Below are positions 1 to 64,000 of a stretch of 64,000 nt of DNA, piece after piece. The DNA is from Deuterostichococcus epilithicus (lineage: Eukaryota; Chlorophyta; Trebouxiophyceae; Prasiolales; Stichococcaceae). The translations under genes and the position numbers were made by a program. The stretch is taken from positions 1,178,012-1,242,011 of the forward strand of contig JAVTLE010000004.1 in NCBI GenBank assembly GCA_033439295.1, in the 5' to 3' direction. Numbering within the stretch: position 1 is the first letter of the stretch; the number at the start of each line of letters is the position of its first letter. The notes under the pieces are model-generated. The model was given only the letters and a program-made list of their open reading frames with translations. It did not search any database and was not told the origin of the DNA.

Positions 1-52
1 GTTGCGGAGCTCAGAATCCTGAAGGCGGTGCAGCTGCCTGGTGCTGCGATGT
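1..52 (+). repeat. Degenerate copy of the adjacent exon start
   Basis: Positions 1-52 resemble 89-140, the start of the next dehydrogenase exon. Both read LR-x-LKAVQL-x-GA, but the first copy runs into a stop soon after. It looks like a short tandem duplication of an exon edge left as intron sequence. Confidence 0.5.
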
Positions 53-2127
53 CAAACTTGCCAGCGCTCATGGATCATTGATGGTGCTTGCTGCGCAGCT
101 CAGGAACCTGAAGGCTGTGCAGCTGCTGGGCGCGGGCGTCGAGACGGTCATCAACGACCCGGACATCCCGACGTCGGTTCCGCTGCTGCGTGTGGCTGAC
201 CCCCTGATGGGGCAGCGCATGGCCACCTGGGTGAGCCTCTGCTGATGTCCTGATGTCCGCTGCGGGTCAGGTATGTTCCCTCGAAGCACATGCATGTCGT
301 CATGCATTGGACAGCACAAGCTTGACGAGCTGATGGGTGCACAGTGATCAGCCTTTTTCACGAATTGTTCCGACACGGCGTCGCAGGTGGTGTGGGCGGT
401 GATCAACACGCAACGGCAGGTGTGTTGAATCATTTGTGGTCTGCAAACATTCTCGTTTTGCCAGAAGGTATCTTTGGAACCGGGTGTGAGCTAGTGAAAG
501 AACTGTCAAGTTCTCTGTACAGATGGATGAGTACTTGGAGCACCAGCGCAAGAAGAGCTGGTGGGTGCGCGGGGGGTTTGCTGTTCTGTATATCTACTTA
601 TGTTAAGCACGGTGTAAAACGGGCGCTTCACTATCAATGTTATCTAATAATATCAAGCACACTCTAGCTCGAGCACCCTGCGCTGTATTAGCAGCCGGCG
701 CCATCCTGCAGGTACAAAACCCTGGAGGGCTACGACAACCGGGACAACAACAGTGTGAGCGTCGGCATCCTGGGGCTGGGTGAGGTCCCACACGCCGCTG
801 GCATACATGAGCGTCTTGTGTTGTGCAGACTGTCAGTGGCGCTCTGAACCCATGCCAGCCAGAGAGGACTGGCGGAGACCTGCAAGCCTCATGGCACGGG
901 CCTGGCTGACCTTGCTGGAAGATCTTCCATGAGTATGCGGTCGCCTGCTGTGCAGGCGTGATGGGCCGGGAGACAGCTGACGCGCTGACGGCTCTGGGCT
1001 ACAGAGTCAGCTCCTGGACCCGCAACCCGCGGGAGCACAGAGGCGTCAGGTGGGTAGCCACACTGCCCTCTGGAGACGCATGGCCGCACTGTATGGCACC
1101 CACGAGCAGGCAGGCTCGTGCCTGGGGCTGCCGCCATGCATCCTGAGTCCTTGCTACTATGCAACATCGCACATAGCGCCAACTGCGCATGCACGGCGCA
1201 TCAGTCCAGACGGAATTCGCGCTACACAGCCGCCACAGGCGCCTGTGTGGTGCATGCTGACTCGCAGTGCATGGTCCGCAGGAACTACCATGGGCGGGAC
1301 CAACTGCAGAGCTTTGTGGCACAGTCCGAGTATCTGGTGAGGCGTGAGTGTCAGTCAGGCCTCAGGTCTTCAACCCATCCAGCATCTTGTCTCTGAGGAC
1401 AATATTCGTGTGTATCAGTCATCGTCGTCTATGCTGCAAGCTGTGATGTGCTGTGGGCGGCTGCAATCGGCAGAGCTTGCGCTGAGGCAAGTCAGCGCTA
1501 CGCTGCAGTCCCTTCTGGGGATCAAGCCTGTGCGATCTGCAGAGCGGGCGGGGGCTGTTACAGCAGGCAAAGCAGTCTGATAGGCTCGGCGGCTCTCTGG
1601 CCGCAGGTGTGCCTGCTGCCGCTGACACCAGACACGAGGCACGTCATTGACGCCAAGCTGCTCTCGTGGCTGCCAAAGGTGTGTTCCCTACCAGCAGCGC
1701 ACTATCTCGATTCTTCCCTCGTCCCAAACGGTCTGCTTGTCCGGAATTGAGGTCCAGCGCGGGGCAGATGATTGGCTGCCAAAGAGCAGGGCCTCACCAG
1801 GCTGAGGCTCCCATGCAACAAGTGCTGCAGCCTGTTCTGGACGTGACCGAGGTCGGGTGTCTCGACCAAACATTCCAATTCGCACTGGGAACCCTGTGTC
1901 CTGCGCCCTAAACGCAGGGCGCGACGCTCATCAACGGCGCGCGGGGGGGCCACATGGTGGAGTCCGATGTGCTGGCCGCGCTGGACGAGGGGCAGGTGCG
2001 TCTTCAGTGTTCCTGCCAGCCGCTCCGACTCCACGTTTTCGAGTCAGTGGCGTTAGCTACCGCGCAGACCTGTTGTAAGTCTCGTGGACCGCCGCACCGC
2101 GGAAAGCGCCACGCCTCGCGCGCACAG

Positions 2128-2168
<41 letters not shown>

Positions 2169-2621
2169 GGAGGCGGCGGCGGCGGCGGCGGCGGCGGCAT
2201 GGCTTGTCTGGACTACAAGGGGATTGTGACAGTGAGCCGTGTCGTGCTGCTGCAGCTTGGGTATGTCATCACAGATGTGACGGACCCGGAGCCGCTCCCA
2301 GAGGTGCGAGCGCCAGAGCAAAACTTGTGTGCGCAAGTTCGTCCTCCTGGCTGCTCTGGCTTGCATGAGAGATCCTGGCGCAAACGAGCCTTTCAACATA
2401 GACCTTGACTGCCTCAGTGCTTACGGCTCGCTGAATATGTGTCCTCCTGGTGCAGGAGTCCGGGCTATGGCTGCACCCGAGGGTGCGCTTGACGCCCCAC
2501 ACAGCTGCGTTCACTCCGATTCCCACGGCGTCAGCGCAGATCGCCGAAAACTTCCGTGCCATTCAGGCGGGGCAGGCCGTTGCCCCGGAGCGAGTGGTGG
2601 ACCGGAGCGCGGGGTACTGAG
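1..2621 (+). CDS. GhrA-like D-2-hydroxyacid dehydrogenase (5' end outside window)
   Basis: Likely an NAD(P)H-dependent glyoxylate/hydroxypyruvate reductase of the D-isomer-specific 2-hydroxyacid dehydrogenase family, closest by eye to the GhrA branch. Exons lie near 100-229, 523-564, 711-778, 955-1049, 1268-1335, 1607-1678, 1918-1995, 2256-2305 and 2457-2621. In order they give LKAVQLLGAGVE, VSVGILGLGVMGRETA (the nucleotide-binding glycine motif, split by an intron), LLPLTPDTRHVID, LINGARGGHMVE (with the active-site Arg), DVTDPEPLPE (with the catalytic Glu) and RLTPHTAA (with the catalytic His). All three catalytic residues are present. The stop is the TGA at 2619-2621. Introns are GT-AG; the one before 2256 carries CTG and GGC repeats. 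The N-terminus and any targeting signal lie upstream of the window. The family call is firm; the exact substrate is not. Confidence 0.85.
2129..2198. repeat. (CTG)13 followed by (GGC)n microsatellite
   Basis: About 13 CTG units at 2129-2167 are followed by a GGC run at 2171-2198. The tract lies in the intron between the DEGQ exon and the GYVITDVTDPEP exon of the dehydrogenase gene, so it is probably not translated. Confidence 0.85.
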
Positions 2622-3199
2622 GGAGGTCAGCAGCTAGCGTGTGTGTTGAGATCGCGATATGGGTCGGCAGCAGAACCAGGTACTGAAAGAACGAGGAACA
2701 GGGTTTGTTGCGTTGGACAACATGACGTTCATGCCCGTGACTACGGTATCCAGTGGGTATGTCAACATTCGCACAGCAAACGAGACCTCGAGGGCTGTAT
2801 AATATTCGTTCTATTATGGACTCTTCAAAACATACTATTGCCAAAACCAGATGATCTGCGGAGGTGCACCACCTGCAGAAAACCTCAACGACAGACTCTT
2901 GCTTCCTGCGAGTCATGTCTGCATTGATTGAGCCTTCATGTTGCTCCGTCAATCCAAACTCCTGTCCTACTGGTTTGTAAGCCCCGAGCACTGTACCCTT
3001 GGCGCTCGCTCGCCATCTGTGCAACAACCTCAGTACCTGTCACGCTCTTGTTGTTCCGGCTGTGTAGTGCGTGCCGCGCCCGAGCATATCATGCGTCGCG
3101 ATGCCAACACCGCACCACCTGCCCATCAGGTTGCCTCGGGGCGGCTTGTTTTCTAGTCCCGCCAGCACGCTCACATCCCAGCGCTGCCAGAGGAGAGGG
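2622..3199. other. Convergent intergenic region
   Basis: This spacer lies between the ends of the plus-strand dehydrogenase and the minus-strand formin. I see no coding segment, repeat or RNA gene. It should hold both 3' UTRs. Confidence 0.6.
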
Positions 3200-6100
3200 T
3201 CAGCTGTCGGCGGCGGCTGTGCCGGCGCACTTCACGACGTGCATGTAGGCGCGGTCAAACTCGTTGGCGAACTGCCACACAGCATTGAACAGGAACTCGG
3301 GCTCTCGCTCGATCAGCGTCACCGGTTCGCTCAGAAACACCGCCAGGTTGGCCAGCTTGGTGTACACTTCCTCTGCCCGGCCCTGCGGAATGAAACCCAG
3401 AGGTCTTTGAATTCTTTCGCTTGTAGACCCTGGTCGTCTCCTCGTCTTGAGCACATGCTTGACAGGCAAGAGCTGCTTCACTGGGTTCCGACCTTGTCGG
3501 TAGCCTCCTTGCTGGCATGCTCGACAGGGCAGGGCGGCTTCAGAGCAGAAATTCTGCCAAGCTGCTGCGCATTGTATCCGGCCTCCCCCACGTCGCTGTG
3601 CTCAGAACACAAACTGCAAAGCTGCTTCACATGACACAGGCGCATACCACGCCACCCCACAAGTCTACTGTGCCACTCTTGCGCATCTAGACACCACACC
3701 TCCATCGTGCAATTGTCTCCCAGAAACAGTGGGGTTTTAGGTTCCTCACCTTGAGGAGCTCCCGCTCGTGCTCCGCCCGTGCGAGGAAGTTGCCCAGCAT
3801 CGTCGCAAATACGGCCTCCTCCTCGGCGTTGGCTGTCGCCACAACACCAACGTGCACGAGCCGGTCGTCCGGAGGCGCCTTTGCCGGCGTGGCCGGCGCC
3901 AGCGGGCCCGCCGCCGCTGCTGAGATTGGCGAGGCGGGCGGCAGGCCGCGGCCCGCGCCCAGGGGCAGGGGCGGTGGGGGCGGAGGCGGCGGTGCGCCGC
4001 GGCCCGCGCCCGGGGGCTTGGGAGGCGGTGGCGGCGGCGGCGGGGCGCCCGCACCCGCAGGCCTGGGCGGCGGCGGCGGCGGCGGCGGCGGCCGGGCGCC
4101 CGCACCGGCTGGCCTGGGTGGAAGCGGCGGCGGCGGCGGTGGTGGTGCCCTTCCGCTTGCCGGCTTCGCTGGTGGAGGCGGAGGGGGCGGTGGCGGCGCG
4201 CCCATCCTTGCTGGCTTGAGCGGAGGAGGGGGCGGCGGAGGCGGCGGCGGCGGCGCACCCACGGCTGTAGGCCGCGGCGGGGGCGGCGGCGGTGGCGGCG
4301 GAGGGGCGCCCGCGCTCGGCCGTGGCGGGGGTGGCGGCGGCGGTGGTGGCGGCGCACCTCTGCCCGCCGGCAGCGGCGGAGGAGGCGTCGGTGGCGGAGG
4401 AGGGGCTCCTGCCCCGGCCGGCTGCGGCAANGGGGGCGGCGGCGGCGGCGGCGGCGCCCCTGCTCCCACAGGCCGCACCGGCGCCGGGGATGCGGGCCGT
4501 GGCAGGGCGGGGCTGGAGGCGCTCTTCTTGAAGGGCGATCGGTTCGCAAGGCTGAGCTTGCCAACAGAGCGGCCGCCGGGCGTGTTGCCCGCGGCATCGC
4601 CGACCACCGTTAGGATAACGGTGGCCGGCTTGCGCGCAGTGTTGGCCGCAGCCTCCTGCTCTGCCTCGGCTGCGACCAGACCGCTCTCCAGCGCCTTGAG
4701 CGCCTCTGGCATCTCGCCCTGTAGCAGCGGCAATTTCAGAGATTGAACTGATGCATGTGCCTCAACCCGTACATGGACCCCATGCTGGCAGCCTGCGCAA
4801 CCATCGGCCAGCCGTGCCACAAGTTGGTTGCGGCAGGATGCGTGCTTGCATCTGCACCGAATGCAAGCCAACACAACCCGAGGCCTGGCAGCAAATCAAG
4901 CTTGCCTGCACACTTGAAGCACTTCAAGGTGTCTGTCGACACATTATAGTCTGTCACAACCAATCAGATGTAGCTATGTTCACCTGGACGCGAACAGAGG
5001 CATCGCGCACGGCGCCCAGCTGGTCCGCCAGGAAGCCACCGCGGCCGCGCATCCAGCCGCTTGGCTGCCGCGTCATCACCTTGGCCTGCATCAGCATCAG
5101 CACGTGGAATTTTTGTGAAGCACTTTGCACTCGGACACAGGCCAACTCTCTTGTGTGCAATTCGACACGTTGGCCGCGCCTCCCTTGGCCTGTGCATGCA
5201 CGTGCGACAACCTAATCTCTGCACTGAGTGCGGCTACCTCTTGCACGACATCAACACAACGACGATGGCCACGCTGACACCATCAGCTGAGCTGAGCAGG
5301 GAGGCACACTTGCAATTCTGGAGGCAGTGACTGAGACGCCGTTTCACTGTGCTGCTGTGCAATGTCTACCAACGACAAAGCAGCCAAAATGCGGGCAGGG
5401 CAACGAAGTCTGCCTCAAAAGCCTACCTGGTGGGTGTGCACGACCCAGGCCACGAACTCCAACAGCGTGCGGACACCGGGCGGCGGCTTAAAGTCGCCAT
5501 TGGCACCATTGCTGCCGTCAGCTGGCGAGCCATTTGGCGGCGTCTGCGCGGTTGGCGGCGGCGTGCCGTTGGGGCCTGCAGTTTTTGCCGGCGGCGGCTT
5601 CTTCGTGATCTGCAGCGGCACAGGTAAGGCTCGCTGCTGCACAGGCTGCCGGCACGCGCGCAGCAGTTCCAGGACGTCAATGCCGACGGAACCGCCGATG
5701 CTCTGCAGCCGGTCTCTTGCTGCAGGGGCTATCAGCGGCCTGGTCACAAAAGCAACATTCGCCACCGGCTGTGGTCGCCGCCATCAGTCACATCATCAGT
5801 TACCCTCATGCATACAGGTGCCCAGAAGGCGGCGCTGCTTCTAGAATCGAGGTGCAGACTCACCTTCATGTCGGCGAGCTTCTGCAGGCTGTCCAGGCGC
5901 AGCCCGTCCGCGGAGCCGCGAGGGGTGCCGTAATTGAGCGTATTGCCCACGGTCAACACGACGCGCAGCACCGCATGCAGCCGCTGGCAGGACACCACCT
6001 GGGCGCAGGCGCGCTCCACGCACTCGATCGCCTCGGTCGCCGTGTCCAGCAGGCCCTGCATGCGCCGGCAGATGTTGGCTGCCTCAGTCCCCATTGTGAT

Positions 6101-9100
6101 GCAGCGGGCACTGAGAAAAGGCTGGCTTTCGTCAGGCACGCGCCAGCCGTGGCGGTCACAGGCTCGCTTCCGCTCGCAGGCCCTTCACGAAATTGCGATC
6201 ACGTTTGCGTCCAGAGACAGGCAGGCGCAATGGGCCCATGTCGCAGACTGAGCCGCGGCAGAAGGGGCAGCAAGGACAGCGCACCTGGAACTGCGCCATG
6301 AGGATGAGGACGTTGATCTTGTCGTGCAGGCGCGGCACCGTGGACATGGTCAGCAGGAACTGCTCCGGTGGGGACAGGTCCTCCGGCTTGCCCGTGAACT
6401 GCTGGCACGCCTTCAGCTCGTCGTCCCTCGGCGCGATCTGCCAAAATGGGGCTAGGGCTTAACCAGCAAGGCCGCAGGCTCAGCCCTGAAACCTCTGTAG
6501 TGGCAGTGTTGGGGACCATCCTTGGGACGGTTCATGCACTTGCAAGTAGGGTGCCCAACCCATGACGGGGGCAGTGGCGAGAGGTGTCGTCATGTCCCCA
6601 GCTGCTGCCAGGAGGCGCAGGGCCGGTGCAGCTATCATGTGCACATGATGTAGGCGCCTGAACCTCTCAGTATACCCCCTTTATGATACTACAATTCGGC
6701 ACCGCGCACCTGCAGCAGCAGCGACAGGCGCTCGGGGCCCAGCTCGCCGGCGCACACGGCGCGGCGGATGTCCTGGGGCCCTCGCCGGAAGTTGGAGAAC
6801 TGCGTCAGCATGATGCTGATGTTGTTCGCGCGCGACAGCGGGATGAGCGACACCGCCTCCGCCTTCTTCGCCGAGGCTGCAGGGCAGGTCAGGGTTTCGA
6901 AACTCAGGGTTCGCTATGAATTGCCTCAAGCTGACCGCCAGTAAGTTTGTCGGTTTCAGGGTAGACCTCGGTGACCTCTGTGGGCGGCCTAAGGTGGCTC
7001 TGGCAGACTGGCGTGCACAGTTTGCAGTGTGCATTGCTGGCCGACGAGGCACACTACACATGGGCACAATGCACACAGGCAAAGGAGCAAGTCTGCCGCA
7101 GCGCCAGGGCCAGTGTGTTCCGCCAATGCACCACCGCTAGCAGCTGCAGGCATGGACACTGGCAGGAGCGCCGTGCCGAGGCTGGCGCACACACCTGCGC
7201 CGGAGCTGCGGGCCATTGGCCCGGAGCTGGTCGCCGCAAACAGGACCTCCAGCGCCGCCAGATGGCCGCCGTCCATCGGCAGTTCCCCGTCTGCGATGAC
7301 GTCCCACACGGTGTCCCGCCGCCGCGGCGACTTGCTCCAGAACAGCGACCGCAGCTTCACGCGCGGCTGCAGCGCGAGCGCCGGGCCGGACGGCTGCTGC
7401 AGCGCCGCGGCGGCATGCGCCCCGCGGCGGCCGCTCCAGGCGGCGGCGGCGGTCGGGGCCCTTGCCGGGCGGCGGAGGCGGTGGCGGCGGCCGCGGGGTC
7501 CCTTGCCGGGCGGGAGGGCGGCGGCGGGGTGGCCGCGGGCGCTGCCAGGGAGCAGGGGGCTGCCAGGGAGCGGGGCGGCGGTGGCGGCCGGGCGGCCGCG
7601 GGACACCGGGCATGGGGGGTGCCGGCGGTGGCGGCCGTGGCTTCAGCCCACCCATCATCGGCGGCACTGGTGGCGGCAGACTGGGCGCAGGCGGAGCAGA
7701 TGCCGTTGCAGCACGGTCTCGCACCCCAGACGAGCCGAGCGATTCCTTCACATCGGATTCCTGCGCTCGCGCCGCCGCCACGGCGCCAGCGATCTCCACC
7801 GCATGCGCCTGCGGCACCTGCCCGGACGGCTGCTGCAGTTCTGCTGCACCCGGTGGCAGGCTTCCGGCGGGGCCAACAGCGCTCGCCGCCGGCTGCTCTG
7901 CCGGGAGTGCTGGCCGCTCCGCTGCCTGCGCAGGATTTGCCACCTGCGCTGCCTGCGCTGCCGGCTGCGCTGCCAACTGCGCTGATTGCCCTGGCCGTCC
8001 CGGCTGCTGCGTCGGCTGCCCACCTGGCTGCGAGTGCTGGCTGAACGACAGATGCCGCTGCACGTCCTGATCCAGCTGCCGAAAGTCCGCTGCCCGCTGC
8101 TCCTCAGACGGCGGGTGATGCACCGCCGATGCCGCTGGTGACGCTGCTGACGGCTGTGCGCCATGCTGTGAGGATTGTGCGTCCACTGCCGCCGTTGCTG
8201 ATGCCGCAGGCGCAGCTGCCTCTGCTGTTGCTGCTCCTGACGCTAGCTGCGAGTCGGGCTGCGACATCCGCCCGCCCGCCCCCGCTACCTTCCCTGCCGC
8301 CTCTTCACTAGCCTCCCGCGTCGTCGCAAGCGCCGGCGGCATGCCAGCGTGCATTGCGATGGCCGCCTCATACTCGTCCGACAGCCGCCGGATCTTCGGT
8401 GAGGTCGCGGGCGACCCATGGCTGCGCCGCCGGCTGCTGCTTAGCGGCGAGCGCGGGCTGTGTGTGCCGTCTGTCCTGTCTGCAGCAGCAAACTTGGAAA
8501 CAGTCGTGCTCTTGGACTGCCAGCGACATTGCCAAGGTGCTTGATATCTGCGCAGATGACTGCCAACCTGCTACAGACAGGCTGGAGTAGGCTGCTGCAG
8601 TGCGCTTGCTGCGCCATTGTGTTCAGCTGACGGCCCAGCATTCGGCCTCCCACGAGACCCTGTCGCAAGCAGTCACAGGCAGTCCACCTGCTGGTGACCC
8701 AAGGAGGCTTGAAGTCGGCGATGGGGGGCCGCCAGCGGCGGCGTCGCCATCGCGGCCCCGTGTGGCATCCGCCACCATGCCCGCCACCGACGGCGATGCG
8801 GCCGTCGCTGGCGCCAGCTGCTCGCCAAACGTTGCCAGGCCACCCAGCCGCGAGCCCAGGTGCAGGCCGCCTGGCTCCGGCCGCAGGCTGCTGGCCTCAC
8901 GCGCCGGTGACGCCAGCGGGGAGTCGGACAGCGCGTGCAGCTGCTGCGAGCCGCCCGAGCGCAGCACACGCACTGCTGCCATGCGCGCCTGTGCATCCAT
9001 ATGAAGCCGGATTTGTAATGCCGTGTTTCGAGGTCTGGTGCAGTCTAACGGGTTCTTGCCAGTTGCTCAGAGGACCTCTGGTGCATTAAGGAAAGGGCTG

Positions 9101-12100
9101 CTGCGCCCCAGCAGCCCGAACCAAGCACTTTTTATGGGGATGAAGGAGTCGACATGAAACACACGGCATCGGCTTACCTCGGGGCTGCCAGGGGACAGCT
9201 CCGCGAGCGCCGGCGCCATGCGTCCGCGGTCTCGCGGCGTCGTCGGCGACGAATGCGCGGCGTCCTCTCCGTCGCTGGCAGCATGCTGTGCAGGCGCACG
9301 GGGGAAACAAAGGTCAGCCGAATCCGGACGGAGGTTCATGCGGAAAGGATCTGCTGATTTTGTTGAGATGGAGTGAGTGGTGAGTACACAGTGCTGCGCA
9401 TGCCTAACACAGGCAGAGGTGCATATGTAGGTAGGTCTGCCCTTGTGACGGGGCTGCGGTGTGCACAACATGCGACCTTGCAGCATGCTTGTAAAGGGCA
9501 TGCTGAGCATACAGCATGCTTGCACAGAGCATGCTTGTACAGAGACGATGGCGTGCAAGATGAATTCTGTACCGGCTGCTCGAGGGGGTCGACCCACGGC
9601 GGCCGCTTGAGCGAGCTGTCGCTGCTGACGCTGCGCGCAGGGCCCTCCAGGGCCCAGGCCGGCACCGTCGGTGGCGGCCGCCCCGCGGCCTGGGCCGCTC
9701 TGTGCTGCTGCAGCAGCACCTGCTGCTGCATGTGGGGCTGCAGCTGGCCGCCTGCGCCGTCAGGCGCGCTGAGGGGCGCAGAGGACGGCCCCGCTCCCGG
9801 GGTGCCGTCGGGGCGAAACATGCCCAGCAGGCCACTGGTCAGCCGGTCCTTCAGGCTGTCCCTCCTCGTGGAGGAGCCTGCAGTAGTAGTCAAGTTGTGG
9901 GCGAATACGACATACGTTACCTTTCGTATCGCCAGTTTGAACCCAGCTTGGGGTGAAAGATGCAGCCCAAGTGCCGAGGGAACAACAAGCAGCTTCGAGC
10001 AGACCTGCGAAGTCCTCGACATGCTACATGCCAGGTCCGATCAACGTCCGGAGCTGCTTGCTGCCATCACGAAACAATGGCAACATGCCAGCGTGGTAAG
10101 ATGGACCCTTGGGTGTCGAGCAATAAGGCAACTAGACAAGTGTCGCCGACTGACAAGTGTCAGACAGGGGGCCATACCACCGCCACTTGACAGCCTTGCC
10201 CACCTGGCGCCTGACGATGCTGCATCAGCTGGTCACTGGGCGTGGAGGGCGTGCCGCCGCCAGCGCTGACGCCATTTCGAGCCAGGCGAGACGGCGTGCG
10301 TGTTGGTGACCCCGGCTGGCGCTGCTGCTGCTGTGGGTGTGGCTGCTGCTGCGGCTGCTGCATCGCTGCCGCTGCCGCCTCTGACTGCTTCGCCTTGGCT
10401 TTCTGCGCCCGCTTTGCCTGCGTGGCGATGAGCTCGCTCTGCAGCGCGGCCGCCGCCACTTCCTCTGGCGACTCTGCCTCCAGCCTGCAGAAGCGGATCC
10501 CGAAGTCGTCGGGTGCAGCCGGAAATGCTTCGTGCAGCCTCTCTTCCAGCATGACACAGTTCCAAAGTGCCAGTGTGCCAGGGCAAAAGTGGCTACCTGT
10601 AGGGAGGGGGCGAGAAGTCGCCGTGGGTGCGTGCCATGAGCTCCCGCCACTTCTCCCGCATCCACCGCACGTCCGCCAGGTCGATGTACTCCTGCTTCCT
10701 GCTTGCGGACAAGCCAAACCCTTCAAGATTTTGAGCGATGTCCGAGCAACGGAAGTAGGTCGACCGCAATGACAGAGCCATGTTCGCTGTCGCTCGGCGG
10801 TCCACTCTGGGTGCTCCGTCTGGGTGCCAGCGTCCGTCCTTTGTGTGTGCACAGTTTTGCCACAAGCACAACAGGCTGCGAGTGCAGGATGTTGTGGAGC
10901 CGACTCACGTGGCCTTTGCGGCGTCCTCGTCGTCATCAAAGGTGACGTCCATGAAGAACAGCGCCTGCGCCGAGGTGCTGGAGGGCAGCGAGCCCTTGTC
11001 AAAAATGTCCAGCTGGCGCACCGTTACCCGCTCCAAACCGTCGCCGATGAAGGCTGCGGGTGCACAGGGGTGTTCTCAGGATGTTCTGCCATGGGAGACG
11101 CCTCCCAAGCTTGCTTGCTGTGTCGGACCTCTGCTCAAGGCCTGGCAGCGCGGCGATGCCTGGCTGACGGGCCGGGAAGCTGCTGATGGGCTCAGCTCGG
11201 TATGCAGAACGAGGGTGCCAGCACTCGGGTGCCGCAAAAGCTGTGCGTGTGGACGGGGCGAACCAAAGCAAGGCGCTGGCTCAGTGCGGCCCCACCTGTG
11301 TGGAAGGCGTAGGCGAAGGAGGGGCGCGAGTGGATACGCTCCCCCATGTTGTGGTCGCCCAGCCACACCGCGATGGTGACGTCGCCGACCACCGACACCC
11401 CGATCTCGAAGGGGATCAGCCCGCCCTGCACATGCCCGTGAGGCAGCCTTGCGGTGTACTCTTTTGAAATTCACACCTCGAACTCGGAGGGGGTCGCACT
11501 GCCCTGCACGCGCACGCACAGCTGGCCTGCAACCTCGACTGCCCATGCCAATGAGCCCGGTGTGCTGCTCCGCCGGCCGGCTGGTCAGCACAAATGCACA
11601 GCGCCGCTCTGAGAGAATCACAGCGCACTAGAGGGGAAAGAAGCGCCTCACCTGCGAGGCAGGCGGCCCGGCCCAGATGGAGTTGCCGTGCTGGTACACC
11701 ACCAGGAACAGCTTGCCATCGTCCTCCGACGGCAGGAATGGGCTGAACACGACCTGCCGTAGCACCTTCGTCAGGCCGCCCGGCTGCCGCAGCTCCGGGC
11801 TCGACAGCACCGACAGAAAGTAGTCGCCATAGCGGCGCTGCGCGGGGCCTAGGAAGCGGTTCTGGTGCAGCGGCGGCGCAGTGGGCGTTGACAGGATGTG
11901 CCCGTCCCTGTTCGAGTGCCCGTCTGCCGACCCTGCAGGCAAGGTGGGTCTCCCGATTGGAGCCAGGTTTCTCATGGGCGTCGACGCAGCGCTGTTCCTG
12001 CTCTGACATGCCGACCAGTGCCGGGAAGCTGGCCAGCTTCCAGGCTTCAGTCTTTGGCACACAGCATGAAGCTCAACACTCGCATGCGCCCTCACCCAGC

Positions 12101-13657
12101 TGCACGGTGACCGCAGACTTGAGCGGCGGCAGCGTTGCCAGCGCGGCGGAGATGCTCTGGCACTCCAGCGAGAACACCAGGTAGCAGGCCGTCAAGAAGT
12201 GCAGGAAGTGCAGACCCACGCCCGTGCAGCTCCGCGTGTGCAGCACCTGCAGCGGCATTGTGGACACTCCAGGACGTCAGATCCTTACACAGCTGACCGT
12301 CCCATGGACACAAATATTGATGTTGAACTCTGTTCTCCGCACTTGTAATTTAAGTAGTACGCAGTGTGGTAGGCTGAGACTGCAAGCAGATAGCTGAGGC
12401 GCCCAGGGCCGTCAGAAGCCTCCAAATTTTGGCCAGCATCACGCGCACAGGCCCACCAGCGCCACTGCCACCCGGCAATGCCTGGCCAGCCTTCTATCGG
12501 CCCAACTCACCACGAAGTGGTCCTCGTTGAGCGTGAGCCAGCTGGAGATGGAGGAGCAGACGGTGAAGGCGACATCCAGCGGGCACAGCCCCATGCCCGG
12601 CGGCGACTCCCAATACTTGAAGGGGATCTCGATGACATTGTTGCGGAACAGGGAGTAGGCATCCACGTTCATCCAGGAGGGCCCCAGGTTGAGGACCAGC
12701 GCCTGCTCCGCGTGGTCGGGCCATGCGTCCGTGATGAAGGATGACGCCGCCTGCAGCGACTCCTTGTACCTGTTGGCAAAGGGGCGCAGTGTTCAGCAAG
12801 GGCGAATCGGGGTTGGAGGCCCGGTGGTGAACCCCGTTGTGCCGGGGAGACGGCGGGCGATGTGGTTGGTAGCACATCCATGCCTTGAGGGGTTGTGGCT
12901 TTCGAGTCAAGGCGCCGGCACCTGCAGCGCCTTTTCACGTCTGAATGCACTGAGCATGCCCCAAGCAAAGATTGAATCCCGTGTCCAGTGTCAAGATCCC
13001 CTAGCAGTGTGCCTTAATCCCCACTGTTGTCAACTCTGATGGCATTGTCGCAGAGCCGGTGAGGAAGTGTTCTCGCTGCCGAAGTTAGCCTGAAGGCTCT
13101 CATGTCGGCGAAGTAGGCAGACTCCCAGGTTCTCAGGTTGCCGTGACATGTCTGCCTCCGCAAGCAAAGAGAGGGGGGGGGGGNGTGAGACGACGACGCA
13201 GTGGTTCTTTGCTCGCAGATTGGCATAAGCAAGGAAGAGATGGCACCTTTGGGGCAGCGTCGAGAGGTGCAGCGCCTGCTTCCATGTCTCCTTGTCCTCG
13301 TCTGCGGTCGGACGAGCATCATTCAGTCGGCAAGCCTTGATCAAGCTACCGGTCGTGGCTGAGATGCGGCGCACATCATGCGGCATCGCCCGCGGGACAG
13401 CGGTGCTCAGAGACTGCACCATAGACGAAGGCGAGTATGCGGTCGTGGAGCTGCAGCACCGAGCTGCTGGTGTCACGCCGCTGCGAGCCGTGGAACGGCT
13501 GGTCCCCAGCCCTGGTAGGTGTACCAGGGCGCGACCCCCTGGCTGAGCTCGTAGGGGTGCCACCACCCCGGTCATCGCCAGCGGCACCATCATCACGCTG
13601 CCGCTGGCCGGAGCCTCCATGTCCTGGTCCGCCAGGAGAACTGAGCCAGCGCCACAT
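3200..13657 (-). CDS. Class II-like formin: PTEN-like + C2-like + FH1 + FH2
   Basis: Actin nucleator/elongator. Minus-strand exons run from ATG 13657 to TGA 3202-3200. The N-terminal exon has LQLHDRILAFVYG. Exons at 12765-12517 and 12253-12110 resemble the PTEN-like phosphatase domain of plant class II formins (NVIEIPFKYWE, SSWLTLNEDHFV, VLHTRSCTG, ACYLVFS). The loop reads HTRSCTG, not HCxxGxxR, so it is probably catalytically dead. A C2-like part follows (VSVVGDVTIAVWL, RPSFAYAFHTG, ALFFMDVTFDDDED; 11429-10908). Then come a Q/S/P-rich linker, an FH1 proline tract near 7690-7400 and FH2: lasso KLRSLFWSKSP (~7360), RANNISIMLTQF (6876-6710), PEQFLLTMSTVPRL (~6340) and GNTLNYGTPRG (~5920). The FH2 post ends with the exon at 3385-3200. 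FH1 and the lasso lie in different frames, implying a short intron or a sequence error in the GC-rich stretch. A large proline tract interrupts the FH2 C-terminal part. Exon edges are approximate. Confidence 0.85.
3950..4480 (-). repeat. Proline-rich repeat tract inside the FH2 C-terminal region
   Basis: On the minus strand about 175 codons are runs of 5-10 prolines spaced by GAGA, PRPA and similar linkers. The plus strand is correspondingly G-rich (GGC/GGA repeats). An N at 4431 shows the assembly struggled here. The tract lies between KALESGLVAAEAEQEAA, which looks like the FH2 coiled-coil, and FATMLGNFLARAEHERELLK, which looks like the FH2 post. Confidence 0.85.
9480..9545. repeat. Short tandem repeat with GCATGCTTG core
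   Basis: Three to four imperfect copies of a unit of about 17 bp with core GCATGCTTG lie in an intron of the formin gene. No function is apparent. Confidence 0.6.
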
Positions 13658-14261
13658 GAAGTGCTACTGGCACGTGTCAGCACTGGCCATCTGCGTCTTG
13701 TCTTGCATGGCCCTGCTGACGTGCGCAGCTTTGCATGCGAGCAGCTTTGGCGGCAGAACAGCGCTTAGTTCATAATGAACCCACGAGTTTGCAACAGCGT
13801 GCCGTACGTGCTGTTTTGTTCAGCCATCCCCGTGTTCGAACTCGTCTCAAATCAATTGAGGTGCGTCCGGCTGCTCGGCAAGTTCATACAGCCGCTTGTG
13901 CTGTGGAGTTGAACAGTGCTGTGTCATCACATTAATGCACTCTGCTGCACCCGCAAGCTCTTGGCAACCGTTGTGCGTTCTTGTAGTAATGTGACGAACT
14001 TTATGCAGAGTTGCGTGTACGAGTACTGCAGTACTTTGAAAATTCTGGTCGGGGGCAAGGTGGTTGCGTTCAGCTGCACCGGGGGAGCACTCACGGTCTC
14101 AAGCTCTCAACAACTCACATTGGCAGTTGCTGCGTGTCATGTGCTTGAAGTAGTTCTCCGGGGGGTTCTCCGGTCGTGGCGTCAGTGGCTCAGTGCCCTG
14201 TGCTCGCCCTTCTACCACACTCCGACACTCGGGAAGGCTCATCCCCAGTGCCGGCATCCGA
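13658..14261. promoter_or_regulatory. Divergent promoter region, formin / G-patch gene
   Basis: About 600 bp separates the formin start codon (minus) from the G-patch start codon (plus), so both promoters and 5' UTRs must lie here. I see no recognisable core motif; the assignment is positional. Confidence 0.4.
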
Positions 14262-14994
14262 ATGGCGGTCCCTGTCCTGTCAGGCTTCAAGCGTCAGGAT
14301 ACAGAGGCACCCACGGGACACCTGGCGGCAGGAGCCTTCTATCGAGAGCTTCTCAGTGCCGGACTTCCGCCCGGCGCGGCAGGCACGGCCGCAGCCCCGC
14401 GTGCGGCGGAAGCCGCCCAGCAATATCATGCGCCGGGCGCCATGACGATCGCACAGTCCGCTGGCAGCACGCAGGCGGCGCCGTTGCAGCGGCCAACGCA
14501 CGCAGCTGCGACCATTGGCAGCGTGCACGAAACAGCTGAGCCAGACATGCCAGTGGCTCCGCCGGACGCGGCGGCAGCTTCGACAGCAGGCTTGGGCAGC
14601 GATGCTCAACTCCAGGTCTTTCCCCCTGTAAGCAGAGCCGAGGCGAGCAGCAGAGCGGCTGAAGATGCAGGAACCACGGTGTTTGTCGGCCCGGCGCTTG
14701 ATTACGGGATCCCAGCTTCCAACCGCGGCTTCAAGGTGAGGACGCAACAGTGTGCTTGCCGAGATGAGCAGGAATGAGCTTTGATGCCTTGCTTTCTCGA
14801 CCGGACAAACATGGAGCCGTCGACTCCGCCATCAACGCCATTTCTGTGTTGCGGCTGCAGATGCTGCAGAAACAAGGCTGGCAGGTCGGCGCCGGCCTGG
14901 GCGTGGAGAGTCAGGGGCGGCGCTTGCCGCTGGAGCAGTCGCAGCAGAAGGGCAGGCGGGGGCTTGGTGCAGAAGCCGCCGCTGCAAGCGTCTC

Positions 14995-15033
<39 letters not shown>

Positions 15034-15440
15034 GCAGCAGCGGCAGCAGCAGTCGAATGGGCAGCCGCAGGCGAAGGCCACACAGGTACACATGCAAGTT
15101 TTCTGCTGCACCTTGGCATAACCGGGCCTGCGCAAGATCGCCTGGACATGCCAGCATGCGTTGGGCAGCTGAGCACAGCTCGCTCTCATGACAATTGCGT
15201 GGGTTGCTGCAGGTGAAGGCGGGGCGCATCCCGCTGCCGGAGGACGGGGAGTCGTTTGACGCCAAGGTCAAGCGGCACCGGCAGGTGCTGCAGACAGAAG
15301 CCGATGAGGCCGCAGGCAAGGCGATTCAGAGGTACATGTACATGGCCTTCAACGATACCACCGGCGAGGTCACGGGCGACACCAACCCGCTGCTTAGGCG
15401 CAACAGGAGCAGGCTGCGAGCGACGAACCCTCTGTTGTAG
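14262..15440 (+). CDS. G-patch domain protein with polyglutamine tract
   Basis: Three exons, 14262-14735, 14861-15085 and 15213-15440, join in frame to give 308 residues and a TAG stop. The G-patch spans the first junction: GFK then MLQKQGWQVGAGLG, followed by GRRLPLE and GRRGLG, matching the conserved glycine spacing of the domain. G-patch proteins usually bind RNA or activate DEAH-box helicases in splicing or ribosome assembly; which role applies here is unknown. After the G-patch comes a glutamine-rich run encoded by CAG repeats (about 14998-15052). The basic C-terminus contains KRHRQVLQTEADEA and ends RATNPLL. The start at 14262 (MAVPVLSGFK) was preferred over an in-frame ATG at 14193, because it gives the more protein-like N-terminus. 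The N-terminal half is Ala/Pro-rich and probably disordered. Confidence 0.85.
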
Positions 15441-16127
15441 CTCGAAGTGCTGCCTTGTACAGTAGCTTGTATATTCTTACACCGTACTGGTCTCAATCTT
15501 CTGTGCACCACCAACCTGCTCACCCGTCTCGTGGTTTTGTGGAGGGCGCAATACCTGCGCGCACAGCGCGCCAGAATGTTTTGCTAAAAAGAATTGGTGG
15601 GCGTATGCTTCTAAGCTGCTCGTCGGCTAGGCCAAGTTTGTTTGGACTGGCAAACAGTTGAGGCCACTACAGTAGCAGGGGAATTGAGGCCATTACAATA
15701 GTCGACAGGGCATCGAATGTGCTGACAGCCATCAAGCGTTCGTTGACAGGCTGAGCAACTGGAGCCCATTCTGACAACGAATTGACGAAAGTGCAAGCTG
15801 TGTCAACATCTGCCTGAGCTGAGCAGTCAGGCTCAGATTGCCTGGCAACCTGGTGACAGTCGCTGCTGGGTGCGGCAAAGGATCCGTAGTCTTGCGGATG
15901 TACTTGCCTCCCTAAATTCCCTGCCAGAGTCTTGCTGCATGCGTTGTCAATCAACAAGATCGAGATAATTGCACTGCGGGCAAGCCAATCCGAGATTGAA
16001 CACCCGATAGAATCTGATGGGCAGCAGCAAACACACCGATGCCAGCACATTAACACATTGCCACCCCATAGACTGTTGCCATGGCCAATATTGTTGCTGC
16101 ATCACGGAGCACCAGTTGCACCGTCTG
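15441..16127. other. Convergent intergenic region
   Basis: This lies between the G-patch stop and the last exon of a minus-strand gene. A short direct repeat (AGGCCACTACAGTAGCAGGGG and a near copy) occurs at about 15661-15703. Otherwise I see no gene. Confidence 0.5.
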
Positions 16128-16600
16128 TCAGGACTGCCATTCCTCGCCGCTTGACCTTGCGCGCCTCATCGGACATTGTGGCTGCGGGCAGCGCTCTGGG
16201 TCATTCACGCCGCCGCAGTCCTCACACAGGCCGAGCTCCCGGCGCTGAGCGCGCGCCACGAACACGTCCACTTGCAGCGCCAGGTAGATGGTGACCAGCA
16301 GGAAGAACTGTGGTTGCCAAGGTGAAACTTACTTCAGTCACACATGTTCTGGCGTGCCAGTCAGCTGGTATATGCAGCTTGCGGAATGAGGCTCAGACAT
16401 GGTGCGCAGACATGGCGGGCAGTAAGCCTGTTTGGTAGTCGTCAAGAGAAGCAGCAGTGCCTGACCCCGAAGCCGAGTCCAGCTATCTGATCTAGCGTCC
16501 ACTCTGGCGCCGCCTCTCCCGCTGCGACCTGCGCAGCCGCCAGTCGCAGCGTCAAGTCAAGCTCAGTAGGCACACGCTTCAAGTGCGCTGCCACTCGCCG
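16128..16600 (-). CDS. 3' exons of an unidentified membrane protein
   Basis: The last exon (16307-16128) follows a good acceptor and codes for exactly 59 residues and a TGA. It starts with a hydrophobic segment (FFLLVTIYLALQVDVFVA), continues with the basic stretch RAQRREL, then a cysteine-rich tail with CEDCGG and a later C-x4-C pair, possibly a small metal site. A preceding exon on the same strand at about 16595-16485 gives KRVPTELDLTLRLAAAQVAAG and PEWTLDQIAGLGFG. Further 5' exons probably lie up to about 17260, but I could not place them. I do not recognise the family. Confidence 0.45.
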
Positions 16601-17328
16601 TATGCAGCCTCACCCTCACAGGTCGCCTGGGGTGCATGCTGCTATGCCGCCACAGGCAGGCATGCCGCACCCTGCATCGGAGAGCACCCAGAACGTAATG
16701 TTACCGCGCCATCAGCTGCGTAGGATGTCGACATGGGTCGTTGACGGCGACCACACCTTGCAAGGCTGCTTCGTTGAGAGGATGCAGAGCAGCACGGCTG
16801 CGACGGCGGTGCACTGCGGTATGGGCCGCAGTGCGTCTCGTGCAGGCTGACAGCATGGGCGGGCCGCGAAGCTGTGCTCGGCTGCCAGTGGCTACTAGAG
16901 GCTGTGCACGCCGAGGGGGGTGCTGGCATGCTGATGATGCTCAACCTCCTCGAGGAAAATTTCAGGGTGACCACCACTGCAGAGCCGCAAGCGCTGGGGC
17001 GCTGGGCTGCGCTGAAAATCGTATGTATAGGCTGACCACAGCTGGCGCACAGACAGGAATATGGCGGAATGGCGCACCGAGAAAAGTTTATTGACATTTG
17101 CTGCCGGTACAACCCGTACTTGGTAAAGGTCTTGCACTCAGTCGCATCATTTTGGGACGAGGTTTTTGCATATCGACATATTTCTACAGTGCACACTGCC
17201 GCCTGCTCTGGCACGACCTTGCTGCTCACCACCTCCACGACGGATTGCTCGGCTGACATTGCTGGCTTCGACAGCCGGATCGAAGGCGATTCAGTCTGGC
17301 TTCACAAGTTTGCATTGATGTTAACGAT
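16601..17328. other. Unresolved stretch between opposing genes
   Basis: This probably holds 5' exons of the minus-strand membrane protein and the promoter of the plus-strand glycosyltransferase. Candidate minus segments include a short hydrophobic piece (CTAVAAVLLCILST, near 16810) and a possible start at 17259 (MSAEQSVVEVVSSK). None is secure. Confidence 0.3.
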
Positions 17329-19203
17329 ATGGCCGTGTCGCTGACGAGGAGGAAGAGCCGTGCTGCATGCTGCTCTGTGCTGGTTCTGCTCCTGGTTGGC
17401 ACTGTCTTTTTCGGGGGTGCGTTCTTGCCTCAAGTTCTCCAGCAGAGCGAAACAATATAATTTGTATACTCTTACGATGCACTGTAACGTCCCTGCATGG
17501 TATCAAGTCCATGGCCCTACCGCAGAGCACTGACGAGAGGAGGCAGCGCACGGCCCGCTCAGGGATACCTGCAGCCGTCACCGACAGGTCCACGGATGCA
17601 GCAAGGCTGCAAGGACTCAAGCCTGACGATGTCACAGCATCGGGTGAGCCTGCCATCATATCAGCCACTGTGATTTCTGCTTGCTTGCTGATTGCCGCAA
17701 ATCCACCAACAAGCATCTACGCCCATAGCTGCGCCCACACATGCGCCCACAGCTGCGCCCACACTTGATGCGTCGTGCAGCATGGCCCAAGTCGAGGCAG
17801 GAGTGGCATGAATCCGTGGCTGGATCCGTGGCATCCGCGAGAGAGCTGTTGGCGGACATCAACACACACAATCGGGTTCTTGTGCCGATGCTGACCTTTC
17901 GCTTCTATTGATTCAGAGTGCGCGAAAAAGAAGTAATGTCGGCATCAAGAGCACGCAGAGCAATCATCGCGTCGTCTGCCGCTTCGTACACCAACATTCT
18001 ACGGCGCCTGAAGTACAGCACGGCAAAGGCTGCCCGATCAGCATTGTGATCCTCTGTGGGTTCTGCTGCAGGGACGACCAGATATGCTGCTTCATATCCA
18101 ACATGCAGGAACGCGTGTTCCCAACCACGCCGGTCGACGTGTTCGTATTTTCGATAGACAACGCTGCCAAGGCTTTCGTCGGCAAGCGGTGTCCCCAGTA
18201 TCTGCTCACCAACGTGTACTTCCTGCCGCTGAGAGAGCACTGGGTCATCCCCAACATTGCGGGCCCGAGCAGCACGTGTTCCCTGGAGGAAGACTTCAGC
18301 GCGGACTACCGGCGGATGGGACACTTCCGTCTCATGTTCCAGCCCGCATTTGCGGACGCACTCGGGTACCCAGCCGTGTGGCAGGTGCGCATGACTTGAG
18401 AGCTCAAGTGAAGCCGCACCAGAACACTTGCCACACACTGACCTGTTGCATGTGTCACAGTTCACCTTGTCACAGTGCGCCCTGCCTGCAGAACGTGCTG
18501 ACACTGCCGCACACATTTGCAGCTGGATGACGACTCCCATTTCAATGCGACGGTGAACTACGACATCCTCAGGCGCATGCGCTAGAAGAAGCTCTGGATG
18601 GCAGCGGCGGAGGTGACCGGCGATCCGCCAGAGGTGAGACTCCGGCCTGCGTGATGGAGGTGGCTGTACTGGGAAGTACACATATTTCACACAGGGCTGC
18701 ATTCTAGCGTCGTCGTCATCAGGCACAATCAGACAGCCACAACCACTGTCCCGAGCAACAAGGGCGATGTGTTCGTGTCCCAGGTGCTCTGGGGCTTGCC
18801 GGAGCTGACCCGGTTCTTCCTCGTCTCCGAAGCCATCGAGCCGGAGACGCTGTTTGAGCATTGCAGCCCGCAGTCGCTCGAGGGCCTGTTCATCACACGC
18901 GTCATTGATCCCCTCAAGGGGGTGCCTGAGGAGGAGGGGCTCGAAGAGGAGGAGGACCGACCCGGCTACGACCTCACGGTCATCTGGGGGAACTGCATCG
19001 TGATTGACATGAGCTTTTTTTTCAGACAGGACGTTCAAAAGTATTTGCAACTGGTGCTGGTGGGCACCGGCGGCGATGTGCGTTTCCGATGGGCGGAGCA
19101 AGGCATCTTAGCTTTTGTGTGGCAGATCTTCGTGCCCAAGGACCGTTTCGAGGAACTGCCGCTGCGTTACGAGCACCCACATGAAGGATCGGATTGTTAT
19201 TAA
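17329..19203 (+). CDS. GT15-like Golgi glycosyltransferase with one in-frame TAG
   Basis: Exon 1 at 17329 encodes a type II signal anchor (RRKSRAACC, then SVLVLLLVGTVFFGGAFL). A stem-like exon follows at 17526-17643. The catalytic part occupies about 18020-18386, 18523-18633 and about 18700-19203. It reads RVFPTTPVDVFVFSI, YRRMGHFRLMF, then AVWQLDDDSHFNATVNYDI and finally IFVPKDRFEELPLRYEH. This order matches the KRE2/MNT1 (GT15) family of alpha-1,2-mannosyltransferases, where YRHMCRF, a W-x-E/D-D segment and a C-terminal GYRH occur. The acceptor is unknown. In the 18523-18633 exon the frame runs RRMR, stop (TAG), KKLWM, so the gene is a recent pseudogene, carries a sequencing error, or is spliced differently. 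The final stop is TAA at 19201-19203. The exon joining 17643 to 18020 was not settled. Confidence 0.65.
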
Positions 19204-19558
19204 GAACGAGTCCTACCTGATGGTGAAGGTATCAGCTTGTTGGTACCTGCGGCAATGCGCTGCTCCTGTGGCAGATTCACTCATATCAAATGACAAGCAG
19301 GTCGGAGCATGGCTTGAAGTGTCTCTACAGATACTCACATGGCCGCAATGCTCGTTCCCCGAGACAGCAAAGCACTCAAAAGAACCTTCGATGCAATCTG
19401 ACATTGTCCGCCATGCGAACAGTAGGCGAAATGACCGCCATGCGAACAGTGGGCGGCAAGGGGAGATAATCGGGCACCACTGAGGAGGCCCTGCTCACCG
19501 GCACGGGGCAGTTGACAATTGCGCAGCAGGTTGCCGCTGGGCGGCTAGAAGGCTTTAA
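19204..19558. other. Intergenic region with a small tandem repeat
   Basis: This lies between the glycosyltransferase stop and the methionyl-tRNA synthetase start and must hold the latter's promoter. A unit with core CGCCATGCGAACAGT occurs twice at about 19408-19453. Nothing else is recognised. Confidence 0.5.
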
Positions 19559-22500
19559 ATGAATGCTCAGGAGAATCAGCAGTGGGAGCACGCCCCGAAG
19601 CAGCCTCCCAGGCGGCCGGAACCAGGTGCTTCCATCTCATGCTGCACTAGCACTCGGCCATGCCATTTCGTAATGACGGCGTTTGAACGGGACAGTGAGC
19701 AGCGAAATCATGTCGCGCAGGGGAACGGAACATTCTCATCACCAGCGCTCTGCCGTACGTTAACAATGTGCCACACCTGGGCAACATCATCGGCTGCGTG
19801 CTCAGCGCGGACTGCTATGCGCGATACTGCCGCTCGCGCGGCTACAATACCATCTACATCTGCGGCACGGACGAGTACGGCACCGCCACGGAGACAAAGG
19901 CGAGCAATTGGGATTGACGTTTACATTTAATGCGCGTTTTACGGCGGCGGCGGCCGCCGGCGTCTGACAAATGGCGGGCAGCTCAGACGCTGCTGCCGTC
20001 CTGCCGCAGGCGCTGGAGGAGAAACTGAGCTGCCAGGAGATCTGCGACAAGTACCACGCCATCCACGCAGACATCTACAAGTGGTTCACCATCAGCTTCG
20101 ACAAGTTTGGCCGCACGCCGACGACGCAGCAGACGGACATCTCGCAGGCCATCTTCCGGACGCTGCAGGAGGCCGGGCTGCTGGAGGAGCGCGAAACGGA
20201 ACAGCTGTACAGCCTGGGGCTGGAAAAGTTCCTCGCGGACCGCTATGTTGTGGGCACCTGCCCCAAGTGCGGCTACGAGGTAAGCAGGAGGTTGATTACC
20301 GCGCAACGCTCATGCATCATACTAAACCATGGAGATGCACAGAGGCGCGCAAATGGAGGCGCACAGTGCCGCTTCGCCAGACAGCAGCTGCAAGTGGGGC
20401 GGCAGCGGGGGAGGCGCGTTGAGGGCGTATCCGGGAGGGTACTGTGCAGCGGTTGCAGCCTGATTCTTGTGTCTGCTTGGCGATGCATGTGGTTTGGCCA
20501 GAGGCGAGCTTTGATTTGTTGCGGCCATCGCACTGCATAGACAGCTAAACATCGACTCAATTACTGTTGCGGCGACAGCGGAGTCGGCGTCTGCCATGCT
20601 ACCCTTGCCAGTGCGCCGGATCGACGGGCAGCCCTATGAAGCAGCTGCACCTGGCGGCAGTATGCAAAGCCCCATAAATCATTGCTGCCCGCAGGATGCG
20701 AGAGGGGACCAGTGCGACAACTGCACCAACATGCTCAACCCCACAGAGCTGATCAGCCCACGCTGCAAGATCACCGGCACAACGCCCGAGCTGCGGAAGT
20801 GCGCTGCTTTCCCTGCATGAGCATGTATCCGGATGCACTCAGGTGTCATGTCGTGTCATGTTATGTTGTGCTGGCTTGTGTACCATACGGCCTACAAATT
20901 GGCGACAGGCACAGTGCAGTATACCTGCCATCACCTCAGGATCTGACCGCCGGGACAAAGCGCTGCATGGACTCCTGGCTCACAGGCCGTAGACTCTCTG
21001 GCTGACCCTTTGGCTGTGGCATACAGGACGAAGCACTTCTTCCTGGACCTGCCGGAGCTGACACCACAGCTGCAGGACTATATTACACGCGCCTCCGAGC
21101 AGGGCGGCTGGAGCTCCAACTGCCTGCAGGCGCGCAGCACAGGGGCTGTAGGATGTGGCGGCCCATCTGAGGGCGCACAGCGCATTGCCCAGCTGCCACA
21201 GCACGGCGCTGCATGCGGCTTTGGCATCGCAGACTGCCGTAGTGGTCCACACGGCAGTATGTGCACACTCGCGCTCCAGCAGACTGCAAAAGTGTGTCGT
21301 CAGGGACCGGCGGGCTGCCAGCAGATGTGGTTGAATGCCTCGCTCGCATGCCTCCTGTCGAGCATGAGACCCGACTTCAAGGCAGAATGCCGTCCCGACG
21401 TCCCTGTGTAATGCCGCCGCAGGTGACCAAGGCGTGGATGCGGGACGGCCTGAAGCAGCGGTGCATCACGCGCGACCTGAAGTGGGGCGTCCCCGTCCCG
21501 GTGGCCGGCTACGAGGGCAAGGTCTTCTATGTGTGGTTTGATGCGCCCATTGGGTACATCAGCATCACTGCCAACTACACCGACGACTGGCAGGCTTGGT
21601 GGCAGAACCCGGACGTGAGTCAGGCGCCCTGCAACCAATCATCACCTCCCCATGAAACCCTTGCTGACTGCCATGTATCTGCAACCTCGTGGCTCGTTCA
21701 GCAGGTGGACTGCTGCCAATCGTGAAAATGAGAGCGGGGCCTATATGGCTCAGCCACGGCGCATGTGAAATGTCAGCCGTCTCTGGTGCCAATTTTGACT
21801 TCGTTCTGCAGCCATGAAGCATGGCATCCGTTGCTTACCGCAGGACGTGGAGCTGGTGCAGTTCATGGGAAAGGACAATGTGCCGTTCCACACTGTCATC
21901 TTCCCGGCCACCATGCTCGGCACGCGGCAGAAGTGGACGCTGATGCGCAACATCAGCGTCACAGAGTACCTCAACTATGAGGGCGCCCAGTTCTCCAAGT
22001 CCCGCGGCACAGGTGCAGCCTGATCTCATGATGTCGTGAGGCAGAGGTGACGCAGGAGTCGCCTTGCCAGGTTCTAATGGTTTCAAGGCAGTCATTGCGC
22101 TCTATGCGGGAGGCAGACGCGCTCAGGCATTGACACTGCAGTGCTAATTGTTCTGGCAGCATGCGCTGGTAGGAGCTGCTGCCAGCATGTCTTGCCCTGG
22201 CAGTTGCTCGCTTGCAGATGATGTTCTTGCCTGCTTGAGGCGCTATGCTCCTGCAAGCAGGCGTGTTTGGCAGCGACGCAAAGGAGACAGGCATCCCGGT
22301 CGACGTGTGGCGTTACTACCTGCTGTCCAACCGGCCGGAGCAGTCAGACACAGACTTCAAGTGGACAGATCTCCAGGTATGCGCCTTGCCTGCCAACGGT
22401 CACGGGGGCAATACTGTCTGCCACTTCACCGCCTGCATTGCTGTTGAGTTACCTTCAGATGGACAGAGCACCTGCAACTGTGTGCATTCCCGGCTGCAGG

Positions 22501-25500
22501 CGCGGAACAACAGCGAGCTGCTGGCCAACTTGGGCAACCTGATCAATCGCGTGCTGAAGTTCATTTCCGCCCGGTACGAGCGCGCTCTCGGCAGGCATGC
22601 CTGCATCCCCGGCACATCAGCAACCGCATGTCGTTGCTCCCGTCAGCTGCGGCATGATGCCAGCGCCTGCTTGAAGCCCTGCTTGAGCGCCACAGCGTAT
22701 TCGGCCTCAGGCGAGTACGGACCCGCGACCGGTCCAGGATCGCAGGCCATGGGGCAGCCAGTGCGCGAGCCTTGCCAAGCGCCATGCGCCTACGGATTCG
22801 CACTGACAGCCGTCCCGTTCTGGGCTCTGGTGGCGCAGCTGATGCATCTGGTCCCAGGATGTAGTTCCTCAGACGCGCACTCACTGCCACCCTTCATTCA
22901 GGCAGGGTTGATGGACACATCCCGGCAGCAACAGCAGTGCTGGGGCAGGCAACGGTCGCACAGCTGGAGCACGAGCCTTTCCTGAGAAACACACACATAC
23001 TTACTGCCGTCCTCGTATGTGCATTCTTTCACGACAGGTTTGACGGCCAGATCCCGGCGGCAACGGCAGAATCGGGGCAGGAGGCAGTCGCGGAGCTGGG
23101 GGCGAAGGTTGCGCCGATTGTCGACTCGTACCTGGCGTGCATGGAGGCGCGCAAGATCCGGGATGGCGTCAAGCTGGCCATGGATGTGTCGCGGGAGGGC
23201 AATGGCTTCATCCAGGTCCCCCCCTGTATGTGTCTAAACTCGCACCCATCATGCTCACGTCCTGGGTTTTGCAGAGGGTAAGCAGCTGTGGGAGATGGTG
23301 AAACGGACAAGCGGCAGTGCATGTGCCGGCTGTGCCCAGGACACTTGCGTTTCATGCCCCGCTCGTGGTGCAGAGGCAGCAGCTGTGGGAGATGGTGAAA
23401 ACGGACAAGGAGCGGTGCGGCGTGCTGGTCGCCGCCTGCGCAGGCCTCGTCAACTTGCTGGCCGCCATGGTGGAGCCTTACATGCCCAGCATCGCCGCCC
23501 GCATCCAGTGAGCTTCCTTGTCTCCCTTCACATAGTGTATTCCTGTTGGCACCAGGGTCCCAGTCCGCATCCAGTGGACTGTCCACACATGTTCTGACTG
23601 AAAGTCAGCACCAGATCCAGGCCCACATCCAGTGCGTGCCCCTGTGCCTTGTCCGCTGGCACCGGGCCGTCTTCGGCACTATGTGCTAGACTGCACCTCT
23701 CATATTGCGGCTGAGGCTCGCATAGATGTGGACTGCTCGCTCGAATGCGTTCTGAAGGTCTGCTCTTCCCCCGGAACTCCCAACAAAACTCCAAGGCCTG
23801 TGAGTGTGTGTGCTGCAGATCGCAGCTGGGCCTTGAGTCAGAGGGCATCCAGCTGTCCAGCCGCCTGCTGTCGGCCGTCAGCACGCCGCACCTCATCCTG
23901 CCTGAAGGTGCGCACCTCAAGTATAACCCTCCTTCATCGAAAGACTTCATCTGCACCCCTCGTGCTGACTGTGCATGGTCAGCTCATCCCTACAAATGAT
24001 CCAAGAGTGCGCCTGTCGATGCCGCTGCAGTCTGCGCGCTCAATCAGGTGGTCATCTGCAGTAGCTGGGCCACACCGGGCTAATAGTCACTCTTTATGTC
24101 AGACGCGATATGCTCTTGTTTGCCTGCACAGGGCACAGGATAGGAGACCCTCAGCCGCTGTTCACCAACATAGACAACGAGCGGATAGCAGAGCTGCGGG
24201 AGCGCTACGTGGGCAGCCAGGCAGACCGTGCGGCCGCCACAGCCACTCAGACAGCTGGCAAGGTCCGTCCCGTTTCCAGAGCCCTTGCGGTGTTCATGAG
24301 TGCCACCTTTTCTGCAGCAAGGGTATCCCGGCCAGCATCAGCAACAATGGTGGCACCGTCACCCATTCGAAGCAGCTGCCATTCCTTCGGCATTCGTCGA
24401 CTGTGCTGAACAGTCCTGCGTCCACGGTTCCGTGTCTCCCGTCCTTCAGGCTGGCAAGGCAGCGAAGGCCGCAGCGGCCAAGGGCGCCAAGAAGGGTGGC
24501 GGCGGCGGAAAGGCAGCAAAGGCGCCGGAGGGGCCGCTGGACATCTCGCGCCTCGACCTGCGGGTGGGCCAGATTACCAAGGTCTGGCGGCATCCAGACG
24601 CAGACAGGTGTGGCCGCGATGTTGATCATGTGCTGCTCAGATCGCCGGCGCCCGTGTGTCCCCCATGTGCAGGGCAAGGCGGTACCGTGCGAACGACCGT
24701 GGCTGCAGATTTGCTTCAACAGGCAAGCCAGCGACATGCAGGGTCCTGGAGCTGTGCCTGCCAGCAGGTTCATGTCAAGCAGAACTGCCCTCTGAATGCT
24801 GCACCTTCATGCAGCCTGTATGTGGAGGAGGTGGACATCGGGGAGGAAGCGCCGCGGCAAGTCGTGTCCGGTCTCGTCAAGTTCATCCCGGAGGTGTGTT
24901 TGCCCTGGCACTTGGCCTGAAGCACAGTCCTTTGCGCTAAACACCGCACTGCTTTCCTCGGGCAGGGTGTCAATGGCATGCCGTTCTATTGCTGCGCATC
25001 CATTAAGATGCTGCATGTTGAAGATCAGCTTTGCAAGGCGGCCTGCACTGCACTCCTCCGGGTGGGAATTGTCGCATGGCACGGCGCCATCGTGCCCACA
25101 GCATGACAGCAGCAATGAAGGCAGCCATCTTCCGGGTGCAGAAAGAGATGCAGGGGGCGCGGGTGGTCATCGTGGCCAACATGAAGCCGGCCAACATGCG
25201 GGGCATCAAGTCGCATGCCATGGTGCTGGCGGCGTCCACAGCAGACGGCGCGCAGGTAGCAGCCCGTGCTGTGCCGCTTTCGAAAGTTCGAATTGACTTC
25301 GCACCGGATCAAGGATCGCGACGGTTGCGCAGTGTTGCGGCAGACCGCCATCGGCAGCACCGCTCCCAGCAGCTGCGGCCTGCCAGCCGGTGATTCGCCT
25401 AGGGTGGTCTGCCCTCATCTGCCTGCCCAGAATGTGTTGCACTAATACGGGGCATGCTTTGCTGCCATGCTGAGCTGGGCCACAAAGTGTTTGTGGCGCG

Positions 25501-25795
25501 TGAGGCTGCAACACCCGCGGTGCACTGAACGTGGTGCACCCATCAATATACACACTGCTCGCAGGTGGAGTTTGTTCAGCCGCCGAAGGGCGCGGCGGTG
25601 GGCGACCGTGTGGTCGTGGAGGGCTTCCCGGGGGAGCCGGACGAGGTGCTGAACCCTAAGAAGAAGGTGTTCGAGACCGTGCAGCCAGACCTGAAGACGG
25701 GTGACGACCTGACCGCGTGCTACAGGGGGGTGCCGCTAGCTACCGCTGCCGGCCCCTGCAGAGTACAGTCCATCGCGGGTGGCAGCATCAAATGA
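19559..25795 (+). CDS. Methionyl-tRNA synthetase, cytosolic type, with C-terminal EMAPII-like domain
   Basis: Charges tRNA-Met with methionine. About 17 exons. Exon 1 (19559-19625) and exon 2 (19721-19899) join in phase as [26 protein letters not shown], with HLGN as the class I HIGH box. Later exons give [13 protein letters not shown], a Zn-ribbon-like pair ([15 protein letters not shown]), [36 protein letters not shown] (the KMSKS loop, ~21990-22010), then the anticodon-binding helices ([18 protein letters not shown]). A K/A-rich linker ([18 protein letters not shown]) leads to an OB-fold tRNA-binding domain ([43 protein letters not shown]), as in plant cytosolic MetRS. Stop TGA 25793-25795. 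No targeting peptide is seen. The intron at 19900-20009 appears to be GC-AG. Introns near 23270 and 23570 contain partial copies of neighbouring exon ends. Confidence 0.95.
23267..23408 (+). repeat. Intronic partial copy of an exon start
   Basis: The segment at about 23267-23305, reading KQLWEMVK, closely matches 23366-23405 ([13 protein letters not shown]), the start of the real exon in the methionyl-tRNA synthetase. The copies are about 100 bp apart. Confidence 0.65.
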
Positions 25796-26013
25796 CGCTT
25801 GTGAACGTGTAGCGAGGCGGGGGTTCAGGCAGGAATTTCGTCAGGACAGTTAGGGGGTGAAAGAACTTGAAACGACAGGTCATCCGAACGCCACGACAAC
25901 CCATTCTGCACTGGTGCAGTCAAATGACTTCAGTACAATGCCGGGTCCAGAATACTCATGGCTCCAAAATGAAGCTCGTGCCGGACTTCCTGTTGCTATA
26001 CCCTGTGACTGCG

Positions 26014-27696
26014 CTACATTCGTTGAAGGAGCAGTGCAACGCCGGCTGCCACACAGATCTGAATCATGTTGACGGCATCATTGGACAGCCAGTCCAGGCG
26101 GCCCTGTGATGCGGCGCCCAGGTAGCTCTCAAACAGGTTCGCCACCACCGCCGCGGCCGTCGCAATGCCGCCGCCTCGAAGGGTCACCTGCACACACGCT
26201 TGTGCCGCTGGACGGCCTATAAACAGCTGCTGAAGAGGATGCATCAAGGCAGGCATGTCTCCAGCTGTTCCTTGCCGCTTGCGCCTTACTAGAGGTTCCG
26301 CATAAACACTGATAAGCAAGGAGTGATATGGGGGTACCTGGCCCAGGGCCAGGGCGATGGCGGAGAAGCCAACTGCAGCGCCAATGCCGGCAACTGTGCC
26401 CTCTAAGCTGATGGCGCCCTCCGTGCCTCGCGGCACCTTGGACAGGTTCGTGATTAGGAAGGTCGTCTTCCCATATGCCTGCAGGTTTACAGTGGCACCG
26501 CAATGATGGCCCACGGTGAGGCAGGTGCAGTCTCATGAGGAGGCACCACTGCCAGGGCTGCCAGGGGTGTTCATGAGTGCTGCAACTGACAGGGGAATTT
26601 GCTCAGCTCACCTTGCCGATCTCGCTGGACACTGTGTCAGAAAGCTTGCTCACAAAGCTGGCCACAAATGCCACCTGCAAGATTGAACCATCAAGTCCTG
26701 TTTGTGACACTTAACAGCTTGTCTTGCTGCAGTTACAACAGGCCATGCACCGGCAGCAGCCCACCTGCCAGAGATGCGCTCCGTCGCTGCGGATGAGCGC
26801 CACCCCTGCGCAGATGATGCCCGCGAGCCCGGAACCCCACACACTGCCCTACAGTACATTAGCAACATCGCGGTGCATGTCCAGGTGTCAGGTGTCAAGC
26901 AGTGGTCCTCCTGCTGGTAACGAAACACAGTTCGCATGTCAAAAGTACGTGGAGTGCAGCCGGCATGCCACCTCAGCCGCACCATCGAGCGGCGGCCGGA
27001 TCGCGCTTCGGCAATGCCCTCCCGCTGCTTCTGCTCCAGCTTCACCTTCGTGACCTGCATAGAGCCGTGCAGGCGTGCCCTCGTGGAGCAACGTGTGCTG
27101 ATATTTGTTACAATCCTGCGGGCACGTTCGCTCGCACGCTCAAACAAGAGGGTGCGTGCACAGCTGTGTGTTGTCACAAGCTGCGCACTGCTGAGCCGAA
27201 GATGAAGTACAGGCAAACCAGCGCATAGCCACCGGGCCCGAACGCGGCATAGACGCCGGTACCCAGCAGCCAGGACAGCGCCACCGCAGACGGCATCAGG
27301 CCGGCCAGCAGGACCCTGATGCCTAGCAGAAACACCGCCGAGTTGACCGCGATTGCTGGGCCCAGCCCGGGCGCTGGCTGCAGGGATTGCTGCAGCAAGT
27401 CCTGCGCGACATCGGCATCACCTTCAAAAGGAGCCGCAATTGGGCCTCGGGCTATCTGCAGTATGCATTGGGTCCTCAGCTCATGCTTTCGCTTTGCGGA
27501 CGGTCGACCAGAGGCTGTGCTGCACCTGTGCAACCTGCTGTAGACTCGCTTTCGGCGTCGCAAGCCGCAGTCGGTGCAGCCTGCGCCTTCTGGCGGATTG
27601 CTGTAGGCCATGAGCACTTTTGAAGCAGCTCTGCGACGCCCTGAACGTCGCAAGGGACACCAGCTGCGCTCTGTGCTGTACTGCGGGTAGCTGCAT
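26014..27696 (-). CDS. DUF92/TMEM19 family membrane protein, VTE6-like phytyl-phosphate kinase
   Basis: Probable plastid phytyl-phosphate kinase, which makes phytyl diphosphate for tocopherol and phylloquinone from chlorophyll-derived phytol. Minus-strand exons in order: AIAVNSAVFLLGIRVLLAGL with LLGTGVYAAFGPGGYALVCLYFIFG (~27360-27183), VTKVKLEQKQREGIAEARSGRR (~27060-26985), SVWGSGLAGIICAGVALI (~26855-26766), VAFVASFVSKLSDTVSSEIGK (~26675-26612), AYGKTTFLITNLSKVPRGTEGAISLEGTVAG (26482-26337) and the last exon at about 26187-26014 (FESYLGAA, SNDAVNMIQ). The SKLSDT-SSEIGKAYGKTT core and G-x-SLEGT-AG are family hallmarks, and several hydrophobic segments are visible. The last residue is M before a TAG. 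An upstream ATG at 27696 opens a Ser/Arg/Ala/Gln-rich leader that looks like a plastid transit peptide, but its splice to the first membrane exon is not settled. Confidence 0.8.
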
Positions 27697-28170
27697 GCTT
27701 AAGGAACAATTTCAAGGTTTAACAGTCAGGCACGGCAAGCTGCCTGGCGCCGCCAAGCGTACTGCTGGAAACACGCAGGGGCAGGTAAAGTAGCGTTGAG
27801 TGGTAGTGAGCGACACGCAATCATGAACATAACTTGAGTTCCGAAACACTCACGTGTGCATGATCAGTCTGCAGAAGACCCAGAAGACGAGTCGAGCAGA
27901 ACAGGCCGTGAGGTATCCAATCGCAGAGGAATCGTAACGCAGTGCACAGCGGCGCCTTTCGCAGGCAATCGCCAGCCTGCTTTATAAATCGAGGCCAGCA
28001 TCGCCAACAAATCAAGGTGCACGCCAACCAGCGCTAGGCCAGCAGTCTCGACCAATTGAAGCCGCGGAGAGACTCGTGTTATCCTGGCAGTTGGTCTCGC
28101 CGTTGCACTGCCTGTTGGCACATACAAAGTTTAGCCCAGCTGCTTGTGAGCCGGTGCGCATTGCAGCGCA
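27697..28170. promoter_or_regulatory. Divergent promoter region, VTE6-like / DNAJC9-like
   Basis: Under 500 bp separates two divergent genes, so this is the shared upstream region. I see no clear core element. Confidence 0.4.
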
Positions 28171-30927
28171 ATGCCGAAAAGGAAGAGCAAAGCGCACAGC
28201 ACCGAGGATCAGGACGGCGGTCTCCAGGGAAGGAGCCTCTACGAGGTGTGCACTTGGTCTTGTGAGAATTTTCCAGACACGGCAGGGGTGCTTGTTGGGC
28301 CACGCTTTGCATGCTGTGCTGCCGCGTCGCTGGCCACACTGCTGAACGCCCTCGATGCTGCTTGCAGACGCTCGGTCTTGAGAAGACTGCTACTCAGGTG
28401 ATCCAGTGTTGAGTGCTGAAATTCAGTTCGTTGCAATGCTGTTCAAGTGGTTGGCGTGGGGCACAATCGCGGTAACTCAGGGCTGAAACTCTGCCATGCA
28501 GGCCGAAGTAAAGAAGGCGTACCACAAGCTCGCGCTGCAGCTGCACCCAGACAAGAATCCAGGAGACGAGGTACAGTTTTCGATTGTAGCATGCGCCAAT
28601 TGTGATGCGGCATGGCACGGCAACTCTTTGCAGCAGTGTCCGGCCACATCGCTCAGTGCAAGTGTTTCCTTTGCAGATGGCACATGGCCGCTTTCAGACG
28701 TTGCAGCGTATCTTCGCTGTCCTGGGCGACCCGGAGAAGTGAGTCATGCCAGCCAGAAAAGCTTTTGCAGCCACCGGCCTGGGCATGAACCTGAATTTGC
28801 TGGTGCTTTGGCGTCTCAAACCTGTGCCAGCGCCTCTCAAGCTTGTTGTTATGGGAAGGCAGCCAGAAGTTGCACGCCAATCCATTTGCGCTAATTGCCG
28901 GCAAGCAGGTCTAGAAGGGCAGCGCCGCACGGCATTGTGCCTGCTGCCCCGCACACCGTGAGTTTCCTGGGCAGGTCCTGATGACGCAAAGCAGGTCCAA
29001 GGACAGATTTTTAAGACGGATCCACTGGCAATGTGCAGGCGGAAGCGGTATGACGAAACGGGCAGTCTAGAGGACAGCGAGGGACTCCGCGGCGAGGCGT
29101 TCACCAGCCTATACGACTACTATCGCACCGTGTACCCCAAGGTGAACAAGTTGGTTGCGAGTTAAAATTTGCAGCCTATGTCATGTTTGCCACCTCGCCG
29201 CTCAGGGACAGTCCGCACCGTGAAATGAAAGTGCTTGAAGCTCTACCCTGCTGGCCGCTCATGCGCGGAGCACCATGCACGACTGATTTCTGCTGTCTTT
29301 GCATGCGCTGGAGGCACACTAGCGACTTCTGAAGTAGAAGGCGTGCAAGGCTTGTTGCCGTCATGACGCCTGATGGTGCATAGGGTTTGTGACTTGCTTG
29401 CAAAATGTTTCGCGAGGTGACGGAGGACGACATCGCCAAGGTGCACGAGGAGTACCGCGGCTCGGGCGAGGAGGTGTCTGACCTGCTGCTGCTGTACCAG
29501 CGGTTCGCCGGCGACATGGGCCAGGTGTGACAAACGCTGCTTCCGCCTATGTTGCACCAGCAGCTATGCTAGCGCTTCCGCGGCGACATTGGGCAGGTAC
29601 CCGTGTGCTGTGCCACGCTGCTTTAGATCCAGCTGGAGACACGCTATGCTGCGCTGCAATTGATAGACAGGTCTGTCATGTATTCTGGTACATGCATGGT
29701 ACAGATCGATGCCATGACATCGCTTGCTTCGCTTATGGATGCTGTCGGAGCACCGCAGGTTGCATTTTCTGCATTTTGTGTGTTCCTTGCAGGTTTTTGA
29801 GTGGCAGCTATGCTCGGACCCAAAACTGGATTCGCATCGTTTCATGGACACCATTGATGCAGCTATCGCAAAGGTGAGGCTAGCGTCTGTGCTTTTGCAA
29901 TGGCTGAGCATCATTAACGCCAAGCTGTGCACTTTCTGATCTGCATCGTCCCCGGCAAGGTCTGCCCGGCGTGTCGCATTGGCGCGGCGCAAGTCGCACT
30001 GCATATTCTCGATAGCCAATCCAATTAGAAGGAATCCTGGAACAGAAGGCTCGGTTTTGCAGACAAAGCAAGGCCACGAGGTCTGCAAGGCTTGATCGAG
30101 CCCGTTGGTGAGGCTAGCATCAAAGGCAGCATTGGCATTGAAAGCCTTGCCGAGCATCCTGCTGTGGCTCGGTGCGCAGGGCAGCGCCAAAAAGTACAAG
30201 CCGTACAAAGCGTGGGCAAAGGAGGTGGCCGCCAGGCCTCGGCCAAAGGACCCCCTCAAGCGGCGCAAGCGGCGGAAGGCGGAAGTGGATGCAGAGCAGG
30301 ACCTGGCGTTGCAGATCAGGTGAGCCGAAGCACAGGATCGATGTGGCCGGTGTAGCTGCACCGGCAGAAGTGGCCTGCATCCGCAAGTCGGCGCGGCTAC
30401 CATTCGTATGAAAAGTTCTCGGTCACTCTTTCAATGGCCGCAAGATCTTTTGCATTGAACAACTCCATAATGGACGTGCCGGACGAGTCCCTAAGTGAAT
30501 TGTGTTGCGTGAACGCCTAGTCTAGGCACCCAACGTTTGCAGTGTACCCTGCAGAGTGAACAATTGCCGTGAGGAAGACGTGGCCAAGCATGTCTGCATA
30601 GCTGCATGCCGAGTGTAGAGCCTCTTTAATTACGAACTGCAACATGGCCAGTCCTGTTCCACAGGTGGACCTCCGGCCTAGAGGCTAGACTGCCGACTTT
30701 GTTGCGGCATTCAGTGGACAACTCAGGCCAAGGACTGTACCATGATGCAACATGCCGCAAGAGCAGCAACGGAGTCAAAACCAGTCCATTGAGCATGCTC
30801 ACTTTATCAACCAGCAACCCAAATGCAATGTGCTTCTTGCAGGTCGCATGGTGCTGCATCCTTCGACCAGATGCTGGAGGGTTTGGAGGCGAAGTATGGC
30901 AGTGGAAAAAGGAAGAAAAAACGTTGA
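28171..30927 (+). CDS. DNAJC9-like J-domain protein
   Basis: Type III HSP40. In animals DNAJC9 is a histone H3-H4 chaperone that recruits HSP70. Exons: 28171-28242 (MPKRKSKAHSTEDQDGG), ~28368-28398 (TLGLEKTATQ), 28501-28569 (AEVKKAYHKLALQLHPDKNPGDE, carrying the HPD motif), 28677-28738 (FQTLQRIFAVLGDPEK), 29039-29141 (RKRYDETGSLEDSEG, LYDYYRTVYPK), ~29413-29525 (VTEDDIAKVHEEYRGSGEEVSDL, YQRFAGDMGQ), ~29794-29872 (VFEWQLCSD, FMDTIDAAIAK), ~30178-30320 (KYKPYKAWAKEV, then a basic KRRKRRKAEVDAEQ stretch) and ~30844-30927 (SFDQMLEGLEAKYGSGKRKKKR). The EEYRGSGEE, GDM and C-terminal LEAKY motifs are diagnostic for DNAJC9. The basic tail suits a nuclear role. Stop TGA 30925-30927. The intron after 29525 begins with an imperfect copy of the preceding exon end. 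Confidence 0.85.
29495..29640 (+). repeat. Tandem imperfect duplication across an exon 3' end and its donor
   Basis: The exon end reading QRFAGDMGQ, its donor and the first intron bases (29495-29550) are repeated imperfectly at about 29570-29625, where the frame reads RFRGDIGQ followed by another GT. Confidence 0.65.
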
Positions 30928-31314
30928 TGGAAAGGGCAAGTTGGACACGACGAGGGTCGTCTAGATGCTGCGAATTGTGAAGGATATTCAGCCCTGATCC
31001 GCTTCGTCCCGCCTCCATGGAGATTTGGCCCCGGATGATGGATGAATCAGTGGCATTGACACAGGTTGTTGAAGGTTCACGGCTCCAACACGGACGCTGT
31101 AGACGCAGAGTCCGGTGCGTAAGAGCTCGGCACAAGACCCGATTGCCAGCGGGACGGCATGTCATTTGTGACAGCAATCAGCGCCGCCGCAAGAGTTTAC
31201 ACCTTTCCAGCCTCACTCAGGCTGATTACGGTCGAGGCAGAAAGTAAATCCGATGATGGCCGTGTCCGAACTTGTCGCGATGATTCCCGCAAGGTTGTCA
31301 TATGATGTATTGAC
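30928..31314. other. Intergenic spacer before the repeat cluster
   Basis: I see no gene in these roughly 390 bp. It holds the DNAJC9-like 3' UTR and leads into degraded LINE sequence. Confidence 0.5.
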
Positions 31315-31625
31315 TAGCGCCTCCAGCACGTGGAGCTTCTGCTGGGGCGATGCCACGGTCGAGGCGACAGCAGCTGCCCCCTTGCCAGCTTGTTTCTGCG
31401 GCATTGCGCCGATTGCTGCACGGAGCTAGAGGGCTGAGGCTCGAGCTCTTCGTGAGGGATTTTGAGACAGAGGGCGCCTTGCTTATGGGACTTTTGGGGT
31501 CAGCATCGGAGTAGATAGAGATTTTAATTTGTGTGTTCAGGTTTTGGAGTGGTGTGCCTCGCGGAGTCTTGCGATTGGAGCGGCTAGCTCTTATGCCGGG
31601 GGCACTCTAGACATGTTGCCATACA
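31315..31625 (+). mobile_element. Diverged LINE 3' fragment (old copy)
   Basis: This matches the end of the LINE ORF2 and its 3' UTR (compare 38080-38410), but with many substitutions and small indels. It is among the most decayed copies in the window and marks the left edge of the cluster. Confidence 0.7.
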
Positions 31626-31647
31626 CCATCTGCATGTCGTGGGTGGG

Positions 31648-31940
31648 TGCGTTGAGCGTGAAAAGTGGAAGAATCTGAAACAAGAGGATTAGTTGTGAAA
31701 GTGGAACTAAATCTACTTATATACACAACCAAGAGATGATGATTGGAGTGTCGCCCGAAGGGTGATTCAAAACGATGGATGATTGCCAAGGCAATGCGAA
31801 AGCAGGGCAGTCATGTTTGACTATAGCCTAGATCACTCATTGTTTTTGTCCGCATGGGGAATCGATCTCGCGACCCCTTGATGGGTATTTTTCCGTTTTC
31901 CAACACGTTGTGGGTGTGGAGCGTGAAAAGTGAAGAACCT
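31648..31940 (-). mobile_element. Diverged tRNA-derived SINE, followed by a partial second unit
   Basis: The order matches the SINE at 45884-46142 on the opposite strand: GTTGTGAAAGTGGAA-like segment, TATATACACAACCAAGAG, and a B-box-like GGAATCGATCTCGCGACC near 31858-31875. At about 31910 the 3' part of a second unit begins directly after it. Confidence 0.65.
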
Positions 31941-32091
31941 ATTTTGCCATAGACCATCTGCCACCACCTGCCACCCGCCGTCCACCACCACCACCTTCGC
32001 CGTCTGCCACACACCACCCATCACCTTCGCCGTCACCCATCACGAACCGCCACCCCCACTTATCGCCACTCACCACTCGACGCGGGTGCTG

Positions 32092-32165
32092 ACTGAGGTG
32101 GCGATTGACGCAAACCTGCACAGCAGAGATCCGAAGTGCAGCGACGCGGACATCGCGCAGGTAAG
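32092..32165 (+). other. Possible captured exon-like fragment
   Basis: A short open segment reads TRVLTEVAIDANLHSRDPKC-like sequence and then meets a good GTAAGC donor at about 32160. It is not LINE or SINE sequence. It could be a remnant of a host gene between repeats; no partner exon was found. Confidence 0.25.
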
Positions 32166-32255
32166 CTGCCAACCTTCGGATCGTCACATGCGTCACCGAG
32201 AAATCCTTCTGAACAGCGGGAGGGTGGGAAAAGCTTCAGAACCCTCTCCGCTTTA

Positions 32256-32328
32256 GACATGTTGCGCAATCAGTCATCCCGCAGCCCAGGCAGGACTTGA
32301 CTGCACAGTATGTAACCAAGTCCAAGCC
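32256..32328 (+). mobile_element. Short LINE 3' terminal fragment
   Basis: Carries the 3' UTR motif ATGTTGCGCA followed by an internal deletion and the terminal CAGTATGTAACCAAGTCC tail. Confidence 0.7.
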
Positions 32329-32331
32329 CAA

Positions 32332-32448
32332 GCTTGGGGGTGGTGGAGCGTGAAAAGTGAAAGAACCTTAGACCGGAAGGTTGGTTGTGAAAGTGGAATT
32401 AAATCCACTTACATACACAACCAAGAGTTTAGGGTTTAGGGTTTAGGG
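32332..32448 (-). mobile_element. 5'-truncated SINE joined to three TTTAGGG telomere repeats
   Basis: The SINE 3' part (GGTGGTGGAGCGTGAAAAG through ACACAACCAAGAG) ends at 32427. It is followed directly by three perfect TTTAGGG units (32428-32448), after which LINE 3' UTR resumes. In the SINE sense, CCCTAAA repeats sit exactly at its truncated 5' end. Confidence 0.85.
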
Positions 32449-32811
32449 AGGTTAGGCTTAGCATGTGTTTTTCAGTCCTTGGCTTTTGTGTTTGGTCTGT
32501 TTCCACCAGCATGCAGGGCGCCTCACGGCGTTTTCGGTCCCAGCGAGCCAGAGAGCTCGGCGCCTTGTGCGCAACTAGTCCTGTATGTCTGCGCGGGGTT
32601 TACTGGGTTTACCCGCGGGTGCTGTGGCACATGACTCTATTATGACTGGACATGGTTGCCGTCGTTTTGGCCTGCTCGACGCCCTTTCCGTTTGTTCTTC
32701 CAGCTTGTCGCTTGCTGTTGCGCATTCCGACCGCCTTCGGGCCTGTGCTATAGTCAGCCACTTGACTGCACAGTATGTAACCAAGTCCAAGTCCAAGTCC
32801 AAGTCCACTAC
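32449..32811 (+). mobile_element. 5'-truncated LINE copy, 3' UTR only
   Basis: Begins at the AGGTTAGGCTTAGCA block of the 3' UTR and ends with four to five TCCAAG units. Matches 38440-38790. Confidence 0.85.
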
Positions 32812-33005
32812 GCTGTTTACTAGCTTGCCACCCGACACCCACCGCCCGTCACCCGCCGTCATCCGCCACCCGCCACCCGCCCACACAGTGTTTTCGAACA
32901 CTCACGACCACCCATCACTCACCACCCCTCGTCTCTAGCCGCCACCTGCCACCGCTTGCCGCCGTCAGCCGCCACCTCCTGCCAGCCCCCATCCGCCACC
33001 TGCCA
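32812..33005 (+). repeat. CCACCYG-type minisatellite
   Basis: Imperfect heptamer-like repeats (CCACCTG, CCACCCG, CCGTCAC). The block shares specific sequence, including GTGTTTTCGAACACTCACG, with 45249-45470, so the two derive from one repeat. Confidence 0.75.
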
Positions 33006-34706
33006 CTTGGACTTGGACTTGGTTACATACTGTGTCAAGTGGCTGACTATAGCACATGCCCGAAGGCGGTCGGAATGCGCAACAACAAGCGACAAGCTGG
33101 AAGAACAAACGGAAAGGGCGTCGAGCAGACCAAAACGACATCGGCAACCATGTCCAGTCATAGAGTCATGTGCCACAGCACCCGCGGGTAAACCCAGTAA
33201 ACCCCGCGCAGACATACAGGACCAGTTGCGCGCAAAGCGCCGAGCTCTCTGGCTCGCTAGGACCGGAAACGCCGTGAGGCGCCCTGCATGCAAACAGGCC
33301 AAACACAAAAGCCAAGGATTGAAAAACACCTGCTAAGCCTGACCTCCCGCTGCCAAGGCTGCGGGATGTCCGACTGCGCAACATGCCTAAAGTGCCCCCG
33401 GCACCTGAGCTAGCAGCTCCCATCGCAGGATTCCGCGAGCGCTATGGCACACCACTCCGAAACCCAAACACAGAGAATGAAAAAGAATGAAATCGCCATC
33501 TACCCCCATGCCGACCCCAAACGTCCCGACAGCAAGGTGCCCTCTGCCTCGAAAGCATGATGATGATAGGCCTCATTGAGAGCTCGAGCCCAAGCCCTCT
33601 AGCTCCGCGCAGCGATCGGCGCAATGCCGCAGAAACACCCCCAAGCTGGCAGGGTCCTGCTGCATGAACGCCTCGACTGTGGCGTCGCCCCGGCTGAACA
33701 GCTCCACCTGCTGGAGGCGCTGGTCTAGCAGAGCAGAACACCCCCAGAGCATGTGCTCTGCGTCATCAACCTCGCCGCTGTCGCAGCGCTGACAGCTGCG
33801 CTGCTCGCGCGGCAGACCGGCCCACCGCCCTGTCTCCACCCGCAACCAATGGGAGCCGGTGCGAAACCGCGCCAGCCGAACGCGGCCGGGCCTGGAGGCC
33901 ACCGCCTGCAGTAACATAGCTGGTTCGTAGGCACCAAAAGCCAGAGGGCCCCGAATCTGCAGCCACTCGCGTACCTTGCGGGCGTCGCTGCCATTCACCG
34001 ACTTAAAGTGTCGGCGCTGCAGCACCCGCCGTGGCTGCGTCAGGGTCGATGTGCTGCGGCACACCGTCAACAATGGGGGACATGAAGTCCAGGAACGAGG
34101 CCACCTGGGCTGCCCAACAGGCCGAGTGGATGCCGCCGCCGCGGCCGGCCATGCTGACGTTCTCGAGGAAGGCTTGCTTGGTCAGCCGCGTGTCGGGCAT
34201 GTCCACCAGCCGGTTCCAGAAGCGGCAGATCAGCGTCACTGCTGTGTGCATCGCCTCAAAGCGGCCCGCCTCGCCGAGTAGCGCCGCCTTGGGCGTGCCT
34301 GCACGCACGCCAAGAAGAGCCCGCAAAAAGCTCCTGGATCCTGGATGAAAGTTCCTGGATGGATCTGTACCTGATGGAGGTTGCAGCTTGTGTTGCCGCG
34401 ACCCCTGCAGACATCCATGAGGCAGGACAGCAGTTCGACTCTTTCATTGAGCGCACGCAGGCACAGGTGCTGGCGTCGCAGCCAGACTGGTGGGACAAGG
34501 AGCTGGCCAATGGCCGTCGCGCAGCGCTGCAGGCCATGCGCAGCGATCCGCGTTCGCACGCGGCTCGCGCGGCGCGCGCTGAGTACCAGCGCGCGCTGCG
34601 GCGCAAGCTGAGCCGCTGGACGCGCAGCCAGGCCATCGCCCTCCTCACCCTGGCCCAGGCCAACCCGGCGCGCTTCTGGGGCAATTTAAAGTTGCCAAGA
34701 AGCGTG

Positions 34707-35831
34707 TCTTGGACTTGGACTTGGACTTGGTTACATACTGTGCAGTCAAGTGGCTGACTATAGCACAGGCCCGAAGGCGGTCGGAATGGGGGTGGTGGAG
34801 CGTGAAAAGTGAAAGAACCTTTGACCGGAAGGTTGGTTGTGAAAGTGGAATTAAATCCACTTAGATACACAACCAAGAGATGGTGGAGTGTCACCTGAAG
34901 GTGATCGATAGCGATGGGTGATTGCCGAAGCAATGCGAAAGCAGGGCAGTCATATGTGTGACTATGACCCAATTCACTCCTTTTTTTTGTCCGCATGAGG
35001 AATCGAACTCGAGACCCCATGGGTATTTTTCCGTTTTCCAACCACTTGGGGTTTAGGGTTTTAGGAATGCGCAACAGCAAGCGCCAAGCTGAGGGAACAA
35101 ACGGAAAGGGCGTCGAGCAGACCAAAACGACATCGGCAACCATGTCCAGTCATAGAGTCATGTGCCACAGCACCCGCGGGTAAACCCAGTAAACCCCGCG
35201 CAGACATACAGGACCAGTTGCGCACAAGGCGCCGAGCTCTCTGGCTCGCTGGGACAGGAAACGCCGTGAGGCGCCCTGCATGCTGGTGGAAACAGGCCAA
35301 ACACAAAAGCCAAGGATTGAAAAACACCTGCTAAGCCTGACCTCCCGCTGCCAAGGCTGCGGGATGTCTGACTGCGCAACATGCCTAAAGTGCCCCCGGC
35401 ACCTGAGCTAGCCGCTCCCATCGCAGGATTCCGCGAGCGCTATGGCACATCACTCCGAAACCCAAACACAGAGAATGAAATCGCCATCTACCCCCATGCC
35501 GACCCCAAAAGTCCCGACAGCAAGGTGCCCTCTGCCTCGAAAGCATGACGATGATAGGCCTCATTGAGAGCTCGAGCCCAAGCCCTCTAGCTCCGCGCAG
35601 CGATCGGCGCAATGCCGCAAAAACACCCCCAAGCTGGCAGGGTCCTGCTGCATGAACGCCTCGACTGTGGCGTCGCCCCGGCTGAACAACTCCACGTGCT
35701 GGAGGCGCTGGTCTAGCAGAGCAGAACACCCCCAGAGCATGTGCTCTGCGTCATCAACCTCGCCGCTGTCGCAGCGATGACAGCTGCGCTGCTCGCGCGG
35801 CAACCCGGCCCACCGCCCTGTCTCCACCCGC
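34707..35831 (-). mobile_element. LINE copy C (minus), 5'-truncated, nested in copy B
   Basis: Tail TTGGACTTGG at 34707, 3' UTR and the ORF2 C-terminal end to about 35831, where ORF2 of copy B resumes. Joining the flanks rebuilds the copy B frame except for about three missing bases. No target-site duplication is seen. The ORF2 end here has a few differences from copy B. Confidence 0.8.
34789..35063 (-). mobile_element. SINE with telomere-like end, nested in LINE copy C
   Basis: A SINE of about 260 bp bounded by the target duplication GGAATG (34783-34788 and 35064-35069). The B-box-like GGAATCGAACTCGAGACC is at about 35000-35017. The outer end reads GGGGTTTAGGGTTTTA, telomere-like sequence at the 5' end of the SINE in its own sense. 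Confidence 0.85.
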
Positions 35832-36329
35832 GCTGTGCCTGATGATGCCATGGCTGACTACTTTCGTGATCTGCTGGGGCAGCAGCCCGTTATCCCTTCT
35901 GATGTGCAAGAGGACCCGACAGCCGACGCCGGCGCCGCGCCACCAGCTGCAGATGGTTCCGAGCTGAATGTGCAGTTCACAGGTGCCTCTGTCACCAAGG
36001 GCATTGAGTCCCTGCATGGTGGCAAGTCAACTGTGGGTGTGCTAAAGCTTGATGCCCTCTCTGTTGCTGCTGCTGAGCTCGCGCCGTGTCTTGCTGCCGT
36101 CTTCAATGCTTGCCAGAGGGTGAGGGCGCTGCCGCGCGCTTGGGCGCTTTGCGGCATCACCCCCATCCACAAGGGTGGCGACGTTACTGACCCTGGCAAC
36201 TACCGCGGCATCGCGGTGGGCTCTCTTTTAGCAAAGCTGTACGCAGCGATGCTCAACGAGAGGCTCATGGAGTGGACCGAGCGCCACGGGCTGCGTGCCC
36301 GCGGACAGGCTGGCTTCCGGAGGGACCAC

Positions 36330-36610
36330 TTGGGGGGTGGTGGAGCGTGAAAAGTGAAAGAACCTTTGACCGGAAGGTTGGTTGTGAAAGTGGAATTAAA
36401 TCCACTTATATACACAACCAAGAGATGAGGGGGAGTAGCACCCGAAGGTGATCGATAGCGATGGGTGATTGCCGAAGCAATGCGGAAGCAATGCGAAAGC
36501 AGGGCAATCATATGTATGACTATGACCCAATTCACTCCTTTTTTTTGTCCGCATGAGTCGTGAATCGAACTCGCGACCTCATGGGTATTTTTTCGATTTC
36601 CAACCATTTA
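36330..36610 (-). mobile_element. SINE inserted in LINE ORF2, with target duplication
   Basis: Bounded by GGACCAC at 36323-36329 and 36611-36617; the intact ORF2 (about 41490) has one copy. The element is about 281 bp in antisense orientation with a B-box-like segment near 36558-36578. Its outer end reads TTTAGG overlapping the duplication. Confidence 0.85.
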
Positions 36611-36632
36611 GGACCACCGCACCACTGACCAG

Positions 36633-38222
36633 GTGTTTGTGCTCCGCACGCTCATTGAGCGAGCCCGTGCAGACAAAAAGCCGCTGTATGTATGTTACGT
36701 TGACTTCAAAAAAGCATATGACACCATTCCACGTGACCTGCTGTGGCACAAACTGCAACGCATCGGGGTGCATGGGGACTTCTTGCGGGCGGTGCAGGCT
36801 TTGTATGCGGAGGTGCCCATGGGGGTGCAGTTTGCTGACGGCATGTCTGCCACATTCGATTCCCTGCTAGGTGTGAAACAGGGCTGCCCACTTTCTCCAA
36901 CCCTGTTTGGCATCTTCATTGATGACTTCCAGGCTGAGCTCGAAGCCGGCTCCGCCGGCTTCGCCCTTCCCACACTGTCCGGCGTGCAGACGCCGGCGCT
37001 CTTCTACGCGGACGACCTGGCACTGGTGTCCACCACCGTCGCCGGCCTGCAGGCGCAGCTGGACCTCTTGCAGGCATACAGCAAACGCTGGCGGCTCACC
37101 GTCAACGTTAAGAAGACGAAGGTGGTGGTTTACACCACCGCGCGCGGCGCGGTGGCGGCGCCACAGCTCACCTACATGTCCGCCCCCATCGAGGTGCTTG
37201 ACACGTTCAGGTACCTGGGGGTTGACCTGCACAGCACGAAGCCATTTGCTTCGAGCGCAGCGGACCGGGCGGCGTCCGCCCGACGCGCCGCGCTCGCACT
37301 GCATAATCGCTGTCGTGATCTCGGGCTGCATGATCCTGCATTGCTCATGCATCTCTTTGACGCACTTGTGCGCCCGGTGATGTTGTACGGTGTGGAGACT
37401 TGGGGGCCTGGGGCGCTGTGTGGCAAGGCCAGCGGCATGGAGGCTTGTGAGAAAGTGCAGAGGAGCTTTTTGCGGGCTCTTCTTGGCGTGCGTGCAGGCA
37501 CGCCCAAGGCGGCGCTACTCGGCGAGGCGGGCCGCTTTGAGGCGGCGCACACAGCAGTGACGCTGATCTGCCGCTTCTGGAACCGGCTGGTGGACATGCC
37601 CGACGCGCGGCTGACCAAGCAGGCCTTCCTCGAGAACGTCAGCATGGCCGGCCGCGGCGGCGGCATCCACTCGGCCTGCTGGGCAGCCCAGGTGGCCTCG
37701 TTCCTGGACTTCATGTCCCCCATTGTTGACGGTGTGCCGCAGCACATCGACCCTGACGCAGCCACGGCGGTGCTGCAGCGCCGACACTTTGAGTCGGTGA
37801 ATGGCAGCGACGCCCGCAAGGTGCGCGAGTGGCTGCAGATTCGGGGCCCTGTGGCTTTTGGTGCCTACGAACCAGCTATGTATCTGCAGGCGGTGGCCTC
37901 CAGGACCGGCCGCGTTCGGCTGGCGCAGTTTCGCACCGGCTCCCACTGGCTGCGGGTGGAGACAGGGCGGTGGGCCGGTCTGCCGCGCGAGCAGCGCAGC
38001 TGTCAGCGCTGCGACAGCGGCGAGGTTGATGACGCAGAGCACATGCTCTGGGGGTGTTCTGCTCTGCTAGACCAGCGCCTCCAGCACGTGGAGTTGTTCA
38101 GCCGGGGCGATGCCACAGTCGAGGCGTTCATGCAGCAGGACCCTGCCAGCTTGGAGGTGTTTCTGCGGCATTGCGCCGATCGCTGCGCGGAGCTAGTGGG
38201 CTGGGGCTCGAGCTCTCAATGA
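36633..38222 (+). CDS. LINE ORF2, reverse transcriptase to C-terminus (copy B)
   Basis: 529 residues open without a stop. They contain reverse transcriptase blocks YVDFKKAYDTIPR, GVKQGCPLSPTLFGIFIDD and the catalytic FYADDLAL, then RLTVNVKKTKVVVY, and a C-terminal zinc-knuckle-like C-x2-C-x9-H-x4-C (CQRCDSG to EHMLWGC). The upstream ORF2 part lies across the SINE at 36330-36610. Enzyme role: target-primed reverse transcription of LINE RNA. Confidence 0.9.
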   Translation: MFVLRTLIERARADKKPLYVCYVDFKKAYDTIPRDLLWHKLQRIGVHGDFLRAVQALYAEVPMGVQFADGMSATFDSLLGVKQGCPLSPTLFGIFIDDFQAELEAGSAGFALPTLSGVQTPALFYADDLALVSTTVAGLQAQLDLLQAYSKRWRLTVNVKKTKVVVYTTARGAVAAPQLTYMSAPIEVLDTFRYLGVDLHSTKPFASSAADRAASARRAALALHNRCRDLGLHDPALLMHLFDALVRPVMLYGVETWGPGALCGKASGMEACEKVQRSFLRALLGVRAGTPKAALLGEAGRFEAAHTAVTLICRFWNRLVDMPDARLTKQAFLENVSMAGRGGGIHSACWAAQVASFLDFMSPIVDGVPQHIDPDAATAVLQRRHFESVNGSDARKVREWLQIRGPVAFGAYEPAMYLQAVASRTGRVRLAQFRTGSHWLRVETGRWAGLPREQRSCQRCDSGEVDDAEHMLWGCSALLDQRLQHVELFSRGDATVEAFMQQDPASLEVFLRHCADRCAELVGWGSSSQ

Positions 38223-39689
38223 GGCCTATCATCATCATGCTTTCGAGGCGGAGGGCACCTTGCTGTCGGGACTTTTGGGGTCGGCACGGGGGTAGATGGC
38301 GATCTCATTCTCTGTGTTTGGGTTTCGGAGTGGTGTGCCATAGCGCTCGCGGAATCCTGCGATGGGAGCGGCTAGCTCAGGTGCCGGAGGCACTGTAGGC
38401 ATGTTGCGCAGTCAGACATCCCGCAGCCTTGGCAGCGGGAGGTTAGGCTTAGCAGGTGTTTTTCAGTCCTTGGCTGTTGTGTTTGGCCTGCTTCCACCAG
38501 CATGCAGGGTGCCTCACGGCGTTTCCGGTCCCAGCGAGCCAGAGAGCTCGGCGCTTTGTGCGCAACTGGTCCTGTATGTCTGCGCGGGGTTTACTGGGTT
38601 TACCCGCGGGTGCTGTGGCACATGACTCTATGACTGGACACGGTTGCCGATGTCGCTTTGGTCTGTTCGACGCCCTTTCCGTTTGTTCTTCCAGCTTGTC
38701 GCTTGCTGTTGCGCATTCCGACCGCCTTCGGGCCTGTGCTATAGTCAGCCACTTGACTGCACAGTATGTAACCAAGTTGAAGTCCAAGTCCTCTGCACTT
38801 TCTCACAAGCCTCCATGCCGCTGGCCTTGCCACACAGCGCCCCTGGCCCCCAAGTCTCCACACCGTACAGCATCACCGGGCGCACAAGTGCGTCAAGGAG
38901 ATGCATGAGCAGTGCAGGATCATGCAGCCTGAGATCACGACAGCGATTATGCAGTGCGAGCGCGGCGCGTCGGGCGGACGCCGCCCGGTCCGCTGCGCCC
39001 GACGCAAACGGCTTCGTGCTGTGCAGGTCAACCCCCAGGTACCTGAACGTGTCAAGCACCTCGATGGGGGCGGACATGTAGGTGAGCTGTGGCGCCGCCA
39101 CCGCGCCGCGCGCAGTGGTGTACACCACCACCTTCGTCTTCTTGACGTTGACAGTGAGCCGCCAGCGCTTGCTGTAGGCCTGCAAGAGGTCCAGCTGCGC
39201 CTGCAGGCCGGCGACGGTGGTGCACACCAGTGCCAGGTCGTCCGCGTAGAAGAGTGCCGGCGTCTGCACGCCGGACAGTGTGGGAAGGGCGAAGCCGGCG
39301 GAGCCGGCTTCGAGCTCAGCCTGGAAGTCATCAATGAAGATGCCAAACAGGGTTGGAGAAAGTGGGCAGCCCTGTTTCACACCAAGCAGGGAATCGAATG
39401 TGGCAGACATGCCGTCAGCAAACTGCACCCCCATGGGCACCTCCGCATACAAAGCCTGCACCGCCCGCAAGAAGTCCCCATGCACCCCGATGCGTTGCAG
39501 TTTGTGCCACAGCAGGTCACGTGGAATGGTGTCATATGCTTTTTTGAAGTCAACGTAACATACATACAGCGGCTTTTTGTCTGCACGGGCTCGCTCAATG
39601 AGCGTGCGGAGCACAAACACCTGGTCAGTGGTGCGGTTGTCCCTCCGGAAGCTATGCTCTTTACTAGCTTGCCACCCGACACCCACCAC

Positions 39690-39740
39690 TTGGGGGTGGT
39701 GGAGCGTGAAAAGTGAAAGAACCTTTGATCGGAAGGTTGG
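39690..39740 (-). mobile_element. SINE 3' fragment
   Basis: About 50 bp from the SINE 3' end (TTGGGGGTGGTGGAGCGTG to GGAAGGTTGG) joined directly to the tail of the next LINE copy. Confidence 0.75.
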
Positions 39741-40125
39741 ACTGGACTTGGTTACATACTGTGCAGTCAAGTGGCTGACTATAGCACAGGCCCGAAGGCG
39801 GTCGGAATGCGCAACAGCAAGCGACAAGCTGGAAGAACAAACGGAAAGGGCGTCGAGCAGAATCAAAACGACATCGGCAACCATGTCCAGTCATAGACTC
39901 ATGTGCCACAGCACCCGCGGGTAAACCCAGTAAACCCCGCGCAGACATACAGGACCAGTTGCGCACAAAGCGCCGAGCTCTCTGGCTCGCTTGGACTGGA
40001 AACGCCGTGAGGCGCCCTGCATGCTGGTGGAAGCAGACCAAACACAACAGCCAAGGACTGAAAAACACCTGCTAAGCCTAACCTCCCCCTGCCAAGGCTA
40101 CGGGATGTCTGACTGCGCAACATGC

Positions 40126-42717
40126 CTAAAGTGCCCCCGGCATCTGAGCTAGCCGCTCCCATTGCAGGATTCCGCGAGCGCTATGGCACACCACTCCGAA
40201 AACCAAACACAGAGAATGAACTCTCCATCTACCCCCATGCCGGCCCCAAAAGTCCCGACAGCAAGGTGCCCTCTGCCTCGAAAGCATGATGATGATAGGC
40301 CTCATTGAGAGCTCGAGCCCCAGCCCACTAGCTGTGGCTGCGTCAGGGTCGATGTGCTGCGGCACACCGTCAACAATGGGGGACATGAAGTCCAGGAACG
40401 AGGCCACCTGGGCTGCCCAGCAGGCCGAGTGGATGCCGCCGCCGCAGCCGGCCATGCTGACGTTCTCGAGGAAGGCCTGCTTGGTCAGCCGCGTGTCGGG
40501 CATGTCCACCAGCCGGTTCCAGAAGCGGCAGATCAGCGTCACTGCTGTGTGCGTCGCCTCAAAGCGGCCCGCCTCGCCGAGTAGCGCCGCCTTGGGCGTG
40601 CCTGCACGCACGCCAAGAAGAGCCCGCAAAAAGCTCCTCTGCACTTTCTCACAAGCCTCCATGCCGCTTGCCTTGCCACACAGCGCCCCAGGCCCCCAAG
40701 TCTCCACACCGTACAGCATCACCGGGCGCACAAGTGCGTCAAAGAGATGCGTGAGCAGTGCAGGATCATGCAGCCTGAGATCTCGACAGCGATTATGCAG
40801 TGCGAGCGCGGCGCGTCGGGCGGACGCCGCCCGGTCCGCTGCGCTCGAAGCAAATGGCTTCGTGCTGTGCAGGTCAACCCCCAGGTACCTGAACGTGTCA
40901 AGCACCTCGATGGGGGCGGACATGTAGGTGAGCTGTGGCGCCGCCACCGCGCCGCGCGCGGTGGTGTACACCACCACCTTCGTCTTCTTGACGTTGACGG
41001 TGAGCCGCCAGCGCTTGCTGTAGGCCTGCAAGAGGTCCAGCTGCGCCTGCAGGCCGGCGACGGTGGTGGACACCAGTGCCAGGTCGTCCGCGTAGAAGAG
41101 TGCCGGCGTCTGCACGCCGGACAGTGTGGGAAGGGCGAAGCCGGCGGAGCCGGCTTCTAGCTCAGCCTGGAAGTCATCAATGAAGATGCCAAACAGGGTT
41201 GGAGAAAGTGGGCAGCCCTGTTTCACACCTAGCAGGGAATCGAACGTGGCAGACATGCCGTCAGCAAACTGCACCCCCATGGGCACCTCCGCATACAAAG
41301 CCTGCACCGCCCGCAAGAAGTCCCCATGCACCCCGATGCGTTGCAGTTTGTGCCACAGCAGGTCACGTGGAATGGTGTCATATGCTTTTTTGAAGTCAAC
41401 GTAACATACATACAGCGGCTTTTTGTCTGCACGGGCTCGCTCAATGAGCGTGCGGAGCACAAACACCTGGTCAGTGGTGCGGTGGTCCCTCCGGAAGCCA
41501 GCCTGTCCGCGGGCACGCAGCCCGTGGCGCTCGGTCCACTCCATGAGCCTCTCGTTGAGCATCGCTGCGTACAGCTTTGCTAAAAGAGAGCCCACCGCGA
41601 TGCCGCGGTAGTTGCCAGGGTCAGTGACGTCGCCACCCTTGTGGATGGGGGTGATGCCGCAAAGCGCCCAAGCGCGCGGCAGCGCCCCCACCCTCTGGCA
41701 AGCATTGAAGACGGCAGCAAGACACGGCGCGAGCTCAGCAGCAGCAACAGAGAGGGCATCAAGCTTAAGCACACCCACAGTTGACTTGCCACCATGCAGG
41801 GACTCAATGCCCTTGGTGACAGAGGCACCTGTGAACTGCACATTCAACTCGGAACCGTCTGCGGCTGGTGGCGCGGCGCCGGCATCGGCTGTCGGGTCCT
41901 CTTGCACATTAGAAGGGATGACGGGCTGCTGCCCCAGCAGATCACGAAAGTAGTCAGCCATGGCAGCATCAGGCACAGCGCAGACACGCTTCTTGGCAAC
42001 TTTGAATTTGCCCCAGAAGCGCGCTGGGTTGGCCTGGGCCAGAGTGAGGAGGGCGATGGCCTGGCTGCGCGTCCAGCGGCTCAGCTTGCGCCGCAGCGCG
42101 CGCTGGTACTCAGCGCGCGCCGCGCGAGCCGCGTGCGAACGCGGATCGCTGCGCATGGCCTGCCGCGCTGCGCGCCGGCCGTCGGCCAGCTCCTTGTCCC
42201 ACCAGTCCGGCTGCTCCTTGGCGCCGCGCCGCCGCCCCTTGGCGGCCGGCTGCGACGCCAGCACCTGTGCCTGCGTGCGCTCAACGAAAGAGTCGAACTG
42301 CTGTCCTGCCTCATGGAATTCTGCAGGGGTTGCGGCAACACAAGTTGCAACCTCCATCAGGTACAGATCCATGACTGAGTCAGGCTGCCGCAGTAGCTCC
42401 TGCCATGCGGCCAACTGCGCGTCCGTCTTAAGGCGCGGCGGCTCGGGAGCCGGCGGCGGCGGCGGCGGCATTGCTGGCCGGCGGCGCGGGCGCCGCCGTT
42501 GCGAGGTCGGGCTGGCTGCGGAGCGACGCTCTATCTGCAAGACCACAGCAAGGTGGTCCGACTCCGGTGCCGGCAGCACCTGCAAAGACTGAATGAGGGG
42601 CATGGCGTCAGGGCTGGCCAGCACATAGTCGATGAGGCTGCTGCCCTCCTGACTCTGGCTGACAAAAGTAACCTGTCCCTGCTCATCACCCGACACACGA
42701 CCGTTAGCAATGCGCAT
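40126..42717 (-). CDS. LINE ORF2, endonuclease end plus reverse transcriptase (copy D)
   Basis: 863 codons open. The N-terminal part holds the end of the AP-endonuclease (SLIDYVLASPDAM and the SDHLAVVL catalytic box). The reverse transcriptase follows: ALCGITPIHKGG, YRGIAVGSLLAKLYA, YVDFKKAYDTIPR, GVKQGCPLSPTL and FYADDLALV. The C-terminal zinc knuckle is absent because of an internal deletion, after which the frame runs into 3' UTR sequence. Upstream it is cut by the insertion at 42718. Probably not functional as it stands. Confidence 0.9.
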   Translation of the reverse strand: MRIANGRVSGDEQGQVTFVSQSQEGSSLIDYVLASPDAMPLIQSLQVLPAPESDHLAVVLQIERRSAASPTSQRRRPRRRPAMPPPPPPAPEPPRLKTDAQLAAWQELLRQPDSVMDLYLMEVATCVAATPAEFHEAGQQFDSFVERTQAQVLASQPAAKGRRRGAKEQPDWWDKELADGRRAARQAMRSDPRSHAARAARAEYQRALRRKLSRWTRSQAIALLTLAQANPARFWGKFKVAKKRVCAVPDAAMADYFRDLLGQQPVIPSNVQEDPTADAGAAPPAADGSELNVQFTGASVTKGIESLHGGKSTVGVLKLDALSVAAAELAPCLAAVFNACQRVGALPRAWALCGITPIHKGGDVTDPGNYRGIAVGSLLAKLYAAMLNERLMEWTERHGLRARGQAGFRRDHRTTDQVFVLRTLIERARADKKPLYVCYVDFKKAYDTIPRDLLWHKLQRIGVHGDFLRAVQALYAEVPMGVQFADGMSATFDSLLGVKQGCPLSPTLFGIFIDDFQAELEAGSAGFALPTLSGVQTPALFYADDLALVSTTVAGLQAQLDLLQAYSKRWRLTVNVKKTKVVVYTTARGAVAAPQLTYMSAPIEVLDTFRYLGVDLHSTKPFASSAADRAASARRAALALHNRCRDLRLHDPALLTHLFDALVRPVMLYGVETWGPGALCGKASGMEACEKVQRSFLRALLGVRAGTPKAALLGEAGRFEATHTAVTLICRFWNRLVDMPDTRLTKQAFLENVSMAGCGGGIHSACWAAQVASFLDFMSPIVDGVPQHIDPDAATASGLGLELSMRPIIIMLSRQRAPCCRDFWGRHGGRWRVHSLCLVFGVVCHSARGILQWERLAQMPGAL

Positions 42718-42971
42718 GCTTGGACTTGGACTTGGTTACATACTGTGCAGTCAAGTGGCTGACTATAGCACAGGCCCGAAGGCGGTCGGAATGCGCAACA
42801 GCAAGCGACATGCTGAGGGAACAAACGGAAAGGGCGTCGAGCAGATCAAAACGACATCGGCAACCATGTCCAGTCATAGACTCATGTGCCACAGCACCCG
42901 CGGGTAAACCCAGTAAACCCCGTGCAGACATACAGGGCCAGTTGCGCGCAAAGCGCCGAGCTCTCTGCTGG
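42718..42971 (-). mobile_element. LINE 3' end inserted in ORF2 of copy D
   Basis: A 5'-truncated LINE copy of about 250 bp (tail CTTGGACTTGG at 42719 to AGCTCTCTG). The ORF2 endonuclease lies on both sides: LLDLCIST upstream and MRIANGRVSGDE downstream. Confidence 0.85.
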
Positions 42972-43602
42972 TGGAGATGCACAGATCGAGCAGCTCCGTG
43001 CCCCACAGGTTTGGCCGCGCCAGCGGGTCGCGACTGTGTCGCTGCGACCGCACTGGCTCGGCGCCGGTGGACAGGAAAGGCTCCCGAATGGGGTGAGTGA
43101 TGGTCCCGGGAAAATCCGGGAATGTGGCTGTGCGTGCATTCAGGTCCCCAATGACAAAGACATGACCCAAGCGCGAGGTGGCCCCAACCTCCTCACGCAA
43201 TGCCTCCCAAACCGCAGGTCCCTTCCCAGCTAGTGCTGAGCTGCCCTCTGGCGGAATGTAGCATGCAAACATGTATGCATCCTCCTCCTGCCCGATGCAG
43301 CCATCAAGACGCAACAAGGCATAGCAGCCCTGTGGCTCTGTCGACAGCACCGTGACCTTTAGTGCCAGCGCTTCGGCGACGTAGACGGCGATGCCGCCTC
43401 GCGTGCCGCCGTGCTGAAGCTTTCGGCTCCGAGGCAGATTGAGGATGGCGGTGTAGCCTGCCAGCTCCGGCGCGTCAGCGCCCTCCCGCAGCCACGTCTC
43501 CGTGAACACCAGGACATCGTAGGCCGCTCCCTGGATGGCCTGCGTGATAGCAAATGCATCTCTTGAGAGCCAGCCATGGACGTTCAGGTGCAACACGGAC
43601 AA
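42972..43602 (-). CDS. LINE ORF2 N-terminus: AP-type endonuclease (copy D)
   Basis: ORF2 starts at ATG 43602 with SVLHLNVHGW and contains VLVFTETWL, GGIAVYVAE and FVIGDLNART, the N-terminal blocks of the exonuclease/endonuclease/phosphatase fold that nicks target DNA. It is separated from the rest of ORF2 by the nested insertion at 42718-42971. Confidence 0.9.
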
Positions 43603-43653
43603 TGAGCTGTGAGGGGACCGGACGGCGCCGGGCGCAGCCCGGCCCCAACACCC

Positions 43654-44807
43654 CTAGCAGACATCGATGCGTGCAGCAGCAGGCATGGTGGTGGGGTCGG
43701 CGGCCGCCGCAGCCGTCGGAGGGGTAAAGCCCTCTGCCGGCGCCTGGGCGTCCGGCGATGCAGTGGGTGCAGACTCGTCATGCAGGACACTGAAGAATGA
43801 TGGCACTCCCAGGGGGACTGCAACAGGAGGAGGGCGGAAAGCGCGGTGAATCGGCGAGCGCCGCTGGTCGGCGGTGCGCTGTCGGGCGAAGTCCAGCGCG
43901 GCCTTGGCCGCGCGGCGCGCGGTCGCCACCTCCTGCGGCGTGAGCAGCTGCTCCTGGCGACGTGCTAGTCGCAGCTGCGCGGCGGCGCCGCGCTGCTGCG
44001 GCGGCAGGCTGCGGTAGATGCTGACGGGGCAGTCATGCGGCAGCAGCGCTTTGGCGCTGCGCATCGCACGCTCGACAGACCGGTCCGCGAGCCGGATGAC
44101 CGCCAGGCCATCGCGGTGCCCGCTGACGCGCAGCACCGTGATGAGCGGTGCTGCGTCAGCCATGCCGAGGCTCTCGGCGGCAAAGTCTGCCACTGTCGCG
44201 TGCGCCGCATCGCGGCTGCTGCCGGCGGCAAAGTCGAGTCCAGAGATGGCCCAGTCGGGGCTCTGTGGCGCTGGCGCTGGCTGCTGCAGCTGCGAGCTGT
44301 GCGGTGGAGCCGCGGCCGCGGCTGCCGGCCCTGAGGCCGGCGTCGGCGGCGCAGCCCGGCTGATGGCCTGGGTGTGCGGCCCGTCCAGCGCCGCTGTGGG
44401 CTCGAGGCCAGCCGCCTGCGCAACGCCGTAGCTCGCCGCGTGCGCCTCCACGACCTGCACCGTCAAGCTGACGACCTCCGTCACCTGCACCACAATGCGA
44501 ACCCTGTCAGCGTCACTCGCCGCTACCTGAGCGCGCAAGCGAGCCACCTCATTCTCAGCCGTCCTGGCACGCACGAGCAAGCTAGCCAGCTCTGCGTGGG
44601 AGGGTGACTGCGAAGTGGAGAACACGTGCGTGCTAGACTCGGACAGGTTTTGCAATGCGGAGGCATGCCGCTCCGAAGCCTGCTGCAGCCGCTGCTGAGC
44701 CTGGCTGCTGCTGTGGCTCCGTGGGGGGCTGCGATGCAGGCGCGCAGGACAGGGATGACGATGCGTCACTGGCATGAGGGGCAGGGAAGGAAGGCAGGTC
44801 TGCTGCG
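43654..44807 (-). CDS. LINE ORF1 (copy D), 5' end replaced by SINE sequence
   Basis: About 385 codons of ORF1 sequence ending in a TAG, about 50 bp before ORF2. It has a heptad-like helical stretch (ASLLVRARTAENEVARLRAQV), a Pro/Ala-rich middle and an RRM-like segment (LITVLRVSGHRDGLAVIRLADRS, then CPVSIYRSL). No CCHC knuckle is visible. Coiled coil plus RRM is typical of ORF1 RNA chaperones. The open frame continues upstream into SINE sequence (MCIEVDLIPLSQP, from 44844), so the present start is not original. Confidence 0.8.
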
Positions 44808-45112
44808 GTTGTGAAAGTGGAATTAAATCCACTTCTATACACAACCAAGAGATGGTGGAGTGTCACCCGAAGGTGATCGATAGCGATGGGTGATTGCCAA
44901 AGCAATGCGAAAGCAGTGCAGTCATATGTATGACTATGACCCAATTCACTCCTTTTTTTGTCCGCATGAGGAATCGAACTCGAGACCCCATGGGTATTTT
45001 TCCGTTTTCCAACCACTCGGGGGTGGTGGAGCGTGAAAAGTGAAAGAACCTTTGACCGGAAGGTTGGTTGTGAAAGTGGAATTAAATCCACTTATATACA
45101 CAACCAAGAGAC
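44808..45112 (-). mobile_element. Two SINE units joined head to tail
   Basis: A nearly complete unit (44808-45018, lacking its 3' end) is followed without spacer by the 3' third of another (45019-45112). In the SINE sense the junction reads CCACCACCCCC then GAGTGGTTGG. Confidence 0.8.
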
Positions 45113-45680
45113 CGCCCGTCACCCGCCGTCATCCGCCACCTGCCACCCGCCACCTGCCACCCGCCGCAGCCCACCACCTGGCACTCCTCACCATCCACTG
45201 CTCACCGCCACTTGCCGCCGCCACCTGCCACCTGCCTGCCGCCTACCACCTGCCACCTGCCACTTTGTTGGCTTGCCACCCGACACCCACCGCCCGTCAC
45301 CCGTCACCCGCCGCCACCCGCCACTTGTTGCACAAACAGTGTTTCTAAACACTCGCCACCGCCCACGCAGTGTTTTCGAACACTCACGACCACCCATCAC
45401 TCACCACCACTCGTCTCTAGCCGCCACCTGCCGCCGCTCACCACAGTCAGCCGCCACCTCCTGTCACNCCCCACCCGCCACCACATGCCGCACGCCGCCA
45501 CCCGCCGACACTGCCACCTGCTCCTTGCCATCCTCCCACCGCCTTCCTACCCGCCGCCTCGTCACCGTCACCACCGTACCGCCGCATCACCCCGCCGGAA
45601 CCTTCACCCTCACTGTCATCGTCACCATCCACACCACACACGCAAATACGAAGAAAAACATCCAACCGTCGCCGTCACCA
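45113..45680 (+). repeat. CCACCYG / CACCGT minisatellite block
   Basis: Imperfect short repeats rich in CCACCTG and CCACCCG, grading into CACCGT/CACCAT repeats after about 45540. Shares a specific stretch with 32812-33005. An N lies at 45466. Confidence 0.75.
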
Positions 45681-45883
45681 TCACCATCATCATCACCGAG
45701 AGGGAGAGCACATGGAAGAAGACCGGATTCCACTAATAGCACGGACTCATGTAGAGCCAGGCACCCGCGGAACCCGCTGCCATGGAGGCGTCGACCACAG
45801 ATGACCAGGTGCCCGGCGTTGCGCGTTAGCCGATAGCTGGCGGCGTCAGCCGCCTAGATGTCAGCCATTGCTCCACCACCCCC

Positions 45884-46142
45884 AAGTGGTTGGAAAACGG
45901 AAAAATACCCATGAGGTCGCGAGTTCGATTCATGCGGACAAAAAAAGGAGTGAATTGGGTCATAGTCATACATATGACTGCACTGCTTTCGCATTGCTTC
46001 GGCAATCACCCATCGCTATCGATCACCTTCGGGTGACACTCCCCATCATCTCTTGGTTGTGTATATAAGTGGATTTAATTCCACTTTCACGACCAACCTT
46101 CCGGTCAAAGGTTCTTTCACTTTTCACGCTCCACCACCCCCA
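45884..46142 (+). mobile_element. tRNA-derived SINE, complete-looking reference copy
   Basis: Reads in the SINE sense on the plus strand. The 5' end AAGTGGTTGGAAAACGG resembles a tRNA D-arm (A box), and GGTCGCGAGTTCGATTC at about 45915-45931 resembles the T-arm (B box); their spacing fits RNA polymerase III internal promoters. A tRNA-unrelated body of about 200 bp follows, ending CACGCTCCACCACCCCCA. A remnant of another SINE 3' end (GCTCCACCACCCCC) immediately precedes it. Confidence 0.8.
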
Positions 46143-46639
46143 TTGCGAGCGCCAGCCCTCTGTTACCTTGGGCTCGGTTGCTTTCACCAGCATGCAGGAC
46201 GCCTTGCGGCGGAACAGCCCCAGCGAGCCACAGAGCTCGGCGCCTTGTGCGCTACCGGTCTGCATGTCTGCGCGGGGTTTACTGGAATGACCCGCGGGTG
46301 CCGTGGCACATAGAGACTTTGGCTCCACGTCCTATCTAGCGTGCTAGTTTGTCAGCGGATCGTTCCCGCCGCGTGCGCATGGCTTTGCTGCCGCCGCCGC
46401 CGTGTCCCCGCACTTGCAGGACCGTCAGATAGTTCAGCCTCATCGGGACTATTGCCTTTCGCTAGTCTCATAGGACCTGCATTCCCCAGTGGTTTCAGAG
46501 TCCTCCACCGACATTTTTCGAACGACGATTCCTTTGGAGATTCACCCCGCCGCGCCCTCGTTCACACGTGGAATGCCGCATTGTGCCGCATTGCCTTGTT
46601 CTAGAACTTGGCTTTGGTCTGGACGCCCACTGTAAAAAA
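46143..46639 (+). mobile_element. LINE subfamily with a different 3' end and A-rich tail
   Basis: 46180-46320 is a diverged version of the main LINE 3' UTR (CACCAGCATGCAGGACGCC, TGCGCGGGGTTTACTGG). From about 46320 the sequence is unlike the main family and ends CGCCCACTGTAAAAAA. The same 3' end occurs reversed at 51794-51990. Confidence 0.65.
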
Positions 46640-47563
46640 CTTGGACTTGGACTTGGTTACATACTGTGCAGTCAAGTGGCTGACTATAGCACAGGCCCGA
46701 AGGCGGTCGGAATGCGCAACAGCAAGCGACAAGCTGGAAGAACAAACGGAAAGGGCGTCGAGCAGACCAAAACGACATCGGCAACCATGTCCAGTCATAG
46801 AGTCATGTGCCACAGCACCCGCGGGTAAACCCAGTAAACCCCGCGCAGACATACAGGGCCAGTTGCGCGCAAAGCGCCGAGCTCTCTGGCTCGCTTGGAC
46901 TGGAAACGCCGTGAGGCGCCCTGCATGCTGGTGGAACCAAACACAGCAGCCAAGGACTGAAAAACACCTGCTAAGCCTAACCTCCCCCTGCCAAGGCTGC
47001 GGGATGTCTGACTGCGCAACATGCCTAAAGTGCCCCCGGCATCTGAGCTAGCCGCTCCCATCGCAGGATTCCGCGAGCGCTATGGCACACCACTTCGAAA
47101 CCCAAACACAGAGAATGAAATCGCCATCTACCCCCGTGCCGACCCCAAAAGTCCCGACAGCAAGGTGCCCTCTGCCTCGAAAGCATGATGATGATAGGCC
47201 TCATTGAGAGCTCGAGCCCAAGCCCTCTAGCTCCGCGCAGCGATCGGCGCAATGCCGCAGAAACACCCCCAAGCTGGCAGGGTCCTGCTGCATGAACGCC
47301 TCGACTGTGGCGTCGCCCCGGCTGAACAGCTCCACCTGCTGGAGGCGCTGGTCTAGCAGAGCAGAACACCCCCAGAGCATGTGCTCTGCGTCATCAACCT
47401 CGCCGCTGTCGCAGCGCTGACAGCTGCGCTGCTCGCGCGGCAGACCGGCCCACCGCCCTGTCTCCACCCGCAGCCAATGGGAGCCGGTGCGAAACTGCGC
47501 CAGCCGAACGCGGCCGGTCCTGGAGGCCACCGCCTGCAGGTACATAGCTGGTTCGTAGGCACC
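46640..47563 (-). mobile_element. LINE copy, 5'-truncated (minus)
   Basis: Tail CTTGGACTTGG at 46640, 3' UTR, ORF2 C-terminus with the zinc knuckle, truncated at FGAYEPAMYLQAVAS. It is inserted in the A-tail of the preceding LINE subfamily copy. Confidence 0.85.
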
Positions 47564-48336
47564 AAAAACAAACAAACAAACAAACAAAGCTCGGCGCTTT
47601 GCGCGCAACTGGCCCTGTATGTTTGCACGGGGATTACTGGGTTTACCCGCGGGTGCTGTGGCACATAAGTCTATGACTGGACATGGTTGCCGATGTCGTT
47701 TTGATCTGCTCGACGCCCTTTCCGTTTGTTCCCTCAGCATGTCGCTTGCTGTTGCGCATTCCGACCGCCTTCGGGCCTGTGCTATAGTCAGCCACTTGAC
47801 TGCACAGTATGTAACCAAGTCCAAGTCCAAAGCAGACACGCTTCTTGGCAACTTTGAATCTGCCCCAATTGCGTGCCGGGTTGGCCTGGGCCAGAGTGAG
47901 GAGGGCGATGGCCTGGCTGCGCGTCCAGCGGCTCAGCTTGCGCCGCAGCTTGGTCTTGGGTACATACTGTGCAGTCAAGTGGCTGACTATAGCACAGGCC
48001 CGAAGGCGGTCGGAATGCGCAACAGCAAGCGACAAGCTAAGGGAACAAACGGAAAGGGCGTCGAGCAGACCAAAACGACATCTGGACTTGGACTTGGTTA
48101 CGTACTGTGCAGTCAATCGCCGATTCACCGCGCTTTCCGCCCTCTTCCTGTTGCAGTCCCCCTGGGAGTGCCATCATTCTTCAGTGTCCTGCATGACGAG
48201 TCTGCACCCACTGCATCGCCGGACGTCCAGGCGCCGGCAGAGGGCTTTACCCCTCCGACGGCTGCGGCGGCCGCCGACCCCACCACCATGCCTGCTGCTG
48301 CACGCATCGATGTCTGCTAGGGGTGTTGGGGCCGGG
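47564..48336. mobile_element. Mosaic of short LINE pieces
   Basis: In order: an (AAAC)n tract (47564-47588), a plus-strand 3' UTR with tail (to 47829), a minus-strand ORF2 piece (47831-47949), two minus-strand tail pieces (47950-48082; 48083-48117), and the plus-strand C-terminus of ORF1 (48118-48320, ending ARIDVC and a TAG). Confidence 0.7.
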
Positions 48337-49143
48337 CTTGGACTTGGACTTGGTTACATACTGTGCAGTCAAGTGGCTGGCTATAGCACAGGCCCGAAGG
48401 CGGTCGGAATGCGCAACAGCAAGCGACAAGCTGAGGGAACAAACGGAAAGGGCATCGAGCAGACCAAAACGACATCGGCAACCATGTCCAGTCATAGAGT
48501 CATGTGCCACAGCACCCGCGGGTAAACCCAGTAAACCCCGCGCAGACATACAGGACCAGTTGCGCACAAGGCGCCGAGCTCTCTGGCTCGCTGGGACAGG
48601 AAACGCCGTGAGGCGCCCTGCATGCTGGTGGAAACAGGCCAAACACAAAAGCCAAGGACTGAAAAACACCTGCTAAGCCTGACCTCCCGCTGCCAAGGCT
48701 GCGGGATGTCTGACTGCGCAACATGCCTATAGTGCCCCCGGCACCTGAGCTAGCCGCTCCCATCGCAGTATTCCGCGAGCGCTATGGCACACCACTCGAA
48801 CCCCAAACACAGAGAATGAAATCGCCATCTACCCCCGTGCCGACCCCAAAAGTCCCGACAGCAAGGTGCCCTCTGCCTCGAAAGCATGATGATGATAGGC
48901 CTCATTGAGAGCTCGAGCCCAAGCCCTCTAGCTCCGCGCAGCGATCGGCGCAATGCCGCAGAAACACCCCCAAGCTGGCAGGGTCCTGCTGCATGAACGC
49001 CTCGACTGTGGCGTCGCCCCGGCTGAACAGCTCCACCTGCTGGAGGCGCTGGTCTAGCAGAGCAGAACACCCCCAGAGCATGTGCTCTGCGTCATCAACC
49101 TCGCCGCTGTCGCAGCGCTGACAGCTGCGCTGCTCGCGCGGCG
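48337..49143 (-). mobile_element. LINE copy, 5'-truncated (minus)
   Basis: Tail at 48337, 3' UTR, and the ORF2 C-terminal end up to the zinc knuckle region. It is inserted just after the ORF1 stop of the fragment to its left. Confidence 0.85.
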
Positions 49144-51793
49144 GACTGGTGGGACAAGGCCAGACTGGTGGGACAAGGAGCTGGCCGACGGCCGGCGCGC
49201 AGCGCGGCAGGCCATGCGCAGCGATCCGCGTTCGCACGCGGCTCGCGCGGCGCGCGCTGAGTACCAGCGCGCGCTGCGGCGCAAGCTGAGCCGCTGGACG
49301 CGCAGCCAGGCATTAGGCATGTTGCGCAGTCAGACATCCCGTAGCCTTGGCAGGGGGAGGTTAGGCTTAGCAGGTGTTTTTCAGTCCTTGGCTGTTGTGT
49401 TTGGTCTGCTTCCACCAGCATGCAGGGCGCCTCACGGCGTTTCCAGTCCAAGCGAGCCAGAGAGCTCGGCGCTTTGCGCGCAACTGGCCCTGTATGTCTG
49501 CGCGGGGTTTACTGGGTTTACCCGCGGGTGCTGTGGCACATGACTCTATGACTGGACATGGTTGCCGATGTCGTTTTGGTCTGCTCAACGCCCTTTCCGT
49601 TTGTTCCCTCAGCATGTCGCTTGCTGTTGCGCATTCCGACCGCCTTCGGGCCTGTGCTATAGTCAGCCACTTGACTGCACAGTATGTAACCAAGACCAAG
49701 ACCAAGCTTGTCGCTTGCTGTTGCGCATTCCGACCGCCTTCGGGCCTGTGCTATAGTCAGCCACTTGACTGCACAGTATGTAACCAAGTCCAAGTCCAAG
49801 CCTACACGCATCGGGGTGCATGGGGACTTCTTGCGGGCGGTGCAGGCTTTGTAGGCGGAGGTGCTCATGGGGGTGCAGTTTGCTGACGGCATGTCTGCCA
49901 CATTCGATTCCCTGCTAGGTGTGAAACAGGGCTGCCCACTTATGTCGTTTTGGTCTGCTCGATGCCCTTTCCGTTTGTTCCCTCAGCATGTCGCTTGATG
50001 TTGCGCATTCCGACCGCCTTCGGGCCTGTGCTATAGTCAGCCACTTGACTGCACAGTATGTAACCAAGTCCAAGTCCAAGTCCAAGTCCAACCCTGTTTG
50101 GCATCTTCATGGATGACTTCCAGGCTGAGCTCGAAGCCGGCTCCGCCGGCTTCGCCCTTCCCACACTGTCCGGCGTGCAGACGCCGGCGCTCTTCTACGC
50201 GGACGACCTGGCACTGGTGTCCACCACCGTCGCCGGCCTGCAGGCGCAGCTGGACCTCTTGCAGGCATACAGCAAACGCTGGCGGCTCACCGTCAACGTT
50301 AAGAAGACGAAGGTGGTGGTTTACACCACCGCGCGCGGCGCGGTGGCGGCGCCACAGCTCACCTACATGTCCGCCCCCATCGAGGTGCTTGACACGTTCA
50401 GGTACCCGGGGGTTGACCTGCGCGAGCAGCGCAGCTGTCAGCGCTGCGACAGCGGCGAGGTTGATGACGCAGAGCACATGCTCTGGGGGTGTTCTGCTCT
50501 GCTAGACCAGCGCCTCCAGCACGTGGAGCTGTTCAGCCGGGGCGACGCCACAGTCGAGGCGTTCATGCAGCAGGACCCTGCCAGCTTGGGGGTGTTTCTG
50601 CAGCATTGCGCCGATCGCTGCGCAGAGCTAGTGGGCTGGGGCTCGAGCTCTCAATGAGGCCTATCATCATTATGCTTTCGAGGCAGAGGGCACCTTGCTG
50701 TCGGGACCTTCGGGGCCAGCATGGGGGTAGATGGCAATTTCATTCTCTGTGTTTGGGTTTCGGAGTGGTGTGCCATAGCGCTCGCGGAATCCTGCGATGG
50801 GAGCGGCTAGCTCAGATGCCGGGGGCACTTTAGGCATGTTGCGCAGTCAGACATCCCGTAGCCTTGGCAGCGGGAGGTCAGGCTTAGCAGGTGTTTTTCA
50901 GTCCTTGGCTTTTGTGTTTGGCCTGTTTCCACCAGCATGCAGGGCGCCTCACGGCGTTTCCAGTCCAAGCGAGCCAGAGAGCTCGGCGCTTTGCGCGCAA
51001 CTGGCCCTGTATGTCTGCACGGGGTTTACTGGGTTTACCCGCGGGTGCTGTGGCACATGACTCTATGACTGGACATGGTTGCCGATGTCGTTTTAGTCTG
51101 CTCGACGCCCTTTCCGTTTGTTCCCTCAGCATGTCGCTTGCTGTTGCGCATTCCGACCGCCTTCGGGCCTGTGCTATAGTCAGCCACTTGACTGCACAGT
51201 ATGTAACCAAGTCCCAAGTCCAAGAAGCCATTTGCTTCGAGCGCAGCGGACCGGGCGGCGTCCGCCCGACGCGCCGCGCTCGCACTGCATAATCGCTGTC
51301 GTGATCTCGGGCTTGGACTTGGACTTGGTTACATGGCTGCATGATCCTGCACTGCTCATGCATCTTTTTGACGCACTTGTGCGCCCGGTGATGCTGTACG
51401 GTGTGGAGACTTGGGGGCCTGGGGCGCTGTGTGGCAAGGCCAGCGGCATGGAGGCTTGTGAGAAAGTGCAGAGGAGCTTTTTGCGGGCTCTTCTTGGCGT
51501 GCGTGCAGGCACGCCCAAGGCGGCGCTACTCGGCGAGGCGGGCCGCTTTGAGGCGGCACACACAGCAGTGACGCTGATCTGCCGCTTCTGGAACCGGATG
51601 GTGGACATGCCCGACGCGCGGCTGACCAAGCAAGCCTTCCTCGGGAACGCTTTCGAGGCTTTCGGGGCCGGCATGGGGGTAGATGGCAATTTCATTCTCT
51701 GTGTTTGGGTTTCGGAGTGGTGTGCCATAGCGCTCGCGGAATCCTGCGATGGGAGCGGCTAGCTCAGGTGCCAGGGGCACTTTAGGCATGTTG
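49144..51793 (+). mobile_element. LINE copy E (plus), repeatedly interrupted by its own family
   Basis: ORF2 pieces in collinear order lie at 49144-49310, 49801-49940 (GVHGDFLRAVQAL to GVKQGCPL), 50094-50420 (TLFGIFMDD, FYADDLALV to FRYPGVDL), 51225-51312 (KPFASSAADRAAS) and 51337-51652 (HDPALLMHLFDAL onward). Between them lie LINE 3' ends: 49311-49800, 49941-50093, 50421-51224 and a 24 bp minus-strand tail at 51313-51336. Most end in TCCAAG repeats. The ORF2 pieces are consistent with one original copy. Confidence 0.75.
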
Positions 51794-51990
51794 CTTTGTT
51801 TGTTTGTTTGTTTGTTACAGTGGGCGTCCAGACCAAAGCCAAGTCCTAGAACAAGGCAATGCGGCACAATGCGGCATCCCACGTGTGAACGAGGGCGCGG
51901 CGCGTTGAATCTCCAAAGGAATCGTCGTTCGAAAAATGTCGGTGGAGGACTCTGAAACCACTGGGGAATGCAGGTCCTATGAGACTAGCG
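51794..51990 (-). mobile_element. 3' end of the A-tailed LINE subfamily
   Basis: (TTTG)n at 51794-51815, then ACAGTGGGCGTCCAGACC and about 170 bp matching 46455-46635 in reverse. In element sense the tail is (AAAC)n. Confidence 0.8.
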
Positions 51991-52395
51991 AGGCATGTTG
52001 CGCAGTCAGACATCCAGTAGCCTTGGCAGCGGGAGGTCAGGCTTAGCAGGTGTTTTTCAGTCCTTGGCTTTTGTGTTTGGTCTGCTTCCACCAGCATGCA
52101 GGGCGCCTCACGGCGTTTCCGGTCCCAGCGAGCCAGAGAGCTCGGCGCCTTGTGCGCAACTGGTCCTGTATGTCTGCGCGGGGTTTACTGGGTTTACCCG
52201 CGAGTGCTGTGGCACATGACTCTATGACTGGACATGGTTGCCGATGTCGTTTTGGTCTGCTCGACGCCCTTTCCGTTTGTTATCTCAGCTTGTCGCTTGC
52301 TGTTGCGCATTCCGACCGCCTTCGGGCCTGCGCTATGAGTCAGCCACTTGACTGCACAGTATGTAAACAAGACCAAGACCAAGACCAAGTTCAGA
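51991..52395 (+). mobile_element. LINE 3' UTR copy with variant tail
   Basis: 3' UTR from the GGCATGTTGCGCAGTCAG block to a tail made of AAGACC units instead of AAGTCC. The same variant tail is seen at about 49690-49707. Confidence 0.85.
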
Positions 52396-52495
52396 TCCGG
52401 TGAATAACCCCTTGCGTGATAACAGCGCCAGGATAAGATTGATGTACGGCGGGACACTTAAACACAAGCTCAGCGAATCCCCATGCAGCTTCAGG

Positions 52496-52530
52496 TCAGT
52501 ATGTAACCAAGTCCAAGTCCAAGTCCACGG
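52496..52530 (+). mobile_element. Minimal LINE tail fragment
   Basis: Only CAGTATGTAACCAAG plus three TCCAAG-type units remain. A similar minus-strand fragment lies at 53125-53180. Confidence 0.75.
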
Positions 52531-52914
52531 TCCTGTACCACCCTCTGTGCTGGGGCATTGCAGACACATGATCAGCGCATGGTTGCACGCCAAGCGCGCG
52601 TCGGCGCAGTGCCAGTGTTAGCAGTGTCAGCTTGCAAGGGGGTGGACATGGGCATTGGCACGCATGATGTAGCTGTCTCATCAATGATCGAGGGCAGCAC
52701 TCCTAGGCAACACTCGAGCAGCCGCCGCTGCCAGCTGCACAGGCAATTAGAGTGGCACCTGCGCCGGCTGCGCCGCGTTAAGCATGACTGCAGAAGAAGG
52801 ACGCCAACTCGCTGAACATGGCCTCATCCTCGCCGGCCAGCGGCACCTCGCCGGAGCCGAGCGGATCGCCAACCAGCGGCGGCGGCGGCGGCTGGACCAG
52901 CTGCGGTGCCGGCA

Positions 52915-52915
<1 letters not shown>

Positions 52916-52994
<79 letters not shown>
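52916..52994. repeat. (CTG)26 / (CAG)26 microsatellite
   Basis: About 26 uninterrupted CTG units, the longest pure triplet run in the window. Frames through it give poly-Gln (minus) or poly-Leu/poly-Cys (plus). A gene on the minus strand with LVQPPPPPLVGDPLG and a Q run is possible but unsupported. Confidence 0.9.
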
Positions 52995-53124
52995 ATTAGT
53001 GATCGATTTGTACTGCAGGATTTCTTAACCATCTGGAAGGGAGAGCGTAAGCATTGAACTAGCAGCTGATCTGTAGAGTCTAGTCTAGAGTCTAGAGAGA
53101 GTCAGTGTAGACGCCGCAGAAGAG

Positions 53125-53180
53125 TTGGACTTGGACTTGGTTACATACTGTGCAGTCAAGTGGCTGACTATAGCACAGGC
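53125..53180 (-). mobile_element. LINE 3' tail fragment, right edge of cluster
   Basis: TTGGACTTGGACTTGGTTAC through the AGTCAAGTGGCTGACTATAG block, about 55 bp. No LINE sequence is seen to its right. Confidence 0.85.
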
Positions 53181-53957
53181 CGAGTTGATGGGTTTTTCCG
53201 TACTTTGAAGATCTCTGAATAACATCCTCGTGACATGTATGTCGTTGAAGTGTTTACGTGCCTGCCGTATGTGATGGCATGATTCGCGCCAAATTGATCT
53301 CCTAGAGCGCTGTGTTTGTGCAATTTGCGCATTTTCCGCCGCTAAAATCTAAGTTCTAAAGTGCTATCATCACTGTAAAGTACTGCGACTGTGCATAGTT
53401 TCCCGCTGCGTGAACCTATTTATTAACTCGATAGTGGCGGCTGCGCGATTCATGCCTGTGGCTATGATAACTGCCTGCCTATGCTGCTCGGCAACAGCGT
53501 GTGGCCGCACATGGTTCCTTTACAGCTATGCATGAGATCACAGTCGGCTGCTGCGGAATTGTAGGGTGCTGCAGCAGTCACGGTTCCGCAGGGTGTCGGC
53601 GGGGGCGTGTGATGAGCCAAAAAGTCAGGTTGCCATGATTGCGCGCCCTGGTCACGTCACGCCAGCAAACGCAAATCGATGAAATGAAATGTTGAACTCA
53701 TGAGTTGAAGTCAAGTTTCAGCTACCGCACGCTGCCGTCACCCTGTGTCTACCCCATGGATTCGCCGCTGTATCTGTGCACAAATTGCCACTGATGCACG
53801 CATGCGTGATGTGGTGAGTTATTGCATAGGATACCTAAGGCAGGTGGTATAGATTTTTCGGACTGAGGCAAGCCCGTTCATACTATCCCCATTCGATCAG
53901 AATGCTGGTCAGAACTCCATGTCAGCTAGACTAAGGCTGGCATGGCTGCAGTCTCAC
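53181..53957. other. Intergenic region, nothing recognised
   Basis: AT-richer than its surroundings. I see no open frame with coding character, repeat or RNA gene. Confidence 0.5.
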
Positions 53958-55461
53958 TCAGCAGCTAGCTTGCATCTTCGAGATTTCATCAACGTACTGA
54001 AGGTCCGCATGATGAAACACCTTGTTCACTGGGTGATATGGGTACGCAAACTTGGCGCTGTCCGGATCATTCGTGATGATCACTTTGCCTGGCCGAATTG
54101 TGGAGGCCAGCGTCACAAACGTGCTGTCTGCCTGGATATAAACATCCATCAGCGAATATAGAAACATGTCTCGCAGGTCGTCACCGCTGTTGACCATCTC
54201 GTGATCGAATAAGAATTGGGCCAGTAACTGCTCATGTGGGTCCTTGATGAAGACGAAGTAGTTGAAGCACCGGCCCGTCTTTCTGATATTGTGGATAGCG
54301 AAGTTGATGTCAACGAGCTGCATGTTGTACTTTAGGACTGTAATGCCTTCTTCCGGATGCGACAGATCTCCCCACCTGCAATATGCAGCATGATATGCCG
54401 CAGTCAGCGCTCAGTATGATGCAGCCACCCCAAACAAGACTCTGCAAAACCTGAGATTACCGCATCTCACCTGATGTGGATGCCGACGTTGAGGCAGCCA
54501 CTGGCATTGCGCTCAAACACAAAGCCCTTCTGTGCGAAGATATGTCGGAAGGTATAGCCGACCCACGGCTGGATGCAGTCACAGAAGTCCTCATACGTCT
54601 CTGCAAAGCCGTTCTCTTCCTCATGATTCTTCTCCTGGATCAGGTCTTTGCAGCTGGCCTCAGCGCGAAAATCTCGCAGCAGCCGGGCATCGGCGGCGCT
54701 GACCCTGCTGCCGGACAGCTGCAGGCACATTGCATGTAGCAGCTGACGTTCAGTGTCGCCCTCCCGCCGTTGCAGGCGGCAGGCGGACTCATTGCTGGGC
54801 TGCCGCCGTGGGAACATGTATGCGTCGTTGATCAGCTGGCTGACGTTGTAGTGGTGCTCCGACTCGACCAGGTCTTGAATGACGAGCGTCTTTCTGGTGA
54901 ACTGCGAGATGATGATAGAGCTCCTGATGCGCTGCATGTAGGAGCCAACGCCCTCCCATGAGATGCCGCCGCTTCGGAAAAGGGCGCCATTGTCCGAATC
55001 GAAGAGCCTCGGCAGCTCAGCCGTGCTGTCTCGTGTAACGCAGAGCCGCGGTGCTAGCTGGATTGGCTGAGCGTGCCTGCGACCAACAATTAACTTGCAT
55101 TTGCACAGCTGCGCACTCAGATGCTTCAAGCAAAGGCGTTGTGTGCATCGACCATATAACCTCTTCTCACAGTTTTGTGGCAAGGTATGCACACATAAGC
55201 ATGTGTGCAGTGACGCGAGGCACCTCTCAAGTTCAAGCCATGTCGTGAGCAGCTGCACATCTTCACCTATGTTGCTCATCAACAAACACAATGCCACAGC
55301 TAGGCGCCTCACCTCACAGTTAAGCGGACAGGGGCCTGGCCCCAGATCATGGGGCCTACCACAAGCAGAGTGGACGTCAACAGCACGCCAGCCAGCACCC
55401 CACCAAACACGCGCCACGAGTTTTGGTTGCATAAAGCCGAACATGTCTCCTGCGCGCTCAT
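53958..55461 (-). CDS. Type II membrane protein with HIRWGD motif, probable Golgi glycosyltransferase (fucosyltransferase-like)
   Basis: Three exons join in phase: about 55461-55313, 55078-54473 and about 54376-53958, giving roughly 390 residues. The N-terminus (MSAQETCSALCNQ) is followed by a signal anchor (VFGGVLAGVLLTSTLLVVGPMI). The catalytic part begins LCVTRDSTAELPRLF. Across the second junction the frame reads NVGIHIR then WGDLSHPEEG. HIRxGD is the GDP-binding motif of several fucosyltransferase families (GT11, GT23, O-fucosyltransferases). Near the C-terminus SLMDVYIQADSTFVTLAS resembles the nucleotide-sugar-binding end of such enzymes. Family and acceptor are not settled. It is divergent from a second glycosyltransferase gene 250 bp away. 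Confidence 0.7.
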
Positions 55462-55712
55462 CGTCAGACTGACGCCGGCTTCAAGCCAGAAGTTGGTTTG
55501 GATTCGTTTCTTCATTCACCTGACATGCCCAGCTGGGGCATCTAAGAGTCCAAGACTGCGCTTCGGCTGCCGCCCTCTTCCTGTTGCGGACAGTTGCAGT
55601 TCCTTAGTGTTTCTGCAGTCATTGTTCCCTCCCTTGTGCGCGTGCTTGCTTTCGCGCTCGCAACAGGGGTGGCACTTGCACGGTCCTGTACCAGCATGGT
55701 TAGCCCCCGCTG
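55462..55712. promoter_or_regulatory. Divergent promoter between two glycosyltransferase genes
   Basis: Only 251 bp separates the two start codons, so the region probably works in both directions. No specific element was recognised. Confidence 0.45.
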
Positions 55713-58700
55713 ATGCCGCCCCAACGAAATCCTCGCATGCGCATCAATCCAGTTGGCCTGGTCCTGGGCTTGCTGCTGGCGGTCCTCCTCCTCGCCGTGG
55801 GCAGAGGTGCACGACATCATCCCACTCATTCCACTTGACGCTCTGGACCTTCTGAACCCACGAGCTGCTGCATTGAGTGTCCATGATGCTGATTCCGCAA
55901 TCTGATGGGTGGGCTGCGTATGTCGTGCTAGAGGCACACCAGCCTGATGCATGCTGCTGTTGTGCACGCCGCAGAACGGCACCGCGCAAACCTGCTGCAA
56001 GAGCAGCTGCAGCTGGTGCCGGTACACAACGCCGAGCAGCAACAGCTTCTGGAAGAGGGCCTCGACACGCTGCGTGAGGAGGTTGCAGACGCCCACAAAG
56101 AGGCGGTAGGCGCTGCTGACGGTGACGAACCTGATGATGCGAACGGCGGCGGCAGCGGAGATGGTGAAGCTCGCGCAGAGCGCAGCCTGGACCAGGCGAG
56201 TCGGGATGAAGATCCGGAGCCGGATCCCGGCCCTCAGGAGGAGGATGGGGCGGAAGCAGCGTCTGCAGATGAGGAGCTATACCTCCCTGAAGACGGCCAG
56301 GCTGTAGGGGAGCGGGACCCTTCTGACGTACTCAGTCTAGCTCTCGCTGCGGCGGTGGCCGCGGCTTCGACGGCTACCGCCTCCGCCGAACGGAACCCCG
56401 GCTCTGTCGGCGCCGCAGCGGCGGCCGCCGCCGCAGAGAGGGTTGGTGCGGCCGCCGCCGCGGCCGCCGCGCAGCATAAGGGCTCGCCCGAGGAGGCCCT
56501 GCTTGCAGTGATTGTGGCGGCCGAAGCAGAGGCGAGCAGAGCGACGGCCGCTGTTGATGGCCAGCCTGGCGCTGTGCATACAGCGGCGGCCGCCGCCGCT
56601 GTCAGCGTGGCCGCGGCAGCGGCTAGGGAGGGAGACCTGGGCGTCACAAAGGCTGCAGCAGTGCGCGCGGCGACGGCAGTCAACAAGGCAGCGGCGCTCG
56701 AATCTGCGCCAGAGCGCTCAGGTGTGAACCCTGCATTCTGACCGGCCAAGCTGTGTGAGCAGCCTGCCAAATGTCTCGATTTGCAGCCATGCAAGGGAGC
56801 GTAAGCAGCCAGTGCAGTGACTGGGGTAGCACTCTTGTCAAACCCTACTGCTGTTTGCAGCTCTGCACCTCGGCCTGTGACGCTGCTCAGACAGTGACAG
56901 TGCATTGCCGCCTGCACAGAGCTGCGCAGCCGCGGCGCATTTGTGCCGGGGTCGCGCCTGCGGCCGGAAGACGTTGTGTACGTGACCTTCACCACCGTGG
57001 AGCGCCATGCCCTGGCCGCCTGCAGCCGTGTTTGGCGCAAGGTAGATTTGATTTTCTAGAATATTACCAATAATTGCAATGAAGCAGGTGCTGGTTGCAC
57101 TTGTGTCGACCCTAGCGAAATTGTCACACAGGTGCGCTGTCCGATGCACGGCCCCCGCTTTCCTGATTGTGTCGTGGACTTTGCAAGTGTGCCCATGATT
57201 GCAGGGTGGTTGCCTACTTGAGCAGTGAATGCTCGTGGGATGGTCTGCTGTCGGTAGCGTGCGCAGTGGTTGCTTTCGGCTGCGATGCTATTGTGCTGCG
57301 CGCTGGAGTGTATCTGGCTGAGGGGCGTTTGCGTGGCTGCCACACCATAGCCTCTGGGTGTACGCTCGGTCATCATCAGCAACGTCAACAGCACGGAGTT
57401 CAGTGGCGAGGAACTGGTGGATCACAACGAGATGTGGCTGTACTACCCCGACATGGCCCCGGGCTGGCAGGGCAAGGTGGGGCAGGATTAGCAGTCTATT
57501 CTGCACCTGACGTGCAGTGCAAGGTGCGGTACGTTCTGCATCGCTGTACTCTGGTGGGATGCTGCCTAACCGGCAAGAGCTGTGCCGGTGCCACCGCTTC
57601 GTAGGGGTGCGCCTGGATAGGCACCCAAGCGCGTGCCAGGCTCATGCGACCCGTTCGCAAGCCAGTGCGGCCTGCACACGCTCAGCTGCAGGCCGCAGTG
57701 CGTCATTGGCCACACAAACCTTGCACACATTCCCCTGCCGCTCACGCAGGCCTTCCGCTGGCGCAGGCCTATTACAAGGGCGACATACGAGCCGCGATGG
57801 CGGCGCTGGTGGCCCACAGGTGAGACCCCCGGCTGCCCAACAGCCTTGCATTGATCGAGGGTGGAGCACCTGGTATTCATCTGATCTTTGCAATGCAAGT
57901 GCTGCCCTGCATGGCGGGTTCAGATGCGCCATGCAGGCCAGGCTCCTCAGGCCGTCCATGTAGGTCTTTCCGTCTATAATCTGCTCCGAGGCTGAGTGTC
58001 TCAGCGCTGGCGACCACCGGCTTCGCCTGCTGCTGCAGAGCGCTCGTAGAGAGGGGCATCGAGTACAAGTGGATGATGTATGGGGACGATGACACGATGT
58101 TCTTTCCGGAGGGTGTGGCGCGAGCTGTCAGTGGCATGGATGCAGATAAGCCACACTTTGTCACAGGTGAGCCAACCTGTTCCTCGTCAACCACAGGCAA
58201 GGGGCTGCTGACAGCAGCATGACGCCAAGCCCTGCCCAGACTGCATCAAGGGGCCCACCACGTTCAAGGATTTTTTGGTGTGACATCAGAATGACTGCAC
58301 ATGCCGGAGCGCTTGTGCCGACCAAAGTGCATGTGTCCTGGCGTGCATGTGGCAGACAGCCAGATGGGGTTTGGCGTCGATGACAACACTGACCCCGCGG
58401 AGTGGAACCCCCGATGCGTGGCGTGCGACTTCTCGTCAGCAGGTGTGCATCAGTTTCCTCAGCAGCGCCGCTTGGTTCCCCAACTTCAAGGGCCTATCGC
58501 AGCCCTGCCATGCAGCGCGGCGCAGCCTGCCGCCGACGCTGTCTAGCATCAAGCGTCGACTGCCATGGTGCTGCGACATCAGCAGTGTTGTCCGGGTTCC
58601 AGATGGCGCAGCCTGCTGGCTGTGCTGTTGCCTGGTGCCACCAGACTGATCCAGCTATGCAGGCCACAATGCGCCCAGGCCACCAGCACCGGCACACACA

Positions 58701-59663
58701 TCTCCTCAGCAGATTCTGCAGATGCAGGTGCACCTATCCTGCATCTCAGGGCCATTCTTTCCCGATTGATCCTGCAGGCCAAGACGAGTCGAAGCTGCCG
58801 GTGCCCCTGCTGCGCGGCTGCCCGTGCACTACCAAACTCATCTGCGAGCATTGGCAGAAGCACCTTCCGGGCAAGGTGTTCAAAAAGTCGTGCAGCAAAG
58901 CGGACCTGCGGCAGCCGTGGCCCGAATGGTGCGGCTTGCTGCAGTTCGCTTTGTATGAGAACCTGTCACCAGCCGAGTCGTTAAGGTGCAGTCATTTAGC
59001 GCGGATCCGCAGCAGCAATCAGTGATGCGATTGCCATTCTTCGATGTAGACCCTCAAAAAGCACAGCAAGTCTTTTCAGAAGGTGCATGTGTTGTGACTA
59101 CGAGATGCACCGGCATTTGTGGCCGCGCTTATGCTGACCTGCAGTTCAGTGCAGTGCCGCAGCGGCAGCGGTAGGGCGTTCAGCCGGCATGTTGCCATCA
59201 AAGTCATCACATCTACCCCACCAATCGCTTGCCCCTGCCGCCGCAGGCTTGGCATCCACGGCGACGCCGGGGCATTGATCAGCATCGGCCTGCTGCGTGC
59301 CCTGGATTATGAAGCCTTCGAGGCATGCGTCAACGTGCAAGGCTTTGGTGCGATTGAGGTTTATCAGTTAAATCTCATCAATTTCACATATCTCCCTGCT
59401 CGTGCAGCATGATTCAAGTGAGGTTGCTGTCTTTGCCCAGGACGCAAGAGTGTATGACTGCCATGGCGCTTGAGACGCGCCTCCAGTCAGGATGCAGCAG
59501 CACTGTCAGTGGATCAACTTACATGTGGCAACACACTGCTCTGCGATTGGTCGCAGTCGGCGGCGACAACAAGCTCTCCAGGTGCATCTGGGCGGCAGGG
59601 TATGGGGTGACCGACCCGGGCTACTCCGCTCTGAGCGGGTGCGACGCAACGATATTCCTTTGA
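55713..59663 (+). CDS. Fringe-like glycosyltransferase (GT31 / DUF604 type), type II membrane protein
   Basis: Exon 1 (55713-55806) encodes a short cytosolic tail and a signal anchor (GLVLGLLLAVLLLAVG). Exon 2 (55975 to about 56720) is a Glu/Ala-rich stem. Catalytic exons: 56920-57041 (EDVVYVTFTTVERHALAACSR), ~57351-57474 (VIISNVNSTEF, NEMWLYYPDMAPGW), 57766-57820 (AYYKGDIRAAM), ~58034-58167 (YKWMMYGDDDTMFFPEGVAR, with the DDD metal/nucleotide-sugar site), 58356-58441 (DDNTDPAEWNPRC), ~58780-58987 (GCPCTTKLICEHW), ~59247-59350 (HGDAGALISIGLLRAL) and ~59545-59663 (GGDNKLSRCIWAAGYGVTDPGY). Most of the junctions I could define join in phase. The order matches fringe-like beta-1,3-glycosyltransferases of plants and green algae. 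Stop TGA 59661-59663. Acceptor unknown. Confidence 0.8.
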
Positions 59664-60521
59664 CCCCGGCATACATGACATATCTGAAATCGAGACATAT
59701 CTGCCGGAAGATCCTTACGCAAATGCATGAGTGTGACACCGCCCGTTGCCAGTGCCGTCAAGCCATGGCTCCCCACTGCAGGGACTTGCTCAAGCACTAC
59801 ACCTTCGACCGGTATGGGTACCGCGGTGGCGATGCGCCATCGATGACAGAGCTATTAGTGCGGAAAATAGCGGGCTGGCGCAATAGCGGCTTCTGCGAGC
59901 CTGGGGAGGTTGCCAACCGGCGCCGCTGCCTCATTCCGGATGAGGTGTGTGCGAACTACTTCATCTTACAAACATTGCCAGCGGTCAAGGTATGCTGCAG
60001 GGCATTGCTGCAGAGCAATGAGCCAGGTACTCGGGCCTCCAGCTGGGTTGTCAGTCCATGCCCAACAGCAGGGGCAGCCGACGTCAAATGTGGCATTGGC
60101 AGCGCCTGTCAGCGTGCGGCCGATCCCGTTGTATGTCTGCCCCTGATGCCCCAGAGTGCTCTGACAAGTAGCAGGCGCTGCTGTGCTTCTGTGTAACCAA
60201 GAGAGCAGTTGCCACAGCGCGACAAGCTGGTTGCTCAGCGCCGTGTGCTGATGTCCGGTGCACTTGCACAAGGGCCAGCCCATCAGCGCATCTGCTCTGC
60301 TGCTGCAGCAGCAGAGCACAAGCACTCACCCTTCCGACTACTAGAACCTTTGTGACCCTAATCTAACTCGCACACAGGACGACGAGCTGTTCACCACGAT
60401 GGCCAGCGTGCACACGGGGGCGCGGCAGGTGGAAACCATGGAGCAGGCGGCTGCTGGCCTGGAGCTGCTCGCAGTCGTCTACCGCCACTATCTGGACCGC
60501 TTGTACGAGGTGTACCCGGAG
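59664..60521 (+). CDS. Unassigned coding segment (at least two exons)
   Basis: An exon ending at 59988 reads RDLLKHYTFDRYGYRGGDAP, then GFCEPGEVANRRRCLIPDEV and LQTLPAVK, followed by a donor. It joins in phase to 60379-60521 (DDELFTTMASVHTGARQVET, then LAVVYRHYLDRLYEVYPE) with another donor at 60522. The segment overlaps the frame of the preceding GT31 exon, so it may be an alternative or extended C-terminus of that gene rather than a separate one. I do not recognise the family and could not place a start or a stop. Confidence 0.5.
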
Positions 60522-62728
60522 GTGCGAAGTTCTGAAGCCTCTTGCACTCGATTTTCTGACTTTCCGGCGATGCCGCCGCTACACGAATGGCCTGTGTGAG
60601 GCGACTCGGGAGGTGTCATATGTCCGTCCTGCATCTTGAGCGAATGCCCACCTTGTGCATTGTCTGCCAGGCCTGTGCTAAGATGCTGCACACTGTGCAC
60701 TGGAATGCCTTTCACAGCACTTTCACGCACCGCCGATGCAAGGCGCACTGTCGGCTGCGCCGCCCACAACCGCGCGCCGTGGCGCTGTTGTGCGGCTTAG
60801 TCCTGTGCCTGCGCCTCAGAGCCGTCGCTGGTCTGTCAACAACTGTTAGCGGCCGCTGCAATGCTTCTGACCTTGGCGCAACCAAAGTCGCAGCAGCGGG
60901 CGGAGCAGCCAGGCGCCAAGCGCCACGCAGCGCCGCCGCCCGTTGGTAATCACACGGCTGTTTCTTTGTTGCCCCAAGGGCCCTGGTTTGATATCATCGC
61001 ACCCAGTCACACAGCGTCCTGGCCATGTGCGCAGGTCTTGACGCTCAACGTGGTGGTCGGTGCGGGACGCAGGCGTTAGCCAGCGGCGTGTGCTGGTCTC
61101 AGCCCACAGATCAGCCGCGACGGCGCAAACGACAGCAGGGATCAGACAGGAAGCCAGGTCACGTAAGCAGGTTCGAGCCACAGCGCATAGCGGCGTTTTG
61201 CATCGTGACGCAGCTCTGCAGAACACACAGGGTTGGTAATCCCCCTGCCTACCTAGGGAATATGAGGGATTACTGAGAAGGGTTTTTGCGCATGTATAGC
61301 CCCCAGGCCTGTAGGGCTTTGTGACGGCACGGGTTATAAGTGCCGTAGATGGCGGTGGAGGGACAGAGTGCTGTTGGCAAGGGACGTGACGAGGGTGTTG
61401 GTGGAGGTTGCAGGGAGTGGAATCTGGGTCTGCTGCGTGATTTTCATCGTGTTGCACCGCATTGCGGTCGTGTGTCTGGGCCACAATCACCATGAACAAT
61501 GCGATGAAGGCGACCACTGTGATGACAACATGTCTCCCGCCCCGATTGCCGACTGCATGTCGACCCATTTTGCTGCCTGTGTGCAATCAGCAGTCCACGC
61601 GCGTCTAGCGTTGGCCGACCGTCCAGCGACTCCTCCCGTGAAGGAGGGGCGCCCAATTGAACAGGGGCTGCAAGGTGGTGGCACGTGCCACGGGCCTGAA
61701 GTTTGCTGTCGCGCGCACATAACAGCCAGAAGTGCCGTGCAGAGCTGCATTTTCTGTTCACGGACATCTATACGGCGCTTCAGGGGACAAGGCTGCCGTC
61801 CGGCTACAGAAACTCCAGAAAACGTTCTTGGGCCGCGCGGCCAACCAGCGCCGTGCACAACGCACCTCCCGGTCTCAGCTACAGCCTCGCCACGTATCGG
61901 GGCGAATGGCGTGCGGCGCACGTTGCACGGGTCGCGGAAGTCGCGAGCAGACGTGTCGCTTTTATAGGGGACCGCGTGTGACGTGTAAGGAGAGCGGCGC
62001 TTAAGTACCGCGTAAGTACTGAAGGGACTCTTTGTATAGCTATGGTCGTTCAGATAGCAGGCCTGGGGGCAATTGCAGCTTTGCAATCCCTATGCAATCC
62101 CCCTGCTAACAAAGCGAGGGCCGTTTGTGACTCATGCATTGAACACGCTGATCCCAAAGCCAGTGCATATCAGTGCGCGTCGTGTTCAACGCGCGCTTAT
62201 AACTTCGGAGTCTATTTCACAGCCGCAGTACGTGGCAGCGCGCCAGGCCTGTCGCAGATTGCCTCGCCTTTCGCACGTGCACTAGTTCTATTGCTGCTGT
62301 TGCTATTTCATTATGGCTGTTGTGGCAGCTGCGCGCACTATAGAACCCGAGCAAAACTCGCTTCAGTTCTCGTTTCCGCAGTCGTGAGCCCGCAACGACA
62401 GCAGCAACGTCGCGATCCAAGCCCTGCATACTCGGCACCGACGCGCGGCCTTCCGCCGAAAGCAGAGCACCTCTTCCCGTCGAGCCACGCCAGCCGCCGC
62501 AGCGTTGCTGCCCCAACTGCTTCCCGCACTCTCGCATCAGCCCCACATCCTGCTCGCGAAGCGTACAATCACCCTCGAGCAGGCGGCTCAGCCTGCTCAG
62601 CTCAGCTCAGTGCTGCGCCAGCAGGCGACGGTGGCACCAGACTGCTGGGGCGCGAGGCCTGCACGTGCAAACGCGTTCCACTAGCCGTAGGCTGGCACGG
62701 AGCAGCAACATCACGAGAGCAACACAAA
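60522..62728. other. Long region without a confident gene
   Basis: It contains weak candidates only. One is a possible minus-strand first exon near 61568 (MGRHAVGNRGGRH and a hydrophobic run VVITVVAFIALFMVIVA). Two inverted repeats lie at about 61228-61346. The last few hundred bases before 62729 must include the promoter and 5' UTR of the ABC transporter; a TATA-like TTTATAGGGG lies at about 61962. Confidence 0.4.
61322..61348. other. Perfect inverted repeat
   Basis: ACGGCAC at 61324-61330 and GTGCCGT at 61340-61346 with a 9-base loop. A looser pair, GTAATCCC / GGGATTAC, lies about 50-100 bp upstream. They could fold in RNA; no gene is attached. Confidence 0.35.
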
Positions 62729-64000
62729 ATGGCGGTGAATCTGGATGTGCCGCGCGGGTCGCGCTTCGAGGCGGACCATGGCGGCAGCCGCCGCTGGAGC
62801 CGCTCCAGCTTCGACAGGTCCCCCACACACCGCGACGGCGAGGATGACGAGGGGGAGCTCAGGCAAGGCTTGCTGTACAGCTCGATGCACTCGGAAGCGG
62901 ACCACACAATTTGCCCCGTGGTGCCAACAGCAAGGCGCCCGCGGCAAGTTGCCGCTGCCGCGTCCTGGCATGCTGTTCCACTGATCAATTTTGCCGCACA
63001 TCGCACAGAACTGTCCATGAGGAGTTCTGCCATGTCGTCGACTGAGGTGGCACATTCTGCGGGCAGAACGGCGGCGCTGGAGCGACTGCTCCTGCGGCAG
63101 GATTCATCTGTGAAAGCGCACCGGCGCGCCATCTTGGCCCGCAAGTCCGACCAGGTGAGCCACGTGTCGGTTGACTTACACGTCTGGCGGCGAGGGGTAT
63201 TTTCGCTGAGCATTGCTCTTTGAAACGGTAACATCTGGCGAGGCATGACTCCCCGTGCGCGCAGACCACCATTTACGAGGAGATCGACGTGAAAAAGCTT
63301 ACGCAGAGCGACCGGCAGCTGCTGGTGGAGTCTGCCCTGGCGACACCGGATGTGGACAATGAGCCCTTCTTCCGCCGCATGCGGCAGCGGCTTGACAGGT
63401 GGCCGGGCAAGGCGACAGCGTGCACGCTGCCTGCCTCGGGAGCCCCTCGGCAGCTGCATTGGCATGTGTCGCGGGCGCTGTGTGCTGCTTGAGACATGGT
63501 GCAGTTGTGAGCGCTGGCAGGGGAATCCCCTCTGCCGACACTGCATCGGTTGTACGAACACTTCATGCGGCCTTTGAACCCTGACGAACTCCTTGCTTGC
63601 AGGGTGGGGCTGGAGCTGAGCTCCGTCGAAGTGCGCTTCGCAGATCTGGACGTTGAGACCGATGTTCGCATTGGCAGCGCCGGCCTGCCGTCAGTGCCTG
63701 GCGCCATCATCGATTACGCTCTGGTGAGCCTCGTCTCAATGCTCGACAACCTCAGGACTTGTGATCAGTTCGTTGACGATACCCTACGTTCAATGTGATT
63801 TCCGTGTGTGCACTGATCCAATGCCAAAGCCGCCGCGCTGCTGCCGCAAAGCTGACGATTGCATCTCGCTGTGCTGCAGGCACCATTTTCGGCGATGGGC
63901 CTCCGCCTGGGCCACAAGCACACGATGCCGATCCTGAAGCGCTGCTCCGGCATCTTGCACCCGGTGAGTTCGACGACTATTTGGCATGGCTTCTGGCAGC
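62729..64000 (+). CDS. PDR-type ABC transporter (ABCG family), N-terminal part, cut by window end
   Basis: Full-size ABCG/PDR exporters move hydrophobic compounds across the plasma membrane. Exons: 62729-63153 (MAVNLDVPRGSRFEADHGG, an acidic stretch, then ALERLLLRQDSSVKAHR), 63265-63399 (EEIDVKKLTQSDRQLLVESAL, FFRRMRQRLDR), 63602-63723 (VGLELSSVEVRFADLDVETD, PSVPGAIIDYAL) and 63881-63962 (GLRLGHKHTMPILKRCSGILHP). The series DRVGLE-x-VEVRF, the short linker and the ILKRCSGILHP segment just before the expected Walker A is typical of the PDR N-terminus. The nucleotide-binding domain itself begins past the window. All visible introns are GT-AG. The long first exon is Ser/Arg/Asp-rich and may be regulatory. 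Confidence 0.85.

Follow-up and report, generated by a model that had tools for sequence, protein, structure and literature searches.

A nested LINE/SINE cluster in Deuterostichococcus epilithicus, one per large contig, as a candidate regional centromere

The window analyzed here is a stretch of 64,000 nucleotides (C4:1178012-1242011) from the assembly of Deuterostichococcus epilithicus, which comprises 46.79 Mb in 21 contigs. By self-comparison, the window holds a repeat block whose first repeat base is 31312 and whose last is 53181 (C4:1209323-1231192), nearly the same limits (31315-53180) as those given by a previous reading made from the letters alone, hereafter the sequence-only reading. 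DNA from clusters on C2, C5, C7, C13, C14, C15, C18, and C19 covers 95.0% of this interval, compared to 0% of the left flank and less than 0.01% of the right flank, and the edges of the block are therefore sharp. The only stretches of at least 30 bases in the block that this DNA does not cover are 31941-32250, 52394-52496, and 52532-53121. This agrees with the proposal of the sequence-only reading that one LINE family, one SINE, and minisatellites make up almost all of the block. We annotate the whole interval, without strand, as a LINE/SINE cluster and candidate centromere of C4, on the basis of self-comparison, genome distribution, and cross-cluster coverage. Genes had been proposed at both edges; in the left flank, 3 of the 10 ORFs tried have Pfam matches, two of them to methionyl-tRNA synthetase (19968-20537 and 22239-22982) and one to DnaJ (28487-28891), which supports the proposal on that side, but none of 10 ORFs in the right flank has a Pfam match. 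An Rfam scan of 31000-53500 gave eight matches up to an E value of 1, none of them at the gathering score.

The left edge of the block consists of an old LINE 3'UTR piece (31312-31619, plus strand) and a diverged copy of the tRNA-like SINE (31645-31940, minus strand, as read by eye from the tRNA-like end). Three TTTAGGG telomere units (32428-32448, plus) have a SINE piece on one side and a LINE piece on the other, and are followed by a 5'-truncated LINE copy with a (CCAAGT)n tail (32446-32807, plus), a second 5'-truncated LINE copy (33005-34335, minus), and the SINE copy that provided the core of the genome SINE query (34788-35050, minus), next to which telomere-like filler occurs at 35052. 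The 5'-truncated LINE copy at 35830-38791 (plus) contains a reverse transcriptase ORF (36633-38222) and is interrupted by a SINE (36330-36612). Its right neighbor is a LINE ORF2 piece in antisense to it (38789-39652, minus), beyond which lies copy D, the longest LINE copy of the window (39737-44806, minus, 3' end at 39737). Further to the right we find a SINE copy with a second, partial SINE in tandem (44807-45111, minus), a CACC-rich minisatellite that is also present in other clusters (45120-45263, plus), another SINE copy (45870-46141, plus), and two 5'-truncated LINE copies (46639-47567 and 48336-49149, both minus). The remaining elements are two LINE 3' termini of 94 bp arranged head to tail (49611-49801, plus), a 5'-truncated LINE copy (50420-51224, plus) nested in a LINE ORF2 piece (50087-50421 and 51221-51649), one more 5'-truncated copy (51991-52386, plus), and a LINE 3' stub of 57 bp at the right edge (53125-53181, minus). 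Most LINE copies of the window are thus 5'-truncated and nested. In total, 19 LINE-type 3' ends occur in the window, 10 on the plus and 9 on the minus strand, next to many different flanks; one of them, at 52514, has the tail-proximal bases only. Insertion in both orientations and nesting are therefore real, and the picture of mutually inserted, mostly 5'-truncated copies drawn from the sequence alone is borne out.

L1-like LINEs generally encode an ORF2 with an APE-type endonuclease and a reverse transcriptase. Both domains are found in the LINE copy on C13, whose open frame of 1158 amino acids scores 47.6 bits for Exo_endo_phos and 103.6 bits for RVT_1 in Pfam, and the solved structures closest to the ORF2 frame are those of R2 and human L1 ORF2p. 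The frame 40126-43602 of copy D, previously taken as ORF2, is not intact: it contains four internal stop codons, all within a 249-bp antisense LINE piece (42719-42967), and about 420 bp present in other copies are missing at 40331/40333. What is left of ORF2 in copy D is a remnant with RVT_1 (40126-42717), upstream of which an ORF1-like frame extends from 43654 upward; a Pfam search with this frame gave no match. A scan of IMG/VR for relatives of ORF2 gave one pattern match, and none was confirmed.

The 3' end of the LINE, both in the window and in other clusters, is GTAACCAAG followed by (TCCAAG)n, i.e. a (CCAAGT)n tail. We count 21 occurrences of CCAAGTCCAAGT in the window, compared to a mean of 0.00 in 100 shuffles. 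The SINE is about 265 bp long, and the copy at 36330-36612, inserted in the LINE ORF2, shows a 7-bp target duplication, GGACCAC, which was read by eye in this one window copy. No tRNA was detected in the window by ARAGORN, so that the SINE is called tRNA-like on account of A- and B-box-like letters recognized by eye in its reverse complement.

Most core copies of the LINE are 92-99% identical to other copies, compared to about 75-77% for the left-edge piece, and the left edge is thus older than the core. Nevertheless, the right edge ends in a young stub of 57 bp (91-100% identical) and an internal piece (46179-46311) is at 82-85%, so there is no strict core-to-edge age gradient, and a neat inside-out growth of the cluster is not shown. 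The LINE is interrupted near position 3466/3467 (numbering of the C13 copy) in two pieces of the window, which could reflect either an insertion hotspot or a duplication.

Clusters of this type are found at 15 loci, each 10.4 to 33.1 kb long, adding up to 269 kb or 0.58% of the nuclear DNA. The DNA of copy D gave 131 matches (best 40 of 113 candidates), all of them within a single interval on each contig, none of these intervals being longer than 33 kb; such an interval is present on C1, C3-C7, C9-C15, C18, and C19, which are the 15 contigs that reach 1.6 Mb or more, and also on C2. The latter contig (14.7 kb) shares 99.7% identity over 9.35 kb with a part of the C6 cluster (C6:345053-354400) and is probably redundant with it. 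The LINE 3'UTR lies in clusters in 63 of 63 matches (best 40 of 149 candidates) and the SINE in 47 of 48 (best 40 of 68 candidates), the exception being C14:1637672. A 24-mer from the LINE 3' end, with one mismatch allowed, occurs at 159 places, compared to none for a backward-read control. Among the 100 matches listed of these 159, which are all exact and reach C15 only, 98 are in clusters, a count inflated by the tandem arrays of C6 and C15. The two exceptions (C1:2194763 and C9:2348690) are short fragments that match the LINE over 124 and 193 bp, and three off-cluster fragments are known in all. The LINE is thus nearly absent outside the clusters among the matches listed and the best candidates, but as most searches scored the best candidates only, solo copies that are old or short may have escaped them.

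The cluster intervals were drawn from the self-comparison and from the same LINE, SINE, and 24-mer matches, which thereby also define what counts as lying in a cluster, and the independent fact is that there is a single interval per contig. If 15 clusters were placed at random, the chance that every one of the 15 contigs received exactly one would be about 1e-6. The assembly search proposed by the sequence-only reading, in which many dense clusters per chromosome arm would have counted against a centromere, found one per large contig in 15 of 15 cases. This supports the candidate centromere of that reading and its view that the block is a structural chromosome domain and not a random repeat patch. 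Cluster DNA was read in part on C2, C4, C5, C6, C7, C13, C14, C15, C18, and C19, and in short pieces on C10 and C12, whereas the clusters of C1, C3, C9, and C11 are known from matches alone.

Three contigs with no cluster are C8 (29 kb), C16 (1.06 Mb), and C17 (382 kb); no telomere was seen at either end of C16 and one was seen on C17, and we assume that these two contigs are arm fragments. AT-rich ends are seen in both C20 (97 kb) and C21 (211 kb), and C21 carries rbcL (a frame of 475 amino acids, green-type by eye), which makes the two contigs probably organellar; the ends of C21 are at 28-32% GC, compared to 50.7% for the plastid of Coccomyxa subellipsoidea C-169. The rbcL frame, the TTTAGGG telomeres, and the layout of the clusters all point to a green alga.

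TTTAGGG telomere arrays are found at one end each of C1, C3, C4, C5, C8, C10, C13, C14, C15, C17, and C18, with a weaker one on C19. Long arrays at both ends were seen on no contig, so that "per chromosome" has to be understood here as "per large contig". All of the clusters are internal, at relative positions of 0.16-0.75, and the contig end nearest to any of them is about 335 kb away (C6). From the cluster of the window, the distance is about 719 kb to the right end of C4, where a telomere is present, and 1.2 Mb to the left end.

The C4 block, one of about 15 such tangles that occur once inside each large contig and almost nowhere else, is probably the centromere of its chromosome. We consider it likely that the block is a regional centromere, or the core of one, built by one LINE together with a tRNA-like SINE, both of which have their insertions almost confined to this locus on each chromosome. 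In such a scheme, the LINE, with its ORF1-like frame, its ORF2 for endonuclease and reverse transcriptase, and its hexamer tail, would insert together with the SINE at one locus per chromosome. Its machinery would recognize centromeric chromatin, either CENH3 nucleosomes or kinetochore factors, rather than a DNA motif, CENH3 being the obvious candidate for the chromatin cue. The SINE would borrow the targeting of the LINE, and unequal exchange might amplify some insertion products into chromosome-specific satellites.

The main rival explanation is that a similar cluster map was produced by a history in which the LINE inserts widely and survives only in a gene-free, non-recombining locus, centromeric or not. 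Nested insertion into old copies is what a refuge would look like, and PMC11005252, in the portion concerned with centromeric transposable elements, itself offers protection from purging as one reading of them. Other retroelements nevertheless do persist on the arms. All 65 candidates of an RVT_1 family search were scored and gave 64 matches, 49 in clusters, of which at least one is not the LINE (a reverse transcriptase frame in the C10 cluster that has no LINE coverage), and 15 outside. Six of these 15 outside loci were examined: four have an LTR-type RNase H, three of them together with a protease, one has a reverse transcriptase alone, and one is an ORF without any match. LTR-type reverse transcriptases are thus scattered over the chromosome arms, and insertion there is tolerated, which weakens an explanation by purging. 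Moreover, the off-cluster LINE 3' ends, 2 of 100 among the matches listed (of 159), are both short fragments. We therefore regard survival in a refuge as an unlikely origin of the clusters.

The insertion sites also bear on how a LINE could reach these loci. From 37 junctions with an uninterrupted host copy, we obtained 31 distinct host sites after merging repeats; junctions lacking an uninterrupted host copy were left out of the overlap count, and for several junctions no host was found at all. The tail overlaps the target by at least 1 nt in 20 of the 31 sites, compared to 0.43 in a simulated null (binomial 0.013), and by at least 2 nt in 11 of 31, compared to 0.14 (binomial 0.002). Together with the many insertion flanks that are LINE, SINE, or cluster minisatellite DNA, this excess might suggest that the LINE targets its own sequence or tail, each cluster having grown from one founder per chromosome. 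However, no shared motif is apparent by eye among the 31 sites, 9 of them have a negative overlap (no overlap, or filler), the SINE and the minisatellite serve as targets as well, and the presence of a single founder on every chromosome would still need explaining. We find such homing by DNA very improbable. The overlap pattern fits target-primed reverse transcription with a low requirement for pairing and no fixed target, and the confinement therefore most likely comes from chromatin.

A subtelomeric or telomere-repair block, the first of which was among the options of the sequence-only reading, would fit the short TTTAGGG stretches that occur at two junctions between elements of the window, but such stretches are absent from 13 other cluster loci scanned and 15 of 15 clusters are internal, none less than about 335 kb from a contig end, so that this explanation is barely tenable, its strong form is ruled out by the cluster positions, and the centromere reading gains.

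A centromeric role for such clusters has precedents in green algae. Excerpts of PMC3446292 describe one Zepp cluster per chromosome in C. subellipsoidea C-169, proposed as the centromere; like the clusters described here, those of C-169 are nested, single on each chromosome, and mostly internal, with lengths of 1.5-42.3 kb compared to 10-33 kb here. In the same excerpts the Zepp clusters are local GC peaks, whereas GC content does not set the present block apart (0.607, compared to 0.611 and 0.591 in its flanks). A further difference is the tail. As far as Table 3 of PMC3747384 goes, L1-1_CR and Zepp are the only L1 families of green algae listed with poly(A), and different tail repeats are given for other L1 as well as for RTEX families. 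The 3' ends found here carry (CCAAGT)n instead of the poly(A) of Zepp and ZeppL, and by this comparison the LINE differs from Zepp in its tail despite the Zepp-like layout. The Zepp type proposed for the block thus holds for the layout and not for the tail.

In Chlamydomonas reinhardtii, ZeppL is found at 15 mapped centromeres (PMC8226300, in extract), and ZeppL-1_cRei, like the present LINE, is confined to one locus per chromosome, which there corresponds to the mapped centromeres (extracts of PMC8226300 and PMC10030371); unlike here, these centromeres are about 252-480 kb long and the tail is poly(A), as for L1-1_CR in Table 3 of PMC3747384. For Chlorella species, the parts of PMC11005252 on centromeres report trebouxiophyte centromeres with LINE/L1 or RTE-X elements, two species having been checked by CENH3 ChIP-seq; in C. 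pyrenoidosa, RTE-X LINEs occur in all 13 centromeres, which were checked in this way. Mixed families of transposable elements, including LTR/Copia and unknown elements, are reported there, whereas one LINE and one SINE form most of the cluster DNA read here. The Asterochloris pair RLG_Beelzebufo and RLG_Kyoko also combines an autonomous with a non-autonomous element at one locus on most chromosomes, but these are LTR elements with a chromodomain, as opposed to a LINE and a SINE (PMC12542154, in extract). In poplar, according to excerpts of PMC11288735, 84% of the elements of the Celine LINE lie in CENH3 domains, and Celine has no chromodomain and inserts into other transposable elements; unlike the algal LINE, it belongs to a seed plant, is mixed with CRM, and has an AAGA/AATA-like nick site and target duplications of 10-30 bp. 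Extracts of PMC12633428 describe AT-rich centromere candidates without repeats in Auxenochlorella.

LINE-built algal centromeres are therefore already known, and what sets the present case apart is the unusual tail, the co-confined SINE, and the nascent satellites. Among the open-licence papers listed, we recognized no published description of this LINE or of these clusters. More tentatively, a LINE other than a poly(A)-tailed Zepp might home, with a tRNA-like SINE, to centromeric chromatin without any motif, so that centromeres would have been adopted by LINEs more than once in green algae, and its insertion products might be turning into chromosome-specific centromeric satellites, with seven units on C6 and a dimeric higher-order repeat on C15; we view this broader proposal as possible rather than probable. 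If CENH3 is located at these loci, this would be another green alga in which a single LINE, perhaps from a lineage other than Zepp, accounts for nearly all of the centromeric DNA, and, if true, would argue for repeated adoption of centromeres by LINEs. The clusters already map about 15 candidate centromeres. Their small size (10-33 kb), their complete representation in contigs, and their many young copies would make centromere finding by a LINE and the birth of satellites testable in a genome of compact size.

Young satellites composed of LINE pieces are found in the clusters of C6 and C15. At C6:338851-342926, seven units of 579-585 bp are 97.6-100% alike, and each combines 360 bp of LINE in antisense orientation with about 201 bp of the LINE 3' end in sense orientation and a tail. 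Twin priming yields insertion products with an inverted 5' part, and the C6 array resembles tandem amplification of such a product. The C15 array alternates between units of 472-473 bp and 406 bp (dimer of 473+406 bp); three longer units are 99.8-100% alike, two shorter ones are identical, and the two kinds are about 97% alike. The flanking C15 units, of 405, 474, and 566 bp, are less like their kin, at 98.0%, 98.9-99.2%, and 97.9-98.1%, respectively.

Tandem satellites derived from the LINE, whose 3' tail is (CCAAGT)n, are found on contigs C6 and C15 of the assembly. The C6 satellite (C6:338851-342926, within the fetched stretch L066, C6:337801-343300) comprises seven units, each composed of an inverted and a direct piece of the LINE 3' region, which are 97.6-100% identical to one another and vary in the length of the leading tail. 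On C15 (C15:905501-913500, stretch L052), we observe a dimeric higher-order repeat, built from LINE 3' ends of 472-473 and 406 bp.

Only one of 48 matches to the tRNA-like SINE, with the best 40 of 68 candidates scored, lies off-cluster, at C14:1637672-1637937 (L056), about 230 kb away from the C14 cluster. Inside the C10 cluster, a reverse transcriptase frame (C10:1564803-1565777, L057), little of which is covered by the LINE, is a further element within the putative centromere.

Short TTTAGGG telomere stretches occur at element junctions in the window (32428-32448 and 35052-35065) and look as if a break had been filled or healed by telomerase; none were found in the 13 other cluster loci scanned. 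Comparison of contig ends (L013, L015, and others) revealed a 2.3-kb terminal block common to C7 and C9, 99.7% identical, pieces of which are also present at C19R and C7R, and which is probably a subtelomeric repeat family. Contig C2 (14.7 kb; L010, L011) is near-identical to part of the C6 cluster, and is probably a redundant assembly piece, or else a genuine second copy.

At the right edge of the window's cluster, an uninterrupted (CTG)26 tract (52916-52994) sits in a 590-bp stretch without match in the other cluster DNA read. In the left flank, a proline-rich stretch (3687-4874), whose underlying DNA contains 45-51 bp repeats, appears formin-like by eye.
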